From the NCBI GenBank assembly GCA_020630915.1, contig JAHDIF010000003.1, forward strand, positions 186,001-250,000: a stretch of DNA of 64,000 nt. The letters run 5' to 3'. This DNA comes from Dokdonia sp. (GTDB lineage: Bacteria; Bacteroidota; Bacteroidia; Flavobacteriales; Flavobacteriaceae). A program made the translations under genes and the position numbers. The notes beneath the pieces were generated by a model. That model was not told the DNA's origin. It ran no database searches and worked only from the letters and a program-made list of their open reading frames with translations. This document shows positions 1-64,000 of this stretch, one piece after another (the first letter of the stretch is position 1; every line of letters starts with the position of its first letter).

Positions 1-621
<621 letters not shown>

Positions 622-631
622 ATAATTGATC

Positions 632-666
632 AAAAGGCGACATTGTTAATGGCAATGTCGCCTTTT
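632..666 (+). terminator. Rho-independent terminator of gapA
   Basis: A perfect 14-bp stem (AAAAGGCGACATTG at 632-645 and its complement at 653-666) with a 7-base loop is followed by AATTTTTT. It sits 10 bases past the gapA stop and covers the upstream ATG at 643, which argues that the next gene starts at 691. Confidence 0.9.
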
Positions 667-690
667 AATTTTTTCAAGCTGTTCCTACCT

Positions 691-1551
691 ATGATTCTAG
701 TTGTTGATAGTGGTTCTACAAAGACAGATTGGATCGCGCTAAGTGAAGATGGAAAAACACTTTTCCAAACACAAACCTTAGGGCTGAATCCTCAAGTACT
801 CTCTCAAGAAATTCTAACAGAGCGTATTGTAAATAATTTTGAGCTATACAAGAACAAACAAGAAGTTACTAGACTTTATTTTTATGGTGCCGGTTGTGGT
901 GTAGAAAAGCCCCGTAGACTTATTCTGGAGGTGTTTGAGACCTTTTTTTCTCAAGCTAGTGAGATTGTAATAAAAGAAGATACCTATGCCGCGCTTTATG
1001 CTACTGCTACAAACGGTATTCCTTCTATAGTCTGTATATTAGGAACAGGATCTAATTGTAGCTATTTTGACGGTAATGATATTATTCAAAGAGTAATTTC
1101 ATTAGGCTATATCTTAATGGATGACGCTAGTGGTAATTATTATGGACGTCAATTATTACGAGATTATAAATTTGGGAAGATGCCAGAAGAGTTATCAAAT
1201 AAGTTTGATGATCAATATGATTTAGATTCTGAGAGTATAAAGAACCACTTATATAAAAACCCTAATCCTAATACGTATCTAGCCACTTTTGCGCGGTTTG
1301 TTATTGAAAATAAGGAGTACCCTTATATGCAAGAACTTATTAAAAAGGGACTACGTCTGTTTATTGATAATCAGGTACTACAATTTGAGAACGCTCAGGA
1401 GGTGCCTATACATTTTGTAGGGTCCATAGCCTTTTATCTTCAGCGTGAACTCCAGGAGATCCTTCACGAAAAAGGGCTTACTTCTGGTAAAATACTCAAA
1501 CGTCCTATAGATGGTTTAGTATTGCATCACAAAGATTTTATATTGAGCTAG
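691..1551 (+). CDS. BadF/BadG-type N-acetylglucosamine kinase-like protein
   Basis: The protein (286 aa) belongs to the BadF/BadG/BcrA/BcrD ATPase family of the ASKHA fold and most resembles the N-acetylglucosamine kinase branch, which phosphorylates amino sugars. The phosphate-1 loop DSGSTKTDW lies at residues 6-14, EDTYAALYA follows near residue 90, and the second phosphate loop ILGTGSNCSYF comes near residue 115. I chose ATG 691 because an upstream in-frame ATG at 643 lies inside the gapA terminator hairpin and would add residues unlike the family N-terminus. The gene follows gapA and converges on ridA with one base between stops. The sugar substrate cannot be read from the sequence. Confidence 0.85.
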   Translation: MILVVDSGSTKTDWIALSEDGKTLFQTQTLGLNPQVLSQEILTERIVNNFELYKNKQEVTRLYFYGAGCGVEKPRRLILEVFETFFSQASEIVIKEDTYAALYATATNGIPSIVCILGTGSNCSYFDGNDIIQRVISLGYILMDDASGNYYGRQLLRDYKFGKMPEELSNKFDDQYDLDSESIKNHLYKNPNPNTYLATFARFVIENKEYPYMQELIKKGLRLFIDNQVLQFENAQEVPIHFVGSIAFYLQRELQEILHEKGLTSGKILKRPIDGLVLHHKDFILS

Positions 1552-1552
1552 G

Positions 1553-1936
1553 CTACTCTTTAATAGCGATTGCAGAGATCTCTACGTTTACATACTTAGG
1601 TAAGTTTGCTACCTCTACTGTTTCTCTTGCAGGTGCGGTGGCATCATTAAAATAGGTGCCGTATACACTGTTTATTTTACTGAAATTTTCCATATCACTA
1701 ATAAAAATAGATGTTTTTACAACGTCTTCAAAGGTCATATTTGCTGCCTTTAACACTGCTTCTAAGTTTTTCATGACCAGTGTCGTCTCGTCTTGAATAC
1801 TTCCATTAAAAAGGTTTCCTGTCTCAGGTTCAATGGCTATTTGACCTGAAGTGTATAAGGTATTTCCAGATAAGGTTGCTTGATTGTATGGCCCTATTGG
1901 GGCAGGTGCATTGGTGGTAGAAATTATTTTTTTCAT
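1553..1936 (-). CDS. ridA: RidA family enamine/imine deaminase
   Basis: This 127-aa protein has the full length of RidA (YjgF/YER057c/UK114), which hydrolyses reactive 2-aminoacrylate enamines made by PLP enzymes. The characteristic APAPIGPYNQA start, YTSGQIAI segment, the conserved Arg of APARETVEVA (Arg104) and the C-terminal Glu of VNVEISAIAI (Glu119) are all present. The family forms trimers with active sites between subunits. It is a single gene, tail to tail with the upstream kinase and followed by an intergenic copy of the 14-bp palindrome at 2003. Confidence 0.95.
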   Translation of the reverse strand: MKKIISTTNAPAPIGPYNQATLSGNTLYTSGQIAIEPETGNLFNGSIQDETTLVMKNLEAVLKAANMTFEDVVKTSIFISDMENFSKINSVYGTYFNDATAPARETVEVANLPKYVNVEISAIAIKE

Positions 1937-2002
1937 AATGAACTAGATATGTACAAAGTAGTAAAAGTATGTAAACTTCGTTAATTATTATTTGTGTGTT
2001 TT

Positions 2003-2016
2003 GCTTTCGCGAAAGC
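2003..2016. repeat. 14-bp palindrome GCTTTCGCGAAAGC
   Basis: Exact copy, intergenic between ridA (start 1936) and the end of the LptD-like gene (stop at 2025). Confidence 0.95.
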
Positions 2017-2024
2017 GTTACCGA

Positions 2025-4796
2025 TTAACGTTCATCAGGAGCACGTCGTTTATCATATTTAATATCGCTTAGTAAACTACCAGAAATTCCAATAAAGAAA
2101 TTCCATCCTACTCGATTTACACGGCTATTAACTGGAGGGTTCCAACTAAAACGCATGGTCCAACTTTCTAAATCTCTGCTAAAGTTTAATGAGGTAAATG
2201 TAAATCCGGAATTACGAAGATCATATCCAGATGACCCTCCTACTTTCCATCGCTTACCAAGCTCTACATCACCACTAAAAACTAGCGAATGTGTACTTAT
2301 TTCATTTTGTCTTGAGTTGTTTGCATAGCTTATTTCGTAAGACATTCTAAGGTTCCAAGGAATATCAAAATTGTATAGGTTAATCTCCTGTTCTTCTCCA
2401 TCTTCTTCTTCCTGATTGTTATCTCTTATGGTATTGCCGGTAATATCTACGCCGCTACCCAAAAGATCATCGGGCCTACCTCCGCCTGCAAAAGTTTGAT
2501 TGTCTAGCCTGTCAGTATTTCTGTCATCATCCTTTTTATTACCTTCTTTAGAAAAATCTTTACTAGAAAAACTGTATCCAAAGTTTGCTCTAGCTCCAGT
2601 AAGTCTAAAAAGACTCCCCCCGTTATTTATGTTTAAAGTGTTTATTCTTCTATTATTATTATCAAGTGCATAAATATCCCAAGCTCCAGAAAAATTTATA
2701 TCCAGTTTGTTTTGTACAATGGGTATAGCCCCGCTAAATGCAATTGGGGCAAGCTTTAACTCATCTGCAGTGAGGTTGTAAGAGGTTCTTAAATTAAAGT
2801 TGTTCAGGAGTGATATTTTTCTAGGTTCTGTTTCTGTGCTATCGCGTGCTCTTACTTTTGCTTCTATCACATTACTCAAGGCAAAAGATAGTGAGGCACT
2901 TTTATTGTTTCCGGGTGCTCCAAAAAAGCCATTGTCAAAACGAGAAAACGCCACTTCTTCCGTAAGATCTGTAGCTAGAGGATTTGCCGAATCTGGTCTT
3001 AAAAACGAATCGAAAAATTGATCAAATGCAGGCGAGTAGCTTATACCTACAGAGGGTCTCATCACGTGTCGTATGGTTTGAATTTTACTTCCTTTTTTAA
3101 AATTAAATGTCCCGTATAAAGTGGTTCCCATACTAGCGCCTCCGCTATAGGTTCTAAAGGAATCAAATCCATTTGTAGTATCTGTTACTTCTTCTTGAAG
3201 CTCTTCATCATAAAAGCGATCTATAGTCTTAAATACCCAGCTCTCAGTATAATTTGCATTAATAGAAGTGCTTATATATTTGAAGAGCTTAAAATTGGTT
3301 GCTACGGGTATGGTATGTCTTATTCCAGATTGTCCATCTTTAAACATTTCTTGTGTAAAAAAGAGACTATCTGTAGTGGTGTATCTATTGTCTGCTCTTA
3401 CGGAGTAGCTTAGATTAATATTTTGCAAAGCACCTTTTTTAGATCCTGCTTTGGGAGCAAACGGGTAAACACGGTCTACGTTTACTTGAGCAGATGGTAA
3501 GGTCATATTGATCACCTCTGTATTAGAGTTCTGAGAATGTGTTGCGGCTAGCGTGATGTTCACTGGAGTTTTTCCAGGAAATGTTCTAGAATACGATACA
3601 GAGGAGCTAAAATTGTTATTTAAGAAGTTACCCGTATTGCTTTGGTTTATGGATTGCTGGAAAAAATCACTACTTCCTAGATTTACCGAGGCAGAAAATC
3701 TGCTATTAGGACTAGACTTTGTGTCTTGGCTGTGATTCCATCTTATATTATAAGTGGTTGTTTCAGAAAAATCTGGAAACCCTCTTTCACTAGCTAAAAT
3801 GCGCTCAAAATTAAAGTTGAAACGTCCTCCAAACTTATATCGTAACTTATAATTCGAATCTGCTCTAAAGGCATAGCTTCCATTAGTATAATAATCTCCA
3901 GTAAGAGCAAGATCAAAGTACTTACTTAGTGCAAAATAGTATCCTCCGTTTTGCAGGGCATACCCTCTAAGGTTACTCTCATTAAAGGAAGGTATTAGAA
4001 AACCGGACACACTTTCTTCTTTATCCATAGGGAAAAAAGCAAATGGTAAACCTATGGGTGTTGGAACATCTGCAATGTACATATTAGTCAATCCTGCAAC
4101 GAGTTTTTTACCTGGGACAAATTTTACTTTACGGGCATAAAAGTAGTATTCTGGATTGTCCAAATCCTTCGCCGTAGTAATCTTTACATTTTTCATAAAG
4201 ACTACAGAGTCGTTTACTCGTTTACTAACCGCTGCCTTAAGGTTTATGGGTTGCCCTCCAGCTCCTTCAACTCTAGAGCCATAAATAAGTGCTTTCTGAC
4301 TGTCAAAATTAAACTTTATGGAGTCAGGCTGAACCTCATTATTGCCTTGTACGAAAACTGGCGCTTGAGTGTAAGAATCTAATGAGTCTTTTATTCCTTT
4401 GGCAAATACCGTATTAGTCTCGTAATCAAGAATAATCTCTCCTGCATTTATCTTCATATCTTCATATACAACTTCAGCTTCATTGTAAAGATAGATTTTC
4501 TTAGTGCGCTGGCTTATTCTTTCGTAATCTGTTGCTTTATAGGTAACTTTATCTGTGAGTGGCTCCTTCCTGATTTTTATAGAATCTTGGGAAACTCGCA
4601 CACTATCTGTAAGAGTAGTGGTGGTGTCTTGGTTTCGCGTAAGCGGGACACTTATCTCTACAGCTGTTTTAGAACTATCTGCGGGTTTTGCAGGTATGGC
4701 ACCATTGTTGGATGGTAGTTCTTGTGATACAGCAGTGTTAATGCAAAGCAAGTATACTCCTAATAAAAGATAAAATGATAGGGTTTTTGTTTGCAA
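2025..4796 (-). CDS. lptD: LptD-like LPS-assembly outer membrane protein
   Basis: The protein resembles the Bacteroidota form of LptD, the outer membrane barrel that inserts lipopolysaccharide with LptE. After a signal segment (LSFYLLLGVYLLCINTAVSQ) comes an OstA/LptA-like beta-jellyroll (YLYNEAEVVYEDMKINAGEI), then a long C-terminal region of alternating polar/aromatic beta-strands ending near the C-terminus in WNFFIGISGSLLSDIKYDKR. I prefer the TTG at 4796 (923 aa): it puts the signal peptide at the N-terminus, and a TAATTTTG -7 element at 4841-4848 lies downstream of the alternative ATG at 4874 (949 aa). An acidic stretch (NQEEEDGEEQE) lies near residue 800. It is divergent from the amidase gene. 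Family assignment is good, the start is uncertain. Confidence 0.82.
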   Translation of the reverse strand: MQTKTLSFYLLLGVYLLCINTAVSQELPSNNGAIPAKPADSSKTAVEISVPLTRNQDTTTTLTDSVRVSQDSIKIRKEPLTDKVTYKATDYERISQRTKKIYLYNEAEVVYEDMKINAGEIILDYETNTVFAKGIKDSLDSYTQAPVFVQGNNEVQPDSIKFNFDSQKALIYGSRVEGAGGQPINLKAAVSKRVNDSVVFMKNVKITTAKDLDNPEYYFYARKVKFVPGKKLVAGLTNMYIADVPTPIGLPFAFFPMDKEESVSGFLIPSFNESNLRGYALQNGGYYFALSKYFDLALTGDYYTNGSYAFRADSNYKLRYKFGGRFNFNFERILASERGFPDFSETTTYNIRWNHSQDTKSSPNSRFSASVNLGSSDFFQQSINQSNTGNFLNNNFSSSVSYSRTFPGKTPVNITLAATHSQNSNTEVINMTLPSAQVNVDRVYPFAPKAGSKKGALQNINLSYSVRADNRYTTTDSLFFTQEMFKDGQSGIRHTIPVATNFKLFKYISTSINANYTESWVFKTIDRFYDEELQEEVTDTTNGFDSFRTYSGGASMGTTLYGTFNFKKGSKIQTIRHVMRPSVGISYSPAFDQFFDSFLRPDSANPLATDLTEEVAFSRFDNGFFGAPGNNKSASLSFALSNVIEAKVRARDSTETEPRKISLLNNFNLRTSYNLTADELKLAPIAFSGAIPIVQNKLDINFSGAWDIYALDNNNRRINTLNINNGGSLFRLTGARANFGYSFSSKDFSKEGNKKDDDRNTDRLDNQTFAGGGRPDDLLGSGVDITGNTIRDNNQEEEDGEEQEINLYNFDIPWNLRMSYEISYANNSRQNEISTHSLVFSGDVELGKRWKVGGSSGYDLRNSGFTFTSLNFSRDLESWTMRFSWNPPVNSRVNRVGWNFFIGISGSLLSDIKYDKRRAPDER
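4633..4646 (-). repeat. Degenerate palindrome copy (CCGCTTACGCGAAA on minus strand)
   Basis: A relative of the 14-bp palindrome, with GCTTACGCGAAA in place of GCTTTCGCGAAA. The same 14 bases recur at 35470 and 63209. Here it is read as Pro-Leu-Thr-Arg in the LptD-like protein. Confidence 0.6.
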
Positions 4797-4840
4797 AGGG
4801 ATTAGTCCTATTTTTGTGGTATTAGCCTCAATTAAAGTGC

Positions 4841-4848
4841 CAAAATTA
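4841..4848 (-). promoter_or_regulatory. Putative promoter -7 element TAATTTTG for lptD-like gene
   Basis: TAATTTTG matches the Bacteroidota -7 consensus TAnnTTTG on the minus strand. It would start transcription near 4835, upstream of the TTG at 4796 but downstream of the ATG at 4874. No convincing -33 TTTG was found. Confidence 0.4.
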
Positions 4849-4979
4849 CATATATTTTTTGGGTTGAAATCCAATTCTTATAAATTTGAAAATATGGTCA
4901 CTGTTTTAACGTTGTAATTAGGTAGATTAGACTTCATATAGCTAACTAACGCTTAAAAGATTAGATTTTGATAAAAAGG

Positions 4980-6092
4980 ATGCGTATTCTTCTTTCATTT
5001 AGTATTTATTTAACGCTACTAGTGTTTACTGTTAATGTTGAGGCAGGTTCTTTAACAAAAACACCACAGTCTGAAAAATTTAAGGTAGTGCTAGATGCAG
5101 GACATGGAGGTCACGATAGTGGAAATAGAGGGAATGGTTACTTTGAAAAAAATATTGCCCTTAGTATAGTTTTAGAAATTGGTAAAGAGTTAGAAAAAAT
5201 TCCCGATGTCGAGGTTATCTATACTCGTAAGAAAGATGTTTTTTTAGAATTATGGGAACGGGCAGATATCGCAAATAATGCAAATGCAGATTTATTTATA
5301 AGTGTGCACTGCAATTCTCACTCTTCTCAAGCCAGCGGTACAGAAACATTTGTACTTGGATTAGACGGAAATGCAAAAAATATGGCTATTGCCAAAAAAG
5401 AGAATTCTGTAATTTTTCTTGAAGATAATCACCAGGAGCGTTATGAAGGCTTTGATCCCAATGCGCCAGAGTCATCTATAGGTCTAGAATTGATGCAAGA
5501 GGAATATTTGGATCAGAGTATTAGTCTTGCAGGTTTAGTAGAGAATGCCTTTACAGGAAAAGTAAAAAGGAAAAGTAGAGGTGTAAAACAGGCTATATTT
5601 TGGGTATTACATAGATCTGTAATGCCTAGTGTTCTCATTGAAACAGGATTCCTTACTAATAATAAGGAAGGGAAATTTTTAAATTCTAAGATTGGGCAGC
5701 AGAAAATGGCAAAAGCTATTGCAGTCGCTGTTACTGAATATAAAAACAATTTGAGATCTAACGATGGCCAAATAATCCCAGTAAATGAAGAGCTTAGCGT
5801 TAAAGCTAATGAATCTGTTGCCGATAGAGTATATAAGGATATAACATTTAAAGTACAGCTAGCTGCGAGTAAGCGCAAGTTGGATACAAAACCGTATAAC
5901 TTTAAAGGACTTAATGATATATCAAGAAACAAAGAAGGCAGTCTTTATAAATATTATTCGGGAGCTACTTCTAATTATTCAGAGATCCAGCGTAAACTTA
6001 AAGAAGCGAAAGCAAAGGGATACACTTCAGCATTTATTGTATCCTTCAAGAAAAATAATATTAAAGTGCCGTTAAGCCAAGTGTTAAATTAA
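4980..6092 (+). CDS. N-acetylmuramoyl-L-alanine amidase (Amidase_3) with SPOR-like C-terminus
   Basis: This zinc amidase cleaves the bond between N-acetylmuramic acid and the stem peptide of peptidoglycan. A signal peptide ends near residue 22. The Amidase_3 domain has the zinc ligands and catalytic Glu in their usual order: His42 in VVLDAGHGGHDSG, Glu56 in GYFEKNIAL, His110 in ISVHCNSH and Glu221 in VLIETGFLTN. The last 90 residues (FKVQLAASKRK to TSAFIVSF) resemble a SPOR-type septal peptidoglycan binding domain. ATG 4980 directly follows AAAAAGG; a TTG at 4968 would add four residues. It heads a rightward group with the MCE gene and is probably a cell-division amidase. Confidence 0.92.
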   Translation: MRILLSFSIYLTLLVFTVNVEAGSLTKTPQSEKFKVVLDAGHGGHDSGNRGNGYFEKNIALSIVLEIGKELEKIPDVEVIYTRKKDVFLELWERADIANNANADLFISVHCNSHSSQASGTETFVLGLDGNAKNMAIAKKENSVIFLEDNHQERYEGFDPNAPESSIGLELMQEEYLDQSISLAGLVENAFTGKVKRKSRGVKQAIFWVLHRSVMPSVLIETGFLTNNKEGKFLNSKIGQQKMAKAIAVAVTEYKNNLRSNDGQIIPVNEELSVKANESVADRVYKDITFKVQLAASKRKLDTKPYNFKGLNDISRNKEGSLYKYYSGATSNYSEIQRKLKEAKAKGYTSAFIVSFKKNNIKVPLSQVLN

Positions 6093-6098
6093 TATTGT

Positions 6099-6124
6099 CA
6101 TAAAATGCAACTAGGCATTTTATG
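6099..6124. repeat. 10-bp inverted repeat between amidase and MCE genes
   Basis: CATAAAATGC (6099-6108) and GCATTTTATG (6115-6124) form a perfect stem with a 6-base loop. It may act as a weak terminator or processing site after the amidase gene. Confidence 0.55.
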
Positions 6125-6126
6125 AG

Positions 6127-6134
6127 TACCTTTG
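6127..6134 (+). promoter_or_regulatory. Putative promoter -7 element TACCTTTG for MCE gene
   Basis: TACCTTTG fits TAnnTTTG exactly and lies 24 bases before the TTG start at 6158. It overlaps codons that would follow the alternative ATG 6122, which supports the later start. The -33 region is not convincing. Confidence 0.4.
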
Positions 6135-6157
6135 TAGTCTATTTAAATACTATATTT

Positions 6158-7108
6158 TTGAAAGTTTCTAAAGAAGTACGCACAGCGATATTAGTACTAG
6201 GGGCAATTGTCCTTTTAATTTTTGGATATAATTATCTCAAAGGAAATAATCTTTTGGATAAGGATAGAAACTTCTATGCGGTTTACGATAATGTAGAAGG
6301 CTTAGCTCCTGGAGCGAGTGTTACCATTAATGGATTATCAATAGGGAAAGTTATTTCAATAAAATTTGCAGATAAAAAGGGAAAGCTTATTGTTCACTTT
6401 AGTACGGATACAGATTTTGAATTTAGTAATAAAAGTACTGCGCAAGTTTATGGCACTGGTTTTATAAGTGGTAAGAATCTATCTATAATCCCAAACTTTA
6501 GTGAAGGACGTCCTGCAAAAAATGGTGATACCTTGCCATCCTCAGTAGAAAATGGAATCATGGACGTTGTAAATGAGCGTCTGGTACCATTGCAAACTAC
6601 TATAGAGTCTGCAATTAATGATACTGATTCTTTAGTGAAATCAGTAAATTCTATATTAAATACGGGGACACAGCGAAACCTTCGAAGTGCTATTTCTGAT
6701 TTTGCTCTTATAGCAAGAGAAATGAAAGGGGTATCAAGATCTGCAAATAGCCTGTTAGAAAATAATCAAGAGAAGCTTACAAGTACAATTTCTAATCTTG
6801 ATAAAGTCTCTACAGACTTTACAGAGTTATCAGGTAAACTTTCTAAGATTGAGATTGAAACTCTTATTGCTAATATGGAAAAATTATTAAGTGATTTTGA
6901 AGGAATTGCTAATAATCTTACATCGGGAAAAGGAACGGCAGGAAAGCTTTTGCAGGATGAGCAAGTTTATGTAAATTTGGAACGTACCAGCAAGCAAATG
7001 GAACTGCTTCTCGAAGATATGAGACTCAATCCTAAGAGATATGTACATTTCTCTTTGTTTGGAAAAAAAGCAAAAGAGTACACACCGCCTAAAGATTCAT
7101 TGCGTTAG
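6158..7108 (+). CDS. MlaD/MCE-domain lipid transport protein
   Basis: The protein (about 316 aa) has one N-terminal membrane anchor (AILVLGAIVLLIFGYNYLKG) and a single MCE/MlaD domain (YDNVEGLAPGASVTINGLSI onward, roughly residues 35-110), followed by a long helical region that in this family forms a periplasmic barrel or needle. MlaD-type proteins move phospholipids between the membranes with an ABC transporter; no Mla ATPase or permease is in the window. I chose TTG 6158, giving MKVSKEVRTAILV like the family start, over ATG 6122, whose extra residues are unlike it. The neighbours (LptD-like protein, amidase) also act in the envelope. Confidence 0.87.
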   Translation: MKVSKEVRTAILVLGAIVLLIFGYNYLKGNNLLDKDRNFYAVYDNVEGLAPGASVTINGLSIGKVISIKFADKKGKLIVHFSTDTDFEFSNKSTAQVYGTGFISGKNLSIIPNFSEGRPAKNGDTLPSSVENGIMDVVNERLVPLQTTIESAINDTDSLVKSVNSILNTGTQRNLRSAISDFALIAREMKGVSRSANSLLENNQEKLTSTISNLDKVSTDFTELSGKLSKIEIETLIANMEKLLSDFEGIANNLTSGKGTAGKLLQDEQVYVNLERTSKQMELLLEDMRLNPKRYVHFSLFGKKAKEYTPPKDSLR

Positions 7109-7131
7109 GCGGATTTCTAACTAAATGAATT

Positions 7132-8478
7132 ATGCAATATATTCCCAATCTAATTTTTGTTCTCATCCTTGCTGTAGGAGTTGTCTTTTTTGCTAAAAAT
7201 GTAAAAAGACTTCTTAGAAATATACATCTTGGTAAAGACATAGATCGAACAGATAATAAACCCCTCAGGTGGCGTAATATGGCAAAGATTGCCTTAGGGC
7301 AATATAAGATGGTTACAAGACCTATATCTGGGATACTTCATGTTGTCGTTTATGTAGGGTTTATAATCATTAATATAGAGGTTTTAGAGATTATTATTGA
7401 TGGGATCTTTGGAACACATAGAATATTTGGTTTTCTAGGAGGGTTTTATGATTTCTTAATTGGTAGTTTTGAGATTCTTGCATTCTTGGTTTTTGTAGCT
7501 GTTATTGTTTTTTGGGCACGTCGTAATGTTATAAGAATTAAGAGATTCTTAAGTCCAGAAATGAAAGGCTGGCCTAAAATGGATGGAAATCTCATTCTTT
7601 ATTTTGAAATGGTGCTTATGACACTTTTTCTAGTAATGAATGCTACAGATTATCAGTTGCAGCTCAATGGAGCAGCTCATTATGGGTCTGGAGAGGGTAT
7701 TGTAGGTTCTTTTCCTATCAGTCAGTATTTATTACCTTTATTTGATGAATTATCTAATGATACGCTTATTCTTATAGAGCGCAGTGCTTGGTGGGTTCAT
7801 ATAGTTGGAATTTTAATATTCTTAAACTATTTATACTATTCTAAGCATTTACACATTTTATTAGCCTTTCCTAATACGTGGTATGCAAAGTTGAAGCCTA
7901 AGGGAGAGTTAGATAATCTCCAGTCTGTAACAGACGAAGTAATGCTTATGATGGATCCCAATGCAGACCCTTTTGCCGCGCCACCAGAAGGAGCAGAAGA
8001 TGCTGGAGATCCAGAGAAATTTGGAGCGAGCGATGTTACAGACCTCAATTGGGTACAACTTATGAATGCCTATAGTTGTACAGAATGTGGTAGATGTACG
8101 AGCGAATGTCCTGCAAATCAAACTGGAAAAAAATTATCCCCTCGTAAGATTATGATGGATACAAGGGATCGTTTGGAGGAAGTAGGGAAAAATATAGAAG
8201 TAAATAATGGCGTTTTTAAAGAAGACGGTAAGCAGCTACTTGATGATTATATATCTAAGGAAGAGCTTTGGGCATGTACGACGTGTAATGCTTGTACAGA
8301 AGCTTGTCCAATAAGTATAGATCCCTTAAGCATTATTATGGAGATGCGCAGGTATATGGTGATGGAAGAGAGTAGTGCCCCTACAGATCTTAACAATGCA
8401 ATGACTAATATTGAGAATAACGGAGCTCCATGGCCATTTAACCAGATGGACAGAGCAAACTGGGTTCATGAAAATTAA
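7132..8478 (+). CDS. Membrane (Fe-S) oxidoreductase, HdrC/heterodisulfide-reductase-like
   Basis: The 448-aa protein has about five N-terminal membrane helices (residues 5-25, 65-90, 103-128, 155-172, 222-240), with His70, His223 and His239 as possible heme ligands. A cytoplasmic domain carries two complete [4Fe-4S] motifs: Cys316/319/322 plus Cys326 (CTECGRCTSECP) and Cys382/385/388 plus Cys392 (CTTCNACTEACP). This is the HdrE/HdrC or DsrM/K-like layout of quinone-linked electron carriers. The CCG-domain partner usually fused or adjacent is found at 9408. The redox substrate is unknown. Its end overlaps the next gene by 11 bases, indicating an operon. Confidence 0.87.
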   Translation: MQYIPNLIFVLILAVGVVFFAKNVKRLLRNIHLGKDIDRTDNKPLRWRNMAKIALGQYKMVTRPISGILHVVVYVGFIIINIEVLEIIIDGIFGTHRIFGFLGGFYDFLIGSFEILAFLVFVAVIVFWARRNVIRIKRFLSPEMKGWPKMDGNLILYFEMVLMTLFLVMNATDYQLQLNGAAHYGSGEGIVGSFPISQYLLPLFDELSNDTLILIERSAWWVHIVGILIFLNYLYYSKHLHILLAFPNTWYAKLKPKGELDNLQSVTDEVMLMMDPNADPFAAPPEGAEDAGDPEKFGASDVTDLNWVQLMNAYSCTECGRCTSECPANQTGKKLSPRKIMMDTRDRLEEVGKNIEVNNGVFKEDGKQLLDDYISKEELWACTTCNACTEACPISIDPLSIIMEMRRYMVMEESSAPTDLNNAMTNIENNGAPWPFNQMDRANWVHEN

Positions 8479-8812
8479 TTGGAACATATCATTTGTAATA
8501 CTATTCTTAATATCAGCTAGTAACGTGACACTCGCTCAGTCTAAAGATTATAGAAAAGACTCCTTGCAGTTTAAAATGTATACGAGAATGTACGTAAATG
8601 AGCAGTTAAGAGTAGACTCTATAACCGTAAAAAAGATATTTTGTGATTTTTGCTCAGACGAGCAGATGGAAGTTTTAGAAAGTGAAGCATTACGACAATC
8701 TAGACTAGAAAGACACAATCCAAAATATAGAAAACCTGGAGAACATAGACTCGCACTCATAGTGAGGTTTAGAAAAGAAGATTTTAGAAAATTGAACATA
8801 AAAAATGAATAA
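8468..8812 (+). CDS. Small exported protein of unknown function
   Basis: This 114-aa protein begins at ATG 8468, inside the end of the upstream Fe-S gene, and ends 8 bases into the HAD gene, so it is translationally linked to both. It has a signal peptide (INWNISFVILFLISASNVTLAQ) and a basic mature part. A CDFC pair (KKIFCDFCSDEQ) might bind a metal or form a disulfide. I do not recognise the family. Its place between two Fe-S proteins suggests a link with the same redox system, but that is inference. Confidence 0.75.
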   Translation: MKINWNISFVILFLISASNVTLAQSKDYRKDSLQFKMYTRMYVNEQLRVDSITVKKIFCDFCSDEQMEVLESEALRQSRLERHNPKYRKPGEHRLALIVRFRKEDFRKLNIKNE

Positions 8813-9239
8813 AGAAGACGTAAATAAGCTATTGAATCAAAAGTTAGAAGAAGGAGAGCACGTAAGTCCTGTATTACCAGAAGGAGTTAAAAACTACTTA
8901 ATAGATATAGACGGGACCATTACAGAAGATGTACCAAATGAGGAGCCCGAACGTATGGTTACTTGTGCGCCATTTCCTGATGCGCTCAAAACATTAAATA
9001 AGTGGTACGATGAAGGTCATATAATCTGTTTCTTTACTTCTAGAACAGAAGAACATAGAGAAGTAACCACTACTTGGCTCAATACACACGGCTTTAAATT
9101 CCACAGTTTACTTATGGGTAAACCTAGAGGGGGAAACTATCATTGGGTAGACAATCATTTGGTAAAAGCAACTAGATACAAAGGGAAGTTTACAGACCTT
9201 GTAGACAAGGAAGTGACGATTCAAGTTTTTGAAGAATAA
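8805..9239 (+). CDS. HAD-superfamily hydrolase-like protein
   Basis: The 144-aa protein has the HAD phosphatase motifs: motif I YLIDIDGTIT with Asp34 and Asp36, motif II CFFTSRTEEHR with Thr78/Ser79, a Lys in LLMGKPRGGNYHW and an acidic motif IV at WVDNH. It is a cap-less, short HAD protein like those resembling polynucleotide kinase phosphatase or LNS2 domains. Relatives in this family are sometimes labelled phosphoheptose isomerase, for which I see no support because the SIS fold is absent. It overlaps the upstream small exported protein by 8 bases. The substrate is unknown. Confidence 0.8.
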   Translation: MNKEDVNKLLNQKLEEGEHVSPVLPEGVKNYLIDIDGTITEDVPNEEPERMVTCAPFPDALKTLNKWYDEGHIICFFTSRTEEHREVTTTWLNTHGFKFHSLLMGKPRGGNYHWVDNHLVKATRYKGKFTDLVDKEVTIQVFEE

Positions 9240-9254
9240 AAATATAGGATGTAC

Positions 9255-9268
9255 GCTTTCGCGAAAGC
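9255..9268. repeat. 14-bp palindrome GCTTTCGCGAAAGC
   Basis: Exact copy, intergenic between the HAD gene and the CCG-domain gene, just before a REP-like palindrome. Confidence 0.95.
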
Positions 9269-9280
9269 AAACTATTGAGA

Positions 9281-9298
9281 CTTGCCTGCCGGCAGGTT
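9281..9298. repeat. REP-like palindrome (CCTGCCGGCAGG core)
   Basis: A GC-rich perfect palindrome CCTGCCGGCAGG (9285-9296) preceded by ACTTG. The same CTTGCCTrCCkGCAGG arrangement recurs at 39193, and a partial relative lies at 9345. Confidence 0.65.
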
Positions 9299-9344
9299 CA
9301 CGACCAAAGAAAGAGTAAAGCGTTAAAGCCAATCACCGAGACCA

Positions 9345-9358
9345 GCCTGCGGGTAGGT
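9345..9358. repeat. REP-like partial copy GCCTGCGGGTAGGT
   Basis: Second GC-rich element in the same gap, related to the palindromes at 9281 and 39196 but with imperfect symmetry. Confidence 0.5.
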
Positions 9359-9407
9359 AGATTTACAGCTAATGGGTAAGTGGATTAGAACAGCATAAAA
9401 AGAAACT

Positions 9408-10199
9408 ATGAGTGAAGTATTAAAAGTGCCTACAATGGCAGAATATATGGCACAGGGCAAAAAGCCAGAGGTGCTTTTTTGGGTAGGATGTGCAGGAAGT
9501 TTTGATGATAGAGCAAAGAAAATCACCAAAGCGTTTGCACGTATTCTCAATAAGGCAAATGTAGACTTCGCCGTATTAGGAGCCGAAGAAAGTTGCACCG
9601 GAGACCCAGCCAAAAGAGCGGGCAATGAATTTCTGTTTCAAATGCAAGCGGTAACCAATATTGAAGTCCTTAATGGTTATGAGATAAAAAAGGTAGTTAC
9701 AGCCTGTCCTCATTGTTTTAACACGATTAAAAATGAGTACCCAACGCTTGGAGGAAATTACGAAGTAGTACACCATACAACGTTCTTAAAATCTTTATTA
9801 GAAGATGGAAGACTTACTGTAGAAGGTGGTAAATTCAAAGGAAAGCGCATTACCTTTCATGACCCTTGTTATTTAGGGCGTGCAAATAATGTGTACGAAG
9901 CACCTAGAGATTTATTACGCAAGCTAGAAGTAGAACTGGTAGAAATGCGCAAGTGCAAGTCCAAAGGACTTTGCTGTGGAGCTGGAGGAGCACAAATGTT
10001 TAAAGAACCAGAGCCAGGCAACAAGGATGTAAATATAGAACGTACAGAACAAGCACTTGAGACCAAGCCAGATATCATTGCTGCTGGATGCCCTTTCTGT
10101 AACACAATGATGACAGATGGCGTTAAGAATAAAGAAAAAGAAGACAGCATAGAGGTCATGGATGTTGCCGAAATGATTGCTTCGGCGCAAGAATTGTAG
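9408..10199 (+). CDS. (Fe-S)-binding protein with two CCG domains, HdrB/LutA-like
   Basis: This 263-aa soluble protein is of the cysteine-rich CCG type found in heterodisulfide reductase HdrB/HdrD, GlcF and LutA. The first repeat has WVGCAGSFDD and CPHCFNTIKNEYP. The second has HDPCYLGRANNVYE and KSKGLCCGAGGAQMFKE, then AAGCPFCNTMM. Such domains bind a non-cubane or [4Fe-4S] cluster. It is the likely partner of the membrane Fe-S protein at 7132, together making an HdrDE-like complex. Its ATG is preceded by AAAAAGAAACT. The next gene starts one base after its stop. Confidence 0.9.
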   Translation: MSEVLKVPTMAEYMAQGKKPEVLFWVGCAGSFDDRAKKITKAFARILNKANVDFAVLGAEESCTGDPAKRAGNEFLFQMQAVTNIEVLNGYEIKKVVTACPHCFNTIKNEYPTLGGNYEVVHHTTFLKSLLEDGRLTVEGGKFKGKRITFHDPCYLGRANNVYEAPRDLLRKLEVELVEMRKCKSKGLCCGAGGAQMFKEPEPGNKDVNIERTEQALETKPDIIAAGCPFCNTMMTDGVKNKEKEDSIEVMDVAEMIASAQEL

Positions 10200-10200
10200 T

Positions 10201-10689
10201 ATGTTAAGTCCTATAACTATATTGCCAGAAACATCTCGTGTTTGGATTTACCAGAGCGACACTAAGTTTTCTGAAGATCAAGTAACAAAAATCAATCAAG
10301 ACCTCACGAGTTTTCTAGAAGCTTGGACGGCTCACGGAGCTGCTCTTAAAGCAGGTTTTGAAGTAAAGTACAATCGTTTTATAATTATAGCGTTAGATCA
10401 ATCTCAAGCTGCAGCAAGTGGATGTTCTATAGATAGTCAAGTGCGATTTATCCAGTCTTTGCAGGAAGAATTAGGTGTTGATCTCTTGGATAAAATGAAT
10501 GTTACCTATTACCAAAATGATAGGATTCATTACAAGCCATTATTAGATTTTAAGAAAATGGCAAAAGACGGCGCGGTTGGTAAAAACACCATCGTATTCA
10601 ATAATCTAGTAACCAATCTTGGAGAATTTAATGAGCACTGGGAAATTCCAGCCAAGGACAGTTGGCATAGTAGATTTCTTAAGAAATAG
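10201..10689 (+). CDS. Conserved Bacteroidota protein of unknown function
   Basis: This 162-aa cytoplasmic protein starts at ATG 10201, one base after the CCG-protein stop; an upstream in-frame codon at 10177 would overlap that gene. It has no signal peptide, membrane segment or Walker motif. Relatives in flavobacteria are often called ABC transporter ATPase, which the sequence does not support. Conspicuous segments are SRVWIYQSDTKFSEDQ, AHGAALKAGFEVKYNRFIII and a central ASGCSIDSQVRF with a single Cys that could be catalytic. The tight spacing links it to the Fe-S operon. Confidence 0.8.
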   Translation: MLSPITILPETSRVWIYQSDTKFSEDQVTKINQDLTSFLEAWTAHGAALKAGFEVKYNRFIIIALDQSQAAASGCSIDSQVRFIQSLQEELGVDLLDKMNVTYYQNDRIHYKPLLDFKKMAKDGAVGKNTIVFNNLVTNLGEFNEHWEIPAKDSWHSRFLKK

Positions 10690-10692
10690 TTG

Positions 10693-11100
10693 ATGTATTT
10701 TAAACTAATCATAATTGCTTTAATATTTCTATCGTATCTCCCCACTTTTGGGCAATCCCTTGAATGTTGTAATACCATAGATGAGATTGAAAATGTATTA
10801 GAAGGAAGTTGGTTGCTCACTAGTAAAAAAGAATTAAAACGAGTTGATTTTAAAATTAACGAGGGTAAGGGTATAACTCAAATGTTTTCTAAAAATGAAG
10901 ATAAGTGGCAAGAAATAGATAACAGCTTTGCTCCAATTAAAATCATTCAGGAAAATGAGGTTTTTTTTATAATGTATGATAGACTAGGTTTGAAAATTAA
11001 TTCCTTAATTAAAGAACTAACAAGGTCTAAACTCGTCCTAGAAAGATCTGACGGTAAGCAGTCTGTTTTGACTAAACACACCATTGAATCTAGTCACTGA
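10693..11100 (+). CDS. Small exported hypothetical protein
   Basis: The 135-aa product has an N-terminal signal peptide (YFKLIIIALIFLSYLPTFGQ) and a mature region with ECCNT and VLEGSWLLTSKKE. A GSWxL motif early in a short mature chain is typical of lipocalin-like exported proteins in this phylum, but the match is too weak to assign. I chose ATG 10693 over the adjacent TTG at 10690. It begins three bases after the upstream stop and is probably the last gene of that operon. Confidence 0.7.
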   Translation: MYFKLIIIALIFLSYLPTFGQSLECCNTIDEIENVLEGSWLLTSKKELKRVDFKINEGKGITQMFSKNEDKWQEIDNSFAPIKIIQENEVFFIMYDRLGLKINSLIKELTRSKLVLERSDGKQSVLTKHTIESSH

Positions 11101-11133
11101 TCTGTTACCAACCCGTTAATAACATTTTGTTAA

Positions 11134-11147
11134 GCTTTCGCGAAAGC
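11134..11147. repeat. 14-bp palindrome GCTTTCGCGAAAGC
   Basis: Exact copy, intergenic, upstream of the GH3/beta-lactamase fusion gene and ahead of its putative promoter. Confidence 0.95.
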
Positions 11148-11190
11148 GGTTTCATTCTTCATAAATTCGTATGTATTCTTGATCGTTTTA

Positions 11191-11198
11191 TACGTTTG
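11191..11198 (+). promoter_or_regulatory. Putative promoter -7 element TACGTTTG
   Basis: TACGTTTG matches TAnnTTTG and lies 45 bases before the GH3 fusion start at 11244. No clear -33 element is visible. Confidence 0.42.
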
Positions 11199-11243
11199 GT
11201 ATAAAATATGAGTTATCAATAATCAGATACTTTTGATTACAAT

Positions 11244-14162
11244 ATGTTTATAAAACACTATTTCTCTATACTCATAGGACTGTTTGTCACTGCTATTACT
11301 TTTGCACAGCAGTCATATCCTTTGTATGTAAATGACATTCCTGCACAGCGTAAATGGGTTGATAGCTTGTATAACAATATGTCTGTAGATGAACGAGTAG
11401 GTCAACTTTTTATGGTAGACTTGTTTTCTAGCGATCCCAAGGCTAAAATTGATAAAGTACGCGCTCTTGTAAAAGAGCATCATATAGGTGGTGTTATTTT
11501 TTCTAAAGGAGGCCCTTTGCGACAAGCAAAACTTACCAATGAATTACAGAAAGCGTCAAAGACACCATTATTAGTGGCTATGGATGCAGAGTGGGGTCTG
11601 GCAATGCGTTTAGATAGTACCTATGCCTTCCCGTGGAATATGACACTAGGCGCGATACAAGATAATAAGATCGTAGAAAAAGTAGGAGAGCGTATAGGGT
11701 TGCATTGCAAGAGGCTTGGTGTTCATATTAATTTTGGCCCAGTAGTAGATATAAATGTAAATCCAGCGAATCCTATTATTGGAAATAGATCTTTTGGCGA
11801 AGACAAGCAAAATGTTACAGATAAATCCATTGCCTTTTTAAAAGGAATGCAAAGCGCAGGTATCTTAGGAAGTGCAAAGCATTTTCCAGGACACGGAGAC
11901 ACAGATAAAGACAGTCACAAAACACTTCCCACTCTAGATTTTACAATGGATAGACTTAAGGATATAGAAATGTATCCCTATAAACCCATAATAGAGGCAG
12001 GGATTTCTAGTGTGATGGTCGCACATCTCAATGTACCTGCCATGGTACCAGAGTTGGGGTATCCTACTTCCATATCCCCTACGGTAGTAACGAAAGTACT
12101 TAAAGATAGTCTCCAGTTTAATGGACTCATATTTACAGATGCTTTAAATATGAAAGGAGCCGCAAATTTTAAAGATCCAGGAGATATAGATCTTGCTGCT
12201 TTTAAAGCGGGGAATGACATATTACTCATTAGCGAAGATGTGCCTGCGGCTATCAATAAAATTAAAGGATCGCTTACCTCTGGTGAGGTCACAGAAGAAC
12301 GACTGGCGCATTCCGTAAAAAAAATTTTATATGCCAAGTATAAAGTAGGTTTACATAGCCACAAACCTATTGATAGTAAACATCTCATTAAAGATTTAAA
12401 TAGCTTAGAAGATGATCTTGTTTACAGCGATGCTATTGAAAACGCTCTTACCATCACAAGAAACAAAGGGAACATACTTCCCGTAAAAAATCTTGAGATT
12501 AAGAAAATTGCCTATGTGCCTTTAGGAGATGATTTTGGGAAAGACTTTTACAAAGAGTTAAAAAAGTATGCGAATGTTACTAAAATAACAGCAAAAACGA
12601 AGGAGGGGTTACTTACAAAGTTAGAGAACTATAACTATGTAATAATTGGTTTTCATCGTTCTAATGCAAACCCTTGGAAATCTTATAAATTCTCTGCAGA
12701 AGAAATTGCTACTATTAAACAAGTAGCAGCTACAAAAGATGTAGTACTAGATCTTTTTGTGAGACCCTATGCGATGCTCGACTTAGAAGATGCAAATATT
12801 AAGGGGGTGATACACAGTTATCAAAATAGTAAGATTGCTCAAGAAAAGAGCGCCCAGTTAATTTTTGGAGCAATCCCAAGCAAGGGAAAGTTACCGGTTT
12901 CCCTACACTCAAATAAAGCAGGAACGGGTTTTGAATCTGGAACCTTACGAAGATTGTCTTATGGCCTTCCAGAAGAGGTAGGAGTAGATTCAGATAGTTT
13001 GAATACAAAATTGGACTCCCTTGTAAAAATAGGCTTACGCAGTGGTATGATGCCTGGGGCTCAAGTACTGGTAGCTAGAAAAGGGAAAGTGATTTATAAT
13101 AAATCATTTGGGTATCATACGTATAATAAGAAGAGAAGAGTAGACGATTATGATGTGTACGATATTGCTTCTATGACTAAAATTCTTGCTTCACTTCCGT
13201 TGTTAATGGAATTAAAAAGTAAAGGGTCGGTTAGTTTAGATAATACACTAGGAGCGCTTATCCCAGAATTAAGAGGTACGAATAAATCTAATATTACTTT
13301 GCGTAAGGCATTGTCTCACTATGCAAAGTTTAAAGCTTGGATCCCTTTTTACATCAAAACGCTAGACTCTGTAACCCAAAAGCCTTTACCAAAATATTAC
13401 AGTAAAACATATTCAAACGATTTTAATATCAAGATTATAGATAATATGTATTTACGTAGTGATTACTCAGATACGATAGTAAAACTCATAGGCGAAAGTG
13501 AATTGAGGGATAGACTATCTTATAAATATAGTGATCTACCATATTATCTAATAAAAAAGTATTTAGAAGATTATTACGGTTCTAATCTAGACAAGCTTAC
13601 AAGATCTCACTTTTATGAATCTATGGGAGCTACTAGGATGGGATATAAACCTCTTAAGAGATTTAAGAAAGAAAACATTGTGCCGTCAGAAAATGATACA
13701 TACTGGCGTAACCAGCGAGTACAGGGGTATGTACATGATATGGGAGCAGCTATGCAAAGTAATATGGGAGGGCACGCAGGGCTTTTTAGTAATGCAAACG
13801 ATGTGGCAAAAATGATGCAAATGTATCTTCAAAACGGATACTATGGAGGTAAGCGCTATATTACAAAAGAAGCACTAGATGAATTTAATACATGTCATTA
13901 TTGCGATAATAATGTAAGGCGAGGCGTAGGTTTCGACAAACCTCAATTGAGTGGAGATGGCCCTACGTGCGGATGTGTGTCTATGACCAGTTTTGGCCAT
14001 AGCGGTTTTACAGGCACTTATACATGGGCAGATCCAGAAGAGGAGTTAGTTTATGTGTTCTTGTCTAATAGAACTTTCCCCACTATGGATAATAGAAAGC
14101 TCATTAAATCAGGATTGCGCACACAAATACAAGAGGCTATTTATGAGTCTTTAATTGAGTAA
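11244..14162 (+). CDS. Exported GH3 beta-N-acetylhexosaminidase fused to a serine beta-lactamase-like domain
   Basis: The 972-aa protein has a signal peptide ending near TFAQ. The GH3 domain (about residues 30-375) carries the NagZ signature KHFPGHGDTDKDSH near residue 212, with the Asp/His dyad used to cleave GlcNAc-MurNAc fragments, and a second alpha/beta domain to about residue 590. The C-terminal third is a class C beta-lactamase/PBP-like domain with the nucleophile in Ser643-Met-Thr-Lys646 and a late GHSGFTGTY segment. Such fusions are typical of Bacteroidota and combine a peptidoglycan hexosaminidase with a probable esterase or peptidase. It lies just upstream of bshA. Confidence 0.92.
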   Translation: MFIKHYFSILIGLFVTAITFAQQSYPLYVNDIPAQRKWVDSLYNNMSVDERVGQLFMVDLFSSDPKAKIDKVRALVKEHHIGGVIFSKGGPLRQAKLTNELQKASKTPLLVAMDAEWGLAMRLDSTYAFPWNMTLGAIQDNKIVEKVGERIGLHCKRLGVHINFGPVVDINVNPANPIIGNRSFGEDKQNVTDKSIAFLKGMQSAGILGSAKHFPGHGDTDKDSHKTLPTLDFTMDRLKDIEMYPYKPIIEAGISSVMVAHLNVPAMVPELGYPTSISPTVVTKVLKDSLQFNGLIFTDALNMKGAANFKDPGDIDLAAFKAGNDILLISEDVPAAINKIKGSLTSGEVTEERLAHSVKKILYAKYKVGLHSHKPIDSKHLIKDLNSLEDDLVYSDAIENALTITRNKGNILPVKNLEIKKIAYVPLGDDFGKDFYKELKKYANVTKITAKTKEGLLTKLENYNYVIIGFHRSNANPWKSYKFSAEEIATIKQVAATKDVVLDLFVRPYAMLDLEDANIKGVIHSYQNSKIAQEKSAQLIFGAIPSKGKLPVSLHSNKAGTGFESGTLRRLSYGLPEEVGVDSDSLNTKLDSLVKIGLRSGMMPGAQVLVARKGKVIYNKSFGYHTYNKKRRVDDYDVYDIASMTKILASLPLLMELKSKGSVSLDNTLGALIPELRGTNKSNITLRKALSHYAKFKAWIPFYIKTLDSVTQKPLPKYYSKTYSNDFNIKIIDNMYLRSDYSDTIVKLIGESELRDRLSYKYSDLPYYLIKKYLEDYYGSNLDKLTRSHFYESMGATRMGYKPLKRFKKENIVPSENDTYWRNQRVQGYVHDMGAAMQSNMGGHAGLFSNANDVAKMMQMYLQNGYYGGKRYITKEALDEFNTCHYCDNNVRRGVGFDKPQLSGDGPTCGCVSMTSFGHSGFTGTYTWADPEEELVYVFLSNRTFPTMDNRKLIKSGLRTQIQEAIYESLIE

Positions 14163-14166
14163 GTTT

Positions 14167-14180
14167 GCTTTCGCGAAAGC
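14167..14180. repeat. 14-bp palindrome GCTTTCGCGAAAGC
   Basis: Exact copy in the 38-bp gap between the GH3 fusion stop (14162) and the bshA ATG (14201). Confidence 0.95.
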
Positions 14181-14200
14181 ATACAAAACAACCTTTAAAA

Positions 14201-15328
14201 ATGAAAATTGCAATTGTTTGTTATCCGACCTTTGGAGGTAGTGGAGTAGTTGCCACAGAGTTGGGCATCGCACTATCTAAAAGAGGGCACGAGGTACATT
14301 TTGTGACGTATAAACAACCTGTGCGTCTTGCATTACTTAATGAAAAGATACATTTTCACGAAGTAAATGTTCCAGATTATCCTTTATTTCATTATCAACC
14401 TTATGAACTGGCACTTTCTAGCAAGCTTGTGAATATTGTAAAGAAACATGAGATAGATATCTTACACGTGCACTATGCAATACCGCACGCATATGCGGGA
14501 TATATGGCTAAAGAGATGCTCAAGCAAGAGGGTATACACATACCTATGGTAACGACCTTGCACGGTACAGATATCACGCTTGTAGGAAGTCACCCTTTTT
14601 ACCGTCCAGCGGTTACCTTTAGTATTAACAACAGTGATATCGTTACTTCTGTGTCTGAGAGTTTAAAAACAGATACGCAACGTTTATTTGACATCAAACG
14701 GGATATAGATGTAGTACCTAATTTTATAGATACGTCTCAAATTCATCAAGCACATACAGATTGCCAGCGCGCTCTAATGGCGCAAGATGATGAACGTATT
14801 ATTACGCATATTAGTAATTTTAGAAAAGTAAAACGTATACAAGATGTGGTGGAGATTTTTCACCGCATACAATTAGAAATCCCTGCAAAGCTATTGATGG
14901 TAGGTGAGGGTCCAGAAAGAGAACCTGCAGAAGCGTTAGTAAAAAGCCTAGGTCTTGAAGATCGAGTGCGGTTTTTAGGAAACAGTAACGAAATAGATAA
15001 AATACTTTGTTTTTCAGATCTATTCTTACTTCCTTCTGAAGCAGAAAGTTTTGGTCTTGCGGCTTTAGAAGCAATGGTAAATAAAGTGCCTGTAGTATCA
15101 AGTAATGCAGGAGGCATTCCTGAAGTAAATGTAGATGGGGTTACCGGTTACCTTTCTAATGTAGGCAATATTGCAGAAATGGCCCTTAATGGAATTAAAA
15201 TTCTTAAAGACGACGATACACTTAATGCCTTTAAAGAAAGAGCAAGAGAGGAAGCGACAAAATTTGATATAAATCATATTGTACCGCTTTATGAGGAGCT
15301 TTATGAAAAAGCACTGGTAAATGTATAA
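14201..15328 (+). CDS. bshA: N-acetyl-alpha-D-glucosaminyl L-malate synthase
   Basis: BshA is a GT4 retaining glycosyltransferase that joins UDP-GlcNAc to L-malate in the first step of bacillithiol synthesis. The start MKIAIVCYPTFGGSGVVATELG is nearly diagnostic, followed by TLHGTDITLVGSHPFY and the nucleotide-sugar site PSEAESFGLAALEAM with the GT4 EX7E-type arrangement. Length is 375 aa, as in the family. I start at ATG 14201; an upstream in-frame TTG at 14165 reads through the repeated palindrome. It follows the GH3 fusion by 38 bases and ends directly against the convergent gene at 15329. It implies that this organism uses bacillithiol. Confidence 0.95.
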   Translation: MKIAIVCYPTFGGSGVVATELGIALSKRGHEVHFVTYKQPVRLALLNEKIHFHEVNVPDYPLFHYQPYELALSSKLVNIVKKHEIDILHVHYAIPHAYAGYMAKEMLKQEGIHIPMVTTLHGTDITLVGSHPFYRPAVTFSINNSDIVTSVSESLKTDTQRLFDIKRDIDVVPNFIDTSQIHQAHTDCQRALMAQDDERIITHISNFRKVKRIQDVVEIFHRIQLEIPAKLLMVGEGPEREPAEALVKSLGLEDRVRFLGNSNEIDKILCFSDLFLLPSEAESFGLAALEAMVNKVPVVSSNAGGIPEVNVDGVTGYLSNVGNIAEMALNGIKILKDDDTLNAFKERAREEATKFDINHIVPLYEELYEKALVNV

Positions 15329-15820
15329 TTAGAATTGATATCTAATTCCTAGTGCTAGGTCAAATTCAAAACTATCATCTATATCATTTAAAATGCCTAT
15401 TTCAGGTCTAAAATCTAACGATAATAGTAGAGGAAAGTCAAAATTGTATTCAATCCCTATGTTACCTGCAGCGTTAAGGAAAAGGCTATTGGCATCGTCA
15501 TCATCAAAAAAGTCGTCTTTAAAGTCAAATGATCCAATCGCCGCTCCAGCTCCAGCATACCAGTTAAAACCTCCATCTATATTCCATACCCATTGGTAAA
15601 TGCCTGTTAGACGATATGCATTAAAGCTTCTGGCATCTCGCCATCCTAGACCCAGTTCTAGTCTCTTATTATCTCCTAAGCCGCGCTGGTAATTTACTTC
15701 AGTCCCAAACCCATCATTGTCCCCTACTCTTAATCCTATTGCGTTTGGCGAAATATCCTGCGCATTTACAGTACATAATCCTGTAATAATCAATACAAAA
15801 AGTAAAACCGTTTTCTTCAT
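15329..15820 (-). CDS. Exported beta-barrel-like protein, unknown function
   Basis: This 163-aa protein has a signal peptide (LLFVLIITGLCTVNAQ) and a mature chain of alternating short beta-strands such as RLELGLGWRDARSFNAYRL, ending in the aromatic FDLALGIRYQF, which looks like an outer membrane insertion signal. It is probably a small outer membrane barrel of the type labelled outer membrane beta-barrel protein. Acidic loops (DDFFDDDDAN) are present. Its stop abuts the bshA stop with no gap, so both genes lack a private terminator. Confidence 0.75.
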   Translation of the reverse strand: MKKTVLLFVLIITGLCTVNAQDISPNAIGLRVGDNDGFGTEVNYQRGLGDNKRLELGLGWRDARSFNAYRLTGIYQWVWNIDGGFNWYAGAGAAIGSFDFKDDFFDDDDANSLFLNAAGNIGIEYNFDFPLLLSLDFRPEIGILNDIDDSFEFDLALGIRYQF

Positions 15821-15879
15821 AAGTAATAGTTGTTTGTTTATGCTACTAAGAACGCAAAAAATAGGATTAAATTTTAGTG

Positions 15880-15887
15880 TATTTTTG
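15880..15887 (+). promoter_or_regulatory. Putative promoter -7 element TATTTTTG, leaderless
   Basis: TATTTTTG matches TAnnTTTG and ends 5 bases before ATG 15893, so transcription would start at or next to the start codon. Confidence 0.42.
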
Positions 15888-15892
15888 AATTA

Positions 15893-18808
15893 ATGAAGGA
15901 GCAGTTAAAGATTTTGTCCCAAAAGTTACAAGGAGAACTTCACTGGGATAATTTACATAAGACGATTTATGCGACAGATGCATCGGTGTACCGTATAATA
16001 CCGCTAGCGGTGGCTTTTCCTAAATGTGAAGAAGATATTGTGGTTTTGTGCGCTTTCGCGAAAGCAAACCAAATCTCCTTCATACCAAGAGCAGCGGGTA
16101 CTTCTCTTGCTGGTCAGGTAATTGGCAAGGGGATTGTGGTCGATGTGTCTCGTTATATGAATCAAGTACTATCCATAGATAACAGGACAATTCCTGAATG
16201 GGTGACAGTACAGCCTGGATTAGTTCGTGATGAATTGAATAGGTACTTAAAATCTTATGACGTTTATTTTGGCCCAAACACCTCGACATCTAACCGTGCT
16301 ACGCTAGGAGGGATGGTAGGAAATAACTCTAGTGGTACTACGTCTATAAGTGAGGGAACTACACGCGATTGGATACAGAAAATAAGAATGGTGCTATCTG
16401 ATGGTTCTGTTGTAGTTTTTGAAGATCTAACGATGGCAGAACTGGAGGAAAAGTGTGCTTTACAAACCTTAGAAGGCAAGATTTACAGGGATCTCATAGA
16501 AATGCTTACTCCTGAGGAAATACAACAAGAAATAAAAACTCAATTTCCTAAACGTAATTTACAGCCTCATAGATCTGTGATGCGTAGGAATACAGGCTAC
16601 GCACTGGATGAGCTATTAAGACTATCTCCATTTATTAAAGGAACTGATTTTAATTTATGTCCACTCATAGCAGGAAGTGAAGGTACACTTGGATTTATTA
16701 CAGAAATTACCACCTATGTAGAAGAGCTAGAATTAGTACAGACCACGAGTATGGTAGCCGTACATTTTGAAAGTATTCAAGAATGTATGGAGGCGGTAGT
16801 GCCTATTATGAAGCATCGCCCTGTGACGTGTGAGATGATGGATAAGATCATTTTAGACTGTACAAAAAGTAATAAAACGCAAATAGTAAATCGATTTTTT
16901 ATAGTGGGAGATCCTAAAGCTATTTTATTAGTTGAACTTAAAGGAATAAATGAAAATATACAGCAGTCTAATGCTCAAAAGCTCATAGATGAGCTTAAAG
17001 ATCACAATGTTGGATATGCATTTCCTATTTTGGTAAACGGTCAAATTAATCAAGCATTAGAACTGCGCAAAGCAGGTCTTGGATTGCTAGGAAATATTGT
17101 TGGTGATAAAAAAGCAGTGGCTTGTATTGAAGATACAGCAGTGGCTATAGAAGACCTCTCTGCCTATATTGCTGAGTTCTCTAAAATTATGGAGCGCTAC
17201 GAGCAACAAGCCGTTTACTATGCACATGCAGGGGCTGGAGAGATACACTTGCGCCCCATTCTTAATCTTAAGAAAGGAAAAGATGTACAACTTTTTAGAG
17301 AGATCACACAAGAGGTAGTCGACCTTGTTAAAAAGTATAAAGGCTCATTAAGTGGGGAGCACGGTGATGGTATCGTGCGATCGGAATTTATAGAACAGAT
17401 GGTAGGGCCTAAAGTGTATGCACTTTTTAGACAGGTTAAAACACTCTTTGATCCTTCTAATATTTTTAATCCAGGTAAGATTGTAAATCCTTTACCAATG
17501 GATCAAAATTTACGATACGAAGTAGACCGTATAGAGCCAGAAATCAAAACATTACTTGACTTTACAGAAGATCAAGGAATCCTGCGCAGCGCAGAAAAAT
17601 GCAATGGAAGCGGAGACTGCAGAAAATTACCTGCTGCAGGAGGCGCCATGTGTCCAAGTTATCGCGCTACTCGTGATGAAAAGGATACTACTAGAGCTAG
17701 AGCAAATGCGTTACGTGAAATACTTACTACGTCTCAAAAGTCTAATAAGTTTGATCATCCAGAACTTAAAGAGGTTTTTGATCTCTGTATAAGTTGTAAG
17801 GCTTGTGCTAGTGAGTGTCCTAGTAATGTAGACGTAGCCACACTAAAAGCAGAGTTTGAGTATCAGTATCAAAAGGAAAATGGGAGTTCAATTAGAACGA
17901 AGCTTTTTGCTCATAATACTAAAATTAATAGAATGGGAGCTCGTGCTCCTGGTATATATAATGGGCTTTTAAGCGCTACTTCAGGAATAGCAAAGCAGGT
18001 TTTAGGAATCGCTAGAAAGCGAAGTATCCCCAAACTCAACACTTTTAAACCTACTAAAGATTTACTCCAAAAAAAAGGTAAACAAGATAAAGAAGTAGTT
18101 CTTTATGTAGATGAGTTTAGTCAATATTTGGATGGACATATAGCAAACGATGCACACGTTTTACTCGTTAGTTTAGGATATAAAGTAATGCTGCTAGATA
18201 ACCTAGAGAGTGGAAGGGCTTACCTTTCCAAAGGGTTTTTAGATCAGGCCCAAACGCTTGCAAATAAGAATATCAAAAAGTTTAAAGAGTTGGACAATGA
18301 TAAAGTGATCGTTGGGATAGAACCTTCTGCCATCTTAAGTTTTAGAGATGAATACCTCAAACTCGCAGATGATAAAGAAGCTGCAAAAAAACTCGCAAAT
18401 CGCTCTTTTATAATAGAAGAGTTCTTACATCAAGAAATTAAAGAGGGTCATATCACCTCAGATTCTTTTACCGATGAACAACGCAAGGTAAAAATACACG
18501 GGCATTGCCACCAGAAGGCCTTATCATCTATAGAACATACATTTGCGATATTAAATCTACCTCGCAACTATACCCCAACGATCATTCCATCTGGTTGTTG
18601 CGGTATGGCAGGAAGTTTTGGTTATGAGAAAGAGCATTATGAGATCAGTATGCAAATAGGAGAACAAACTTTGTTTCCTGCGATACGTAAGGCATCAAGT
18701 GATGTGATTATAGCCGCAAATGGCACAAGTTGCAGACATCAGATTTTAGATGGCACTTCTCGCAAAGCACTGCATCCTATTTCTATTTTAAAAGAGGCCT
18801 TACTTTAA
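15893..18808 (+). CDS. FAD-linked oxidase / Fe-S oxidoreductase fusion (GlcD-GlcF or D-lactate dehydrogenase type)
   Basis: The 971-aa protein fuses a VAO-type flavin dehydrogenase to an Fe-S module. The FAD-binding part (residues about 35-220) has RAAGTSLAGQ and GPNTSTSNRATLGGM, and the FAD-oxidase C domain extends to about residue 535 (SGEHGDGIVRSEF, FDPSNIFNPGKIV). Two cysteine clusters follow (CNGSGDCRKLP with CPSY, and CISCKACASECP), then CCG-type motifs HGHCHQKAL and GCCGMAGSFGYEKEHYE. This architecture oxidises 2-hydroxyacids such as D-lactate or glycolate into the quinone pool. The palindrome at 16052 encodes CAFAKANQ in the FAD domain. Substrate choice is uncertain. Confidence 0.9.
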   Translation: MKEQLKILSQKLQGELHWDNLHKTIYATDASVYRIIPLAVAFPKCEEDIVVLCAFAKANQISFIPRAAGTSLAGQVIGKGIVVDVSRYMNQVLSIDNRTIPEWVTVQPGLVRDELNRYLKSYDVYFGPNTSTSNRATLGGMVGNNSSGTTSISEGTTRDWIQKIRMVLSDGSVVVFEDLTMAELEEKCALQTLEGKIYRDLIEMLTPEEIQQEIKTQFPKRNLQPHRSVMRRNTGYALDELLRLSPFIKGTDFNLCPLIAGSEGTLGFITEITTYVEELELVQTTSMVAVHFESIQECMEAVVPIMKHRPVTCEMMDKIILDCTKSNKTQIVNRFFIVGDPKAILLVELKGINENIQQSNAQKLIDELKDHNVGYAFPILVNGQINQALELRKAGLGLLGNIVGDKKAVACIEDTAVAIEDLSAYIAEFSKIMERYEQQAVYYAHAGAGEIHLRPILNLKKGKDVQLFREITQEVVDLVKKYKGSLSGEHGDGIVRSEFIEQMVGPKVYALFRQVKTLFDPSNIFNPGKIVNPLPMDQNLRYEVDRIEPEIKTLLDFTEDQGILRSAEKCNGSGDCRKLPAAGGAMCPSYRATRDEKDTTRARANALREILTTSQKSNKFDHPELKEVFDLCISCKACASECPSNVDVATLKAEFEYQYQKENGSSIRTKLFAHNTKINRMGARAPGIYNGLLSATSGIAKQVLGIARKRSIPKLNTFKPTKDLLQKKGKQDKEVVLYVDEFSQYLDGHIANDAHVLLVSLGYKVMLLDNLESGRAYLSKGFLDQAQTLANKNIKKFKELDNDKVIVGIEPSAILSFRDEYLKLADDKEAAKKLANRSFIIEEFLHQEIKEGHITSDSFTDEQRKVKIHGHCHQKALSSIEHTFAILNLPRNYTPTIIPSGCCGMAGSFGYEKEHYEISMQIGEQTLFPAIRKASSDVIIAANGTSCRHQILDGTSRKALHPISILKEALL
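16052..16065. repeat. 14-bp palindrome GCTTTCGCGAAAGC
   Basis: Exact copy inside the FAD/Fe-S fusion gene, read as Ala-Phe-Ala-Lys-Ala just before the conserved RAAGTS motif. Confidence 0.95.
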
Positions 18809-18974
18809 CCAGATTATGCAAAAGAAAATCTATTCCGTTTTGAAACATCCTCAAAATAGACCGCTACGCTGCATATTTGAGTATCACTATAGCGGTGCTA
18901 TTCCAAAACTAAGAAAATATGCTATTTTATTGCTGTTTCAAAACTCATCACGAAGTTCTATTGTATAATCCTGG
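18809..18974. mobile_element. MITE-like inverted-repeat element, about 166 bp
   Basis: The segment begins CCAGATTATgCA and ends with the complement of CCAGGATTATaCA. It is flanked by the direct repeat TTTAA (18804-18808 and 18975-18979). Inside, 18837-18859 pairs with 18922-18944 (11 bp perfect, 5-base internal mismatch, 7 bp perfect), and ACCGCTA (18860-18866) pairs with TAGCGGT (18890-18896). It codes for nothing. It lies exactly between two convergent genes, so a bidirectional terminator is an alternative reading. Confidence 0.45.
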
Positions 18975-18975
18975 T

Positions 18976-19842
18976 TTAATCATCTGCTGCGACCTCATAA
19001 CTAACGATAAGTTGTTGAGAGCTACCATTACCTGTTTGTGGAAAAGGTAGTGTAATACCAAAAGGAGAAAGGTCTACGAATTCATAATTAAAAGAGAAGT
19101 CAGAGGCTACCAAACCTACATTTTGTGCATACATATTCTCTATTACCGCGATATCTTGTGCTTCTAGTATGGTAACTGGAATTCCGATTATAGTTGCCGT
19201 TATAGTCGTGTTTATAAGTAAGTTTCCTTTTATTACTTGATTAAATGTATTTCCATTAATAGTCACATTTTGATCTATCCCAGCACTATAAGTAGAGGCT
19301 GCAGTGGTTATTGTTACAGGGATATTATCTATATCTTGAGTAACCGTTTGTTCTACTTGATCTAGAAGGATTCCAGCGGCAACAGTCTCATCATAAAGAG
19401 TTATTAGAGGTATCTCTATAGTTATTTCATTAATATCATCTATGGGAAATACAAGGCTTCCTGTAAATTCTAAAACGGCATCAATTTCTCTTAGTCCACC
19501 AGTACTAAAGAGCCCTGTCATAAATCCACCATTGCCCATATTTACTTCTAGATCTGTAAAAGTGTCATTATTTATAACAACATCACCTACCACCACTAGA
19601 GTGTCTTGAGTAGTTTCATTCATAGATGTGGTACTCTCATAATTCCATTGATCACCTTGGGTACGAGAGAAATAGGAGTTAGGTGTTACGGTATCAGTAG
19701 TATCTGTGGTATCATCTGTAGAACTATCTGTGTTATCAGTTTGATTGGTATCATTCGTACTGTCTGCTACGTCATCATTTGTGCTACAGGTTATAAATAG
19801 AAAGCAAGTTGCAATAATTAGAAAGGTGAAGTATTTTTTCAT
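18976..19842 (-). CDS. Lipoprotein of unknown function with Thr/Asp-rich linker
   Basis: The 288-aa protein starts at the ATG whose product is MKKYFTFLIIATCFLFITCS, a lipoprotein signal peptide with the lipid Cys near residue 19; a longer frame upstream has no signal function. A low-complexity tether of Thr, Asp, Asn and Ser (about residues 20-50) follows, then a beta-rich domain beginning NSYFSRTQGDQWNYEST. The latter resembles exported lipoproteins seen only in Bacteroidota, but I cannot name the family. Its stop codon lies in the right-hand TTTAA flank of the MITE-like element. Confidence 0.72.
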   Translation of the reverse strand: MKKYFTFLIIATCFLFITCSTNDDVADSTNDTNQTDNTDSSTDDTTDTTDTVTPNSYFSRTQGDQWNYESTTSMNETTQDTLVVVGDVVINNDTFTDLEVNMGNGGFMTGLFSTGGLREIDAVLEFTGSLVFPIDDINEITIEIPLITLYDETVAAGILLDQVEQTVTQDIDNIPVTITTAASTYSAGIDQNVTINGNTFNQVIKGNLLINTTITATIIGIPVTILEAQDIAVIENMYAQNVGLVASDFSFNYEFVDLSPFGITLPFPQTGNGSSQQLIVSYEVAADD

Positions 19843-19908
19843 TACTAGGTATGAATTATTATATGAAAGCCTACTCAAATATATCAATTTTGAAGTTGTA
19901 AGTTTTAG

Positions 19909-19916
19909 TACCTTTG
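19909..19916 (+). promoter_or_regulatory. Putative promoter -7 element TACCTTTG for aroC
   Basis: TACCTTTG fits TAnnTTTG and lies 15 bases before the aroC ATG. A TTTG at 19889-19892 is 16 bases upstream, slightly short of the usual -33 spacing. Confidence 0.5.
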
Positions 19917-19931
19917 TTTTAAAACCTTTTT

Positions 19932-20996
19932 ATGGCAGGAAATAGCTACGGAACGCTTTTTAAACTCACCACTTTTGGCGAATCTCACGGTAAGGCAATA
20001 GGTGGGATTATAGACGGCTGTCCAGCTGGTTTAGATGTAGATTTTGACTTTGTTCAATCTGAACTGGATAGACGCAAGCCAGGACAATCTAAAATTGTTA
20101 CGCAACGCAAAGAGCCAGATACGGTGGATTTCTTATCGGGTATTTTTGAAGGAAAAACGACTGGCACCCCTATTGGTTTTGAGATTGTTAATACCAATCA
20201 AAAATCTAAGGATTATTCCCATATAAAAGATACATACAGACCAAGTCATGCAGATTATACGTATGCCCAGAAGTATGGTAATCGTGATTATAGAGGCGGT
20301 GGCAGATCGTCTGCTAGAGAAACAGCAAGTAGGGTAGTAGCAGGAGCTATTGCTAAGCAAATGCTAGGCGATATGAAAATTACGGCATATGTTTCGGCAG
20401 TAGGAGATTTGGTTTCTGATATTCCATATCAAGTACTAGACTTCTCTGTAATTGAGAGCAATGATGTGAGGTGTGCCGATAGCGCTTTCGCGAAAGCGTG
20501 TGAAGAAAGAATTAAAGCGATACGTAAAGAAGGTGATACCATAGGCGGTGTGGTAAGCTGTGTTATTCAAAATGTACCCATAGGTTTAGGTGAACCGGTT
20601 TTTGATAAATTACATGCAGAATTAGGAAAGGCCATGTTGTCCATAAATGCCGTTAAAGGTTTTGAATATGGTAGTGGCTTTACTGGCGCTCAGATGAAGG
20701 GAAGCGATCATAATGATCTTTTTAATGAAGATGGATCTACTGTTACAAATATGAGTGGTGGAGTACAAGGTGGGATTTCTAACGGCATGGATATTTATTT
20801 TAACGTAGCCTTCAAGCCAGTTGCTACCGTCATGCAAAAGCAACCTGCGCTGCAAAGCGATGGTGCCATTACTGAGATGCAAGGTAAAGGACGTCACGAC
20901 CCTTGTGTAGTGCCTAGAGCTGTGCCTATTGTAGAGGCAATGGCTGCGCTCGTTATGGCAGATTTTGTGCTACGAGATAAATCTATTAGATTGTAA
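19932..20996 (+). CDS. aroC: Chorismate synthase
   Basis: AroC converts 5-enolpyruvylshikimate-3-phosphate to chorismate with reduced FMN, the last step of the shikimate pathway. The 354-aa sequence has all family signatures: [18 protein letters not shown], the [29 protein letters not shown] block and [18 protein letters not shown] near the C-terminus. It is full length. The palindrome at 20484 encodes [10 protein letters not shown] in a variable helix just before [10 protein letters not shown]. It stands alone between a divergent lipoprotein and a symporter gene. Confidence 0.98.
20484..20497. repeat. 14-bp palindrome GCTTTCGCGAAAGC
   Basis: Exact copy inside aroC, read as Ala-Phe-Ala-Lys-Ala. 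Confidence 0.95.
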
Positions 20997-21065
20997 GTTT
21001 TTAACTATAAATCATACATTAAATAGGTGTGTTTCTTATCCTATTTGACTTTAATAACAGCATAT

Positions 21066-22391
21066 ATGAAGAAGTTAGCATTGCATTGGAAAATATTGAT
21101 CGGGATGTTACTCGGTATTTTATTCGGGTTTATTATGACTCAAATAGAGGGAGGAGTGAGTTTTGTGGGAGATTGGATCAAACCTCTAGGAACAATTTTC
21201 GTAAAAATGCTCAAGTTAATCGCCATTCCTTTGATACTAGCTTCCTTAATAAAAGGTATTTCTGATCTTAAGGATATTTCTAAATTTAGAAATATTGGAT
21301 TGAGAACTATGCTCACGTACATAGGAACGACTGTTATTGCTATTACCATTGGTCTTGTGCTTGTAAATATCATGCAACCGGGAAACGGGGTGTCTGAAGA
21401 AACTATCAAACAGTTAACAGAAACCTATGCAAATGATAGCGGTGTTACTGGTAAGATAAGTGAGGCGAGTAAACAACAATCCTCTGGGCCACTTCAATTT
21501 TTGCAAGATATGGTGCCAGACAACGCCTTTAAAGCATTTAGCGATAATGGCTCTATGTTACAGGTAATTTTCTTTACCATTCTTTTTGGGATTGCGATGC
21601 TCTTAATAGGAGAAAAGAAAGCGGAGCCTATTAAAAGAATTTTTGATTCCTTAAATGATGTTATTTTAAAAATTGTTGATATTATTATGCTTACAGCTCC
21701 TTATGCAGTGTTTGCATTGCTTGCAAATGTTGTTGTGAGTTCCGGTGATCCAGATTTGTTACTGGCATTATTAAAGTATGCTGGAACTGTAGTTTTAGGA
21801 CTGGCATTAATGATAGGTTTTTATATGGTTCTTATCTCTGTTTTTACAAAGAAAAACCCAATGTGGGTATTAAAACAATTAAGCCCTGCACAATTACTAG
21901 CTTTTTCTACAAGTTCTAGTGCAGCTACACTACCAGTAACTATGGAACGTGTAGAGGAACATATAGGTGTAGACAAAGAAGTTTCCAGTTTTGTATTGCC
22001 CGTAGGAGCTACTATTAATATGGATGGAACGAGTCTGTATCAAGCTGTCGCTGCTGTTTTTATTTCTCAAGCACTTGGTTTTGAACTTACTATTGGAGCA
22101 CAACTTACGATCGTTTTGACAGCGCTTCTTGCCTCTATTGGGAGTGCTGCGGTGCCAGGTGCTGGTATGGTGATGCTAGTAATTGTATTAGAATCAATTA
22201 ACTTCCCTTCTGAATTGCTTGCAATAGGTCTGGCTCTTATTTTTGCAGTAGATAGACCTCTAGATATGTGCCGTACCGTCGTAAATGTAACAGGTGATGC
22301 CACAGTATCTATGCTCGTTGCTAAATCTGTTGGAAAACTGGGAGATCCTAAACCTAAAAATTGGGATGATCATTATGATGAGGTCAAGTAA
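21066..22391 (+). CDS. Dicarboxylate/amino acid:cation symporter (DAACS family)
   Basis: The 441-aa membrane protein is a GltP/GltPh-type sodium- or proton-coupled carrier for glutamate, aspartate or C4-dicarboxylates. Eight hydrophobic segments can be followed. The family signatures are clear: the serine-rich hairpin AFSTSSSAATLPVT, then the unwound segment GATINMDGTSLYQAV, and the C-terminal DRPLDMCRTVVNVTGDA. I start at ATG 21066 (MKKLALHWKILIG); codons upstream to 21027 add a non-conserved stretch. The substrate cannot be decided by eye. Confidence 0.93.
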   Translation: MKKLALHWKILIGMLLGILFGFIMTQIEGGVSFVGDWIKPLGTIFVKMLKLIAIPLILASLIKGISDLKDISKFRNIGLRTMLTYIGTTVIAITIGLVLVNIMQPGNGVSEETIKQLTETYANDSGVTGKISEASKQQSSGPLQFLQDMVPDNAFKAFSDNGSMLQVIFFTILFGIAMLLIGEKKAEPIKRIFDSLNDVILKIVDIIMLTAPYAVFALLANVVVSSGDPDLLLALLKYAGTVVLGLALMIGFYMVLISVFTKKNPMWVLKQLSPAQLLAFSTSSSAATLPVTMERVEEHIGVDKEVSSFVLPVGATINMDGTSLYQAVAAVFISQALGFELTIGAQLTIVLTALLASIGSAAVPGAGMVMLVIVLESINFPSELLAIGLALIFAVDRPLDMCRTVVNVTGDATVSMLVAKSVGKLGDPKPKNWDDHYDEVK

Positions 22392-22520
22392 TTAATTGAA
22401 TAGGTTTTACACCTTTTTATTAGGCGTTTGAGTTTGTTTTAATATTTGGATAAAGCTTAGTTTATATAAATGTTTTAATTTTATATCTGCAGAATTATAA
22501 ACACTCGTAAAAAAAATACA

Positions 22521-23621
22521 ATGAGGATATTGGTTGCTATTTTGTTATTATGCCTGGGAGTGCAAGCACAAGTAGGAATCAATACAACGACTCCAAGTGA
22601 GGCAACTGTTCTTGAAGTAGCAAGTACTAGAAATAATACTGATTACGGTGGTTTTATGCCTCCAAGGGTATCAGCAGCACAAAGAGATGCTATTCCTGTT
22701 ACGACTGCAGATGATGGTTTGCTTATTTTTTTACAAGAAGGATCAGAACGCTGTGTTCAAATTTATGATGGCGTTGTTGGCGCCTGGAAAAATGTATATT
22801 GTATGCCTGTCAATGCTGCGCCTGTAGCATCTAATGCACAATTTACAGGAACTTTAGATCTAGGAGAATCACTTACAGCCTCTTTTACATATACCGATCC
22901 AGAGGGCGATACAGCTGGAGCTCATATTTATACCTGGTATCGCGCAGATGACACTTCTGGAACAAACCAAACTCAGATACAAACGGGCACGGGCAGTACT
23001 TATTCCTTGACATTAGCAGATGTTGGATCATACATAGCTGTAGAGGTAATTCCTGTAGCAGTTACTGGAAGTTCTCCGGGTGTTGCATCTACCTCTAGTT
23101 TTAATGGACCCGTATTTGATCCTGCTATTGTGCCTTGGATAAATGAAATTCATTATGATGATGTAGACGCAGACGAAGAAGAGGGTGTTGAAATTGCAGG
23201 CCCCGCGGGATTGGATTTAAGCGATTACACCTTAGTTTTTTACAATGGTCTAAATAATCAAGTATACGACTCATTAACCCTATCAGGATTAATTGATAAT
23301 GAATCCAATGGTTTTGGGGCTGTCTGGTTTGATAGAGCGGGGATACAGAATGGTAGCCCTGATGGAATTGCATTAGTGGACAATACAACAAATACAGTAC
23401 TCGAGTTTATCAGTTATGAGGGTAGCTTTACTGCTGCAGATGGAGCTGCTAACGGGCAGACATCTTTTGATATAGGTGTTTCTGAAACAAATAGTACTCC
23501 CAATGGATCTACTTTACAACTTGTAGGAGGCCCTGGAAATCAACCTGGAGATTTTTCTTGGACAGGTCCTGTAGCTCATTCAAGAGGAGATTTGAATAAT
23601 GGTCAGACAATTATCAATTAG
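22521..23621 (+). CDS. Exported protein with lamin-tail-like domain
   Basis: The 366-aa protein has a signal peptide (ILVAILLLCLGVQAQ) and then a module VGINTTTPSEATVLEVAST to GFMPPRVSAAQRDAIPV, which is shared with the next gene. A central Ig-like region (ASFTYTDPEGDTAGAHIYTWY) follows, and from about residue 205 a lamin-tail-like fold begins: WINEIHYDDVDADEEEGVEI with LSDYTLVFYNG. Lamin-tail domains occur on bacterial surface nucleases and adhesins. No type IX sorting domain is evident. Six bases separate it from the next gene, so the two are cotranscribed. Function unknown. Confidence 0.75.
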   Translation: MRILVAILLLCLGVQAQVGINTTTPSEATVLEVASTRNNTDYGGFMPPRVSAAQRDAIPVTTADDGLLIFLQEGSERCVQIYDGVVGAWKNVYCMPVNAAPVASNAQFTGTLDLGESLTASFTYTDPEGDTAGAHIYTWYRADDTSGTNQTQIQTGTGSTYSLTLADVGSYIAVEVIPVAVTGSSPGVASTSSFNGPVFDPAIVPWINEIHYDDVDADEEEGVEIAGPAGLDLSDYTLVFYNGLNNQVYDSLTLSGLIDNESNGFGAVWFDRAGIQNGSPDGIALVDNTTNTVLEFISYEGSFTAADGAANGQTSFDIGVSETNSTPNGSTLQLVGGPGNQPGDFSWTGPVAHSRGDLNNGQTIIN

Positions 23622-23627
23622 AAAAAA

Positions 23628-24572
23628 ATGAGAGTGTTTTTTTCATTAGTAATGGTTAGTTTCTCTTTAAGTCTCAATGCTCAGGTAGGCATAGGTACTA
23701 CCGCTCCAAGTAGTGCCGCTGTGTTACATTTAGAAGCTCTTAACCCTGTCACCACAAATTATGGAGGATTTTTAATGCCCGTTGTTACAGAAGCTCAGCA
23801 AGCCGTAATACCTGTATCTACCTCAGATAATACAGATGATGGTTTAATGGTTTATGTGTCGGATCCCATATCTGGAAAAAGATGTTGGGATGTTTATGAC
23901 GGTCAAGACCACATCTGGAGGAGTATTAATTGTAATAATCTCAATTGTACTGGAGAAATTCTATATCAAGAAAATTTTGATAGCTATGTAGATGGCTCAG
24001 GAGTATCTGGAATTAGTTCGGTAGGGGGTGACTATCCTTCAGGAGTTGCAAATTGGTCACTCACTTCTTTTGAAAGTTTTGGATCATCCATGCCAGATTT
24101 GCCTGGCACATTAGTAGATGGAAACGATTATGCTCATACGTCAGGAGGAGAATTAGAATTTAGAGATACTAATGGAGCATTTCAATTTTTGACATCTGCA
24201 ATTGCCATAAGTGGATATAATAATATCCAAATAAGTGTAGATGTAAGAGCGACGGGGGTTTTTGAATATATACCCACAGATCATAAGAACGATTACAATT
24301 GCGGTGTTGATGAGTCAGATTTTATAGATATAGCATATTCTCTAGATAATGGAAGTACTTTTATTGAGCTACCTAATTATTCATCTTTGGGAACCAATAA
24401 TCATACTATAGTTTTTGATACTGCAACAGTAGGCTTAGGAAGTGATGGAAATCCCGTGTCGGTAACTCAAGGTGGTATATCAGGAAATACAATGATCGTT
24501 AGGATATTAGTACAAAACTGGGCAGACGGTGAGCGTATTTTTATTGACAATATTTTAGTAAGTTGTAATTAA
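23628..24572 (+). CDS. Exported protein sharing the N-terminal module of its neighbour
   Basis: The 314-aa protein has a signal peptide ending SLNAQ and then VGIGTTAPSSAAVLHLEAL to GGFLMPVVTEAQQAVIPV, clearly paralogous to the first 90 residues of the preceding gene, including a CWDVYDGQDHIWRSINC counterpart of CVQIYDGVVGAWKNVYC. The rest differs: from about residue 112 (GEILYQENFDSYVDGSGVSG) it looks like a carbohydrate- or ligand-binding beta-sandwich (VANWSLTSFESFGSS, ISVDVRATGVFEYIP). It is a tandem duplication followed by replacement of the C-terminus. Function unknown. Confidence 0.74.
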   Translation: MRVFFSLVMVSFSLSLNAQVGIGTTAPSSAAVLHLEALNPVTTNYGGFLMPVVTEAQQAVIPVSTSDNTDDGLMVYVSDPISGKRCWDVYDGQDHIWRSINCNNLNCTGEILYQENFDSYVDGSGVSGISSVGGDYPSGVANWSLTSFESFGSSMPDLPGTLVDGNDYAHTSGGELEFRDTNGAFQFLTSAIAISGYNNIQISVDVRATGVFEYIPTDHKNDYNCGVDESDFIDIAYSLDNGSTFIELPNYSSLGTNNHTIVFDTATVGLGSDGNPVSVTQGGISGNTMIVRILVQNWADGERIFIDNILVSCN

Positions 24573-24656
24573 TCATTGATCTTTATAACTTACATTATTC
24601 GTTACGAGGATAGCTATTCTCTTCTTTTGATTACTCGATTATACAAAAATTAGATT

Positions 24657-25688
24657 ATGAACGTATGTTTTATTATGTATCCTTGGGATACCATCAAGCC
24701 AGAAGATGATACCACATTAGCCTTAATACATGAGTGCGCAAAACGCAATCACGGTGTGGCTATTACTACACCTGCAAATCTTACTATAAGAGATAGCGAG
24801 ACTTTCGCATTTTGTAAGGCCATAAATAGAATGGAAAAGGTTCCTGCCACGCTTAAGTCTTTTCATAACAAGGCAATCCTTAGGGAGGAAATGTTGCCTC
24901 TAGCTGGATTTGACGTAATTATATTACGCAGTAATCCGCCGTTAGACATGATCATGCTTAACTTCTTAGATTCGGTAAAAGATGATGTATTTATAATGAA
25001 TAATGTAGATGGCATAAGAAGAGCAAATAACAAATTATATACTGCTGCCTTTGAAGATAATACGAGAGATTTTATACCACGAACTCATGTAACAAAGAAC
25101 AAGGACTACTTGATTAAAATGATTAAGGAATCTGATCAAGACAAGATGATATTAAAGCCTTTAAATGGTTTTGGGGGATCTGGTGTGATCCTTATTGAAA
25201 AGCGTGCTATGAGCAGTATTAGGTCACTTCTTGATTTTTATATAGACAATAAAGATGGTACTACTAACTATGTCATATTGCAAGATTATATACCAGGAGC
25301 TGATCAAGGTGATGTACGTATTTTAATTCTCAATGGAAAACCTATTGGGGCTATGAAACGAGTTCCTGGTGATGATGACCATCGTTCAAATGTTTCTGCA
25401 GGAGGAAGTGTACAAAAACACACCTTAACAAAGCAAGAAAAAGAATTATGTCGTCGTATAGGTCCTAAACTTGTGAAAGATGGTCTCTTCTTCGTGGGTA
25501 TTGATGTCATTAACGGTATGCTGGTTGAAGTAAATGTGATGAGTCCAGGAGGAATTACCTACATAAACCGTGTGTATAAGACAAAACTTCAAGAAAAAGT
25601 AATCAATTTTGTAGAAGATAAAGTAATTGAAAAAGTAAGTAGGCTTGAGCGCCGTGCAAAATTGCGTAAAACTGTAGAAGATGCTTAG
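24657..25688 (+). CDS. GshB-like ATP-grasp ligase
   Basis: The 343-aa protein has the ATP-grasp fold of glutathione synthetase: KMILKPLNGFGGSGVILIEK binds ATP, VILQDYIPGADQGDVRILIL with KRVPGDDDHRSNVSAGG gives the basic and glycine-rich substrate segments, and FFVGIDVINGMLVEVNVMSPG the magnesium-binding acidic residues. GshB joins gamma-glutamylcysteine and glycine. No gshA is in the window, and bshA shows a bacillithiol pathway, so this may ligate another carboxylate to an amine. It overlaps the next gene by 8 bases and belongs to a cluster with an FGase-like enzyme and a DUF1704 peptidase. Confidence 0.87.
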   Translation: MNVCFIMYPWDTIKPEDDTTLALIHECAKRNHGVAITTPANLTIRDSETFAFCKAINRMEKVPATLKSFHNKAILREEMLPLAGFDVIILRSNPPLDMIMLNFLDSVKDDVFIMNNVDGIRRANNKLYTAAFEDNTRDFIPRTHVTKNKDYLIKMIKESDQDKMILKPLNGFGGSGVILIEKRAMSSIRSLLDFYIDNKDGTTNYVILQDYIPGADQGDVRILILNGKPIGAMKRVPGDDDHRSNVSAGGSVQKHTLTKQEKELCRRIGPKLVKDGLFFVGIDVINGMLVEVNVMSPGGITYINRVYKTKLQEKVINFVEDKVIEKVSRLERRAKLRKTVEDA

Positions 25689-26532
25689 GTTATCTATTAA
25701 TGAAATAATTTCAAAAATAGAGCGTCAAGAATGTTTTGAAGCTGTATCTGAGGATTACTCCTTTACTCTTAAAATAGAGGAATATACTTATTTTTTATGT
25801 GGTGCCGTGCACGATGGACATCAGTTCAGAAAAGAATTGTGGGATAATTGCTTGCATACAGAATATGAACGCTGGTACGAAGAAGATCCCTGCACAAAAC
25901 AAATGGTGCAGACGATGCCTATGGTCATAGCTGGCTGTGATAGTAGATTTGAATACGATTTGAATCGAGCTCCAGAAAGCGCAATTTACGAGGATGCTTG
26001 GGGTAAAAAATTGTGGAAAGACTCACTTAACGAAACTTCTAAGGATAAAAGTTTGAATAAACATTATAATTTTTACAAGGTAGTTTCTGCTCTTATTTTT
26101 AAGATAAAATCAATATATGGAGCTGCTATAATCTATGATATGCACTCATACAACTGGAAGCGATGGGACAGACCTGTACCTGTTGTAAATCTTGGAACCG
26201 CAAATATAGATGGAGAGCGCTATACCGCTTTCGCGAAAGCGTGGTGCGAATCATTAGCTACCATAGAGTTGCCAAACGACATAGAAACCACCACAGCCAT
26301 AAATGACACCTTCCAAGGGAATGGATATTTCCTCAAGTATATCACTCAAAGTTTTGATAATGTATTAGTGCTCGCCACAGAATTTTCAAAAATTTATTGT
26401 GATGAATATAAGTATATCATATTTCCAGAAGTCGTTTTTGCCATTGAAGAGCAACTTAAATTAAAGATTAGAAATCATGCACTGGCATTTTATAACGACT
26501 ATATTCTTAAAAACAATTTGCTGCCTACCTAA
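25681..26532 (+). CDS. N-formylglutamate amidohydrolase family protein
   Basis: The 283-aa protein belongs to the FGase family of zinc hydrolases. Visible family features are CGAVHDGHQFRKELWDN in place of the usual PHSG loop and AAIIYDMHSYNWKRWDRPVPVVNLGTANIDG with the conserved Asp-x-His-Ser and LGT segments. FGase proper removes formate from N-formylglutamate in histidine breakdown, but no hut genes are nearby, so a related amide or peptide is more likely. ATG 25681 lies in the end of the ATP-grasp gene, implying coupled translation. The palindrome at 26227 gives TAFAKAWCES. Confidence 0.85.
   Translation: MLRLSINEIISKIERQECFEAVSEDYSFTLKIEEYTYFLCGAVHDGHQFRKELWDNCLHTEYERWYEEDPCTKQMVQTMPMVIAGCDSRFEYDLNRAPESAIYEDAWGKKLWKDSLNETSKDKSLNKHYNFYKVVSALIFKIKSIYGAAIIYDMHSYNWKRWDRPVPVVNLGTANIDGERYTAFAKAWCESLATIELPNDIETTTAINDTFQGNGYFLKYITQSFDNVLVLATEFSKIYCDEYKYIIFPEVVFAIEEQLKLKIRNHALAFYNDYILKNNLLPT
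26227..26240. repeat. 14-bp palindrome GCTTTCGCGAAAGC
   Basis: Exact copy inside the FGase-like gene, read as Ala-Phe-Ala-Lys-Ala. Confidence 0.95.
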
Positions 26533-26547
26533 GACTTATGAATTGCT

Positions 26548-26555
26548 TATTTTTG
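26548..26555 (+). promoter_or_regulatory. Putative internal promoter -7 element TATTTTTG, leaderless
   Basis: TATTTTTG matches TAnnTTTG and ends 6 bases before ATG 26562. The DUF1704 gene could therefore have its own leaderless transcript besides read-through. Confidence 0.4.
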
Positions 26556-26561
26556 TGATCT

Positions 26562-27719
26562 ATGTATTTTAAAGCGATAGACAAGAATGCTGCTCTCTTT
26601 GAAATTGATCAAAACCTGGATCGGTTAGTTCATAATATTGAGCTTCTTAATTACCTTAACCCTCTTAATATTGAACAAGAAAAGAGGCGTTTTTTTGCAT
26701 CTAAGTATACTGAAAATCCACAATTTAAGTATCGAAAGATTAAGTTTAGCCCCTTTAAATTACAAAGGCTGTTCTTTAACCAAAGATTAGAACGTATAGA
26801 GGATGAAGATATTCAGAAACTATATCGTGATATTATTTATGAATACTCAGGACTTATAGAGTGTATTGAAACTATAGGTAAAGGAAAAAAATTCTATTAC
26901 AATTCCCTCAAAGTTTTTGGTACCCCTAAAGAACGGGATGTTGAAAATGCAAGATTTATTTTACATTTTGCAGATGAAGAGGAAGGGACAAAAATGATTG
27001 ACCTCTATACTGCAAATGAGGCGCAAGCTTTTTTTGAAGATTTTGGAGAGAGGTATGATTTTGAATTTAATATAAAACAGAGCACCAACATTTCTGCAGC
27101 TGCGATGGTGCTTAATGCAACAAATACTTTGCTGCTTAAAAAGAATACTAAGTTTTCAGAAAATCAACTTAAGGTACTCGCAAATCATGAGATTGGGGTT
27201 CATCTTGTCACAACCCATAATGGCAAATCTCAACCGCTTAAAATTTTTTCTAATGGTTTTGTAAATAATACAGAAACCCAAGAAGGGTTGGCTGTTCTGA
27301 GTGAGTATATGAGTGGTAATCTAACGCTTACGCGCATGAAGGAACTGGCTCATCGTGTTATTGCGGCAGATAGTCTTATAAAAGGATATAGCTTTTCTGA
27401 TACGTTTGACCTTCTCTTTAATCAATACAAAGTAAACAAGGATAAAGCTTGGCAAATTACACTAAGAGTACATAGAGGTGGAGGGTTTACCAAAGATTTT
27501 TTATACTTGACTGGCCTTAAAAAGGTGTATGATTATTATCAAAAAAATAATGACTTATCATTATTACTTACTGGAAAAGTAACTTTAGAAAGTTTATCAA
27601 TTATAAATAAATTGTTAGACAAGGGACTTGCCATACCTAGTTTACATATGACGGATTCATATTTTACTAATTTGAATACAAATTCAAAACTAGATTTTAT
27701 CCTTAAAAACCTTAAGTAA
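26562..27719 (+). CDS. QEGLA-motif (DUF1704/TIGR02421) putative zinc metallocarboxypeptidase
   Basis: The 385-aa protein is of the flavohemoglobin expression-modulating QEGLA motif family. It has His209-Glu210-xxx-His214 (NHEIGVHLVTTHNGK) and Gln240-Glu241-Gly-Leu-Ala (NTETQEGLAVLSEYMSG). In the same domain family, the eukaryotic MATCAP enzymes use an HExxxH plus downstream Glu to bind zinc and remove the C-terminal Tyr of tubulin, so a carboxypeptidase role is likely. The gene follows the FGase-like gene by 29 bases. The protein is predicted cytoplasmic, without signal peptide. The substrate is unknown. Confidence 0.87.
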   Translation: MYFKAIDKNAALFEIDQNLDRLVHNIELLNYLNPLNIEQEKRRFFASKYTENPQFKYRKIKFSPFKLQRLFFNQRLERIEDEDIQKLYRDIIYEYSGLIECIETIGKGKKFYYNSLKVFGTPKERDVENARFILHFADEEEGTKMIDLYTANEAQAFFEDFGERYDFEFNIKQSTNISAAAMVLNATNTLLLKKNTKFSENQLKVLANHEIGVHLVTTHNGKSQPLKIFSNGFVNNTETQEGLAVLSEYMSGNLTLTRMKELAHRVIAADSLIKGYSFSDTFDLLFNQYKVNKDKAWQITLRVHRGGGFTKDFLYLTGLKKVYDYYQKNNDLSLLLTGKVTLESLSIINKLLDKGLAIPSLHMTDSYFTNLNTNSKLDFILKNLK

Positions 27720-27914
27720 GTAATAAGAACACAACTGCAATTGGTATAGTATACCTTAGAAAATTGACACCTTGGTTTGTGGTTTGAAATCCAACTCATT
27801 TTATGAAGTCATTACTCTACTATTTTTAAACTAGTGGTTATCAAATAGCGCTGTTTCACAAGAAAGCCCGAGGACATCTCATATATTAATCCTGATGTAA
27901 TTAGTCCCAATTAA

Positions 27915-27950
27915 AAAGCTTCGGTACCGTTGAGTGAATACCGAAGCTTT
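27915..27950 (-). terminator. Terminator of the fasciclin gene
   Basis: AAAGCTTCGGTA (27915-27926) pairs perfectly with TACCGAAGCTTT (27939-27950) around a 12-base loop. On the minus strand it is followed by TT and A-rich sequence, fitting the fasciclin transcript. The rest of the gap 27720-28003 shows nothing recognisable. Confidence 0.8.
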
Positions 27951-28003
27951 CAATAAGTACTAGATAAAGGGGGACTAGTACATACCATTAAATAATAATA
28001 TCA

Positions 28004-29407
28004 CTATAAATCACGGATTACACGGCTAACGGCGTGTATAACTCCATTACTAGCTTGAACATCTGTTACTATAATTGGATTTGCATCTCCATCTGGATCG
28101 ATAACTGCAGCGGGATCAGCCTGTATTATAATATCTGTTCCTCCTAATGTTTCTACACTTGCACCATCTAGACCAGGAAGCGCACTGGCTCTTACATTTG
28201 CTCCTGCAACCACGTGTAATTCTAGTGTTGCGGCTAAAGTGGCTACTGGTATTTCAGATAATTCTGTTAAGCCTAAATCGGTTAAAAGAGCGTCGAAAGC
28301 ACTGTTAATAGGCGCAAAAACTGTAAAAGGAGCTGGACTTGTTCCGTTAGGTGTTTGTAAAGCAGCTACGTACCCAAATGAAGGGTCTGCCGTAAGACCA
28401 GCAACTAATGATGTAAAATTAGGATCTGCTGTCGCAAAAGTTGTTATGTCAGGTAGACCTATAACAGTATCTACAACATGTACAACTCCATTAACGGCTA
28501 CAATATCAGCAATAGCTACATTAGAAACTCCATTAAGAGTTACTCCATTATCTGTATTAATGTACATGCTTATTGGAGACATCGCCTCTCCATTAAAAGT
28601 AGCAGCCGTACTCACATAACTATTAGAGAGCCCTGTTGATAGCGCTACAGCTCCTGGAACTACGTGGTTAGAAAGCACCTGTGCTAAAACATCATTGTCA
28701 ATATCGTCTAAAGACGCTCCATCTAAGAATGTTGTAAATGCATCATTGGTAGGTGCAAACACAGTAAAATCTTGCTCTGTATCACTCAATAGAGTCGTAA
28801 ATGTTGTATTACCTTCATCTGTTAAAGCAGCTACAAGAGAAGTAAGAGCAGGATTAGTGGTTGCAAAAGTTGCTATGGTAGGCAATGCAATAACACTATC
28901 TACAGCGTGTATCACCCCATTATCAGTTGTGATATCTGCAGTGGTAACAGTTGATTGCCCATTAATAACTACACCAGAAGTAACATCTATATACATATCT
29001 AGATTAGCACCAGTAGACAACTCTGTGGCTAGATTTTTAACATAACCTGTCGAGAGTATATCAGAAGTTACCGCCACATTTAAAACATGATTTAAAAGTA
29101 GTTGAGTTAATACATCATTATCAACATCGGCTAATGCAGTTCCTCCAAGAAAAGCGTCAAACGCGGCATTATTTGGAGCAAAAACAGTAAATGTTCCGTT
29201 GCCTGCTAGGGTGGCATCAAGTCCAGTTTGTTGTAGCGCTGCTAATAGTGAACTGTAATCCTCGTTGTTAGACACAAAATCTGCGATGGTGTTAGACTCA
29301 CCATTGTCAATAATATTTCCATTGTCATCATCGTCTGCACAAGAAACAAACCCTATAAGCGTTATAGCAAAGATTGCTATTTTCGTAAAGTTTAATAAAT
29401 TTTTCAT
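28004..29407 (-). CDS. Lipoprotein with three fasciclin (FAS1) domains
   Basis: The 467-aa protein has a lipobox signal peptide (IAIFAITLIGFVSC, then DDDDNGN) and three FAS1 repeats at about residues 40-175, 177-320 and 322-467. Each has the H1 motif (GTFTVFAPNNAAFDAF, DFTVFAPTNDAFTTF, PFTVFAPINSAFDAL) and the H2 motif ending in NGVIHAVDSVI, NGVVHVVDTVI and NGVIHAVSRVI. FAS1 domains mediate adhesion at the cell surface. A TAATTTTG promoter element precedes it and a hairpin terminator follows, so it is a monocistronic gene. An aspartate-rich tether after the lipid Cys suits surface exposure. Confidence 0.93.
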   Translation of the reverse strand: MKNLLNFTKIAIFAITLIGFVSCADDDDNGNIIDNGESNTIADFVSNNEDYSSLLAALQQTGLDATLAGNGTFTVFAPNNAAFDAFLGGTALADVDNDVLTQLLLNHVLNVAVTSDILSTGYVKNLATELSTGANLDMYIDVTSGVVINGQSTVTTADITTDNGVIHAVDSVIALPTIATFATTNPALTSLVAALTDEGNTTFTTLLSDTEQDFTVFAPTNDAFTTFLDGASLDDIDNDVLAQVLSNHVVPGAVALSTGLSNSYVSTAATFNGEAMSPISMYINTDNGVTLNGVSNVAIADIVAVNGVVHVVDTVIGLPDITTFATADPNFTSLVAGLTADPSFGYVAALQTPNGTSPAPFTVFAPINSAFDALLTDLGLTELSEIPVATLAATLELHVVAGANVRASALPGLDGASVETLGGTDIIIQADPAAVIDPDGDANPIIVTDVQASNGVIHAVSRVIRDL

Positions 29408-29435
29408 ATGGTAGTTTTTTTTTATTATACAAGAA

Positions 29436-29443
29436 CAAAATTA
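29436..29443 (-). promoter_or_regulatory. Putative promoter -7 element TAATTTTG for fasciclin gene
   Basis: TAATTTTG on the minus strand, 28 bases upstream of the ATG at 29407, matches TAnnTTTG. Confidence 0.45.
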
Positions 29444-29481
29444 AAAGCTTTCTTACTAAAATTGTTTAAAATAAAGTTAAA

Positions 29482-30177
29482 ATGATTAAACAAAAATTAA
29501 TTTTTATCTTTTTGATTATCATTTTTCAAAATGATACTTCTGCGCAAATTGTTAATAAATATGATTCTCAGGGCTTGCGACACGGCTTGTGGCAAAAATT
29601 TTATGAGGGCACCAAACAATTACGATATTCAGGCACATTTGATCATGGTAAAGAAATAGGTTCTTTTAAGTTTTACGATAAAAGTGGAGGGCATCCTACC
29701 GCTGTTAAAACATATACGTCTGGAAGTGATCTTTTGGATGTATCATTTTATACAAAATCTGGAAATTTGATAAGTAAGGGCTTTCTTAAAAACAGGAATA
29801 AATATGGAGAGTGGTTATATTATCATCAGGATGGGACCACTCTAATGACAAAGGAGTCCTATGTAGATAATAAGCTTACTGGTATGCGTATTGTTTATTT
29901 TCAAAATGGACAAAAAGCACAAGAAACACAATATAAAAATGGAGTTAAAGAAGGTAAAGAAACATTTTATAATGAAAAGGGTATAGTCCTTAAGGAGTTC
30001 TTGTATGTTAATGACATGCTCGAGGGCCTCGCAAAATTATATGATTATGATGGTACCATATCTAAAGAAGGTTCCTATAAATCTAATCGAAAACATGGTG
30101 TTTGGAAATATTATAATAATGGTAAAGTGAATAAAACCATTACGTTTCCTCAAAATAAAATAGGAGTTTCAAATTAA
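29482..30177 (+). CDS. Exported MORN-repeat protein (YwqK-like)
   Basis: The 231-aa protein has a signal peptide (LIFIFLIIIFQNDTSAQ) and at least six MORN-type repeats of about 23 residues, for example GLRHGLWQKFYEGTKQLRYSG, NKYGEWLYYHQDGTTLM, GVKEGKETFYNEKGIV and RKHGVWKYYNNGKVN. Such proteins are often annotated as YwqK family antitoxins, but no toxin gene lies nearby and the protein is exported, so that label should not be read as function. MORN sheets bind lipids or proteins. It stands alone with a 486-bp gap behind it. Confidence 0.85.
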   Translation: MIKQKLIFIFLIIIFQNDTSAQIVNKYDSQGLRHGLWQKFYEGTKQLRYSGTFDHGKEIGSFKFYDKSGGHPTAVKTYTSGSDLLDVSFYTKSGNLISKGFLKNRNKYGEWLYYHQDGTTLMTKESYVDNKLTGMRIVYFQNGQKAQETQYKNGVKEGKETFYNEKGIVLKEFLYVNDMLEGLAKLYDYDGTISKEGSYKSNRKHGVWKYYNNGKVNKTITFPQNKIGVSN

Positions 30178-30389
30178 TCAAGTATTTGCAAAGCATCCCC
30201 AAAAAAGACTAGCATAAATTTACTCGGTATAGGTAAGACAGAAGGCTTTTATAGATCATTAGATGCATTGGAGTACTCTTTTATAATTTTTATCGGGCTA
30301 TTCGTAGCTTGTATCTAAGCTCTAATAATTAGATGATCATATATTAATAATTCCTACGTAATATTTCTTTAGAGTCACAGAAATTCCTT

Positions 30390-30551
30390 TTATAATTTAA
30401 TATCAAATCCTTTTGAACGAAGTAGATTGGGTGCTTCTATATTATAATGGTAATGGTCTAAATAATTAATCTCATTGATAAGAATTCTAAGAGATATAAT
30501 TTGAGACAAACTAAACGCGGGAAGAATGAACTGTAAAAAGAAAGACATCAT
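30390..30551 (-). CDS. Possible small ORF, 53 aa
   Basis: An ATG-ATG start at 30551/30548 opens 53 codons to TAA. The peptide begins MMSFFLQFILPAFSLSQIIS, a hydrophobic segment, and ends in a mixed, protein-like tail with LDHYHYNIEAPNLL and KGFDIKL. It may be a small membrane peptide, the relic of a larger gene, or chance. I know of no family. Confidence 0.3.
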   Translation of the reverse strand: MMSFFLQFILPAFSLSQIISLRILINEINYLDHYHYNIEAPNLLRSKGFDIKL

Positions 30552-30623
30552 AGCTTAATAAAAAGATAGAATTACGTCATTGCGTATCCTTCTCTTTTAA
30601 ACTTAAGAGCATAATAAATTCCG

Positions 30624-30631
30624 TAATTTTG
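30624..30631 (+). promoter_or_regulatory. Putative promoter -7 element TAATTTTG for mnmA
   Basis: TAATTTTG matches TAnnTTTG, 32 bases upstream of ATG 30664. No -33 TTTG at normal spacing is evident. Confidence 0.45.
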
Positions 30632-30663
30632 CTGTGTCTTTTACGACTTAAAAATAAAAAGAA

Positions 30664-31857
30664 ATGGAAACTGTTGTAGTTGGTCTTAGTGGAGGGGTAG
30701 ATAGTAGTGTAACTGCTTATTTACTTAAAGAGCAAGGGTATAATGTGGTTGGGCTTTTTATGAAGAATTGGCACGATGATTCTGTCACTATTTCAGATGA
30801 ATGTCCTTGGTTAGACGACAGTAATGATGCGATGCTGGTAGCCGAAAAATTGGGCATCCCATTTCAAACAGTAGATTTAAGTGAGGAGTATAGAGAACGT
30901 ATAGTGAACTATATGTTTAGAGAGTATGAGATGGGGCGCACTCCTAATCCAGATGTTTTATGTAATAGAGAAATAAAATTTGATGTTTTCTTAAAGATAG
31001 CACTTTCTCTTGGTGCAGATTATGTAGCAACGGGTCACTATTGTCAGAAAAGAACCACTTTAATACATAATGAGGAAATACATCAACTCATTGCTGGTGC
31101 AGATAAGAATAAGGATCAATCCTATTTTTTGTGTCAATTGTCGCAGGAACAATTGGCCAAAACATTATTTCCAATAGGTCATTTACAAAAATCAGAGGTG
31201 CGCGATCTTGCTTTACAACAAGAGTTAGTTACTGCAGGAAAGAAAGACTCTCAAGGACTGTGTTTTATAGGTAAGGTGAGACTCCCAGATTTTCTACAGC
31301 AACAATTAAAACCCAAAGAAGGTGTAATAGTGGAAATTCCCGAGGGAACCACTATTTTGGTAGAAGATGCTGAACAGACTAGTAATGCTTTCGCGAAAGC
31401 AGACTTACCCAAACTCGTATCAAAAACATCCTATAAAATTACCGATGGTAAGATTGTAGGAAAACATCAAGGTGCACACTTTTTTACCAAAGGACAGCGC
31501 AAAGGTTTAGGTGTGGGAGGTACGGTAGAACCTTTATTTGTTATAGACACTGATGTAAAAGAAAACGTAATTTATACTGGGCAAGGTAAAAATCACCCTG
31601 GACTATATCGTAAAGGGCTTTTTGTAAAAAAAGAAGAGATCCATTGGATTAGGGAAGATCTTGCGCTTGAGGTAGATCAAAATATGGAAGTACAAGCCCG
31701 CATTAGATATAGACAAGCATTAGAAAAAGCTACTTTATATAGGGTAGATGAAGGATTGTATGTGATTTTTGACACTGTACAAGCCGCTATCGCAGAAGGG
31801 CAATTTGTTGCTTGGTACCAAGGCGATCAATGTTTGGGGTCTGGTGTTATTTCGTAA
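30664..31857 (+). CDS. mnmA: tRNA-specific 2-thiouridylase MnmA
   Basis: MnmA thiolates U34 of Lys, Glu and Gln tRNAs. The 397-aa protein has the PP-loop GLSGGVDSS at residues 7-15, the catalytic pair Cys100 ([12 protein letters not shown]) and Cys200 ([11 protein letters not shown]), and the [17 protein letters not shown] segment of the central domain. Between residues about 225 and 255 there is an extra stretch ([20 protein letters not shown]) in which the 14-bp palindrome at 31387 encodes AFAKA. The gene starts a rightward group with the subtilase (15 bases apart), nitronate monooxygenase and VOC genes. Confidence 0.96.
31387..31400. repeat. 14-bp palindrome GCTTTCGCGAAAGC
   Basis: Exact copy inside mnmA, in a variable loop, read as Ala-Phe-Ala-Lys-Ala. 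Confidence 0.95.
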
Positions 31858-31872
31858 CTTGATAAAAAAACT

Positions 31873-33480
31873 ATGGATCGTTTATTTCTGACTATTTTTC
31901 TGGTAATGAGTAGCCTCTTATCTTGGTCCCAACAAGATGCTTGGGTCTATTTTACAGACAAAGAAGATGTTGCAGCAAGTATTGCTAATCCCATAACCAT
32001 TCTAACTCAAGACGCAATTGATAGAAAGATGTTGCATAATACACCTATAGATGATCGAGACGTCCCTGTAAATGAAAATTACATATCACAAGTTAAAAAT
32101 GAAACAGGCATTACTGTTATGGCAAAGTCTAAATGGTTTAATTGTGTTCACGTAAGAGGTTCTGAAGAAGATATAAATGAGTTAACATCTTTAAATTTTG
32201 TATCGAGTATTGAATTTGCAGATGATAGTCTAACTAGAACTAGCGATGGATTTGCTTTTGAGAAACAAGATCCAAAAGAACAGCAACAGCGTGTAGATTA
32301 TAACTACGGAGCGACAGACAATCAAGTAACCATGTTAGGTGTTGATTTTTTACATCAGCAAGATTATGTAGGAGAAGATATGGTTGTTGCTGTTTTAGAC
32401 TCTGGTTTTCCAGGAGTTAATATTAATGGAGGTTTTAATGATTTACAACTTACAGGTAGATTGGGCAATGGTTACGATTTTGTTGATAGGGAAGATAATG
32501 AGTTTGCCTTCGCAAGCAGTAGCCACGGTACGAGGGTTGCCAGTGATATCGTAGGGTTTATAGAAAATCAATTTGTAGGCACTGCTCCTCAAGTGACATT
32601 ATACTGTTTTAGGACAGAAGATGTTTTTAGTGAAAATCCTGTGGAAGAGTCTTACTGGGTAGAAGCCGCAGAGCGTGCAGATAGTTTAGGAGTAGATATT
32701 ATAAATACTTCTCTAGGTTATAGAACCTTTGATAACCCAGCATATGATTATACCTATGCAGACATGAATGGTGAAACAGCTTTTATCTCTCGCGGAGCCA
32801 CGCAGGCTTTTGAAAAAGGAATGCTTCTTGTCACTAGCGCAGGGAATTCTGGCACAGGTATGATTAGTGCCCCAGCAGATTCTCCAGGTGTTCTTACCGT
32901 TGGTGCTGTAGATAGCGATGGTAATTATGCGGGTTTTAGTAGTATAGGACCTTCTAGTGATGGACGTGTTAAGCCGGATGTGATGGCAAAGGGTGCGAGT
33001 AGTGCTGTGATAGATCAAAATAATACTATTACAACAAGTAGTGGTACCAGTTTTAGTTCTCCCATTATTGCTGGTGCAGTAGCGAGCTTATGGCAAGCAT
33101 TTCCTCAGAGAACAAACGCTCAGATAATGCAAGTGGTTAGAGAGGCTGCACACCTATATCCTAACAACACGCCGCAAATGAGTTATGGTATTCCAGATTT
33201 TTCTGAGGCATTAAGCTTGTTGGGTGCAGATGATAGCGCTTTCGCGAAAGCGTATACCATAGCACCAAACCCCGCTACAGACACTATTGAAATTAACTTT
33301 AGTACGAACGACGGAAATATGGAGATATCCATTTTTGATATGCTTGGTAAAAAAGTTCTAGATGTACAACTAGAGAATACCTCTACCACTTTAGATGTGA
33401 GTAACTTACAAAATGGTGTCTATGTTGTAAAAATTTGTAAAGGAGGAACCACTTTATCTCAGAAATTGATTGTAAACTAA
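31873..33480 (+). CDS. Subtilisin-like serine peptidase (S8) with type IX secretion sorting domain
   Basis: The 535-aa exported protease has a signal peptide (IFLVMSSLLSWSQ), a pro-region to about residue 150, and a subtilase domain with the triad Asp176 (VVAVLDSGFPG), His218 (SSSHGTRVAS) and Ser393 (GTSFSSPIIAG), with oxyanion Asn325 (TSAGNSGTG). The last 75 residues form a type A T9SS C-terminal domain: IAPNPATDTIEINF, ISIFDMLGKKVLDVQL, LQNGVYVVKI. The palindrome at 33238 encodes AFAKA exactly at the linker between the two domains. It is secreted to the surface or medium, probably for protein degradation. Confidence 0.95.
   Translation: MDRLFLTIFLVMSSLLSWSQQDAWVYFTDKEDVAASIANPITILTQDAIDRKMLHNTPIDDRDVPVNENYISQVKNETGITVMAKSKWFNCVHVRGSEEDINELTSLNFVSSIEFADDSLTRTSDGFAFEKQDPKEQQQRVDYNYGATDNQVTMLGVDFLHQQDYVGEDMVVAVLDSGFPGVNINGGFNDLQLTGRLGNGYDFVDREDNEFAFASSSHGTRVASDIVGFIENQFVGTAPQVTLYCFRTEDVFSENPVEESYWVEAAERADSLGVDIINTSLGYRTFDNPAYDYTYADMNGETAFISRGATQAFEKGMLLVTSAGNSGTGMISAPADSPGVLTVGAVDSDGNYAGFSSIGPSSDGRVKPDVMAKGASSAVIDQNNTITTSSGTSFSSPIIAGAVASLWQAFPQRTNAQIMQVVREAAHLYPNNTPQMSYGIPDFSEALSLLGADDSAFAKAYTIAPNPATDTIEINFSTNDGNMEISIFDMLGKKVLDVQLENTSTTLDVSNLQNGVYVVKICKGGTTLSQKLIVN
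33238..33251. repeat. 14-bp palindrome GCTTTCGCGAAAGC
   Basis: Exact copy at the linker between the subtilase and T9SS domains, read as Ala-Phe-Ala-Lys-Ala. Confidence 0.95.
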
Positions 33481-34427
33481 TGGGACGTATTACAGATTTA
33501 TTTGGAGTTCAGTATCCACTAGTTCAGGGTGGTATGATCTGGAACAGTGGTTGGAAGCTTGCTAGTGCGGTTAGTAATGCAGGTGGGTTAGGATTGATAG
33601 GCGCTGCTTCTATGTACCCAGAAGTATTGGTAGAACATGTGCAGAAGTGTAAGAAAGCTACAGACAGACCTTTTGGAGTAAATGTACCTATGCTGTATCC
33701 TAACATAGAAGAGCATATGAAAACCATTATAGACTACAAGGTCCCTATTGTATTTACAAGTGCCGGAAACCCAAAACTTTGGACAAAGCAACTTAAAAGT
33801 CACGGAATCAAAGTGGTACACGTAGTAAGTAGTGTGAAGTTTGCATTAAAATCACAAGAGGCAGGAGTAGATGCTGTAGTTGCCGAAGGTTTTGAAGCGG
33901 GAGGGCATAACGGGAGAGAAGAGACTACAACATTTACCTTGATTCCCATGGTGAAGAAAAAATTAGAGATCCCTCTAATAGCGGCAGGTGGTATCGCAAC
34001 AGGTAAAGGAATGCTTGCGGCTATGGTCTTAGGAGCAGATGGTGTACAACTAGGCAGCAGATTTGCTGCTTCAGAAGAGAGTAGTGCTCATCAATTATTT
34101 AAGGAAGCGATTATTGATGCTAAGGAAGGTGATACTGTATTAACCTTAAAAGAACTTGCCCCAGTGCGATTAATTAAGAATGCTTTTTATGAAAAAGTTG
34201 CAGCGCTATATCAAACATCTCCGTCTTTAGAAGAACTTAAAAACCTATTAGGACGAGCCCGCGCAAAACGCGGAATGTTTGAGGGAGATATGATAGATGG
34301 AGAATTAGAAATAGGTCAAATATCAGGACTAATAGATGATATACTACCCGCTTCAACTATTGTAAAGAATATTATTGAAGAGTATAATATAGCTAGATCA
34401 CAAGTCACCACACTACCTAATCTATAA
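33480..34427 (+). CDS. Nitronate monooxygenase / FabK-like FMN enzyme
   Basis: The 315-aa TIM-barrel flavoprotein has the family pattern YPLVQGGMIWNSGWKLASAVSNAGGLGLIG, GVDAVVAEGFEAGGHNGRE with the catalytic His region, then the phosphate-binding IPLIAAGGIATGKGMLAAMVLGADGVQLGSRF. It belongs to the class covering nitronate monooxygenase and the enoyl-ACP reductase FabK, which cannot be separated by eye. Its ATG overlaps the subtilase stop (TAATG), and the VOC gene follows directly, so these are cotranscribed. Confidence 0.9.
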   Translation: MGRITDLFGVQYPLVQGGMIWNSGWKLASAVSNAGGLGLIGAASMYPEVLVEHVQKCKKATDRPFGVNVPMLYPNIEEHMKTIIDYKVPIVFTSAGNPKLWTKQLKSHGIKVVHVVSSVKFALKSQEAGVDAVVAEGFEAGGHNGREETTTFTLIPMVKKKLEIPLIAAGGIATGKGMLAAMVLGADGVQLGSRFAASEESSAHQLFKEAIIDAKEGDTVLTLKELAPVRLIKNAFYEKVAALYQTSPSLEELKNLLGRARAKRGMFEGDMIDGELEIGQISGLIDDILPASTIVKNIIEEYNIARSQVTTLPNL

Positions 34428-34799
34428 ATGAAGGCTGTTTTTCAAGAGGTACATCCTGTTATCCCGGTGAGGGATATAGTACGATCGCTGGTATATTATG
34501 TTGATAAGCTAGGATTTACGATTGTATTTGTTGATAATCCAAACCAACCAACATATGCTGGTATAAAAAGAGATAGTATACAGCTTCATTTGCAATGGCA
34601 CCATGAAGAGAACTGGAAACAAATGAATGCTTGCTCTTTACGCTTTGTAGTAAGTGATCTTGATTTATTGTTTGAAGTGTACAAGGATAAGGGAGTTTTT
34701 CACGAGCACACAAAATTGAGAAAAACTGATTGGAATACAGAAGAGTTTGCGTTTTATGACCCAGATATGAATGGCCTTACATTCTATAAAGATTTATAA
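34428..34799 (+). CDS. VOC-family (glyoxalase/bleomycin resistance-like) protein
   Basis: The 123-aa protein has two beta-alpha-beta-beta-beta halves of the vicinal oxygen chelate fold: VHPVIPVRDIVRSLVYYVDKLGF and SIQLHLQW, then LRFVVSDLDLLFEVYKDKG and FAFYDPDMNGLTFYKDL. His/Glu ligand positions are only partly kept, as in bleomycin-binding-like members that need no metal. It starts immediately after the nitronate monooxygenase stop. Its last six bases TTATAA are shared with the convergent gene, giving both genes a Leu-stop ending. Confidence 0.87.
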   Translation: MKAVFQEVHPVIPVRDIVRSLVYYVDKLGFTIVFVDNPNQPTYAGIKRDSIQLHLQWHHEENWKQMNACSLRFVVSDLDLLFEVYKDKGVFHEHTKLRKTDWNTEEFAFYDPDMNGLTFYKDL

Positions 34800-35921
34800 A
34801 TCATTCATTTTATTTGCTAAGGCATACTCATAAAATTCCCTTCCTAATTGTGCGAGAAAAGGGATACCTATTTCTTCATACTCATAGATATCATCATTAA
34901 AAATACCGTTGCGGTTTACCAAAATTGTAGCAGATAGTATGAATTGCACATTTTCCCTCTCATCCACAATGTATGCAGTTTCTGTAAGAGTGCCGTATGC
35001 ATATCCTACTTTATTATAAATTTTAATGTACTCTGGTATGCGTTCTTTACTATCACCATAGATAAAAAATTTGCCGTAACTGTCGTAATAGATACTGCTA
35101 TCGTAGCCAGCATTTTTGGGTAGTGTAGCCATTGCTTTTTTAATCCGTATGTTTTCTAAAGAATCTATTTTAAAGTGTTTGCTCTTGTCAAATTTTCTTG
35201 GAAAGAAAAACTGTTTCATCAAATCATGTTGATCTTGCAATGAGAAATAGTTTTTTAAGCTAAAATCCATAGGAGAATCTATAAGGCTTCTGTTTTTTAT
35301 AAAGCCTTTTCCTTTAGAAAGTGCTTTAAGTTTTAAAGGAACGATATCGCTATCGGGTAGTGATTCTGGGATAAACGTAGGTGACTCATAGGATGGGTAA
35401 AATTGTAATTCTTTCCTATTATGATCGGCGGCGTTTGGGGTAGACAGTCTGTGACTTATTCTTGTATTTATTAGTCCTTTTTCGCGTAAGCGGTCATTTA
35501 TAATATCTCTACCTAAGAGTTCATATAATCTGTTATATGCCTCATTATCGCTTACAGCAAATATTTTAAGTATATCATCTGCAATGGTATGGGATACGGA
35601 ATCTCCTTGTATACTATATGGTGTATCCAGATGGAGTTCTGGATTATGAGAAACATATTCGGCAGCTAGAAGGGCAACGGGGAGTTTTACGGTGCTAGCT
35701 GGGTAGAAGTAGTCGTTTTTGTTAGATTGGAAAGAGTGATCCGTAAAGTTTATTCCGTTCTCTGTACTATCTATTTGTGTAAATAGAATTTGCACTTCAT
35801 ATTGTGGCAAACTATCCATTACAGTGGTAATACTCTTGGAATTACTCTGTAATACATTTTCTACAGGATTGGAGCATCCTACTGCAAATAAAACTATGAA
35901 ACCTAACCATATTCTAGCCAT
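34794..35921 (-). CDS. Class A beta-lactamase-like serine hydrolase, lipoprotein
   Basis: The 375-aa protein has a lipobox signal peptide (LGFIVLFAVGCS, lipid Cys near residue 16). The nucleophile motif Ser76-Thr-Val-Lys79 lies in FYPASTVKLPVALL, and Ser124-Asp-Asn126 in FAVSDNEAYNRLYELLG, both in class A order; KVGYAYG near residue 320 stands where KTG normally lies. The N-terminus is long and the omega-loop Glu motif is not obvious, so it may be a PBP-like or esterase-type relative instead of a resistance enzyme. It converges on the VOC gene with a 6-base overlap. Confidence 0.85.
   Translation of the reverse strand: MARIWLGFIVLFAVGCSNPVENVLQSNSKSITTVMDSLPQYEVQILFTQIDSTENGINFTDHSFQSNKNDYFYPASTVKLPVALLAAEYVSHNPELHLDTPYSIQGDSVSHTIADDILKIFAVSDNEAYNRLYELLGRDIINDRLREKGLINTRISHRLSTPNAADHNRKELQFYPSYESPTFIPESLPDSDIVPLKLKALSKGKGFIKNRSLIDSPMDFSLKNYFSLQDQHDLMKQFFFPRKFDKSKHFKIDSLENIRIKKAMATLPKNAGYDSSIYYDSYGKFFIYGDSKERIPEYIKIYNKVGYAYGTLTETAYIVDERENVQFILSATILVNRNGIFNDDIYEYEEIGIPFLAQLGREFYEYALANKMNDL
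35470..35483 (-). repeat. Degenerate palindrome copy (CCGCTTACGCGAAA on minus strand)
   Basis: Same 14 bases as at 4633 and 63209. Here it is read in the frame Asp-Arg-Leu-Arg-Glu. Confidence 0.6.
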
Positions 35922-35957
35922 AGAATAAAGTTACAAATTTGAGAAGAGTATTTGGTT

Positions 35958-37175
35958 TTATAATGAGACTATATCCTCCAGAGGGATTTGATGATGGAGT
36001 AAATCTTCAAAAGTTTCTCTTTTACGTATCAAAATAGCATTACCATCTTTCCATAAAACTTCGGCCGGGCGTAATCTACTATTGTAGTTACTGGCCATTG
36101 TAAAGCAGTAGGCCCCTGCATTATCAAATGCCAGCACATCACCTTCAGTAATTTCTGTAATACGTCTATTGTTTGCAAAGGTGTCTGTCTCGCATATATA
36201 ACCTACTACGCTGTAAAACCTTTCTTTACCCTCAGGGTTAGAAATATTATGTATCTCGTGCCTACTCCCGTATAACATAGGTCTAATAAGGTGGTTAAAA
36301 CCACTATTTACTTGAGCAAATACTGTTGAGGTTGTCTGTTTAACGGCATTTACTTGGACTAAAAATTTACCAGCTTCACTCACCAAAAATTTACCAGGTT
36401 CGAAGGCTAATGTTAGGGGTTTGTTATACGCTTTCGCGAAAGCATTAAAACGATCCCCCAGTTTTTGTCCTAACTCTTCGATATCAGTCTCTATATCTCC
36501 TTCTTTGTAAGGCACTTTAAAACCGCTACCAAAGTCAATAAATTCTAGATCATTAAAATGAGTTGCATTTTCAAATAAAATTTCTGACGCATACAAGAAA
36601 ACATCTATATCTAGAATATCACTTCCTGTATGCATATGAATGCCATTAATGGTCATTTCTGTATTTTCAACGATACGCAGGACGTGCGGCATTTGGTGAA
36701 TGCTAATCCCAAATTTACTGTCTATGTGCCCAACAGATATATTGGTATTACCTCCAGCCATCACATGAGGATTGATTCGTATGCAAACGGGTGTTTTAGG
36801 GTGTTTAGTCCCAAATTGCTCTAGAATAGACAAATTATCTATGTTTATTTGAACTCCTAAGGCAGCAACGTTTTCAATTTCTTCTAGTGAAACCCCATTA
36901 GGTGTAAATATAATATCGCTTGCTGCAAAACCAGCTGTTAGACCTAGTTGCACTTCTTGAATAGAAACCGTATCCAGACAAGCACCAAGTCCTTTAAGGT
37001 GTTGTAAGACTGCTATATTGTTTAGAGCTTTTACCGCATAATGAATACGAAGACTAGACACATTTTCAAAGGCGTCTACAAGGCGATTGTATTGGGAAGT
37101 TATTTTGTGAGCATCATATATATATAATGGACTGCCAAATTCATTAATTGCGGCTAGGAGTTCATTAGGTTTCAT
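35958..37175 (-). CDS. lysA: Diaminopimelate decarboxylase
   Basis: LysA decarboxylates meso-diaminopimelate to L-lysine with PLP. The 405-aa protein has the alanine racemase-type barrel with the PLP Lys49 in IHYAVKALNN, the HVDSK-like region GHIDSKFGI, HMHTGSDI, LEFIDFGSGFKVPY and the C-terminal CETDTFANNRRITEI with the catalytic Cys, ending in a beta-barrel domain. It is slightly shorter than the E. coli enzyme but complete. The palindrome at 36430 encodes NAFAKAYNKP just before the conserved FEPGKFLV. Confidence 0.96.
   Translation of the reverse strand: MKPNELLAAINEFGSPLYIYDAHKITSQYNRLVDAFENVSSLRIHYAVKALNNIAVLQHLKGLGACLDTVSIQEVQLGLTAGFAASDIIFTPNGVSLEEIENVAALGVQINIDNLSILEQFGTKHPKTPVCIRINPHVMAGGNTNISVGHIDSKFGISIHQMPHVLRIVENTEMTINGIHMHTGSDILDIDVFLYASEILFENATHFNDLEFIDFGSGFKVPYKEGDIETDIEELGQKLGDRFNAFAKAYNKPLTLAFEPGKFLVSEAGKFLVQVNAVKQTTSTVFAQVNSGFNHLIRPMLYGSRHEIHNISNPEGKERFYSVVGYICETDTFANNRRITEITEGDVLAFDNAGAYCFTMASNYNSRLRPAEVLWKDGNAILIRKRETFEDLLHHQIPLEDIVSL
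36430..36443. repeat. 14-bp palindrome GCTTTCGCGAAAGC
   Basis: Exact copy inside lysA, read as Ala-Phe-Ala-Lys-Ala on the minus strand. Confidence 0.95.
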
Positions 37176-37319
37176 AATTCTAGAATAAGTGAATTTGTAA
37201 AATTATAACAGAAATGGGCTTTCATAAAAGGATAGCCGTAAAAAAGTTGAACAAGATGGTTAAAGTTTGTGATTTATATAACATAGAAAATCTCGTTTTG
37301 TACATTTCCTTAAAAAACT

Positions 37320-37964
37320 ATGATTGACATACTCCCTTTGTTTCCTTTGCAACTTGTTGCATTTCCTGGTGAGAGACTTGCTTTACATATTTTTGAAGAA
37401 CGGTACCAACAGCTTATAGGAGATTGTGAAAAAGAAAGTATCACATTTGGCATACCTACTTATGTAGATGATGCTCTTAAATTTGGTACTGAGATGACTC
37501 TCGTAAAAGTTGTAAAAAGATACCCCAATGGAGCAAGCGATATTATTTGTAAAGGCAGCAGGCTTTTTAAAATAAAGGATTTTATTTCTCAGTTACCATC
37601 TAAACTATACGCGGGGGGTCATGTGGTATTTCTCGAGAATAATTTTGAAACTATTGACAAAAGGAGCTTGGAATTGCTAAAACTCATAGAATTGTTCTAT
37701 AAAAGGCTAGAAGTACAGCCTCCACCATACGATTCTTATGCCTTTAATAGTTACACGCTAGCTCATAAACTAGGACTTTCTATAGATCAAGAATACGAGT
37801 TACTCCAATTACGTTCAGAAGAAAAAAGAATTACATTTTTAAAGAACCATCTGGAGATTATGATTTCAACCTTGTCAGCCGTAAGTAGGACCAAAGAGTT
37901 AATAGCCCTTAATGGTCATTTTAAACATTTTGATCCTTTGGATTTCAATAATTTAGAAATATGA
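37320..37964 (+). CDS. Lon N-terminal (LON substrate-binding) domain protein
   Basis: The 214-aa protein is a stand-alone Lon substrate-binding domain: ILPLFPLQLVAFPGERLALHIFEERYQQLI is the typical start, followed by FGIPTYVDD and GASDIICKGSRLFKIKDF and a helical second half. No AAA or protease domain follows, so it cannot degrade proteins itself; such proteins may bind or deliver clients. It is a single gene divergent from lysA. The following 190 bp to the pirin gene are AT-rich without a clear hairpin. Confidence 0.88.
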   Translation: MIDILPLFPLQLVAFPGERLALHIFEERYQQLIGDCEKESITFGIPTYVDDALKFGTEMTLVKVVKRYPNGASDIICKGSRLFKIKDFISQLPSKLYAGGHVVFLENNFETIDKRSLELLKLIELFYKRLEVQPPPYDSYAFNSYTLAHKLGLSIDQEYELLQLRSEEKRITFLKNHLEIMISTLSAVSRTKELIALNGHFKHFDPLDFNNLEI

Positions 37965-38154
37965 CTATACTATTTAGGTTTTATAATGATTTTGTTATAT
38001 TCATATAATTAATAATTTATCCAACTTCCAGAGTTACATATCTTGGAACATTATATGAAAGAACATCTGGTGGTTCGATTAATTTAGGTCCATATTAGCA
38101 TTTAAGACTTTCGTAAGCTATATTGAAATGGCAGTTTTTTGAAGCTGTTATTTT

Positions 38155-39165
38155 TTATTTTACCTCTTCGCGTCCATCTGCGTGTAGCGCAAATCTCCCT
38201 CTATTTTTGTCGTGTGTATGATCGTGAGTAGCCCAAGGCCAACCGCCAAATTCAGTCTCACGATATTCCATAATCGCTTCATTAATTTCTTGGTATGAGT
38301 TCATTACAAAAGGGCCTTGTTGAGCAACATGTTCATTGATTGGTTTTCCTTGCAAGAATAAAAAATACCCTTTGCGGTCACCATTAGTAATAGCCACTTC
38401 TTTATCTGAAATTAAGTCGATAGCGTGTTCTTTTGGAATTTGATACCCTTCTACATCAATCTCGTTTCCATCATAAAAGTAGAGTGTTCTGTTAAGACCT
38501 GTGTTTGAGACAGGAATTTTCCAAGTAGCACCAGCCTCTAGTTGCACCATCCATATCGCTACCTTGTTTTTTGGATCTGATGCCCACGAATCAGGAGCTG
38601 CCTTTGGAGCTTTTTGGTTTTCATAATCTCCGGAGATAAGTTTAATTCGTATTTCTTTATCGTTATCATCTTTAAATGTATAAACAGGAATATCTTCTGC
38701 CCATAACATTTTGAAGTGTGGAGGGACCATTTTATTCTTAGCCGGCAGATTAAGCCATAATTGAAATAATAATAGAGGATTTTCCTTATTCTTATTTAGT
38801 AAAGGAAACATCTCACTATGTTGCACTCCTTTTCCAGCTGTCATCCATTGCACATCACCGTTACCAAAACGTCCTGCAGCTCCTAGGCTATCACTATGGT
38901 CTGCTAGTCCTTCTTCTACAATAGTAACTGTTTCAAAACCACGATGCGGATGTGCGGGGAAACCGGGTACCGTCTTCCCATGGTACATACGCCACCCATC
39001 TTTTATTTCGAAATCCATCCCAAGATTGCGACCTTCTAGCGAGGCGTCTGGGCCCAATTGATCATTTCCTTTGGGATATTGATCTTTGTGGTATGCACAA
39101 AACAAAAAGGGATCTTGTGTCTCCCACTGAAAGCCTAATTGTTTAATTTTTTTGATTGCTGTCAT
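38155..39165 (-). CDS. Pirin family protein
   Basis: The 336-aa protein is a bicupin of the pirin family. The metal-binding histidines appear in [15 protein letters not shown] and later [12 protein letters not shown], in the order used for Fe(II). The N-terminal region [35 protein letters not shown] matches the flavobacterial form. The C-terminal cupin contains [27 protein letters not shown]. Some pirins have quercetinase activity and others act as redox sensors; the sequence does not decide. The gene is preceded by a REP-like repeat. Confidence 0.92.
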
Positions 39166-39192
39166 TTAATTTAATTTAGGAGAAGGCGGAAA

Positions 39193-39213
39193 CTTGCCTA
39201 CCTGCAGGCAGGT
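39193..39213. repeat. REP-like palindrome (CCTGCAGG core)
   Basis: CTTGCCTACCTGCAGGCAGG resembles the element at 9281 in sequence and context, upstream of the pirin gene. Part of a small GC-rich repeat family. Confidence 0.65.
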
Positions 39214-39379
39214 CTCATCCGCACATTCACTTTGTTTATGTCTATTTAAAGTTTCTCGTCTTCACGTAGAAAATTGAATTGCTAAGGCGAAAATCTCTTA
39301 CATTGAGTTACCCTAAAGTTGAAACTCGACTTTGTACATTTTAAAGTATATTAAGTCGTAAAATAATGTGTCTAATTAT

Positions 39380-39393
39380 GCTTTCGCGAAAGC
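39380..39393. repeat. 14-bp palindrome GCTTTCGCGAAAGC
   Basis: Exact copy, intergenic, 10 bases past the end of the S10 peptidase gene (stop at 39403 on the minus strand). Confidence 0.95.
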
Positions 39394-39402
39394 ATAAAAC
39401 CT

Positions 39403-40896
39403 TTAATACTTCGCTCCCTGACTAATCTTAACGGAAGACTTTACAATAAAATCCCTGATATCATCATTGGCTTTTATCAAATCTTCATTGCGTAGATACA
39501 TCATGTGCCCACTGCGATAGCCTTTAAAGCTTAGTCTATCCGAGAGTTTTCCAGAAGCGTTGAGTTGCCACATCACATATTTTGCATTAAAATAAGTGGT
39601 AGCTCCATCAAAGTATCCACTCTGTATCATCACGTGAAGATTTGGGTTTACTCCCATCGTTTTACGTAGTTGAGCACCCGTATTATTTTTAGAACGATCC
39701 CAGGGACGCACAGGACCAAACATATTATAACTCAAATCTGTTTTAAGGCCTAGCTCTTCTTGGTAATAATAGTTAATCGCTGGCGTAAATGAATGTAACC
39801 AAGAGGTCAGTTCGCTATTGTAATCAGGACTATCACCGGCTTCTTTTACGTCTAGACCCTTATATCTTGAGTCAAGTCGTCCTATAGTTAAGCCATCACG
39901 ATCTCTTAAAAGGTCTTTCCAGAAATAGTTTTTGGGTACTTCTAGATTATGCTGGCGTATTGTTTTTTCTGAGAGTCCAGAGTAATACGCCATCTTTTTA
40001 ATGGCTGCTTCCTTTTTTGCAGGGTCTAAATAGCCAGACTTGACAATCATAGGTAGTAGCTGGTTTACGGTATAGTCTTCACTTTCTGCCAAGACTTCTG
40101 GTAAATCTTTGTTTTGTAAGGCTGGAGGTAACATGTTGTGATACCAAGCCGCCGCCGTAAAATAGGGGAGACGGTTCGCTACTTCTACAGGGCCGTCAAA
40201 CTCAAACCCTATTTCTGTAGGCGATACTAAAATCACACCATTTATATACATCCATTTGCGCTCCTGCAATGCCGCAGCAAGGCCAGAAACGCGTGTTGTA
40301 CCGTAGCTTTCTCCTATGAGGTATTTAGGCGATCGCCATCTGTTATTGCGAGTTACAAAGGTATTTACCCAATCTGCGAGATAGGCAACATCTGCATTTA
40401 CCCCAAAAAATAGTTCTTTATCGGGCATCTTACCCTCTTTATTAGGTAACATCCTGCTATAACCTGTATTTACGGGGTTTACAAACACAATATCGGCTAC
40501 GTCCAGCACAGAGTTTGGGTTGGACTTTATGCCGTACGGTTGTACAGCAAAACCTTCATCATCTATTTTAAGGATGCGTGGTCCCGTGTAGGCTATGTGC
40601 ATCCATACAGAGGCAGATCCTGGTCCGCCGTTAAAGGAGATGAGCAATGGTCTATTCTGATCATCTTTGATATCACTTCTTTTATAATAAGTATATAATA
40701 AAGTCGCGATAGGCATTCCCTCCTTGTCCCAAACGGGTTGGAACCCTGCAGTGGCCGTAAAGGGTATGGTTTTGCCTTTAATCGTTGTGGTATGAGTAGT
40801 TACGATAGTGGTGTCTACAGGAACGTGTACTTTTTGAGCATACGCTTTCGCGAAAGCGAAAACACATAGAATTACGAAAGCTTTTGAAATTTTCAT
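39403..40896 (-). CDS. Serine carboxypeptidase family (S10) peptidase
   Basis: The 497-aa exported protein has a signal peptide (MKISKAFVILCVFAFAKAYAQ) and the S10 landmarks LISFNGGPGSASVW near residue 87, VFVNPVNTGYSRM near 140, and the nucleophile Ser197 in YLIGESYGTTRVSG. The C-terminal half has VMIQSGYFDGATTY with the catalytic Asp and GYRSGHMMYL with the His. These enzymes remove C-terminal residues at acidic pH. The palindrome at 40844 encodes AFAKA in the signal peptide itself. It is the last gene of the satD-DUF3307 group, 12 bases behind. Confidence 0.92.
   Translation of the reverse strand: MKISKAFVILCVFAFAKAYAQKVHVPVDTTIVTTHTTTIKGKTIPFTATAGFQPVWDKEGMPIATLLYTYYKRSDIKDDQNRPLLISFNGGPGSASVWMHIAYTGPRILKIDDEGFAVQPYGIKSNPNSVLDVADIVFVNPVNTGYSRMLPNKEGKMPDKELFFGVNADVAYLADWVNTFVTRNNRWRSPKYLIGESYGTTRVSGLAAALQERKWMYINGVILVSPTEIGFEFDGPVEVANRLPYFTAAAWYHNMLPPALQNKDLPEVLAESEDYTVNQLLPMIVKSGYLDPAKKEAAIKKMAYYSGLSEKTIRQHNLEVPKNYFWKDLLRDRDGLTIGRLDSRYKGLDVKEAGDSPDYNSELTSWLHSFTPAINYYYQEELGLKTDLSYNMFGPVRPWDRSKNNTGAQLRKTMGVNPNLHVMIQSGYFDGATTYFNAKYVMWQLNASGKLSDRLSFKGYRSGHMMYLRNEDLIKANDDIRDFIVKSSVKISQGAKY
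40844..40857. repeat. 14-bp palindrome GCTTTCGCGAAAGC
   Basis: Exact copy inside the signal peptide codons of the S10 peptidase gene, read as Ala-Phe-Ala-Lys-Ala. Confidence 0.95.
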
Positions 40897-40908
40897 ATAT
40901 AACTTGGG

Positions 40909-41619
40909 TTAAATGATGTATCGATAAAATAATGCAGCGGCAATTGCTAGTGAAAAACTAAGCATCGTACCTATTAGGACATACTCTGTCTTAATGAGAT
41001 CTCCATCTTTAAAACGTAGGATGGACTTTGCGGCAATAAGAAACCCAACGGCGCTAAATTGTCCAATAAGCACAAACACAAGTACCATCCAGCGTTCGGT
41101 GATGCCTATAAGCCGTCCAGCATTGGGCAAATCTTGCCCTTTGCTATTGGAAAATGAAATGTCAAAAAGGTTAAAAATCTCCCTAATAATGATATTAGCA
41201 GGTTTAGTAAGAAATAAAAATAACCCCACTAGAACAATAAGTTTTAGAGAAACTTCCGGATTGAAGATGATATTCCACTTCGTAGTATTGTAATAAAGCA
41301 CGCAAGCAATACAATACATCGCAATGTGCAGTAGCTGATCTATAAAAAAGGCCCCTTTATGCAGTTTACTTTTTAAGAGTAATGGTTTGCAACCATCTAT
41401 AAGCCAATGAATGAGTGCAATTCCAATGGAGTAGGGGATGAATTTATAATCAAAAGCGAGTATTGTATGGCAAACAAAAACAATGAGTATGTGCCACTTA
41501 AGGTATTTACTTTTAAAACCTTTTTTATCCTTAGATATCGCTATTTTTTTACTCTGGAAGGTATAGTCTGCCAGTAGGTGTGCAATGGTCTGAAGCGCTA
41601 TAAGTTTATATAATTCCAT
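40909..41619 (-). CDS. DUF3307 membrane protein
   Basis: The 236-aa integral membrane protein has the DUF3307 start ALQTIAHLLADYTFQSKKIA with a conserved HLLADY motif, then several helices including HWLIDGCKPLLL, whose HxxxD motif is typical of this family. About seven hydrophobic segments can be counted. In Bacteroidota, DUF3307 genes are commonly paired with a SatD-type regulator, as here: its ATG overlaps the satD stop by one base (TAATG). Its biochemical role is unknown. Confidence 0.87.
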   Translation of the reverse strand: MELYKLIALQTIAHLLADYTFQSKKIAISKDKKGFKSKYLKWHILIVFVCHTILAFDYKFIPYSIGIALIHWLIDGCKPLLLKSKLHKGAFFIDQLLHIAMYCIACVLYYNTTKWNIIFNPEVSLKLIVLVGLFLFLTKPANIIIREIFNLFDISFSNSKGQDLPNAGRLIGITERWMVLVFVLIGQFSAVGFLIAAKSILRFKDGDLIKTEYVLIGTMLSFSLAIAAALFYRYII

Positions 41620-42305
41620 TAGGAAACAGGGCTAAATAAAGTACTATAGTAATGTACGGTTTTATCAATTGCATTCCAACCACTGGCAGTAGAGTGTTGA
41701 TTTACTGACGGCTGACTGATATCTAGATGGGCAGCGATCTCTTTTTCACTCTTTCCTAAGAGTTTATGATACAGGATTTCGCTCTGTCTAGTAGTAATTT
41801 TAGATAATATGTGATCGAGTAAAGCAAGTAAGGTTTCTAGAGTATTTGTAAGAGATACATTGTCTGCGCTCACAAACATCGTATTTTTAATAACGATACG
41901 ATCTTTATTATGCGTACTTTCTTTACTTATCGCTCTCCCACTTTTATAAATAGCGTCACCGTCTATAATTCCTTTTTCTGGGTCGTAACGATCTAAGGTT
42001 CCAAATCCTAATGCAAGGCGTATGCCATAAGTTTGGAATGCTTTAAGACGCTCATCATCACTATTTCGGTCTATTTCAAAAGAGGTAATTGCGGTTTTGA
42101 TAATAAGCGCTACCTGTAGCGCTTGTGAAGGGTCTGGCACTACACACTCTAGATAATCCCCTTTTACTCTGCGTCCATAGGTTTGAAAACGTTCTTTAAG
42201 AACAATAAAAAGTTGCTCTAACTGTTTTTCGAGCAGTTCTTTTTCTGTAGCAGTAAGACTGGTGTAGGCTACTAAATCTCCTGATATGACGGTATACATC
42301 TTCAT
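41619..42305 (-). CDS. SatD-family protein with C-terminal helix-turn-helix
   Basis: The 228-aa protein begins MKMYTVISGDLVAYTSLTATEK, the SatD family start, and the first two thirds resemble a nucleotide cyclase-like fold (YGRRVKGDYLECVVPDP, YGIRLALGFGTL, IDGDAIYKSGRAIS). The C-terminal 60 residues form a DNA-binding helix-turn-helix: ILYHKLLGKSEKEIAAHLDISQPSVNQHS. It probably regulates itself and the DUF3307 partner, because an array of palindromes lies just upstream (42336-42412). ATG 42305 is two codons ahead of another ATG at 42299. The ligand is unknown. Confidence 0.85.
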   Translation of the reverse strand: MKMYTVISGDLVAYTSLTATEKELLEKQLEQLFIVLKERFQTYGRRVKGDYLECVVPDPSQALQVALIIKTAITSFEIDRNSDDERLKAFQTYGIRLALGFGTLDRYDPEKGIIDGDAIYKSGRAISKESTHNKDRIVIKNTMFVSADNVSLTNTLETLLALLDHILSKITTRQSEILYHKLLGKSEKEIAAHLDISQPSVNQHSTASGWNAIDKTVHYYSTLFSPVS

Positions 42306-42335
42306 GATAAGTAAAATCGCTTATGTGGTGCAAAT

Positions 42336-42412
42336 ATAAGTAAATATACTTATAAATATAATTTATAAGTGTTTTAGCTTATAAATATAGTTTATAAGCT
42401 TTTAAGCTTATA
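42336..42412. promoter_or_regulatory. Array of palindromic operator sites upstream of satD
   Basis: ACTTATAAAT-ATA-ATTTATAAGT (42348-42370) is a perfect palindrome. GCTTATAAAT-ATA-GTTTATAAGC (42377-42399) has one mismatch. ATAAGTA/TACTTAT (42336-42353) and TATAAGCT/AGCTTATA (42393-42412) overlap them. The half-site CTTATA recurs in alternating orientation about every 10-20 bases between the satD start and the end of the amidohydrolase gene. Confidence 0.75.
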
Positions 42413-43765
42413 GATCTTACCATTTTTAATGGTAAGCTGTATAGACATCGTATTTTTAATATCCTCCAGCGGATTTTTTTCTAGTAACACTAAGTCTGCT
42501 GTTGCTCCTGATTTTAGTCCGTACATATCCTTCTGTAAGAATCTCGGACCGTTACCAAAACTGGTTTGTAAAGCTTCTTGTGGAGCTAAGCCTGCCTGCA
42601 CCATTTGTTGAAGCTCTTTGTGTAAGGATGGTCCTGGATATACATATGAGTTATAGGCACCGCAATCCGATCCTGCCAGCAATCCCACGTCTGCCTTATA
42701 AAGACTTGCAGTCAATTTTACAAAGAATTTTTGAAGGTCTTTTCTATCTTGCTTTGCTTTATTGGTTGCTGTTAACGCGCGTTTGTTTCTTCCTTCAAAG
42801 GTTTTAATAAAGGTGTCAGATAGATGCGATAGGTACCTATCATTAGTATGATCTAACTCATCTAGATAACTCAGGATATCACCTATATGCAAGGTAGGCG
42901 TCACAAAAACATTTTGATCTTTTAATCGCTTGAAGGTTGCTTGTGCGGTATCTTCATCATAGGTGGTTATGAGCTGCGACATACTGTCCCAAAAACCTAA
43001 CTCGCCCGCTATGATTTGTTGAGTAATCTCTTTTTCCTTAGAAGAGCATCCTTTTAAAATGTAATACAAATGCTCTACGTTATCTAATCCAGCGTTAATT
43101 GCTTCATTAAGCTCTACGGTAAACGGCATATGACCAGAAGTAATCATAGATCGTTCTTGAGCCTCGGCGATGATGTCTAGATAATGCTTTCGTGAAAGCG
43201 TACTATCATACAACTTCACATAATCTACATTTAGGGATTGAAGTGAATCCAGTGCTGTAGAAATGTCCTTGTCATTTGCTACCGGAATAGATCCTTCCCA
43301 ACGGGCATTGGGGCCATCTAGCTTAGGGCCTGAGGTATAAATGGTAGGGCCTACGCGTTGGTTATTTTGTATTTCTTGATTCCATTGTTGGATTAGAGGT
43401 GTAAGATCGCCACCTGCATCTCGTACTGTAGTGATCCCGTACTTTATGTATTGTTTTAAGAAGGCTTCGTTTTGTTTGATAAGTTCGTTACCACCTCTAA
43501 AATGTACGTGATTGTCCCAAAATCCGGGTAGGAGGTATTTTCCGTCTCCGTCTATTAATTGCTTATAGCCAAATTCATACTCTTCATTTCTTAACGAAAT
43601 ACGAGCAATTGTATCTTTATTAATACAAACAGTTCCTGTTTCAAAAATTCCTTTTTCTACATTGTAAATCTCTGTACAGCATATCACTAGATCATAGACT
43701 AATGCCTTCTCATTGTTGCAACTTACAAAACTTAGTGCGAAAAGAACGATAAATAAAAGCCTCAT
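42392..43765 (-). CDS. Amidohydrolase family lipoprotein
   Basis: The 457-aa protein has a lipobox signal (LLFIVLFALSFVSC) and the amidohydrolase barrel: the metal motif His-x-His in PGFWDNHVHFRGG near residue 85, TTVRDAGGD, ITSGHMPFTVELNEAI with later ligands GLDNVEHLYYIL, and the final Asp in GLLAGSDCGAYNSYVYPG. It resembles imidazolonepropionase-like or prolidase-type amidohydrolases often exported with peptidases in marine flavobacteria. The operon carries YdeI, M1 and M28 genes upstream of it. The substrate is probably a dipeptide or cyclic amide; this is inference. Confidence 0.88.
   Translation of the reverse strand: MRLLFIVLFALSFVSCNNEKALVYDLVICCTEIYNVEKGIFETGTVCINKDTIARISLRNEEYEFGYKQLIDGDGKYLLPGFWDNHVHFRGGNELIKQNEAFLKQYIKYGITTVRDAGGDLTPLIQQWNQEIQNNQRVGPTIYTSGPKLDGPNARWEGSIPVANDKDISTALDSLQSLNVDYVKLYDSTLSRKHYLDIIAEAQERSMITSGHMPFTVELNEAINAGLDNVEHLYYILKGCSSKEKEITQQIIAGELGFWDSMSQLITTYDEDTAQATFKRLKDQNVFVTPTLHIGDILSYLDELDHTNDRYLSHLSDTFIKTFEGRNKRALTATNKAKQDRKDLQKFFVKLTASLYKADVGLLAGSDCGAYNSYVYPGPSLHKELQQMVQAGLAPQEALQTSFGNGPRFLQKDMYGLKSGATADLVLLEKNPLEDIKNTMSIQLTIKNGKIYKLKSL
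43186..43199. repeat. Palindrome variant GCTTTCGTGAAAGC
   Basis: One base differs from the 14-bp palindrome. It lies inside the amidohydrolase gene, read in the Leu-Ser-Arg-Lys frame on the minus strand. Confidence 0.7.
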
Positions 43766-43777
43766 AAGTTATTATAT

Positions 43778-44353
43778 TTATAAATCTCGTGATTTTACAT
43801 TAGCCTTACAGCGTTTGATAATTTCTGATATACGCTTATCTCTGGTAACCTGACGTTTTGCACTATACAGCCAAGAGAGGTAGCTTTTACGATATCCTGG
43901 TGCAAAGTTGAGATAATTAGTATACGCTAGGCTTGAAGAATCAAAGGCTTTTTGCAAATCAGCGGGAATGACCCCGTTTTCTACATTATCCATTGCCGTC
44001 CAAGTGCCCTTTTCTTGGGCTATAGCAATCATTTTATAACCAGATTCTTGTATTTTTCCTTCAGCTTCTAGCTGGGCGACATGTGCTTTGTTGAGCTTAC
44101 TCCAAGTACTTTTAGGATTACGCGGGCAGAAGTATTGCTTGCGTTTGCCATTGCCCAAACTTTTAACCGTACTATCTATCCAACCAAAACATAATGCCAC
44201 TTTTACTGCTTCTTCCCATCGCATGGTAGGTATACCCGTATCTAGTTTGTAGAAAATCAAGTCTATCCCCTGAGGATACTTATCGTAATTGATTAATAGC
44301 CAGTCATACCACTCAATATCTCTAGGAAAATAGTATTCTTCTCTCGCCTGCAT
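43778..44353 (-). CDS. YdeI/OmpD-associated family protein
   Basis: The 191-aa protein has the family pattern YFPRDIEWYDWLLINYDKY, then KVALCFGWIDSTVKSLGNGKRKQYFCPRNPKSTWSKLNK, and the C-terminal domain IPADLQKAFDSSSLAYTNYLNFAPGYRKSYLSWL. Relatives are known as bacteriocin-protection or YdeI proteins, with no established enzymatic role. I start at ATG 44353, five bases after the M1 stop; a longer frame to 44434 overlaps the M1 gene and is less likely. It lies within the peptidase operon. Confidence 0.85.
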   Translation of the reverse strand: MQAREEYYFPRDIEWYDWLLINYDKYPQGIDLIFYKLDTGIPTMRWEEAVKVALCFGWIDSTVKSLGNGKRKQYFCPRNPKSTWSKLNKAHVAQLEAEGKIQESGYKMIAIAQEKGTWTAMDNVENGVIPADLQKAFDSSSLAYTNYLNFAPGYRKSYLSWLYSAKRQVTRDKRISEIIKRCKANVKSRDL

Positions 44354-44358
44354 TTCAT

Positions 44359-45972
44359 TTACTTTTGCTCGATATAATAGTCTTTTGGAACAATGAGTTC
44401 TAAGCTGTTTTGCGGCACAGATATTTCTTGCCATTTGCTTCTTACCACCAGATCTAAAGCAATTCCATCCAGAAAGACCGTTATAGGCATCTCTAAGTGG
44501 GCTACTGCATTCGTAAATCTATATTTCAAAGTGTTTTTTTCTAACATATATTCTAATACGGGTACATCTTTTGTGCGCAAGTACTGATCAAAAACCCCTT
44601 CTAGATTTAGGTTTAACGCCTTTATAAGGTATGCTTCTACTTGTGTACTTGAGACTGTCTGATGATAAAACTCTGCATTAAGACCTCTCAAGGTCTTGCG
44701 CCAAAGTTTATCATCATTTACCATAGTCCTAATGGTGTGGAGCATATTTGCTCCTTTATAATACATATCGCTGCTGCCTTCATTATTGAGACCATATTTG
44801 CCTATAAGGGGTTTATCATTTCTTATATTTTTACGTAAGCCTATTACATAGGTGGCTGCCGCCTCTTTCCCAAAATGATAGTCCAAATATAAATTCTCAG
44901 AATAGCAGGTAAAGCCTTCGTGAATCCACATATCGGCTACATCTTTGTTAGTAATATTATTTGCAAACCACTCGTGCCCGGCTTCGTGTATGATAATAAA
45001 ATCAAATTTTAATCCTTCTCCGGTACCAGAAAGATCGCGGCCTCTGTAACCGTTGTCAAAACCATTTCCATAGGTCACAGAGCTCTGATGTTCCATCCCT
45101 AAATATGGGGCTTCTACAAGTTTAAAACTGTCTTCATAAAAAGGATAGGGGCCAAACCAATGCTCAAAGGCTTCCATCATCATAGGAGCTTGTTTAAACT
45201 GTTCTCGTGCTTTGTCAAGATTGTAATCTAGTACCCAATAGTCCATGTCTAGCGGTCCTTTTTCTCCTTGGTAAGGGTTTATTTCTTTAAAGTTCACATA
45301 ATGCCCAATATTGAGATTTACACCATAATTATTTATAGGATTTTTTACAGTCCAGTGAAAGGTAGCGGTTTCTTTATCTTTAGTAACATTTACCAATCTA
45401 CCATTAGATACATCTATAAGACCTTTAGGAACAGTCACGTGCATATCTAAACTATCTACTTCATCTGCAGGATGGTCTTTGTTAGGCCACCAGACACTGG
45501 ATCCAATACCTTGATTAGCTGTGGCAATAAAGTGACGTCCTTTTTTATCTTTTTGCCAGACCATGCCACCATCCCAAGGGGCATTTTTTGCAACTCTAGG
45601 CTTTCCTTCCCATTGTATAGTAAGTTTTTGTGTGGTACCTTGTTTTTGTTTCGTTTTAAGCGAAATAAAATAAGCACTCCCATTACGCTTAAATTCTAGT
45701 TCTTTATCTTCTTGTGTTACACGCGTGATGCGCATAGGTTCTTGCAGATCAATTTGCATTTCGTGAAACTCATCAAGTACCGTATAGGTAACGACATTTG
45801 TTCCAGTAATCGATTTGTTATCTGGAAATACTTCTACGGAGAGGTCGTAATGCACCAAGTCCCACCAAGCACGTTGTGGCGTAATACTACCTCTTAATCT
45901 AGCTTGTTCTTCAGATTGTTGTGAGCAGGCAATGAAAGGAACTGTGATTATTATAAAAAATAGTAGTCTCAT
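44359..45972 (-). CDS. M1 family metallopeptidase
   Basis: The 537-aa exported aminopeptidase has a lipoprotein-like signal (LLFFIIITVPFIACSQ) and the M1 signatures: GMEHQSS at residue 292 in place of GAMEN, and the zinc site His329-Glu330-xx-His333 (IIHEAGHEWFANNI) with Glu352 (WIHEGFTCYSEN) 18 residues on. It lacks the long C-terminal ERAP-like domain, as is usual for the compact bacterial group. It removes N-terminal residues from peptides. It is 6 bases after the M28 gene and directly upstream of YdeI. Confidence 0.94.
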   Translation of the reverse strand: MRLLFFIIITVPFIACSQQSEEQARLRGSITPQRAWWDLVHYDLSVEVFPDNKSITGTNVVTYTVLDEFHEMQIDLQEPMRITRVTQEDKELEFKRNGSAYFISLKTKQKQGTTQKLTIQWEGKPRVAKNAPWDGGMVWQKDKKGRHFIATANQGIGSSVWWPNKDHPADEVDSLDMHVTVPKGLIDVSNGRLVNVTKDKETATFHWTVKNPINNYGVNLNIGHYVNFKEINPYQGEKGPLDMDYWVLDYNLDKAREQFKQAPMMMEAFEHWFGPYPFYEDSFKLVEAPYLGMEHQSSVTYGNGFDNGYRGRDLSGTGEGLKFDFIIIHEAGHEWFANNITNKDVADMWIHEGFTCYSENLYLDYHFGKEAAATYVIGLRKNIRNDKPLIGKYGLNNEGSSDMYYKGANMLHTIRTMVNDDKLWRKTLRGLNAEFYHQTVSSTQVEAYLIKALNLNLEGVFDQYLRTKDVPVLEYMLEKNTLKYRFTNAVAHLEMPITVFLDGIALDLVVRSKWQEISVPQNSLELIVPKDYYIEQK

Positions 45973-45978
45973 ACTTTT

Positions 45979-47310
45979 CTATCTAAATATACTATTAGGA
46001 AACACTACAGGACTCTCGTGACCATCTTTACCAATAGCGGCCACGCCAAAAAAGAAGTTGTCAATCACGATACCTTTTAGCGTGTACTGAGTTATGTTAC
46101 CCACAAGGCGTGCATGATCCCAAGTAGGGGATGTGGTATCTCGCCAATATATCCTATAACCTATGGCACCTTCTACAGGACTCCATTTAAACTTGGCGCT
46201 AGGCGCTACGATTCCTCCAATGCTTACACTTTTTGGAGCAGGTGGTGCCCACGCTATACTGGCAAGATTGATAGCATTTACCGCTGTAAGTTTTGCAGCA
46301 TACGGGAAGTTTACGTGTTCAAAAGTGTCTCCGTAATTAATACCATTTTCCGTACGGATATCTTGATGCTGTTGGGTGTAGTTTTCGTGTGCCTCCATAA
46401 TACGTATTCCTGCATACCCTGCATCATTAAATGGACGATGATGCCCACCTCGTCCAAAGCGGTCTAAACGATATACCATCATAGGGTTCATTTCTGGCAT
46501 ATAGGTCTTTACGGTTTTGTGGATGTATCTAGCTAGTTGTCTGGAGATTCCGTCTACTTCACCGCCATAAAAACGACGGGCGCGACGTTGCTTATCGGTT
46601 TCGGTAGGAGGGACGGGCTCAGAAAAAATACGGAAGGTTCTATTATCTATCACGCCGTCTACACCTGTAATATTCCCTATCATATCGTTATTGAGGATTC
46701 CTATGATTTCCCATTCTTTAGCTTTCGCGAAAGCGGCCAAACCCTGTCCACCAAAAAGACCTTGCTCTTCTCCAGAAAGCCCCACGTAAATTATAGAATT
46801 CTCAAACTTATATTTTGAAAGTACCCTGGCAGCCTCCATTGTTCCAGCCATTCCGGTTGCATTATCATTAGCACCTGGAGAATCTGAAGTGTAGTCTGTA
46901 GGGTCCGACACGCGACTGTCTATATCACCACTCATAATAATAAAGCGGTTAGGGAATTTTGTGCCACGTTGTATCGCGACTACGTTTACAACCTCTACAT
47001 CTTTTACGATGCGATTATTGGTTCCTTTTTTTACCAAATCCTTTTGATAGAAAACTTCCAGACATCCATTACAGTCGTTAGAGGTTTTGTCAAATTCTGA
47101 TTTTATCCATCGTCTAGCGGCTCCTATACCTCTTGTTTGAGAAACAGTATCACTTAATGTATGCCTTGTCCCAAAATCAGCAAGTTTCTTAACATCGTGT
47201 TGAATACGATCTTGTGAGACGGCTTCTATAATATCATAAATTCTCTGGTCTGTTTGTGCAAAGACTGCAGTGGTACATATAAATGTAAAAAGTGTAAGTA
47301 TATTTTTCAT
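45979..47310 (-). CDS. M28 family zinc aminopeptidase
   Basis: The 443-aa exported protein has a signal peptide (LTLFTFICTTAVFAQ). The M28 domain has the first metal Asp and catalytic residues in DSPGANDNATGMAGTMEAARVL, the Glu-Glu pair in VGLSGEEQGLFGGQG and further metal ligands in ILNNDMIGN and GGHHRPFNDAGYAGIRI. A fibronectin III-like C-terminus (APPAPKSVSIGG, GYRIYWRDTTSPTWDHAR) follows. The palindrome at 46721 encodes LAAFAKAKEWE just after the metal-binding Glu. Gene order places it between a CBM9-like lipoprotein and the M1 peptidase. Confidence 0.93.
   Translation of the reverse strand: MKNILTLFTFICTTAVFAQTDQRIYDIIEAVSQDRIQHDVKKLADFGTRHTLSDTVSQTRGIGAARRWIKSEFDKTSNDCNGCLEVFYQKDLVKKGTNNRIVKDVEVVNVVAIQRGTKFPNRFIIMSGDIDSRVSDPTDYTSDSPGANDNATGMAGTMEAARVLSKYKFENSIIYVGLSGEEQGLFGGQGLAAFAKAKEWEIIGILNNDMIGNITGVDGVIDNRTFRIFSEPVPPTETDKQRRARRFYGGEVDGISRQLARYIHKTVKTYMPEMNPMMVYRLDRFGRGGHHRPFNDAGYAGIRIMEAHENYTQQHQDIRTENGINYGDTFEHVNFPYAAKLTAVNAINLASIAWAPPAPKSVSIGGIVAPSAKFKWSPVEGAIGYRIYWRDTTSPTWDHARLVGNITQYTLKGIVIDNFFFGVAAIGKDGHESPVVFPNSIFR
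46721..46734. repeat. 14-bp palindrome GCTTTCGCGAAAGC
   Basis: Exact copy inside the M28 peptidase gene, read as Ala-Phe-Ala-Lys-Ala on the minus strand. Confidence 0.95.
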
Positions 47311-47319
47311 TTGTTTTAT

Positions 47320-48090
47320 TTATTCGGTTAATTGAATAGTTCCAAAAATACCAGCATCAATCCATCCTCTATTTTTATCTTCTCCAGGCACTGGTACAGA
47401 TCCTATAAAGTTCTCTCTAGTTTTACTTGCGTCATTATCGCAATAGGCAAGGGCAAAGCCTATTTTCTGTCCAGCACTAAGTATTTTCTGATCATTCACG
47501 CCTCCATCTTTATAAGTATCATCATACAGCGTGATTTTGCACTCCCATAAAGACGTGTTTTGATCATTCACGCTTATTTTAGATTGTACGTGGCTATTGT
47601 ATAAGGTGGGTACATTGCCAGGCGCAAGGTCTACTACATTGCCATCTAGGGCAACATGGTATGCAAAAGCATTGTGGTTAAACTGATGTTCTCCACCAGA
47701 GTTATCTGCATCTACAAATATCTCAAGACAGTCATCATCCCACCATAGCTTTAAGGGATCTTCATTTTGATCGTAGAGTTTATCATCTGTAATTTCTGCT
47801 AGGAGATATAAACCTTCTGGAGTCCAACTTAACTTATAACGACCAGAAAAGTCATCTTTTGTATAGGCCTCACCAAGCCAACGCTGATCTAATGGTTGCC
47901 AACTCACGGCACTCCATATTGGGTCATTTGCTTCTCCGTCAATAGAAGGCGCAATCGTAGCTTTAGGCACTTCCCGCAACTGGTGATCTACTTTGTTATC
48001 TGCAATTAGGGATTCCTTTTGTTCTGTTATTTCATGTTTACAGCTTATACAAATACTTAATACGATGAATAAAATGCAAGGTAGTTTCAT
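47320..48090 (-). CDS. CBM9-like sugar-binding lipoprotein
   Basis: The 256-aa protein starts at the ATG giving MKLPCILFIVLSICISC, a lipobox signal; the longer frame to 48177 has no such function. The mature part matches carbohydrate-binding module family 9-like domains: ATIAPSIDGEANDPIWSAVSW, EGLYLLAEITDDKLYD, WWDDDCLEIFVDADN and AFAYHVALDGNVVDL. These domains sit on exported enzymes or stand alone as surface binding proteins. It is 9 bases upstream of the M28 gene and is the first gene of the peptidase operon. Confidence 0.85.
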   Translation of the reverse strand: MKLPCILFIVLSICISCKHEITEQKESLIADNKVDHQLREVPKATIAPSIDGEANDPIWSAVSWQPLDQRWLGEAYTKDDFSGRYKLSWTPEGLYLLAEITDDKLYDQNEDPLKLWWDDDCLEIFVDADNSGGEHQFNHNAFAYHVALDGNVVDLAPGNVPTLYNSHVQSKISVNDQNTSLWECKITLYDDTYKDGGVNDQKILSAGQKIGFALAYCDNDASKTRENFIGSVPVPGEDKNRGWIDAGIFGTIQLTE

Positions 48091-48178
48091 AGAGCAGTTA
48101 AGATGGTTCTTACTATTCTCTAAAAATACGTGAAAAAAAGTTGCTTCTGATACTTGTCTTAACAGAGTATTTAACAAA

Positions 48179-48210
48179 AAAAGAGGTCATCATAATCTAT
48201 AACCTCTTTT
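48179..48210 (-). terminator. Terminator of the T9SS cargo gene
   Basis: AAAAGAGGT (48179-48187) pairs with ACCTCTTTT (48202-48210). Read on the minus strand it is followed by an unbroken T run (CCTCTTTTTTTGTT), a strong intrinsic terminator for the gene ending at 48234. Confidence 0.88.
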
Positions 48211-48233
48211 AGATGCTTTTGAATGTGTCGTAA

Positions 48234-48995
48234 TTATTGTTTAATTACCTTTATTGTGTTCGTACCTCTCTCTGTAATAACATTAGCAAGGTATACTCCA
48301 CTTGTTAAGTTAGAGATATCTACACTTGTTGTGTTTTTTGAAGACTTTACTTTCTTCCCTAAAATATCAAAAAGATTGATTTCTTTGATCACTTCAGTAC
48401 TTAGAATTGAAAAAGTATTTGTGGCTGGATTTGGGAAAATCGAAATCTCATTTTGAGCCCCTTCGTTATCATCTATACCAAGTGTTTCCTCTACTACAAA
48501 ATTGAGGGTAGAGGTAGATTGTCCTCCAGTTTGGTTGAGCCATATAGTATAGGTCCCCGCTTGCAGTGGTGGCGTAAAGCCGTCTGCTCCACCTAGGTTT
48601 CCCATGGCGGGAAGTATATCATTCCCAATACTAGCCGTTCCATAAGAAGTACCGCCTAGAAGATCTCCTGCTGATGGATTTGTAAAATCTACGTCTGTCA
48701 TCGCTCCACTGTCTATGCCAATAAAAGCCACATCATCTACACCATTGTAATCATTTACAATTAACTCCGTTAATTCCATACCATCAGGTATTGTAAAGGC
48801 AAAGAAATCTACATCTCTTGGATTACCTCTCTGGCTTGCAATAATAATGTTACCATCCAAATTAAAAGTAAAAATGCCAGAAGGAGCAGTACCATCGTCT
48901 GATAAATCGCCATCATTGGTTTCATCCCAAACTTGGGATTGTATAGTAGTACAAATAAAAACCACAAGCGTGGTAAAAAGTAGTTTTGTTTTCAT
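48234..48995 (-). CDS. Exported protein with type IX secretion sorting domain
   Basis: The 253-aa protein has a signal peptide (LLFTTLVVFICTTIQSQ), an N-terminal domain WDETNDGDLSDDG onward that resembles pre-peptidase-like beta-sandwich domains (GDLLGGTSYGTASIGN, LQAGTYTIWLNQTGG), and a C-terminal type A T9SS domain: ISIFPNPATNTFSIL, INLFDILGKKVKSSKN and LTSGVYLANVIT. It is secreted across the outer membrane by the gliding-linked system. I chose ATG 48995, giving MKTKLLFTTL; the longer frame is not signal-like. No catalytic motif is evident. Confidence 0.85.
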   Translation of the reverse strand: MKTKLLFTTLVVFICTTIQSQVWDETNDGDLSDDGTAPSGIFTFNLDGNIIIASQRGNPRDVDFFAFTIPDGMELTELIVNDYNGVDDVAFIGIDSGAMTDVDFTNPSAGDLLGGTSYGTASIGNDILPAMGNLGGADGFTPPLQAGTYTIWLNQTGGQSTSTLNFVVEETLGIDDNEGAQNEISIFPNPATNTFSILSTEVIKEINLFDILGKKVKSSKNTTSVDISNLTSGVYLANVITERGTNTIKVIKQ

Positions 48996-49035
48996 AATAA
49001 GGGATATAGGATTTATTGTACATAAATATACAAAC

Positions 49036-50538
49036 TTAAAAGAAAGTAACAGTGTTAATTTTACCTTCTTTAACAATGTATAATGCAAGTCCTCGCCAAT
49101 TGCTTCCTCGACCAGATAATTCTTCAAGGTCTATAACATAGTTACCCAGGGCTATTCTATTAGAAATGGTACACTTTAAATCTGGCACTCGCTTAAATAA
49201 GGATCTATAGGTTTCTGCCATTTTTTCTTTTCCTGTTGTGGTGACATTATTTGGATACTCTAAGAGCTTTATGTTTTCACTGTAGTTACTCATAAATTGA
49301 TCAATTTTACCACTATTGTATGCTTTTAGTTGGGTATCAATAATGGCAGCAACATCATCTTTGACTTGGGAGTTTCTTAAAATATGAATGTCACTTATTT
49401 TTCCACCAGTTACGGTGTATATTGCTATGAGCTCATAATTTTTTCCTTTAGCAGTAATATACTCGTGATCTATTACTTTATTATCATAAACGATTCTATT
49501 CTTAAGGGTACTGTGTAAATCAGGAGTAGATTCAAAAAAGTCTCCATATCTTTTTTTTACAGTTTCAAAACCAATAGCGATGGTATCATTAGGAAAATTA
49601 TAGAGTGTTACATCTGCACTCATGGTATCCATAAATCCATCTATGTCTCTAGCGTTATACGCATCTAATTGTTTTTGTACAATGCCTTCTGGAGAAACTT
49701 CAGATACCACAGCAAGTTTTGCACCATCAGGGTTTGCTGCTATTCTGGAAATAGCTCTTAAATTGTCATCAAGAAAAGAATGAAATACTTTCCACCATTT
49801 TGTAGTGGTATCATATTTAAAGATAGTATTGTTCTTTGCCAATAAGAGGGAACCATTAGGCAGCCAACAAATATCTTCACTTCCTTGCACTAAGGGTGCT
49901 ATAGATTTAATTTCTTTAGTTTTTGGATTTATAGATTTCACAAACCATTGTTTATCAGATTTATCTATAAAGCTTATGAGGTTGGTATTTGGAATTTTAT
50001 GAAAAGAACGACCCACATTAATTTTTAAGTCTTCTGTTGTTCCTTCTTTTATACTATGTATTGTAAGATGAAGATTGTTCTCCACAATATCTGCTCCCAC
50101 AATGGTATTAGCATCAGCCCAGGTGTAATAGGCAACAACGGCATCCTTTATAAGCTCAGATGATGCAGATTTATCGGCATCATATTTATACAATCTTTGA
50201 TATCCGTTGGGGTCGAGCCTTACTGCAGAATAGGAGGTAGTTTCAGGAATAGGCTGTGGTGAATATTCACCACCTTCTGTAGTATGATTAAACACAGATG
50301 ATCTAGCTAGACTACGAACAATTATTTCCGTTTGACCGCTTCTTGTTCCTGCGTAGGATAGATCATTGTTATTGATAAAGAACGGCTGACTGTCATATCC
50401 CTCATTATTAGAGATATTCAAGACATTTTTGAGTTTTATGGAATCTTCTAAGTGAATATCCATTACATAAATTTCGGTATTGGGTTGAGCAGCCATTAAT
50501 CCTGTGTAACCCAATGCTAGTAAAAGTAAAAATCTCAT
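49036..50538 (-). CDS. Beta-propeller protein with two C-terminal SnoaL/NTF2-like domains
   Basis: The 500-aa exported protein has a signal peptide (LLLLALGYTGLMAAQ). The first 300 residues resemble a TolB/WD40-like propeller (EGYDSQPFFINNNDLSYAGTRSGQTEI, then STNLISF-like blades). Two copies of an NTF2/SnoaL-like domain follow: QLDAYNARDIDGFMDTMSADVTLYNFP and QLKAYNSGKIDQFMSNYSENIKLLEYP, the second ending in LALYIVKEGKINTV. SnoaL-like domains often bind small molecules. The combination is unusual. Direct repeats lie upstream. The function is unknown. Confidence 0.8.
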   Translation of the reverse strand: MRFLLLLALGYTGLMAAQPNTEIYVMDIHLEDSIKLKNVLNISNNEGYDSQPFFINNNDLSYAGTRSGQTEIIVRSLARSSVFNHTTEGGEYSPQPIPETTSYSAVRLDPNGYQRLYKYDADKSASSELIKDAVVAYYTWADANTIVGADIVENNLHLTIHSIKEGTTEDLKINVGRSFHKIPNTNLISFIDKSDKQWFVKSINPKTKEIKSIAPLVQGSEDICWLPNGSLLLAKNNTIFKYDTTTKWWKVFHSFLDDNLRAISRIAANPDGAKLAVVSEVSPEGIVQKQLDAYNARDIDGFMDTMSADVTLYNFPNDTIAIGFETVKKRYGDFFESTPDLHSTLKNRIVYDNKVIDHEYITAKGKNYELIAIYTVTGGKISDIHILRNSQVKDDVAAIIDTQLKAYNSGKIDQFMSNYSENIKLLEYPNNVTTTGKEKMAETYRSLFKRVPDLKCTISNRIALGNYVIDLEELSGRGSNWRGLALYIVKEGKINTVTFF

Positions 50539-50583
50539 CTCAAAATTTGTAAGTTGTTGTTTCTCGTTTTATCCATTACTTGA

Positions 50584-50661
50584 TTTAGTTGTGAATCTCA
50601 CAAGTACGCTTTAACGCGATGCTCTCCCTTTAGTCGTGAATCTCACAAGTTCGATTTCGCG
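50584..50661. repeat. Direct repeat with GTGAATCTCAC core upstream of 49036-50538
   Basis: TTTAGTTGTGAATCTCACAA (from 50584) recurs as TTTAGTCGTGAATCTCACAA (from 50629), 45 bases later. Each continues into a sequence ending CGCG, and the second ends in a near-copy of the 14-bp palindrome. The core GTGA-ATC-TCAC is itself palindromic. Confidence 0.65.
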
Positions 50662-50666
50662 AAAGC
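50653..50666. repeat. Palindrome variant GATTTCGCGAAAGC
   Basis: One base differs from the 14-bp palindrome. It is intergenic, between the propeller gene and the membrane protein gene. Confidence 0.7.
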
Positions 50667-50680
50667 ATATATACTAATAA

Positions 50681-51418
50681 TCACATTTCTCTAAACCTAG
50701 GAGTGGAGTCGTAGTCTGCGTCTAGATCTGTTTGTCGCCTTACTATTTTTGGCTCGTACAAATACATATTAATGGCATCCCAATATGGAATACCAATAAA
50801 GTCTGCAATAACACGAGCATCTTCTTTTATTTGATCTAATTTGCTGTGATCGATAACATTGACACGACTGGCGTCTTTAAGTACGAGATTAAGTTCATAG
50901 CTACTGTACGAACTATTTTTTGTTTTTACTCGCTCTTTTATAATTTGTATGGCTTGCACGTCATCAAGCTTCGTCCAGTATTTTGAATCTGGCACTTCTC
51001 GCTGGCTGGTAGGCTTTTTAAAACTTTTATAATGATACCCTAATTGTTTACTAAACCCGTGAGGTTTTAATGTTTTGTAAGCGACAAAAATTCCAGCACC
51101 TACAAAAATCGGTATCACCAGAACAAAAGGAAATTCTAAAAACTGTTTTATTACATCTTTGGAATCTGTCACATAAAAAATTGCAAAATATATCAAAGGA
51201 CCGAGGAGAAAAAGACCACTAAAGATGTATGCCATGGTCGTGGGAACATAGACTATCGTTCTACTATCTTTGGTTACTAGCTTAACGTTTTTAAAATTAT
51301 TTCCACCTCTTTTTTGGGGTTCCCAAGAAACCTTAAGCGCTAATGGATGATTAAACACCTCTGGACGGAAAGGTTTTTCTGGAGCTTTTTTAAATAAATT
51401 TTTAAGTTGCGACAGCAT
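50681..51418 (-). CDS. Hypothetical protein with two central membrane segments
   Basis: The 245-aa protein has a soluble N-terminus (EVFNHPLALKVSWEPQKRGG), two adjacent membrane helices near residues 60-80 and 95-115 (YIFSGLFLLGPLIYFAIFYV and FVLVIPIFVGAGIFVAY), then a conserved-looking cytoplasmic region (SKYWTKLDDVQAIQII, DYDSTPRFREM at the end). I do not recognise a family. Its start lies 8 bases after the uvrA stop, so it is the second gene of the uvrA operon. Confidence 0.75.
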   Translation of the reverse strand: MLSQLKNLFKKAPEKPFRPEVFNHPLALKVSWEPQKRGGNNFKNVKLVTKDSRTIVYVPTTMAYIFSGLFLLGPLIYFAIFYVTDSKDVIKQFLEFPFVLVIPIFVGAGIFVAYKTLKPHGFSKQLGYHYKSFKKPTSQREVPDSKYWTKLDDVQAIQIIKERVKTKNSSYSSYELNLVLKDASRVNVIDHSKLDQIKEDARVIADFIGIPYWDAINMYLYEPKIVRRQTDLDADYDSTPRFREM

Positions 51419-51426
51419 ATTTAAAG

Positions 51427-54222
51427 TTACACTTTCTCTTTTAAATAATATCCTGTGTATGATTCCTTATTTTTTGCAACTTCTTCGGGAGTACCTTGGG
51501 CAATAATATTGCCCCCATCTTTTCCTCCTGTAAGCCCTAAGTCAATAACATAATCTGCGCATTTTACTAGATCCATATTATGTTCTACAACTATAACGCT
51601 GTGTCCCTTTTCTATAAGGGCTTCAAATGAAGCAAGTAGCTTTTTTATATCGTGAAAATGAAGACCTGTAGTAGGCTCGTCAAAAATGAATAAGGCTTTG
51701 TCCTTTGTTGTTCCTTTTACTAAAAAACTGGCGAGTTTAATACGTTGTGCCTCGCCTCCAGATAGAGTAGAAGAGCTTTGACCTAATGTTACATAGCCTA
51801 ATCCTACATCTTGAAGCGGCTTAAGCTTTCGTGTGATTCTTGTCTCTTCATGCTCACTAAAAAAAGCAACAGCATCATCAATAGTCATTGTGAGAATATC
51901 ATCAATATTTTTATCGTGAAAAGTAACCTCGAGCACTTCCTTCTTAAAACGCTTGCCTTTGCAGGTTTCGCACTCTAAATGCACATCTGCCATAAACTGC
52001 ATTTCGATGGTTACTTCGCCTTCTCCTTTACAAGTTTCACAACGGCCGCCATCCACATTAAAAGAAAAATGCTTGGTTTTGTAGTTCCTTATTTTACTTA
52101 GCTTCTGGCGTTCGTATAACTTTCGTATATCGTCATACGCCTTTATATAGGTAACAGGGTTAGATCTAGAGGAGCGACCTATCGGATTTTGATCTACAAA
52201 CTCTATGGTTTTTACATTGCTGTAATTTCCTTTAAGTTCTGTAAACTGCCCAGCTTTTTCTCCATAACCACCTACCGCTTTTAGCAGGGAAGGATAGAGT
52301 ATTTTTCGTACTAACGTACTCTTACCACTACCTGAAACTCCAGTAACCGCCGTAAAGGCGCCTAATGGAAAAGTAACATCTATATTTTTTAGATTATTTT
52401 CTCGGGCTCCTATTATCTGAACGTTATTCTTACTCTTTCTACGTTTTTTTGGAACATCTATGGACAGACTTCCATTTAGATAGCCCGCGGTAAGAGAGTC
52501 GCTAGAAAGTATTGCATTATAATCTCCTACCGCCACGACCTTTCCACCATAGGTACCCGCTTCTGGTCCTATGTCAATAATCGTATCTGCTGCCTTCATA
52601 ATGTCTTCATCGTGTTCCACCACGATTACGGTATTGCCTAGATCTCTTAATGATTTGAGAACCTCAATCAATTTCTCGGTATCCTTAGGATGCAGACCTA
52701 TACTAGGTTCATCCAGAATATACATACTTCCCACTAGGCTACTTCCTAATGAGGTGGCTAGATTAATACGTTGTGACTCTCCACCAGAAAGGGTGTTACT
52801 TTTTCTATTAAGTGTGAGATAATCTAACCCTACTTTTGATAAGAATTCAAGCCGTGTATTTATTTCTTTTAAGAGGCGCTTTGCAATGGCTTGATCGTGT
52901 TCACTTATTTCTATCGTTTTAAAAAAAGCGGCGATCTCATTAAGAGGTAGTCCTACAAGATCTACAATATTTTTACCGCCCACTTGAACATAGGTAGCCT
53001 CTGGGCGTAATCTTTTTCCTTTACAGGTGGCACATTTAGTCTTTCCTCTATATCTGGAGAGCATCACTCTGTTTTGAATCTTATAGGCCTTTGATTCTAA
53101 GTAGCTAAAGAATTTATGAATCCCTTCGAAGTGTTCATTTCCTTCCCATAACAATGCTTTGTGCTCTTCACTTAATTCAAAATAAGGTTTGTGTATGGGG
53201 AAATCAAACTTATAAGCACGGTTTACAAGCTGGTCTCTATAATGACTCATACTTTCACCTCGCCAAGGGAAGACACAGTTCTCATAAACAGATAATGCTG
53301 TATTAGGAATCACAAGATCTTCATCAATCCCTATTACATCTCCGTATCCTTCACAGGTAGGACAGGCACCGTATGGATTATTAAAACTAAATAAGTGCAC
53401 ATTAGGCTCTAGAAAGGTCATCCCATCTAGCTCAAATTTATTGGAGAATTCTCGCTGTTCTCCAGAGTTCATATTTTCTACAAGCAGCGTTCCTTTTCCT
53501 TCAAAAAAGGCCACTTGAGCAGCATCTGCAAGCCTGTTTGCAAAGTCTTCATCTTCTGGATTAGTCACAACTCTGTCTACTACGAGATATAGGTCTTTAG
53601 GTTTTAGTTTTGCACCCGTTTCGATAACGTCGTCTATTCTTGAGACTTTATCCTTCACCTTTATACGGGCATATCCTTGTTGTAATAATGCAGCAAGTTT
53701 ATTATCTATTTTTCTGCCTTTTTCAAGAATAAAAGGAGCTAGTAGGAGTAGTTTTTCTCCTTGATCAAAAGAGTTAATGTAAGAAACCACATCGGTAACG
53801 GTGTCTTTCTTTACTGGATTTCCAGAAATAGGAGAGATGGTTTTTCCTATCCTTGCATATAAGAGTTTTAGGTAGTCGTAGATTTCGGTTGTGGTCCCTA
53901 CGGTACTTCTTGGGTTGGTACTATTTACCTTTTGCTCTATGGCAATGGCTGGGGCAATACCTTTAATGTAGTCTACCTTGGGTTTATCAAGTCTTCCTAA
54001 AAACTGTCGTGCGTATGAGGAAAGACTTTCGACATAGCGACGTTGTCCTTCGGCATATAAGGTGTCAAATGCAAGGCTGGATTTTCCTGATCCAGAAAGC
54101 CCCGTGATTACTACGAGCTCATTTCTGGGTATAATGACATCAATATTTTTAAGGTTATGTAGTTTTGCACCTTTTATGATGATATTTTCCTTGGGATTGG
54201 CCGTTGCAATTGCGTCTGTCAT
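51427..54222 (-). CDS. uvrA: Excinuclease ABC subunit A
   Basis: UvrA recognises bulky DNA lesions in nucleotide excision repair. The 931-aa protein has two ABC ATPase modules: Walker [10 protein letters not shown] near residue 41 with signature LSGGES near 480, and GVSGSGKST near 630 with [10 protein letters not shown]. The zinc modules [12 protein letters not shown] and [14 protein letters not shown] with CETCKGKRF are present. [21 protein letters not shown] and [19 protein letters not shown] fit the family. It is full length. It may be led by an intergenic copy of the palindrome at 54284. Confidence 0.98.
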
Positions 54223-54283
54223 TAAGTTGTATTTGATAGGAAATGTAAAAATACGAAGGGAATTACTAATAATGTGGGATTAC

Positions 54284-54297
54284 GCTTTCGCGAAAGC
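54284..54297. repeat. 14-bp palindrome GCTTTCGCGAAAGC
   Basis: Exact copy in the divergent region between uvrA (start 54222) and the sigma factor gene (start 54520). The remaining bases up to 54519 are AT-rich; I see no convincing TAnnTTTG there. Confidence 0.95.
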
Positions 54298-54519
54298 GTA
54301 AATCTTTTAAACCCATTAAACTTTAGGAAAATTTTCACAAGGCTCGCTGTAAGTTTAACATAAATGGAACAATAAATGGTCTTAATATTTGGAATTGTAG
54401 AAATATTTACTTTATATTAGCCATATTATTAACACAAAAAGTGCTTGCTTATAGACATAATATTACTTTTTAGATTTTATTAAAACAGCCCCAGGTTGTA
54501 AACCTACAAAAAGTATATT

Positions 54520-55104
54520 ATGAATAAAGTGTTAATAGACGACGCAACACTCGTTAGCAATTACATCAAAGGAGACGAAAATTCACTAGCCATTCTTATT
54601 GCAAGGCACAAGCAGCGTATTTATAGTTTTGTATATTCAAAAGTATACGATCGTGACGTAGCCGAAGATATTTTTCAAGATACTTTTATAAAAGTAATCA
54701 ATACCCTTAAAAAGGGTAGATATAATGAAGAAGGTAAATTTCTTCCTTGGGTAATGCGTATTGCACATAACTTGGTTATAGATCATTTTAGACGTAACAA
54801 TCGTATGCCTAAGTTTGATAATAGTGGAGAATTCAGCATTTTTTCAATATTGAGCGATGATAGTCTTAATGCAGAAAAACGTATTATAAAAGACCAAGTA
54901 GAGACAGATGTAAGAAAACTTGTAGATGAACTTCCAGAAGATCAAAAAGAAGTACTCTTGATGAGAATTTATAAAGACATGAGCTTTAAAGAAATTGCAG
55001 AGCGCACAGACGTTAGCATCAATACGGCATTAGGAAGAATGCGTTATGCACTTATCAATTTACGCAAGGTGATCGAGAAGCATAATATAGTTTTAACCAA
55101 TTAA
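54520..55104 (+). CDS. ECF-type RNA polymerase sigma-70 factor
   Basis: The 194-aa protein is an extracytoplasmic function sigma factor with region 2 (YSFVYSKVYDRDVAEDIFQDTFIKV, PWVMRIAHNLVIDHFRR) and region 4 (LVDELPEDQKEVLLMRIYKDMSFKEIAERTDVSINTALGRMRYALINLRKVIE). No region 3 or anti-sigma domain is present. No classical FecR or RseA anti-sigma gene is adjacent, but a 49-codon ORF follows 56 bases later. It matches the stand-alone Bacteroidota RpoE group. The signal it responds to is unknown. Confidence 0.95.
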   Translation: MNKVLIDDATLVSNYIKGDENSLAILIARHKQRIYSFVYSKVYDRDVAEDIFQDTFIKVINTLKKGRYNEEGKFLPWVMRIAHNLVIDHFRRNNRMPKFDNSGEFSIFSILSDDSLNAEKRIIKDQVETDVRKLVDELPEDQKEVLLMRIYKDMSFKEIAERTDVSINTALGRMRYALINLRKVIEKHNIVLTN

Positions 55105-55160
55105 TACAATAAACTAAAAATAGTAGCGTTAGAGATGGACTAACCCATTAAAACCGCTAC

Positions 55161-55310
55161 ATGGCAAAAATTTACTCAGAACCCTCGCCAGGTAAACAGG
55201 CGAACAATTTTGGACCTAAGAATGAAACAATTGCGTTTCTTCTTAATTACTCTAAGGCTTTAAGTGTTATATCATATAAATCGATGAAGTTTGAAGCACT
55301 CATCAACTAA
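55161..55310 (+). CDS. Small protein (49 aa) downstream of the ECF sigma factor
   Basis: ATG 55161 opens 49 codons ending at TAA 55308-55310. The peptide begins MAKIYSEPSPGKQANNFGPK, continues with TIAFLLNYSKALSVI and ends KSMKFEALIN. It has no signal peptide or membrane segment. The shape (KIY-EPSP start, LLNYSKAL, MKFEALIN end) recalls small proteins I have seen behind RpoE genes in other flavobacteria, which supports a real gene. A strong terminator follows 9 bases later, consistent with cotranscription with the sigma gene. It could act on the sigma factor, but that is inference. Confidence 0.6.
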   Translation: MAKIYSEPSPGKQANNFGPKNETIAFLLNYSKALSVISYKSMKFEALIN

Positions 55311-55318
55311 ACTTTGGT

Positions 55319-55346
55319 AAAAGCCCGATCGTGAGATCGGGCTTTT
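55319..55346. terminator. Bidirectional intrinsic terminator
   Basis: AAAAGCCCGATC (55319-55330) pairs perfectly with GATCGGGCTTTT (55335-55346) around a GTGA loop. It separates the sigma/small-protein unit from the convergent gene ending at 55360 and has T-rich sequence on both sides. Confidence 0.92.
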
Positions 55347-55359
55347 ATGTTTTTGGTTC

Positions 55360-55773
55360 TTACAGAACTATTTGTAAAAGGCTAATGATAAAAATGAGTG
55401 TCCAGAGTAGTGTACGGGTCCAGTTTTTTGTAACGAGGGTTTTAGGTATGCTTTCTCGAAAGCCTTCTTTACTAATACTCCCGTGAAGGGGAACAAATAT
55501 AAAGAAGGTCAGAGCCCAGATACTTAGTACGAGTAACAAATAGGCAATGCTAAATGTGGCTGCGTTATTGATAACTTGATACACCGCAATACCTAGTTGA
55601 ACGATCATTAAAGGCCCTACAATTTTTGCTATAGCAGGAGTATATCGTTTGTGCCACTCAATCAATCGCTCTTTTGAATAGTATGTAAAACTTGGGTAAA
55701 TAATGGTCTGTACTATCCATATTAAAATCAGCAAACCAAAATCCACAATTACTCTAAGTAGATCTAAGCTCAT
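55360..55773 (-). CDS. Conserved four-helix membrane protein
   Basis: The 137-aa protein has four hydrophobic helices (VIVDFGLLILIWIVQTIIY, IVGPLMIVQLGIAVYQVI, IAYLLLVLSIWALTFFIFV and TLLWTLIFIISLLQIVL). Short polar segments between them include YPSFTYYSKERLIEWHKRY and VPLHGSISKEGFRESIP. The length and layout fit a small conserved integral membrane family of Bacteroidota without known function. Its ATG overlaps the nth stop by one base, so translation is coupled. A near-copy of the palindrome lies at 55450. Confidence 0.8.
   Translation of the reverse strand: MSLDLLRVIVDFGLLILIWIVQTIIYPSFTYYSKERLIEWHKRYTPAIAKIVGPLMIVQLGIAVYQVINNAATFSIAYLLLVLSIWALTFFIFVPLHGSISKEGFRESIPKTLVTKNWTRTLLWTLIFIISLLQIVL
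55450..55463. repeat. Palindrome variant GCTTTCTCGAAAGC
   Basis: One base differs from the 14-bp palindrome. It is inside the membrane-protein gene, read as Gly-Phe-Arg-Glu-Ser on the minus strand. Confidence 0.7.
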
Positions 55774-56447
55774 TATTTTTTCTTATTTCTTTTTTCAAGG
55801 AGTTTGTAATACTCATTAATGACTGTCTTACGACCTATAGTTTTAGTAATGATATCTTTTTCTAGATCCCAACCTCTTGCTGGCGAATATTGACGTCCAT
55901 ACCATATAATCTGAAGATGTAAATCATTCCATATATGTTCTGGAAAAAGTCGTTTTGCATCCCGTTCTGTTTGGACCACATTTTTACCGTTAGTAAACCC
56001 CCATCGATACATCAGTCTATGAATATGTGTATCTACAGGAAAAGCAGGTATACCAAAAGCTTGCGAAACGACTACACTAGCTGTTTTATGACCTACCGCA
56101 GGCAGCTCTTCTAGCAAAGCTATATCTTTAGGTACCTCACCGTTGTATTTATCTATAAGTATATGTGATAGCCCGTGTATCCCTTTAGACTTCATAGGGG
56201 AAAGGCCTACAGGTTTTATAATCTCTCTTATCTCCTCAACGGAGAGTTTTATCATATCATACGGATTATCTGCTACTTCAAATAGGAGTGGTGTAATCTG
56301 ATTGACACGTACGTCTGTACTCTGCGCACTTAGTAATACAGCAATGAGTAAAGTATATGGATCCTTATGATCCAATGGAATTGGAATTTGAGGGTATAAT
56401 TCTTTTAACGTATCTATAACGAAATCTACTTTCTCTTGCTTGTTCAT
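55773..56447 (-). CDS. nth: Endonuclease III-like DNA glycosylase lacking the Fe-S cluster
   Basis: Endonuclease III removes oxidised pyrimidines and nicks at abasic sites. The 224-aa protein keeps the helix-hairpin-helix and catalytic residues: Lys121 in LEELPAVGHKTASVV and Asp139 in PAFPVDTHIHRLMYRWG, plus LLSAQSTDVRVNQITP. The C-terminal CX6CX2CX5C loop that holds the [4Fe-4S] cluster in the E. coli enzyme is absent: the equivalent region reads WYGRQYSPARGWDLEKDIIT with no Cys. It overlaps the downstream membrane gene by one base. The activity is likely retained. Confidence 0.92.
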   Translation of the reverse strand: MNKQEKVDFVIDTLKELYPQIPIPLDHKDPYTLLIAVLLSAQSTDVRVNQITPLLFEVADNPYDMIKLSVEEIREIIKPVGLSPMKSKGIHGLSHILIDKYNGEVPKDIALLEELPAVGHKTASVVVSQAFGIPAFPVDTHIHRLMYRWGFTNGKNVVQTERDAKRLFPEHIWNDLHLQIIWYGRQYSPARGWDLEKDIITKTIGRKTVINEYYKLLEKRNKKK

Positions 56448-56510
56448 TTTGTTTAAATTTGATGTAACTTAATTAAACAAATAAAATTTTATACCTAAAT
56501 AACGAATATA

Positions 56511-56960
56511 ATGAATACACTCCAAGTAGGGGACACAGTTCCTAATTTTACAACAACAGATCAAGACGGCAACCCAGTAGCACTTTCTGATTTTATAGGA
56601 AAAAAGTTAATAGTATTTTTTTATCCAAAAGCTTCTACACCTGGATGTACTGCAGAGGCTTGTAATCTTAGGGACAATTATAAAGAATTACAAGATGCTG
56701 GCTATACGCTGCTAGGTGTTAGTGCAGACTCAGAAAAACGTCAGAAAAATTTTGCAACTAAGTATGAGTTTCCTTTTCAACTACTGGCAGATGAAGATCA
56801 TAGTGTGATCAATGCTTTTGGTGTTTGGGGACCAAAGAAATTCATGGGAAAAGAGTATGACGGTATTCACAGAATGACTTTTAAAGTTGATGAAAATGGC
56901 ATTGTTACCGATGTGATTTCAAAAGTAAAAACCAAGGATCACGCGGCGCAGCTTTTATAA
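56511..56960 (+). CDS. bcp: Thioredoxin-dependent peroxiredoxin, Bcp/PrxQ type
   Basis: The 149-aa protein is a bacterioferritin comigratory protein that reduces hydroperoxides. It has the peroxidatic Cys46 in YPKASTPGCTAEACNLRD, with the resolving Cys51 five residues later, and the family segments KKLIVFFYPK and GVSADSEKRQKNFATKYEFPF. It is full length. It is divergent from nth and converges on the metalloprotease gene, sharing a TTATAA that supplies the stop codons of both. Confidence 0.96.
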   Translation: MNTLQVGDTVPNFTTTDQDGNPVALSDFIGKKLIVFFYPKASTPGCTAEACNLRDNYKELQDAGYTLLGVSADSEKRQKNFATKYEFPFQLLADEDHSVINAFGVWGPKKFMGKEYDGIHRMTFKVDENGIVTDVISKVKTKDHAAQLL

Positions 56961-57749
56961 GCCGCCGTTTGCTTGCATATCTGCAATGCATAAAGGATCA
57001 AAATCAGGAATACTACCTATATTACTTGTATTAAAAATATTAGTTACTGTCTCAAAGTACATCAAACATTCTTCTACATTGCAATGTCTAGTATTTACTT
57101 GATCTTCATGATCAGAAGTAAGAGGTGTTCCTACGTTTACCAAGCCTAGTATGTGACCAAACTCGTGCCTTAAAGTTGAAGTCTCAATAAGCGACCTATT
57201 AATAGGAGTAGGTGAATTATTTGCTAATTCTATAAACGTACGTTCAAATATGACTATAGAAGTATTTCTATAGGCAGAGCCTAGGACAACAGAATTTCCT
57301 GAATTGGAAGAAGATTCTTCTCCAGAAAAAAAGATCCATACGCCTATTTCATCACCATTATTAAATATCGTTCTGTATTCGTCTTCTATAGCTACTATTT
57401 CATTTATATCGTAAGGTCCAGGTTGAGAAGGAGTTTCAATCAGGTTTTCTACTATTGTAATACCATCTGGTTTGTTTAATCGTTCTTGTAAAAAACCTTC
57501 TATTAAGTCAATCGTGTTTTGTGTAGGCCTATAACCATCTGGGTATGCAAGTTCTACTCTTAAACTAGAAAAATTGTCAACAGATAATAAGTCATTTGCA
57601 GATGTGCCCAGCGGTTGTTTATTTGCCATATTCTCCTCTGTATCAGGATTATCTGGATTTGAACTTTCATTATCATCTTTACACCCAGTGAATAGTACAA
57701 CTACAAGAATTGTTGTAATTAACGCTTTGGTATATTTATTGTAAATCAT
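56955..57749 (-). CDS. Metzincin-like metalloprotease lipoprotein
   Basis: The 264-aa protein has a lipobox (ITTILVVVLFTGC, lipid Cys23) and a zinc motif His195-Glu196-xx-His199 (TLRHEFGHILGLVN) as in metzincins, with Asn205 where a third His is usual, and a downstream EECLMYFE that could be the Met-turn (Met230). An earlier GVWIFFSGEESSSNSGNSVVLGSAY resembles the edge strand of reprolysin-like domains. Relatives are called membrane metalloprotease in flavobacteria. The odd third ligand means activity is likely but unproven. Confidence 0.85.
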   Translation of the reverse strand: MIYNKYTKALITTILVVVLFTGCKDDNESSNPDNPDTEENMANKQPLGTSANDLLSVDNFSSLRVELAYPDGYRPTQNTIDLIEGFLQERLNKPDGITIVENLIETPSQPGPYDINEIVAIEDEYRTIFNNGDEIGVWIFFSGEESSSNSGNSVVLGSAYRNTSIVIFERTFIELANNSPTPINRSLIETSTLRHEFGHILGLVNVGTPLTSDHEDQVNTRHCNVEECLMYFETVTNIFNTSNIGSIPDFDPLCIADMQANGGL

Positions 57750-57783
57750 TATATATATCTTTATCCACTAATTAATCGTAAAA

Positions 57784-58317
57784 ATGATGAAAAAATTACT
57801 TACAGCCATATTTATTTTCACTTCTTTAAGCTTTTATGCGCAAGAAGCAAGTTATCAAGAGATTGCTTTAAAGTATTTACAAACAAATGGTACAGCACAA
57901 CAGTACGAAGGTGCCATAGATCAATTATTCGGTCTCTTAAAACAACAATATGCTGGTCAAAATATACCTGATGAGACTTGGGCGACTTTAAGGACAGAGT
58001 CTTCGGGAGAAGTAAATAAGGTGATGAGCATGCTTGTTTCTGCTTATAGAGGCACCTATGAGAAGGAAGATCTTGTAAATATGCTTGCCTTTTATGAAAC
58101 TGATGCAGGCAGACAACTTTTAACAGATAAAACTGCTTTGGACTACGAGCAAAGAAAGGATGCATCAGTATTTTATAACTCTCCTACGGGGCAGAAAATC
58201 TTAACTTCTGAGCAACAGATTGCTGCCAGAGTAGGTGAGGTTTCAGAGATCTGGAGTAGAGATTTATACAGAAGTGTTACAGATAAGTTAGCAGCAAAAG
58301 GATTTACATTACACTAG
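57784..58317 (+). CDS. DUF2059 exported protein
   Basis: The 177-aa protein has a signal peptide (LLTAIFIFTSLSFYAQ) and the DUF2059 helical domain: YQEIALKYLQTNGTAQQYEGAIDQ, then VSAYRGTYEKEDLVNMLAFYETDAGRQLL and SPTGQKILTSEQQIA. DUF2059 proteins are small periplasmic helical proteins without a known activity. It converges on the methyltransferase with a 14-base overlap. Confidence 0.88.
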   Translation: MMKKLLTAIFIFTSLSFYAQEASYQEIALKYLQTNGTAQQYEGAIDQLFGLLKQQYAGQNIPDETWATLRTESSGEVNKVMSMLVSAYRGTYEKEDLVNMLAFYETDAGRQLLTDKTALDYEQRKDASVFYNSPTGQKILTSEQQIAARVGEVSEIWSRDLYRSVTDKLAAKGFTLH

Positions 58318-59017
58318 TAATTCTCGCTAAATATTCATAATGAGTACCTTTTAAAATGAGCTCACAGTTGAGCTCATTTTTTTGTGCTTTTGTTTTGAGG
58401 GTTTCAAAATCTAAGTATAACCAATCAAATTTTAAACCCATATTTTTCTTATAGCTCATTGCCATCTTGACCTCTCCGTAATAATCACTATTGAGATCTT
58501 GCCAGTAGCTTCCATCTTCAGCTTCATACATATACTTAATGTCAGATCCATCTATAAGTATCTGACCTCCATTTTTTAGCAATGTTTTTAAATGCTTTAA
58601 ATACAAATCTATTTTGGCTATACTCTCAAATATTCCAGTACCGTTCATTAGTAATAACAGAGAGTCATATCTATCTGTATGATGCAATATGTGACGATGT
58701 ATAACATTTTTGAGACCACGCTTTCGCGAAAGCATAACAGCACCCCCAGAAATATCCAAGCCCGTAACATCAAGTCCCGTTTCTTGCAGCCAGAGACTGT
58801 GACTTCCAGCACAGCACCCTATGTCTAGGGTTTTTCCTTTACAAAGCTTTAGGGCTTTCTGTTCTATAAGCGGCATTTCTTCAAATTCCCTAAAGAGATA
58901 GGGTATAGGCATCTCATCATCTTCTGCAATGGAAGAATGCACCGTGATATCTTGAGAATAATCTCCGTTGTGGTAATCCCAGAGTGCCTGGCCTAAAATA
59001 TCTGTACTTTCAATCAT
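58304..59017 (-). CDS. Class I SAM-dependent methyltransferase
   Basis: The 237-aa protein has a Rossmann-like methyltransferase fold: motif I LDIGCCAGSHSLWL, then LDVTGLDISGGAVML with the acidic residue for the SAM ribose, a later LLLMNGTGIF and HLKTLLKNGGQILIDGSDI motifs. The substrate is unknown. The palindrome at 58720 is read here in a different frame (MLSRKRGL), the only exact coding copy that is not AFAKA. It starts 20 bases from the divergent YkgJ gene. Confidence 0.88.
   Translation of the reverse strand: MIESTDILGQALWDYHNGDYSQDITVHSSIAEDDEMPIPYLFREFEEMPLIEQKALKLCKGKTLDIGCCAGSHSLWLQETGLDVTGLDISGGAVMLSRKRGLKNVIHRHILHHTDRYDSLLLLMNGTGIFESIAKIDLYLKHLKTLLKNGGQILIDGSDIKYMYEAEDGSYWQDLNSDYYGEVKMAMSYKKNMGLKFDWLYLDFETLKTKAQKNELNCELILKGTHYEYLARITSVM
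58720..58733. repeat. 14-bp palindrome GCTTTCGCGAAAGC
   Basis: Exact copy inside the methyltransferase gene, read as Leu-Ser-Arg-Lys on the minus strand. Confidence 0.95.
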
Positions 59018-59025
59018 TAGGATAG

Positions 59026-59033
59026 TATCTTTG
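59026..59033 (+). promoter_or_regulatory. Putative promoter -7 element TATCTTTG, leaderless
   Basis: TATCTTTG matches TAnnTTTG and ends 4 bases before the YkgJ ATG at 59038, so the transcript would begin at the start codon. Confidence 0.45.
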
Positions 59034-59037
59034 TTCT

Positions 59038-59529
59038 ATGGAGGAACTACTAAAAAATCTACCACAGCTAGCCAAAGATAAACATAACGAGAACAAAAAG
59101 TTCTTTGCTAAGTTGCGTAAAAAACCGCCTAAAAAGCTCGATTATTTAATGCAAGAGTTGCACCAAGAAGAATTTGAACGCACTGATTGCCTTGAATGTG
59201 CAAACTGTTGTAAAACAACAGGTCCTTTATTTACAGATAAAGATGTAACACGTATTGCCAAACATTTTAAAATGAAAGAACAGGCCTTTGTCTCTCAGTT
59301 TTTAAGAGTAGATGAGGAGAATGACTATGTGTTGCAAAGTGTACCTTGTACTTTTCTAGGTGCAGATAATTATTGCTCTATTTATGAAGTGCGTCCCAAA
59401 GCCTGTAGAGAATTCCCGCATACAGATCGTAAGAAATTCCAGCAGATAAGTAACCTTACGTTAAAAAATGTCGCAATCTGTCCAGCGGCATTTAATATCG
59501 TTGAGGAGATGAAGAAGAGGATACCTTAA
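59038..59529 (+). CDS. YkgJ family cysteine-cluster protein
   Basis: The 163-aa protein has the CxxCxxCC-type cluster of the YkgJ/FliB-like family: DCLECANCCKTTGPLFTDKDV, then PCTFLGADNYCSIYEVRPKACREFPH, and a last Cys in VAICPAAFN. These cysteines probably bind an iron-sulfur or zinc centre. A basic, helical N-terminus (KKFFAKLRKKPPKK) precedes it. It lies tail to tail with the AsmA-like gene, two bases between stops. Function unknown. Confidence 0.88.
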   Translation: MEELLKNLPQLAKDKHNENKKFFAKLRKKPPKKLDYLMQELHQEEFERTDCLECANCCKTTGPLFTDKDVTRIAKHFKMKEQAFVSQFLRVDEENDYVLQSVPCTFLGADNYCSIYEVRPKACREFPHTDRKKFQQISNLTLKNVAICPAAFNIVEEMKKRIP

Positions 59530-59531
59530 AC

Positions 59532-62500
59532 CTATTGGTTTTTTTTCTTCCCCAGTGAGACATTGTAATCATCAATATTTCCTTTAATCTTAAGATTAAG
59601 GTATTTTATTTTTTTTGTAGGATCTAGTTCTACAATCTCATCTTCTTGTGACGTATTAAGGGCAGTGGTATCTTTCTTTTTACCAAATAATTTTTGCCAC
59701 GACGCTTTCCTAACTGTTTTCCAAGGAATGCGGAGATAGTAATCTATATTTTGGTTATTATCGTGTGTTCCCGATAATTCCATATGCCCCAAGGAAGACT
59801 CTATATTCATTGCAGGTATTGTTATCCTTCCTTTGTTAATCTGTAAACTATTTTGAAGCGTATCGAACTTAATATTTTGTAAGTTTTTATCACCCATATA
59901 ATCAGAAAGTGCTAACATCGGGTCGTAGTTTTTTAATCTACCATTGAGCACTTTGACGTCCATTTCTAGGATAGATTGATCTAAATCTGGAACCATATCT
60001 GGATAGACTCTAATTTTTCCCTTTATTCTAGATGAGAGTTGTCCTTGCAAGTTTTCTGAGACAAGGTGGTCTTGGCCAAAATTTTCAAATTTAAAAAGTA
60101 ATTTGTCTATATCAACTTGATCCATCACTAAATCGGGCTGTAGGTAGATGTTTTTAGGATCACTACCATTAAAGTATCCACTTAATTTAATAGATCCTCC
60201 AGCCGCTGCCATCGCTAGTGTGTCTACATAAATGTAATGGTTGGTTGTTGTTCTTAAAGCTGCTTTAATATTTTTAAGATCAATTTTATGATATATAAAG
60301 TGATCTACGTCTGCCTTAAATTGCATATCTGTAAACGGCAATTCGTATAGGTTAAAAGCTTCTGTGTGTTCTTTTACATCATTAGTTGTAACTTGAGTAA
60401 AATCTGCTCGTTTTGGAGCGTCTAGATTAAAATTGAAGAGTGCATCGTAGTCTATGTAGTTGGCCTTAAGAGAGAGGTAATTGTCTCTTTTCTTTATAGC
60501 CTCATCCTCACCTAGATAGTAATTTAGATCAAAATTAAAATTGGTCTTTCCTATTTCGCCGTGAAAGTCCTGTATGACTAGGTGTTCATCTTCATAATGG
60601 ATATTCCCTTTAAAATTGTCAAAACGTAGCGGGTGCAATTTCATTTTAGTATCTAACTTATCCAAAGCTATATCTATTGAATGTAGCGCAGAATCTTTGT
60701 AATGCATATCAGAAGTCACGTGCAATGCCAGATTATCAAAAACTTCGTGTCTGTACTCTTGTGGCACATAATTTTCTCCTTTATAAGAAAAGAGATCTTC
60801 AAGTTTTAACTTCTTAGAGGTAAGGTTGATATCTAAATCTACATCTCCATTAAGTTCAGGTTGCATCCAGAAGGAATAGTTATGCACAAGCCCATCAATA
60901 CGAAAATCACTGTCATCGATGAAACCCTTAAAGTCTACTATTTTTAAATCTTGATTATCTATGAGCACGTCTGCGTGAAAATCATGAAGTGTATGTGGGT
61001 AATGTTTTAGATCTGCATATAGACTGTCTATAAAAAATTCTCCTTCGGGGAGGTACTTTGATTCTGTAAACGCTTTCGCGGAAGCGTTAAATGACAGTCC
61101 TAAACTTAAATCTTTTAACTCTTCGTCAATACCCTTTGGAATACTATCTTGCTCCGAAAAACTAGTTAACTGAGCAATATTTAGGTTTTTAGAACGAATA
61201 TCTAAATGAACATTTACAGGGCTATCTGTATGGTGTATAATAGCTGGTAAGTCTGAAAGAAAACCACTTGCTGAAAGGTCTGAATCTCCCACCAGGACTT
61301 CAAATTTATGAAGCGTAGCTTCTTTACCTTTCATTATCAAATTAACATTGAGATCCCGCAATGGTGCAGGGAGTTCTGGGGAGTTAATATGTAAGTTGTT
61401 TATTAGTAACTCTGCAAAGTATGCTTGATTAAGTTTCTCCAGGGCTTTTTTAGGGTTGTCTATATCAACAATATCATGAAAATTCATTTTGAGCGCTACT
61501 TCTCCAGAGGCGTCTTGTACTTGATCTAACTCAAAAAAATCTGCAACAAAATCTAAACTGAAATTTGATTGCACCCGCATATCTATTTCTGGTGACTCAA
61601 AATTCTTTACATAAAGAGTTCCTGTAAACTTTCCTTTATCTAAAGTGGCGGTCATATCTGTGAGCGAAAACTCCATGGTACTTGCATCTCTGTTATCACC
61701 ATTTGTAAAACGACCATTAAATCCCATATTATCAATTTTCTTACCTCTTTGTGTATTTTCTAAAAAGGCTTTTCCTGCTCCAAATTGGGCATTGATAAAA
61801 GGGCGATTTCCTTTGTTTGCCGCTCCTTGGATCGTGGCATTAAAATATATTTCTCCTGCATTTTTATACTTTTCTAAAACTGGGAGTACATCTGCCGGAG
61901 CAAAAGCAATAAGCATATCAAAATTGGGCTTAGTTCCTTTAATAGACAGGTCTAAGTCTACATCATTTTTTGTGTCTATGGAACCTTTTAATTCAAAGTC
62001 TCCATTTTCCATGACGATACTGGAAGGCTCAATATCAAGGATCCCGCTAGCTTCATTAAAGACAAGGTCTGTCTGAAGTTTAAAATGCTTTTTATGGATG
62101 AATGTAGTATCTCCTTCTTTGATAACATTGAGTTCAAAACTGGTCTCTACGTGCCCTGCGATGAGATTGTCTTCTCTTTTAAAACCACCTGTGCCTTCGT
62201 AAATAAACTTCTCTACGTCTGTGTTAGTCGCCTCATCAATAGTATGAATGTCTAAATTTTTAAATTTTATTTTTTTGAGATGAATATTAGTGGTAGGCGT
62301 TTCTGTTTCAGAAGTGCTGGCTATGGCGTTTTGAATATTGGTGGTATTGTCTTCGTGAATAATAATATTAAAAATACCGTCTTCTAAAAGTACTGATTGG
62401 ATGTCGTAGTTCTGGTTTACAATATCCCATAGGTTAAAACCTACATATAGATCTTGTACATCCATAATAATAGGCGCGCCAGATTCTTTTGATTCAAAAA

Positions 62501-62729
62501 TTTGTACGTCTGCTACTTTAATTGAGATATAAGGGAAGTTGCTAAAAAGAGATAATTCACTTTTACCTACTTGGATACGACCTTGCGAATCTTTGTTGAG
62601 CTTTGCAAGCTCTCCCTTAATAATATCGGTCTGATTGCTCTGTATGTAAAAAATAAGACCTGCGACTAACATTATGGGTACTACGATGAGTAGCAATGCA
62701 AGTCGTTTCCATATTTTTTTAATTTTCAA
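59532..62729 (-). CDS. Large AsmA-like inner-membrane-anchored protein
   Basis: The 1065-aa protein has one N-terminal membrane anchor (LALLLIVVPIMLVAGLIFYI) and a long periplasmic region of beta-strands typical of AsmA/TamB/YhdP proteins, which are thought to bridge the envelope and carry phospholipids. Visible AsmA features are the start SQGRIQVGKSELSLFSNFPYISI, repeated LxxLxxxGxxxL segments, and the C-terminal AsmA domain with LQINKGRITIPAMNIESSLGHMELSG and IDYYLRIPWK near residue 1000. A variant palindrome lies at 61072. It is a single gene with a long gap to clpB. Confidence 0.9.
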   Translation of the reverse strand: MKIKKIWKRLALLLIVVPIMLVAGLIFYIQSNQTDIIKGELAKLNKDSQGRIQVGKSELSLFSNFPYISIKVADVQIFESKESGAPIIMDVQDLYVGFNLWDIVNQNYDIQSVLLEDGIFNIIIHEDNTTNIQNAIASTSETETPTTNIHLKKIKFKNLDIHTIDEATNTDVEKFIYEGTGGFKREDNLIAGHVETSFELNVIKEGDTTFIHKKHFKLQTDLVFNEASGILDIEPSSIVMENGDFELKGSIDTKNDVDLDLSIKGTKPNFDMLIAFAPADVLPVLEKYKNAGEIYFNATIQGAANKGNRPFINAQFGAGKAFLENTQRGKKIDNMGFNGRFTNGDNRDASTMEFSLTDMTATLDKGKFTGTLYVKNFESPEIDMRVQSNFSLDFVADFFELDQVQDASGEVALKMNFHDIVDIDNPKKALEKLNQAYFAELLINNLHINSPELPAPLRDLNVNLIMKGKEATLHKFEVLVGDSDLSASGFLSDLPAIIHHTDSPVNVHLDIRSKNLNIAQLTSFSEQDSIPKGIDEELKDLSLGLSFNASAKAFTESKYLPEGEFFIDSLYADLKHYPHTLHDFHADVLIDNQDLKIVDFKGFIDDSDFRIDGLVHNYSFWMQPELNGDVDLDINLTSKKLKLEDLFSYKGENYVPQEYRHEVFDNLALHVTSDMHYKDSALHSIDIALDKLDTKMKLHPLRFDNFKGNIHYEDEHLVIQDFHGEIGKTNFNFDLNYYLGEDEAIKKRDNYLSLKANYIDYDALFNFNLDAPKRADFTQVTTNDVKEHTEAFNLYELPFTDMQFKADVDHFIYHKIDLKNIKAALRTTTNHYIYVDTLAMAAAGGSIKLSGYFNGSDPKNIYLQPDLVMDQVDIDKLLFKFENFGQDHLVSENLQGQLSSRIKGKIRVYPDMVPDLDQSILEMDVKVLNGRLKNYDPMLALSDYMGDKNLQNIKFDTLQNSLQINKGRITIPAMNIESSLGHMELSGTHDNNQNIDYYLRIPWKTVRKASWQKLFGKKKDTTALNTSQEDEIVELDPTKKIKYLNLKIKGNIDDYNVSLGKKKNQ
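61072..61085. repeat. Palindrome variant GCTTTCGCGGAAGC
   Basis: One base differs from the 14-bp palindrome. In the AsmA-like gene it is read as Ala-Ser-Ala-Lys-Ala, in the usual frame. Confidence 0.7.
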
Positions 62730-62854
62730 AATAGAAGCTATTTAAGTAAGCACAATGTGGCACTTTAAAAATAACGAATTAGGTTGGGAAATTGTTTTAA
62801 GTTTGAGTTATAAATGTTTTTTTTGAAGCAAAACATACCGGTTTATATAATAAA

Positions 62855-62882
62855 AAAGGGCAAGTCAAAAAACTCACCCTTT
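62855..62882 (-). terminator. Probable terminator of clpB
   Basis: AAAGGG (62855-62860) pairs with CCCTTT (62877-62882), extended by AGT/ACT past a two-base mismatch. On the minus strand it is followed by TTTTTTATTATA, fitting termination after the clpB stop at 62914. Confidence 0.75.
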
Positions 62883-62913
62883 GTATTTTTAATCTCCTTG
62901 TTCGGACGTTTCT

Positions 62914-64000
62914 TTATTCTTCTTCACCTGTTCTCTCATCTTCATTTCTAAAGACCAACTGCCCATCGAAGGCGTCTAGTAAGATAATACTGTTTGCCGT
63001 CACGCGACCACTTAGGAGCTCCTTAGATAATTGATTTAAGACCTCACGCTGTATCGTTCTCTTAACAGGTCTTGCACCGTATTCTGGCTGAAACCCTTTT
63101 TGTGCTAAGAAGTCAATAGCTTGTTTTGTGGCGTCTAGCGTGATCTGTTGCTGAGACAACATCTTTTTGATTCCCTTAAACTGCAGTTTTACGATACTAC
63201 GAATATCTTTTCGCGTAAGCGGGCTAAACATCACAATATCATCTATACGATTTAAGAATTCTGGTCTAACTGTTTGTTTAAGTAGTCCCATCACATCTTC
63301 TCTTGCAGCGTCTGTCGCTTCTTGCATATCGTCTATTTGCTCAAAGCGCTCTTTAATCAAATGGCTTCCTATATTAGAGGTCATAATGATGATAGCGTTT
63401 CTAAAATCTGCTGTACGCCCTTTATTGTCTGTAAGACGTCCTTCGTCTAGTACTTGTAATAATACATTAAAGGTGTCCGGATGTGCCTTCTCAATCTCAT
63501 CTAGTAACACTACAGAATAGGGCTTACGACGTACAGCTTCTGTAAGCTGGCCGCCTTCATCATACCCCACATAACCTGGAGGTGCGCCTACCAAACGACT
63601 CACACTATGGCGTTCTTGATACTCACTCATATCTATGCGCGTCATCGCACTTTCATCATCAAATAAGTAGGAGGCAAGTGTCTTTGCTAGTTCTGTTTTA
63701 CCAACCCCTGTTGTACCTAAGAACAGGAAGGAACCAATAGGCTTTTTCTGATCTTGCAATCCTGCACGACTGCGTCGTACTGCATCACTTACGGCAATGA
63801 TGGCTTCTTCTTGTCCTACAACACGTTTATGGAGTTCTGTTTCTAGCTTTAAGAGTTTCTCACGCTCGCTTTCCAGCATTTTAGTCACAGGGATTCCTGT
63901 CCATTTTGCAACAACCTCTGCAATATCATCTCTTGTAACTTCTTCTTTAATTAAGGCAGTCTCTTGTTGTGCCAGGAGCTCTTTTTGCAATGCTTCTAGC
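62914..64000 (-). CDS. clpB: ATP-dependent chaperone ClpB, C-terminal part (5' cut by window edge)
   Basis: This is the last 362 codons of the disaggregase ClpB, which works with DnaK to rescue aggregated proteins. The second AAA+ domain is complete: [18 protein letters not shown] linker, Walker [18 protein letters not shown], Walker [15 protein letters not shown], sensor [12 protein letters not shown], and the C-terminal small domain ([16 protein letters not shown]). No ClpP-binding loop of the ClpA/ClpC type is evident, which favours ClpB. The frame is open to the window edge. A degenerate palindrome at 63209 lies in FSPLTRKDI. Confidence 0.95.
63209..63222 (-). repeat. Degenerate palindrome copy (CCGCTTACGCGAAA on minus strand)
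   Basis: Third occurrence of these 14 bases, inside clpB, read as Pro-Leu-Thr-Arg-Lys like the copy at 4633. Confidence 0.6.

Follow-up and report, generated by a model that had tools for sequence, protein, structure and literature searches.

A dispersed palindromic element with G-poor flanks in Dokdonia and related marine flavobacteria

Among the closest described counterparts of the element reported here are the DNA uptake sequences. To our knowledge, none of the known uptake sequences is palindromic, and we know of no uptake experiments in Dokdonia or Nonlabens. The parS sites of the ParB and Noc proteins are palindromes of similar length with TTTC/GAAA arms, and Chi sequences are short and asymmetric, with recognition taking place in single-stranded DNA. 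Even spacing of uptake sequences is recorded in passages of an earlier study (PMC1939737). Excerpts of two other papers state that neisserial uptake sequences are missing in recently acquired genes and scarcer than expected in diversifying regions (PMC2397512), and that in Haemophilus AT-tracts are found outside the core too (PMC7811141). Conjugative elements of Neisseriaceae were, according to part of a further report, detected through their atypical uptake-sequence distribution (PMC7371117). For Riemerella anatipestifer, passages of one paper describe natural transformation without recognisable pilus genes (PMC8459023), and for R. columbina an excerpt describes a preference for its own DNA in transformation (PMC7965970). 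Elhai's model for the HIP1 sequence of cyanobacteria, in the part of the text consulted, likewise predicts that copies saturate at a fixed spacing (PMC4390886).

The repeated unit, its copies and their spacing

We analysed a window of 64,000 nucleotides (the whole stretch from position 186,001 to 250,000 of contig JAHDIF010000003.1) from Dokdonia sp. A sequence-only reading of this window had described a 14-bp perfect palindrome, GCTTTCGCGAAAGC, in 15 exact copies and four one-mismatch forms. All of these were found where it had placed them, and its division into six intergenic and nine in-gene exact copies matches crude gene calls. The copies are, as it had proposed, far above chance in the window, since dinucleotide shuffles gave a mean of 0.01 matches with up to one mismatch and a maximum of 1. 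It had also listed three copies of a related, half-degenerate form, CCGCTTACGCGAAA. Those at 4633 and 63209 are present, and the third lies at 35480 and not at 35470. Each of the three is in minus orientation. The features of the window are:

2003..2016, no strand, exact 14-bp core, intergenic; the unit extends about 19 bp beyond it on each side
4633..4646, minus strand, related half-degenerate form CCGCTTACGCGAAA
9255..9268, no strand, exact 14-bp core, intergenic
11134..11147, no strand, exact 14-bp core, intergenic
14167..14180, no strand, exact 14-bp core, intergenic
16052..16065, no strand, exact core in the FAD-oxidase gene 15893-18808, AFAK frame; exact in 3/5 relatives, absent in 2/5
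20484..20497, no strand, exact core in the chorismate synthase gene aroC 19932-20996, AFAK frame
26227..26240, no strand, exact core in the FGase-family gene 25681-26532, AFAK frame; ortholog in the stretch in 1/5 relatives, exact
31387..31400, no strand, exact core in the mnmA-type gene 30664-31857, AFAK frame; exact in 4/4 relatives with an ortholog in the stretch
33238..33251, no strand, exact core in the S8 peptidase gene 31873-33480, AFAK frame; absent in 4/4 relatives with an ortholog in the stretch
35480..35493, minus strand, related half-degenerate form CCGCTTACGCGAAA
36430..36443, no strand, exact core in the PLP decarboxylase gene 35958-37175, AFAK frame; orthologs 3/4 exact, 1/4 with one mismatch
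39380..39393, no strand, exact 14-bp core, intergenic
40844..40857, no strand, exact core in the S10 peptidase-like gene 39403-40896, AFAK frame; compared stretches without ortholog
43186..43199, no strand, one-mismatch form of the core
46721..46734, no strand, exact core in the M28 peptidase gene 45979-47310, AFAK frame; compared stretches without ortholog
50653..50666, no strand, one-mismatch form of the core
54284..54297, no strand, exact 14-bp core, intergenic
55450..55463, no strand, one-mismatch form of the core
58720..58733, no strand, exact core in the methyltransferase-domain gene 58304-59017, LSRK frame; exact in 4/4 relatives with an ortholog in the stretch
61072..61085, no strand, one-mismatch form of the core
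63209..63222, minus strand, related half-degenerate form CCGCTTACGCGAAA

The genome to which the window belongs (2.97 Mb in 18 contigs) has 685 exact copies of GCTTTCGCGAAAGC, which amounts to one in about 4.3 kb, and a control with the letters reversed gave no match in the same genome. For a 450-kb sample of genome G000, 96 exact copies were counted together with 14, 12 and 28 copies at one, two and three mismatches, while one order-3 Markov simulation of this sample yielded 0, 0, 2 and 16 copies at zero to three mismatches. This predominance of exact copies is a mark of upkeep and not of decay. The half-degenerate relative GCTTACGCGAAA occurs nine times in the same 450 kb and may represent a weaker second class of sites or decayed copies. 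A further observation on this sample is the deficit of CATG (463 against 1298 expected, a ratio of 0.36) and CCCGGG (0 against 3.8 expected), which suggests restriction avoidance.

The recognised unit is about 52 bp long and consists of the 14-bp palindromic core and a G-avoiding tract of about 19 bases on each side. Read away from the core in either direction, the sequence avoids G between about positions 4 and 19, and G is back by about position 20. The outward G fraction at positions 4-19 is 0.082 in G000 (0.163 at positions 24-60), 0.076 at the Dokdonia loci (background 0.160), 0.073 at the Nonlabens loci (background 0.178) and 0.041 in G317 (background 0.141), with Fisher p values of 3e-21 to 1e-29; four of these positions in G317 are entirely without G over 68 flanks. 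The depletion is weak in G266 (0.188 against 0.239, p 4e-4), and 13 chance matches in other low-GC taxa gave 0.135 against 0.169 (p 0.11). G-poor flanks are present for intergenic and in-gene copies, on both sides of the latter. The sequence-only reading, with its unit of 14 bp, had overlooked these flanks, and likewise that copies repel each other and also occur on phages and islands, as described below.

The palindrome itself continues for about three bases past the core, in Dokdonia as TAY-core-RTA. Nonlabens has a different flank consensus, with other letters favoured at positions 2-4. Beyond about position 3, mirroring of the flanks is no greater than their composition predicts, scattered positions excepted, and the flanks therefore seem to be independent of each other instead of forming a longer hairpin. 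An extended hairpin or cruciform was rejected on this ground and for the weak single-strand folding (z values of -0.9 to -2.8 for six of the 15 window sites).

Copies of the element repel each other. None of the 93 gaps in G000 is shorter than 1000 bp against 18 expected as the null mean, the smallest being 1128 bp, and the coefficient of variation (CV) of the gaps is 0.71 against 0.99 expected. It ranges from 0.36 to 0.60 in 80-kb stretches of five genomes of the genus and reaches 0.76 in G266 and 0.78 in G317. When ten stretches of eight genomes were pooled, 266 gaps, which are partly non-independent because many orthologous sites are common to the genus genomes, included none below 600 bp (33 expected) and four below 1000 bp (53 expected). 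One-mismatch copies are tolerated near exact ones, with 4 of 14 lying within 1000 bp. The exception to the repulsion is a pair 222 bp apart in two islands of non-carrier genomes.

Intergenic positions hold 40 of the 96 copies in the 450-kb sample, whereas only about 9% of the sequence is intergenic, and the AFAK frame is used by 41 of the 56 in-gene copies. A role as intrinsic terminator was rejected, as spaces between convergent genes hold 2 of the 40 intergenic copies and make up 23 of 238 intergenic spaces in the null. Five gaps in the G000 sample exceed 8.5 kb, and copy-free stretches of 15-20 kb occur. Ten proteins from four of these five gaps, all except the one on C3, were scanned for domains and mostly belong to variable gene classes. 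One of the gaps is a polysaccharide cluster with pyruvyl and glycosyl transferases, EpsG and asparagine synthase, and the others contain a 2089-aa protein, an OmpA-domain protein, a CHAT protein and a NACHT/NB-ARC protein.

Taxonomic range and origin of the copies

Among 148 relatives counted, all 18 genomes of the genus Dokdonia, the window's own included, contain hundreds of copies (369-905), so that neither a count near expectation nor an absence from close relatives was found. In the same set, G027 has 578 copies and 11 other genomes have 1-17. A family-wide draw of 397 genomes revealed six with more than 300 copies, 74 with 1-19 and 317 with none. The six high-copy genomes are two of Dokdonia, three of Nonlabens (genus g11, 578-664 copies) and one of genus g225 (408 copies). 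No copy was detected in any of 59 genomes from other families of the order. A scan of public genomes gave at least 107 stretches; among those listed, 41 are named Dokdonia, 29 were counted as Nonlabens, including four BBFL7-named records which we take to belong there, and 37 are others.

Dispersed iterated palindromes like this one were not found in 20-kb samples of 13 non-carrier genera. These samples contained one repeated palindrome inside a 273-bp tandem repeat and one palindrome pair that fits parS. The survey comprised 20 regions, five of them all N and two taken from the carrier G027 and from G068. In the literature searched, the letters of the 14-mer and of its inner 12-mer occur in no paper, and the portions of text retrieved for Dokdonia, Nonlabens, Flavobacteriaceae or Bacteroidetes in combination with palindromes, motifs or HIP1 contain no description of the element. 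A self-recognition-like sign in some marine flavobacteria seems to be undescribed.

For each of the nine in-gene copies of the window, the orthologous site was sought in stretches of five relatives, and in 27 of the 45 cases the stretch contained an ortholog. The copy is exact in 19 of these 27, carries one mismatch in 2 and is absent in 6, at protein identities of 59-84%. Control in-frame 14-mers from the same alignments were identical in 276 of 12489 cases (2.2%). Between genera, none of eight in-gene comparisons was exact, and the best showed two mismatches.

The copy in aroC is exact at 16 of 17 loci of the genus, the window included, and has one mismatch at the remaining locus. At 13 aroC loci from outside the genus, the codons aligned to the copy encode variable residues. 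Since the copy fills aligned codons, it arose by substitutions, some of which changed amino acids. An origin by insertion or transposition of a REP- or MITE-like sequence was therefore rejected for aroC, the only gene examined across genera, and the selfish inserted repeat that the sequence-only reading had considered is unsupported in this gene.

A third carrier genus, represented by G266, contains an exact copy in the same AFAK motif of aroC as Dokdonia. The AroC tree places G266 beside the non-carrier G163. In the ComEC tree its branch is long and joins Dokdonia at moderate support. The comEC gene itself also carries a copy, and G000, G004, G017 and G266, carriers from two genera, have it at the same RFRES motif. 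The recurrence of the aroC and comEC copies in G266 points to shared ancestry or to transfer.

Copies on phages and islands

A first viral scan gave at least 120 stretches, with 133 sites among those listed. Only 38 of these 133 sites have element-like flanks (score of at least 0), so most of the viral matches listed are chance. A second scan with a 16-mer gave 41 stretches. From both scans 30 viral contigs were tabulated, of which 21 have 2-7 exact copies in the pieces examined, at a GC content of 0.33-0.48 by piece. A 27-kb contig examined in full carries five copies, and another carries seven in 31 of its 37 kb; as the contigs were chosen for carrying sites, these densities represent an upper view. 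The viral-contig sites are G-poor outward as well (0.093 against 0.212 for 60 sites, related contigs being non-independent). By shared proteins, the site-bearing phage contigs form at least two groups with differing structural genes. One contig encodes portal, terminase, protease, capsid, sheath and baseplate proteins, and another an integrase and a primase. No family common to the phage groups, among those scanned against Pfam as candidate readers, had a match. The phages P12024S and P12024L, which have a recorded Persicivirga host and are filed as Nonlabens phages, contain no copy even at two mismatches. Viral contig 3300040781_000495 has seven copies at a GC content of 0.41-0.48 in the pieces examined, and may infect a carrier lineage richer in GC.

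Among non-carrier genera with several copies and positions listed, the copies mostly cluster. All 16 copies of G152 lie within 78 kb, 6 of 7 in G397 within 17 kb, all four of G154 within 11 kb and all five of G163 within 22 kb; 18 of 19 in G362 and 16 of 17 in G068 are located on two contigs each. Copper and other metal efflux is the cargo common to the clusters, with integrase and RteC close by in some. Such efflux cargo with the same pair of sites 933 bp apart occurs in many flavobacterial genera, and the distance recurs exactly because both sites sit in the same outer-membrane efflux gene. An island common to G152 (G152:C3, about 62-115 kb), G362 and G068 bears copies along its length. It encodes a Strawberry-notch helicase, an N6-methylase-like protein and many small proteins, and it lies close to ftsZ- and ftsA-like genes, as judged by N-terminal letters only. 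On the islands, and on the phage contigs, which were chosen for carrying the element, the copy density is near that of the hosts.

Scattered copies occur instead in other genomes: most of five in G425, three in G426, and most of those in G404 and G220. The latter two species have four copy positions in common. A positive flank score was obtained for 3 of 12 sites examined in them, and outward G is still low (0.120 against 0.197). Their scattered copies may be relics of a lost system.

Possible functions and known systems

Protein families were screened for a reader of the element. ParB/Noc was rejected, with one ParB match in 12 of 13 carriers and two in G011. A pattern which we take to be that of parS is retained in all 13 carriers, 2-3 times each. 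The methyltransferase families PF00145, missing in 7 of 13 carriers, and PF01555, above the cut-off in 2 of 13, are not common to carriers. The type IV pilus ATPase (T2SSE) is patchy; it was above the cut-off in 7 of 42 genomes, including 5 of the 13 carriers, and 8 of 13 carriers are without it. ComEC was found in all 26 genomes tested, at 183-201 bits in carriers and 196-223 bits in non-carriers, and an alignment of 12 sequences revealed no carrier-specific ComEC domain.

Among the roles raised by the sequence-only reading, the likeness to uptake sequences holds best, given the even spacing, the conserved in-gene copies and the gaps with mostly variable genes. A palindromic self sequence of the DNA-uptake type, used in natural transformation, is our best reading, which we hold tentatively and at a little less than an even chance. 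The sequences show the distribution and anatomy of the element, its repulsion, its conservation in the genus, an origin by substitution in one gene and its occurrence on phages and islands; a reading protein, its dimeric form and uptake as the process are our inference. A putative dimeric, sequence-specific DNA-binding protein most probably reads the 52-bp element, and released DNA bearing the sign would be preferentially taken up and recombined. Such preference could spread exact copies and retain them in the shared genome. A second copy nearby would contribute little to uptake, from which repulsion would result, and variable regions would end up without copies. Phages and islands with the element would gain an extra route between cells.

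The even gaps, the predominance of the exact form, the 19 of 27 exact orthologous sites and the intergenic bias agree with uptake. The longest copy-free stretches include the polysaccharide cluster, very large genes and the NACHT gene, the difference in flank consensus between Dokdonia and Nonlabens resembles dialects, and all 13 carriers have ComEC. However, non-carriers have ComEC just as carriers do, and the screen yielded no receptor. Few sites are common between genera, though the aroC and comEC copies recur in G266, and the 222-bp pair in two non-carrier islands does not fit either. The near-host density on phages and islands is the main point in favour of other explanations, as direct selection on spacing would account for it more simply than a slow drive.

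Such selection is what a chromosome-architecture site would involve, an unlikely explanation but a serious one. A nucleoid, loop-anchoring or segregation protein would have to bind once in every few kb, and the spacing would be kept by selection on any resident DNA, prophages and islands included. The density on islands and on the phage contigs picked for sites is consistent with this, as are the dyad-symmetric unit of about 52 bp and the two copy-free phages isolated on a Nonlabens-type host. The low CV of gaps in the five genus genomes also fits, though G000, G266 and G317 have higher values. However, G000 tolerates stretches of 15-20 kb without a copy, related genera live without the element, and ParB is excluded as its reader.

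A two-way recombination or repair signal, Chi-like but readable from either side, seems rather improbable. The C-poor, G/T-rich tract 5' of the core on each strand might favour RecA loading, and this strand composition of the flanks, the spacing of a few kb and the carriage by phages, one contig having an integrase, would suit such a signal. Its form, however, is unlike the short, asymmetric, single-strand-read Chi, and single-strand folding was weak in the six window sites. We give still less credence to a licence mark for defence or silencing, under which unsigned DNA would be attacked or silenced and long-term residents would hence carry the sign. Phage contigs rich in sites, which fall into at least two groups and include one with an integrase, and the lack of sites in P12024S and P12024L would be expected, but these isolate phages number only two and the host chromosome retains long stretches without a site. 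An origin like that of HIP1, as a side effect of a methyltransferase and of methyl-directed mismatch repair, is very improbable. The likeness drawn by the sequence-only reading stands as far as a palindrome in very many copies goes. However, carriers do not have either of the two tested methyltransferase families in common, TCGCGA outside the copies is neither depleted nor enriched (30 against 28.5 expected), and 14 bp plus flanks exceeds the usual length of methyltransferase sites.

Should it prove to be an uptake sequence, the element would be the first known to us in Bacteroidota as well as the first palindromic one, and would offer a handle on how flavobacteria take up DNA independently of pili. 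An architectural role would instead mean a chromosome-wide binding system of a new kind with measurable spacing. Either way, the element may mark donors: clusters outside the carrier genera hint at islands that came from carriers, and finding it in a phage contig gives a clue to the possible host. It is conceivable, although the balance tilts against it, that the element belongs to an undescribed class, a 52-bp dyad-symmetric sign with G-free arms around a palindromic core that is kept every few kb on chromosomes throughout entire genera, and likewise on unrelated phages and integrated islands. This would imply a shared code of identity or organisation for resident DNA, with a putative reader protein.

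With parS the element contrasts in number, 685 copies against 2 parS in the same genome, and no ParB paralogue is common to carriers. Like Chi, it is dispersed a few kb apart with a strand-asymmetric composition around the site, features which we take to hold for Chi, whereas it is palindromic and long and its copies strongly repel each other. HIP1 of cyanobacteria (GCGATCGC) is likewise an iterated GC-rich palindrome found genome-wide, in and between genes, but has 8 bp, compared with 14 bp plus flanks at one copy per 4.3 kb and without a common methyltransferase of the two families here. From the DUS of Neisseriaceae and the USS of Pasteurellaceae the element differs by its palindromic core, the G-free flanks on both sides, the near-host density on phages and islands and the type IV pilus ATPase missing in most of the 13 carriers, and uptake is a process that we infer here. 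It resembles both in its hundreds of dispersed exact copies, their even spacing, intergenic bias and conservation, their apparent lack in variable regions, the extended flanks and a flank consensus that differs between genera.
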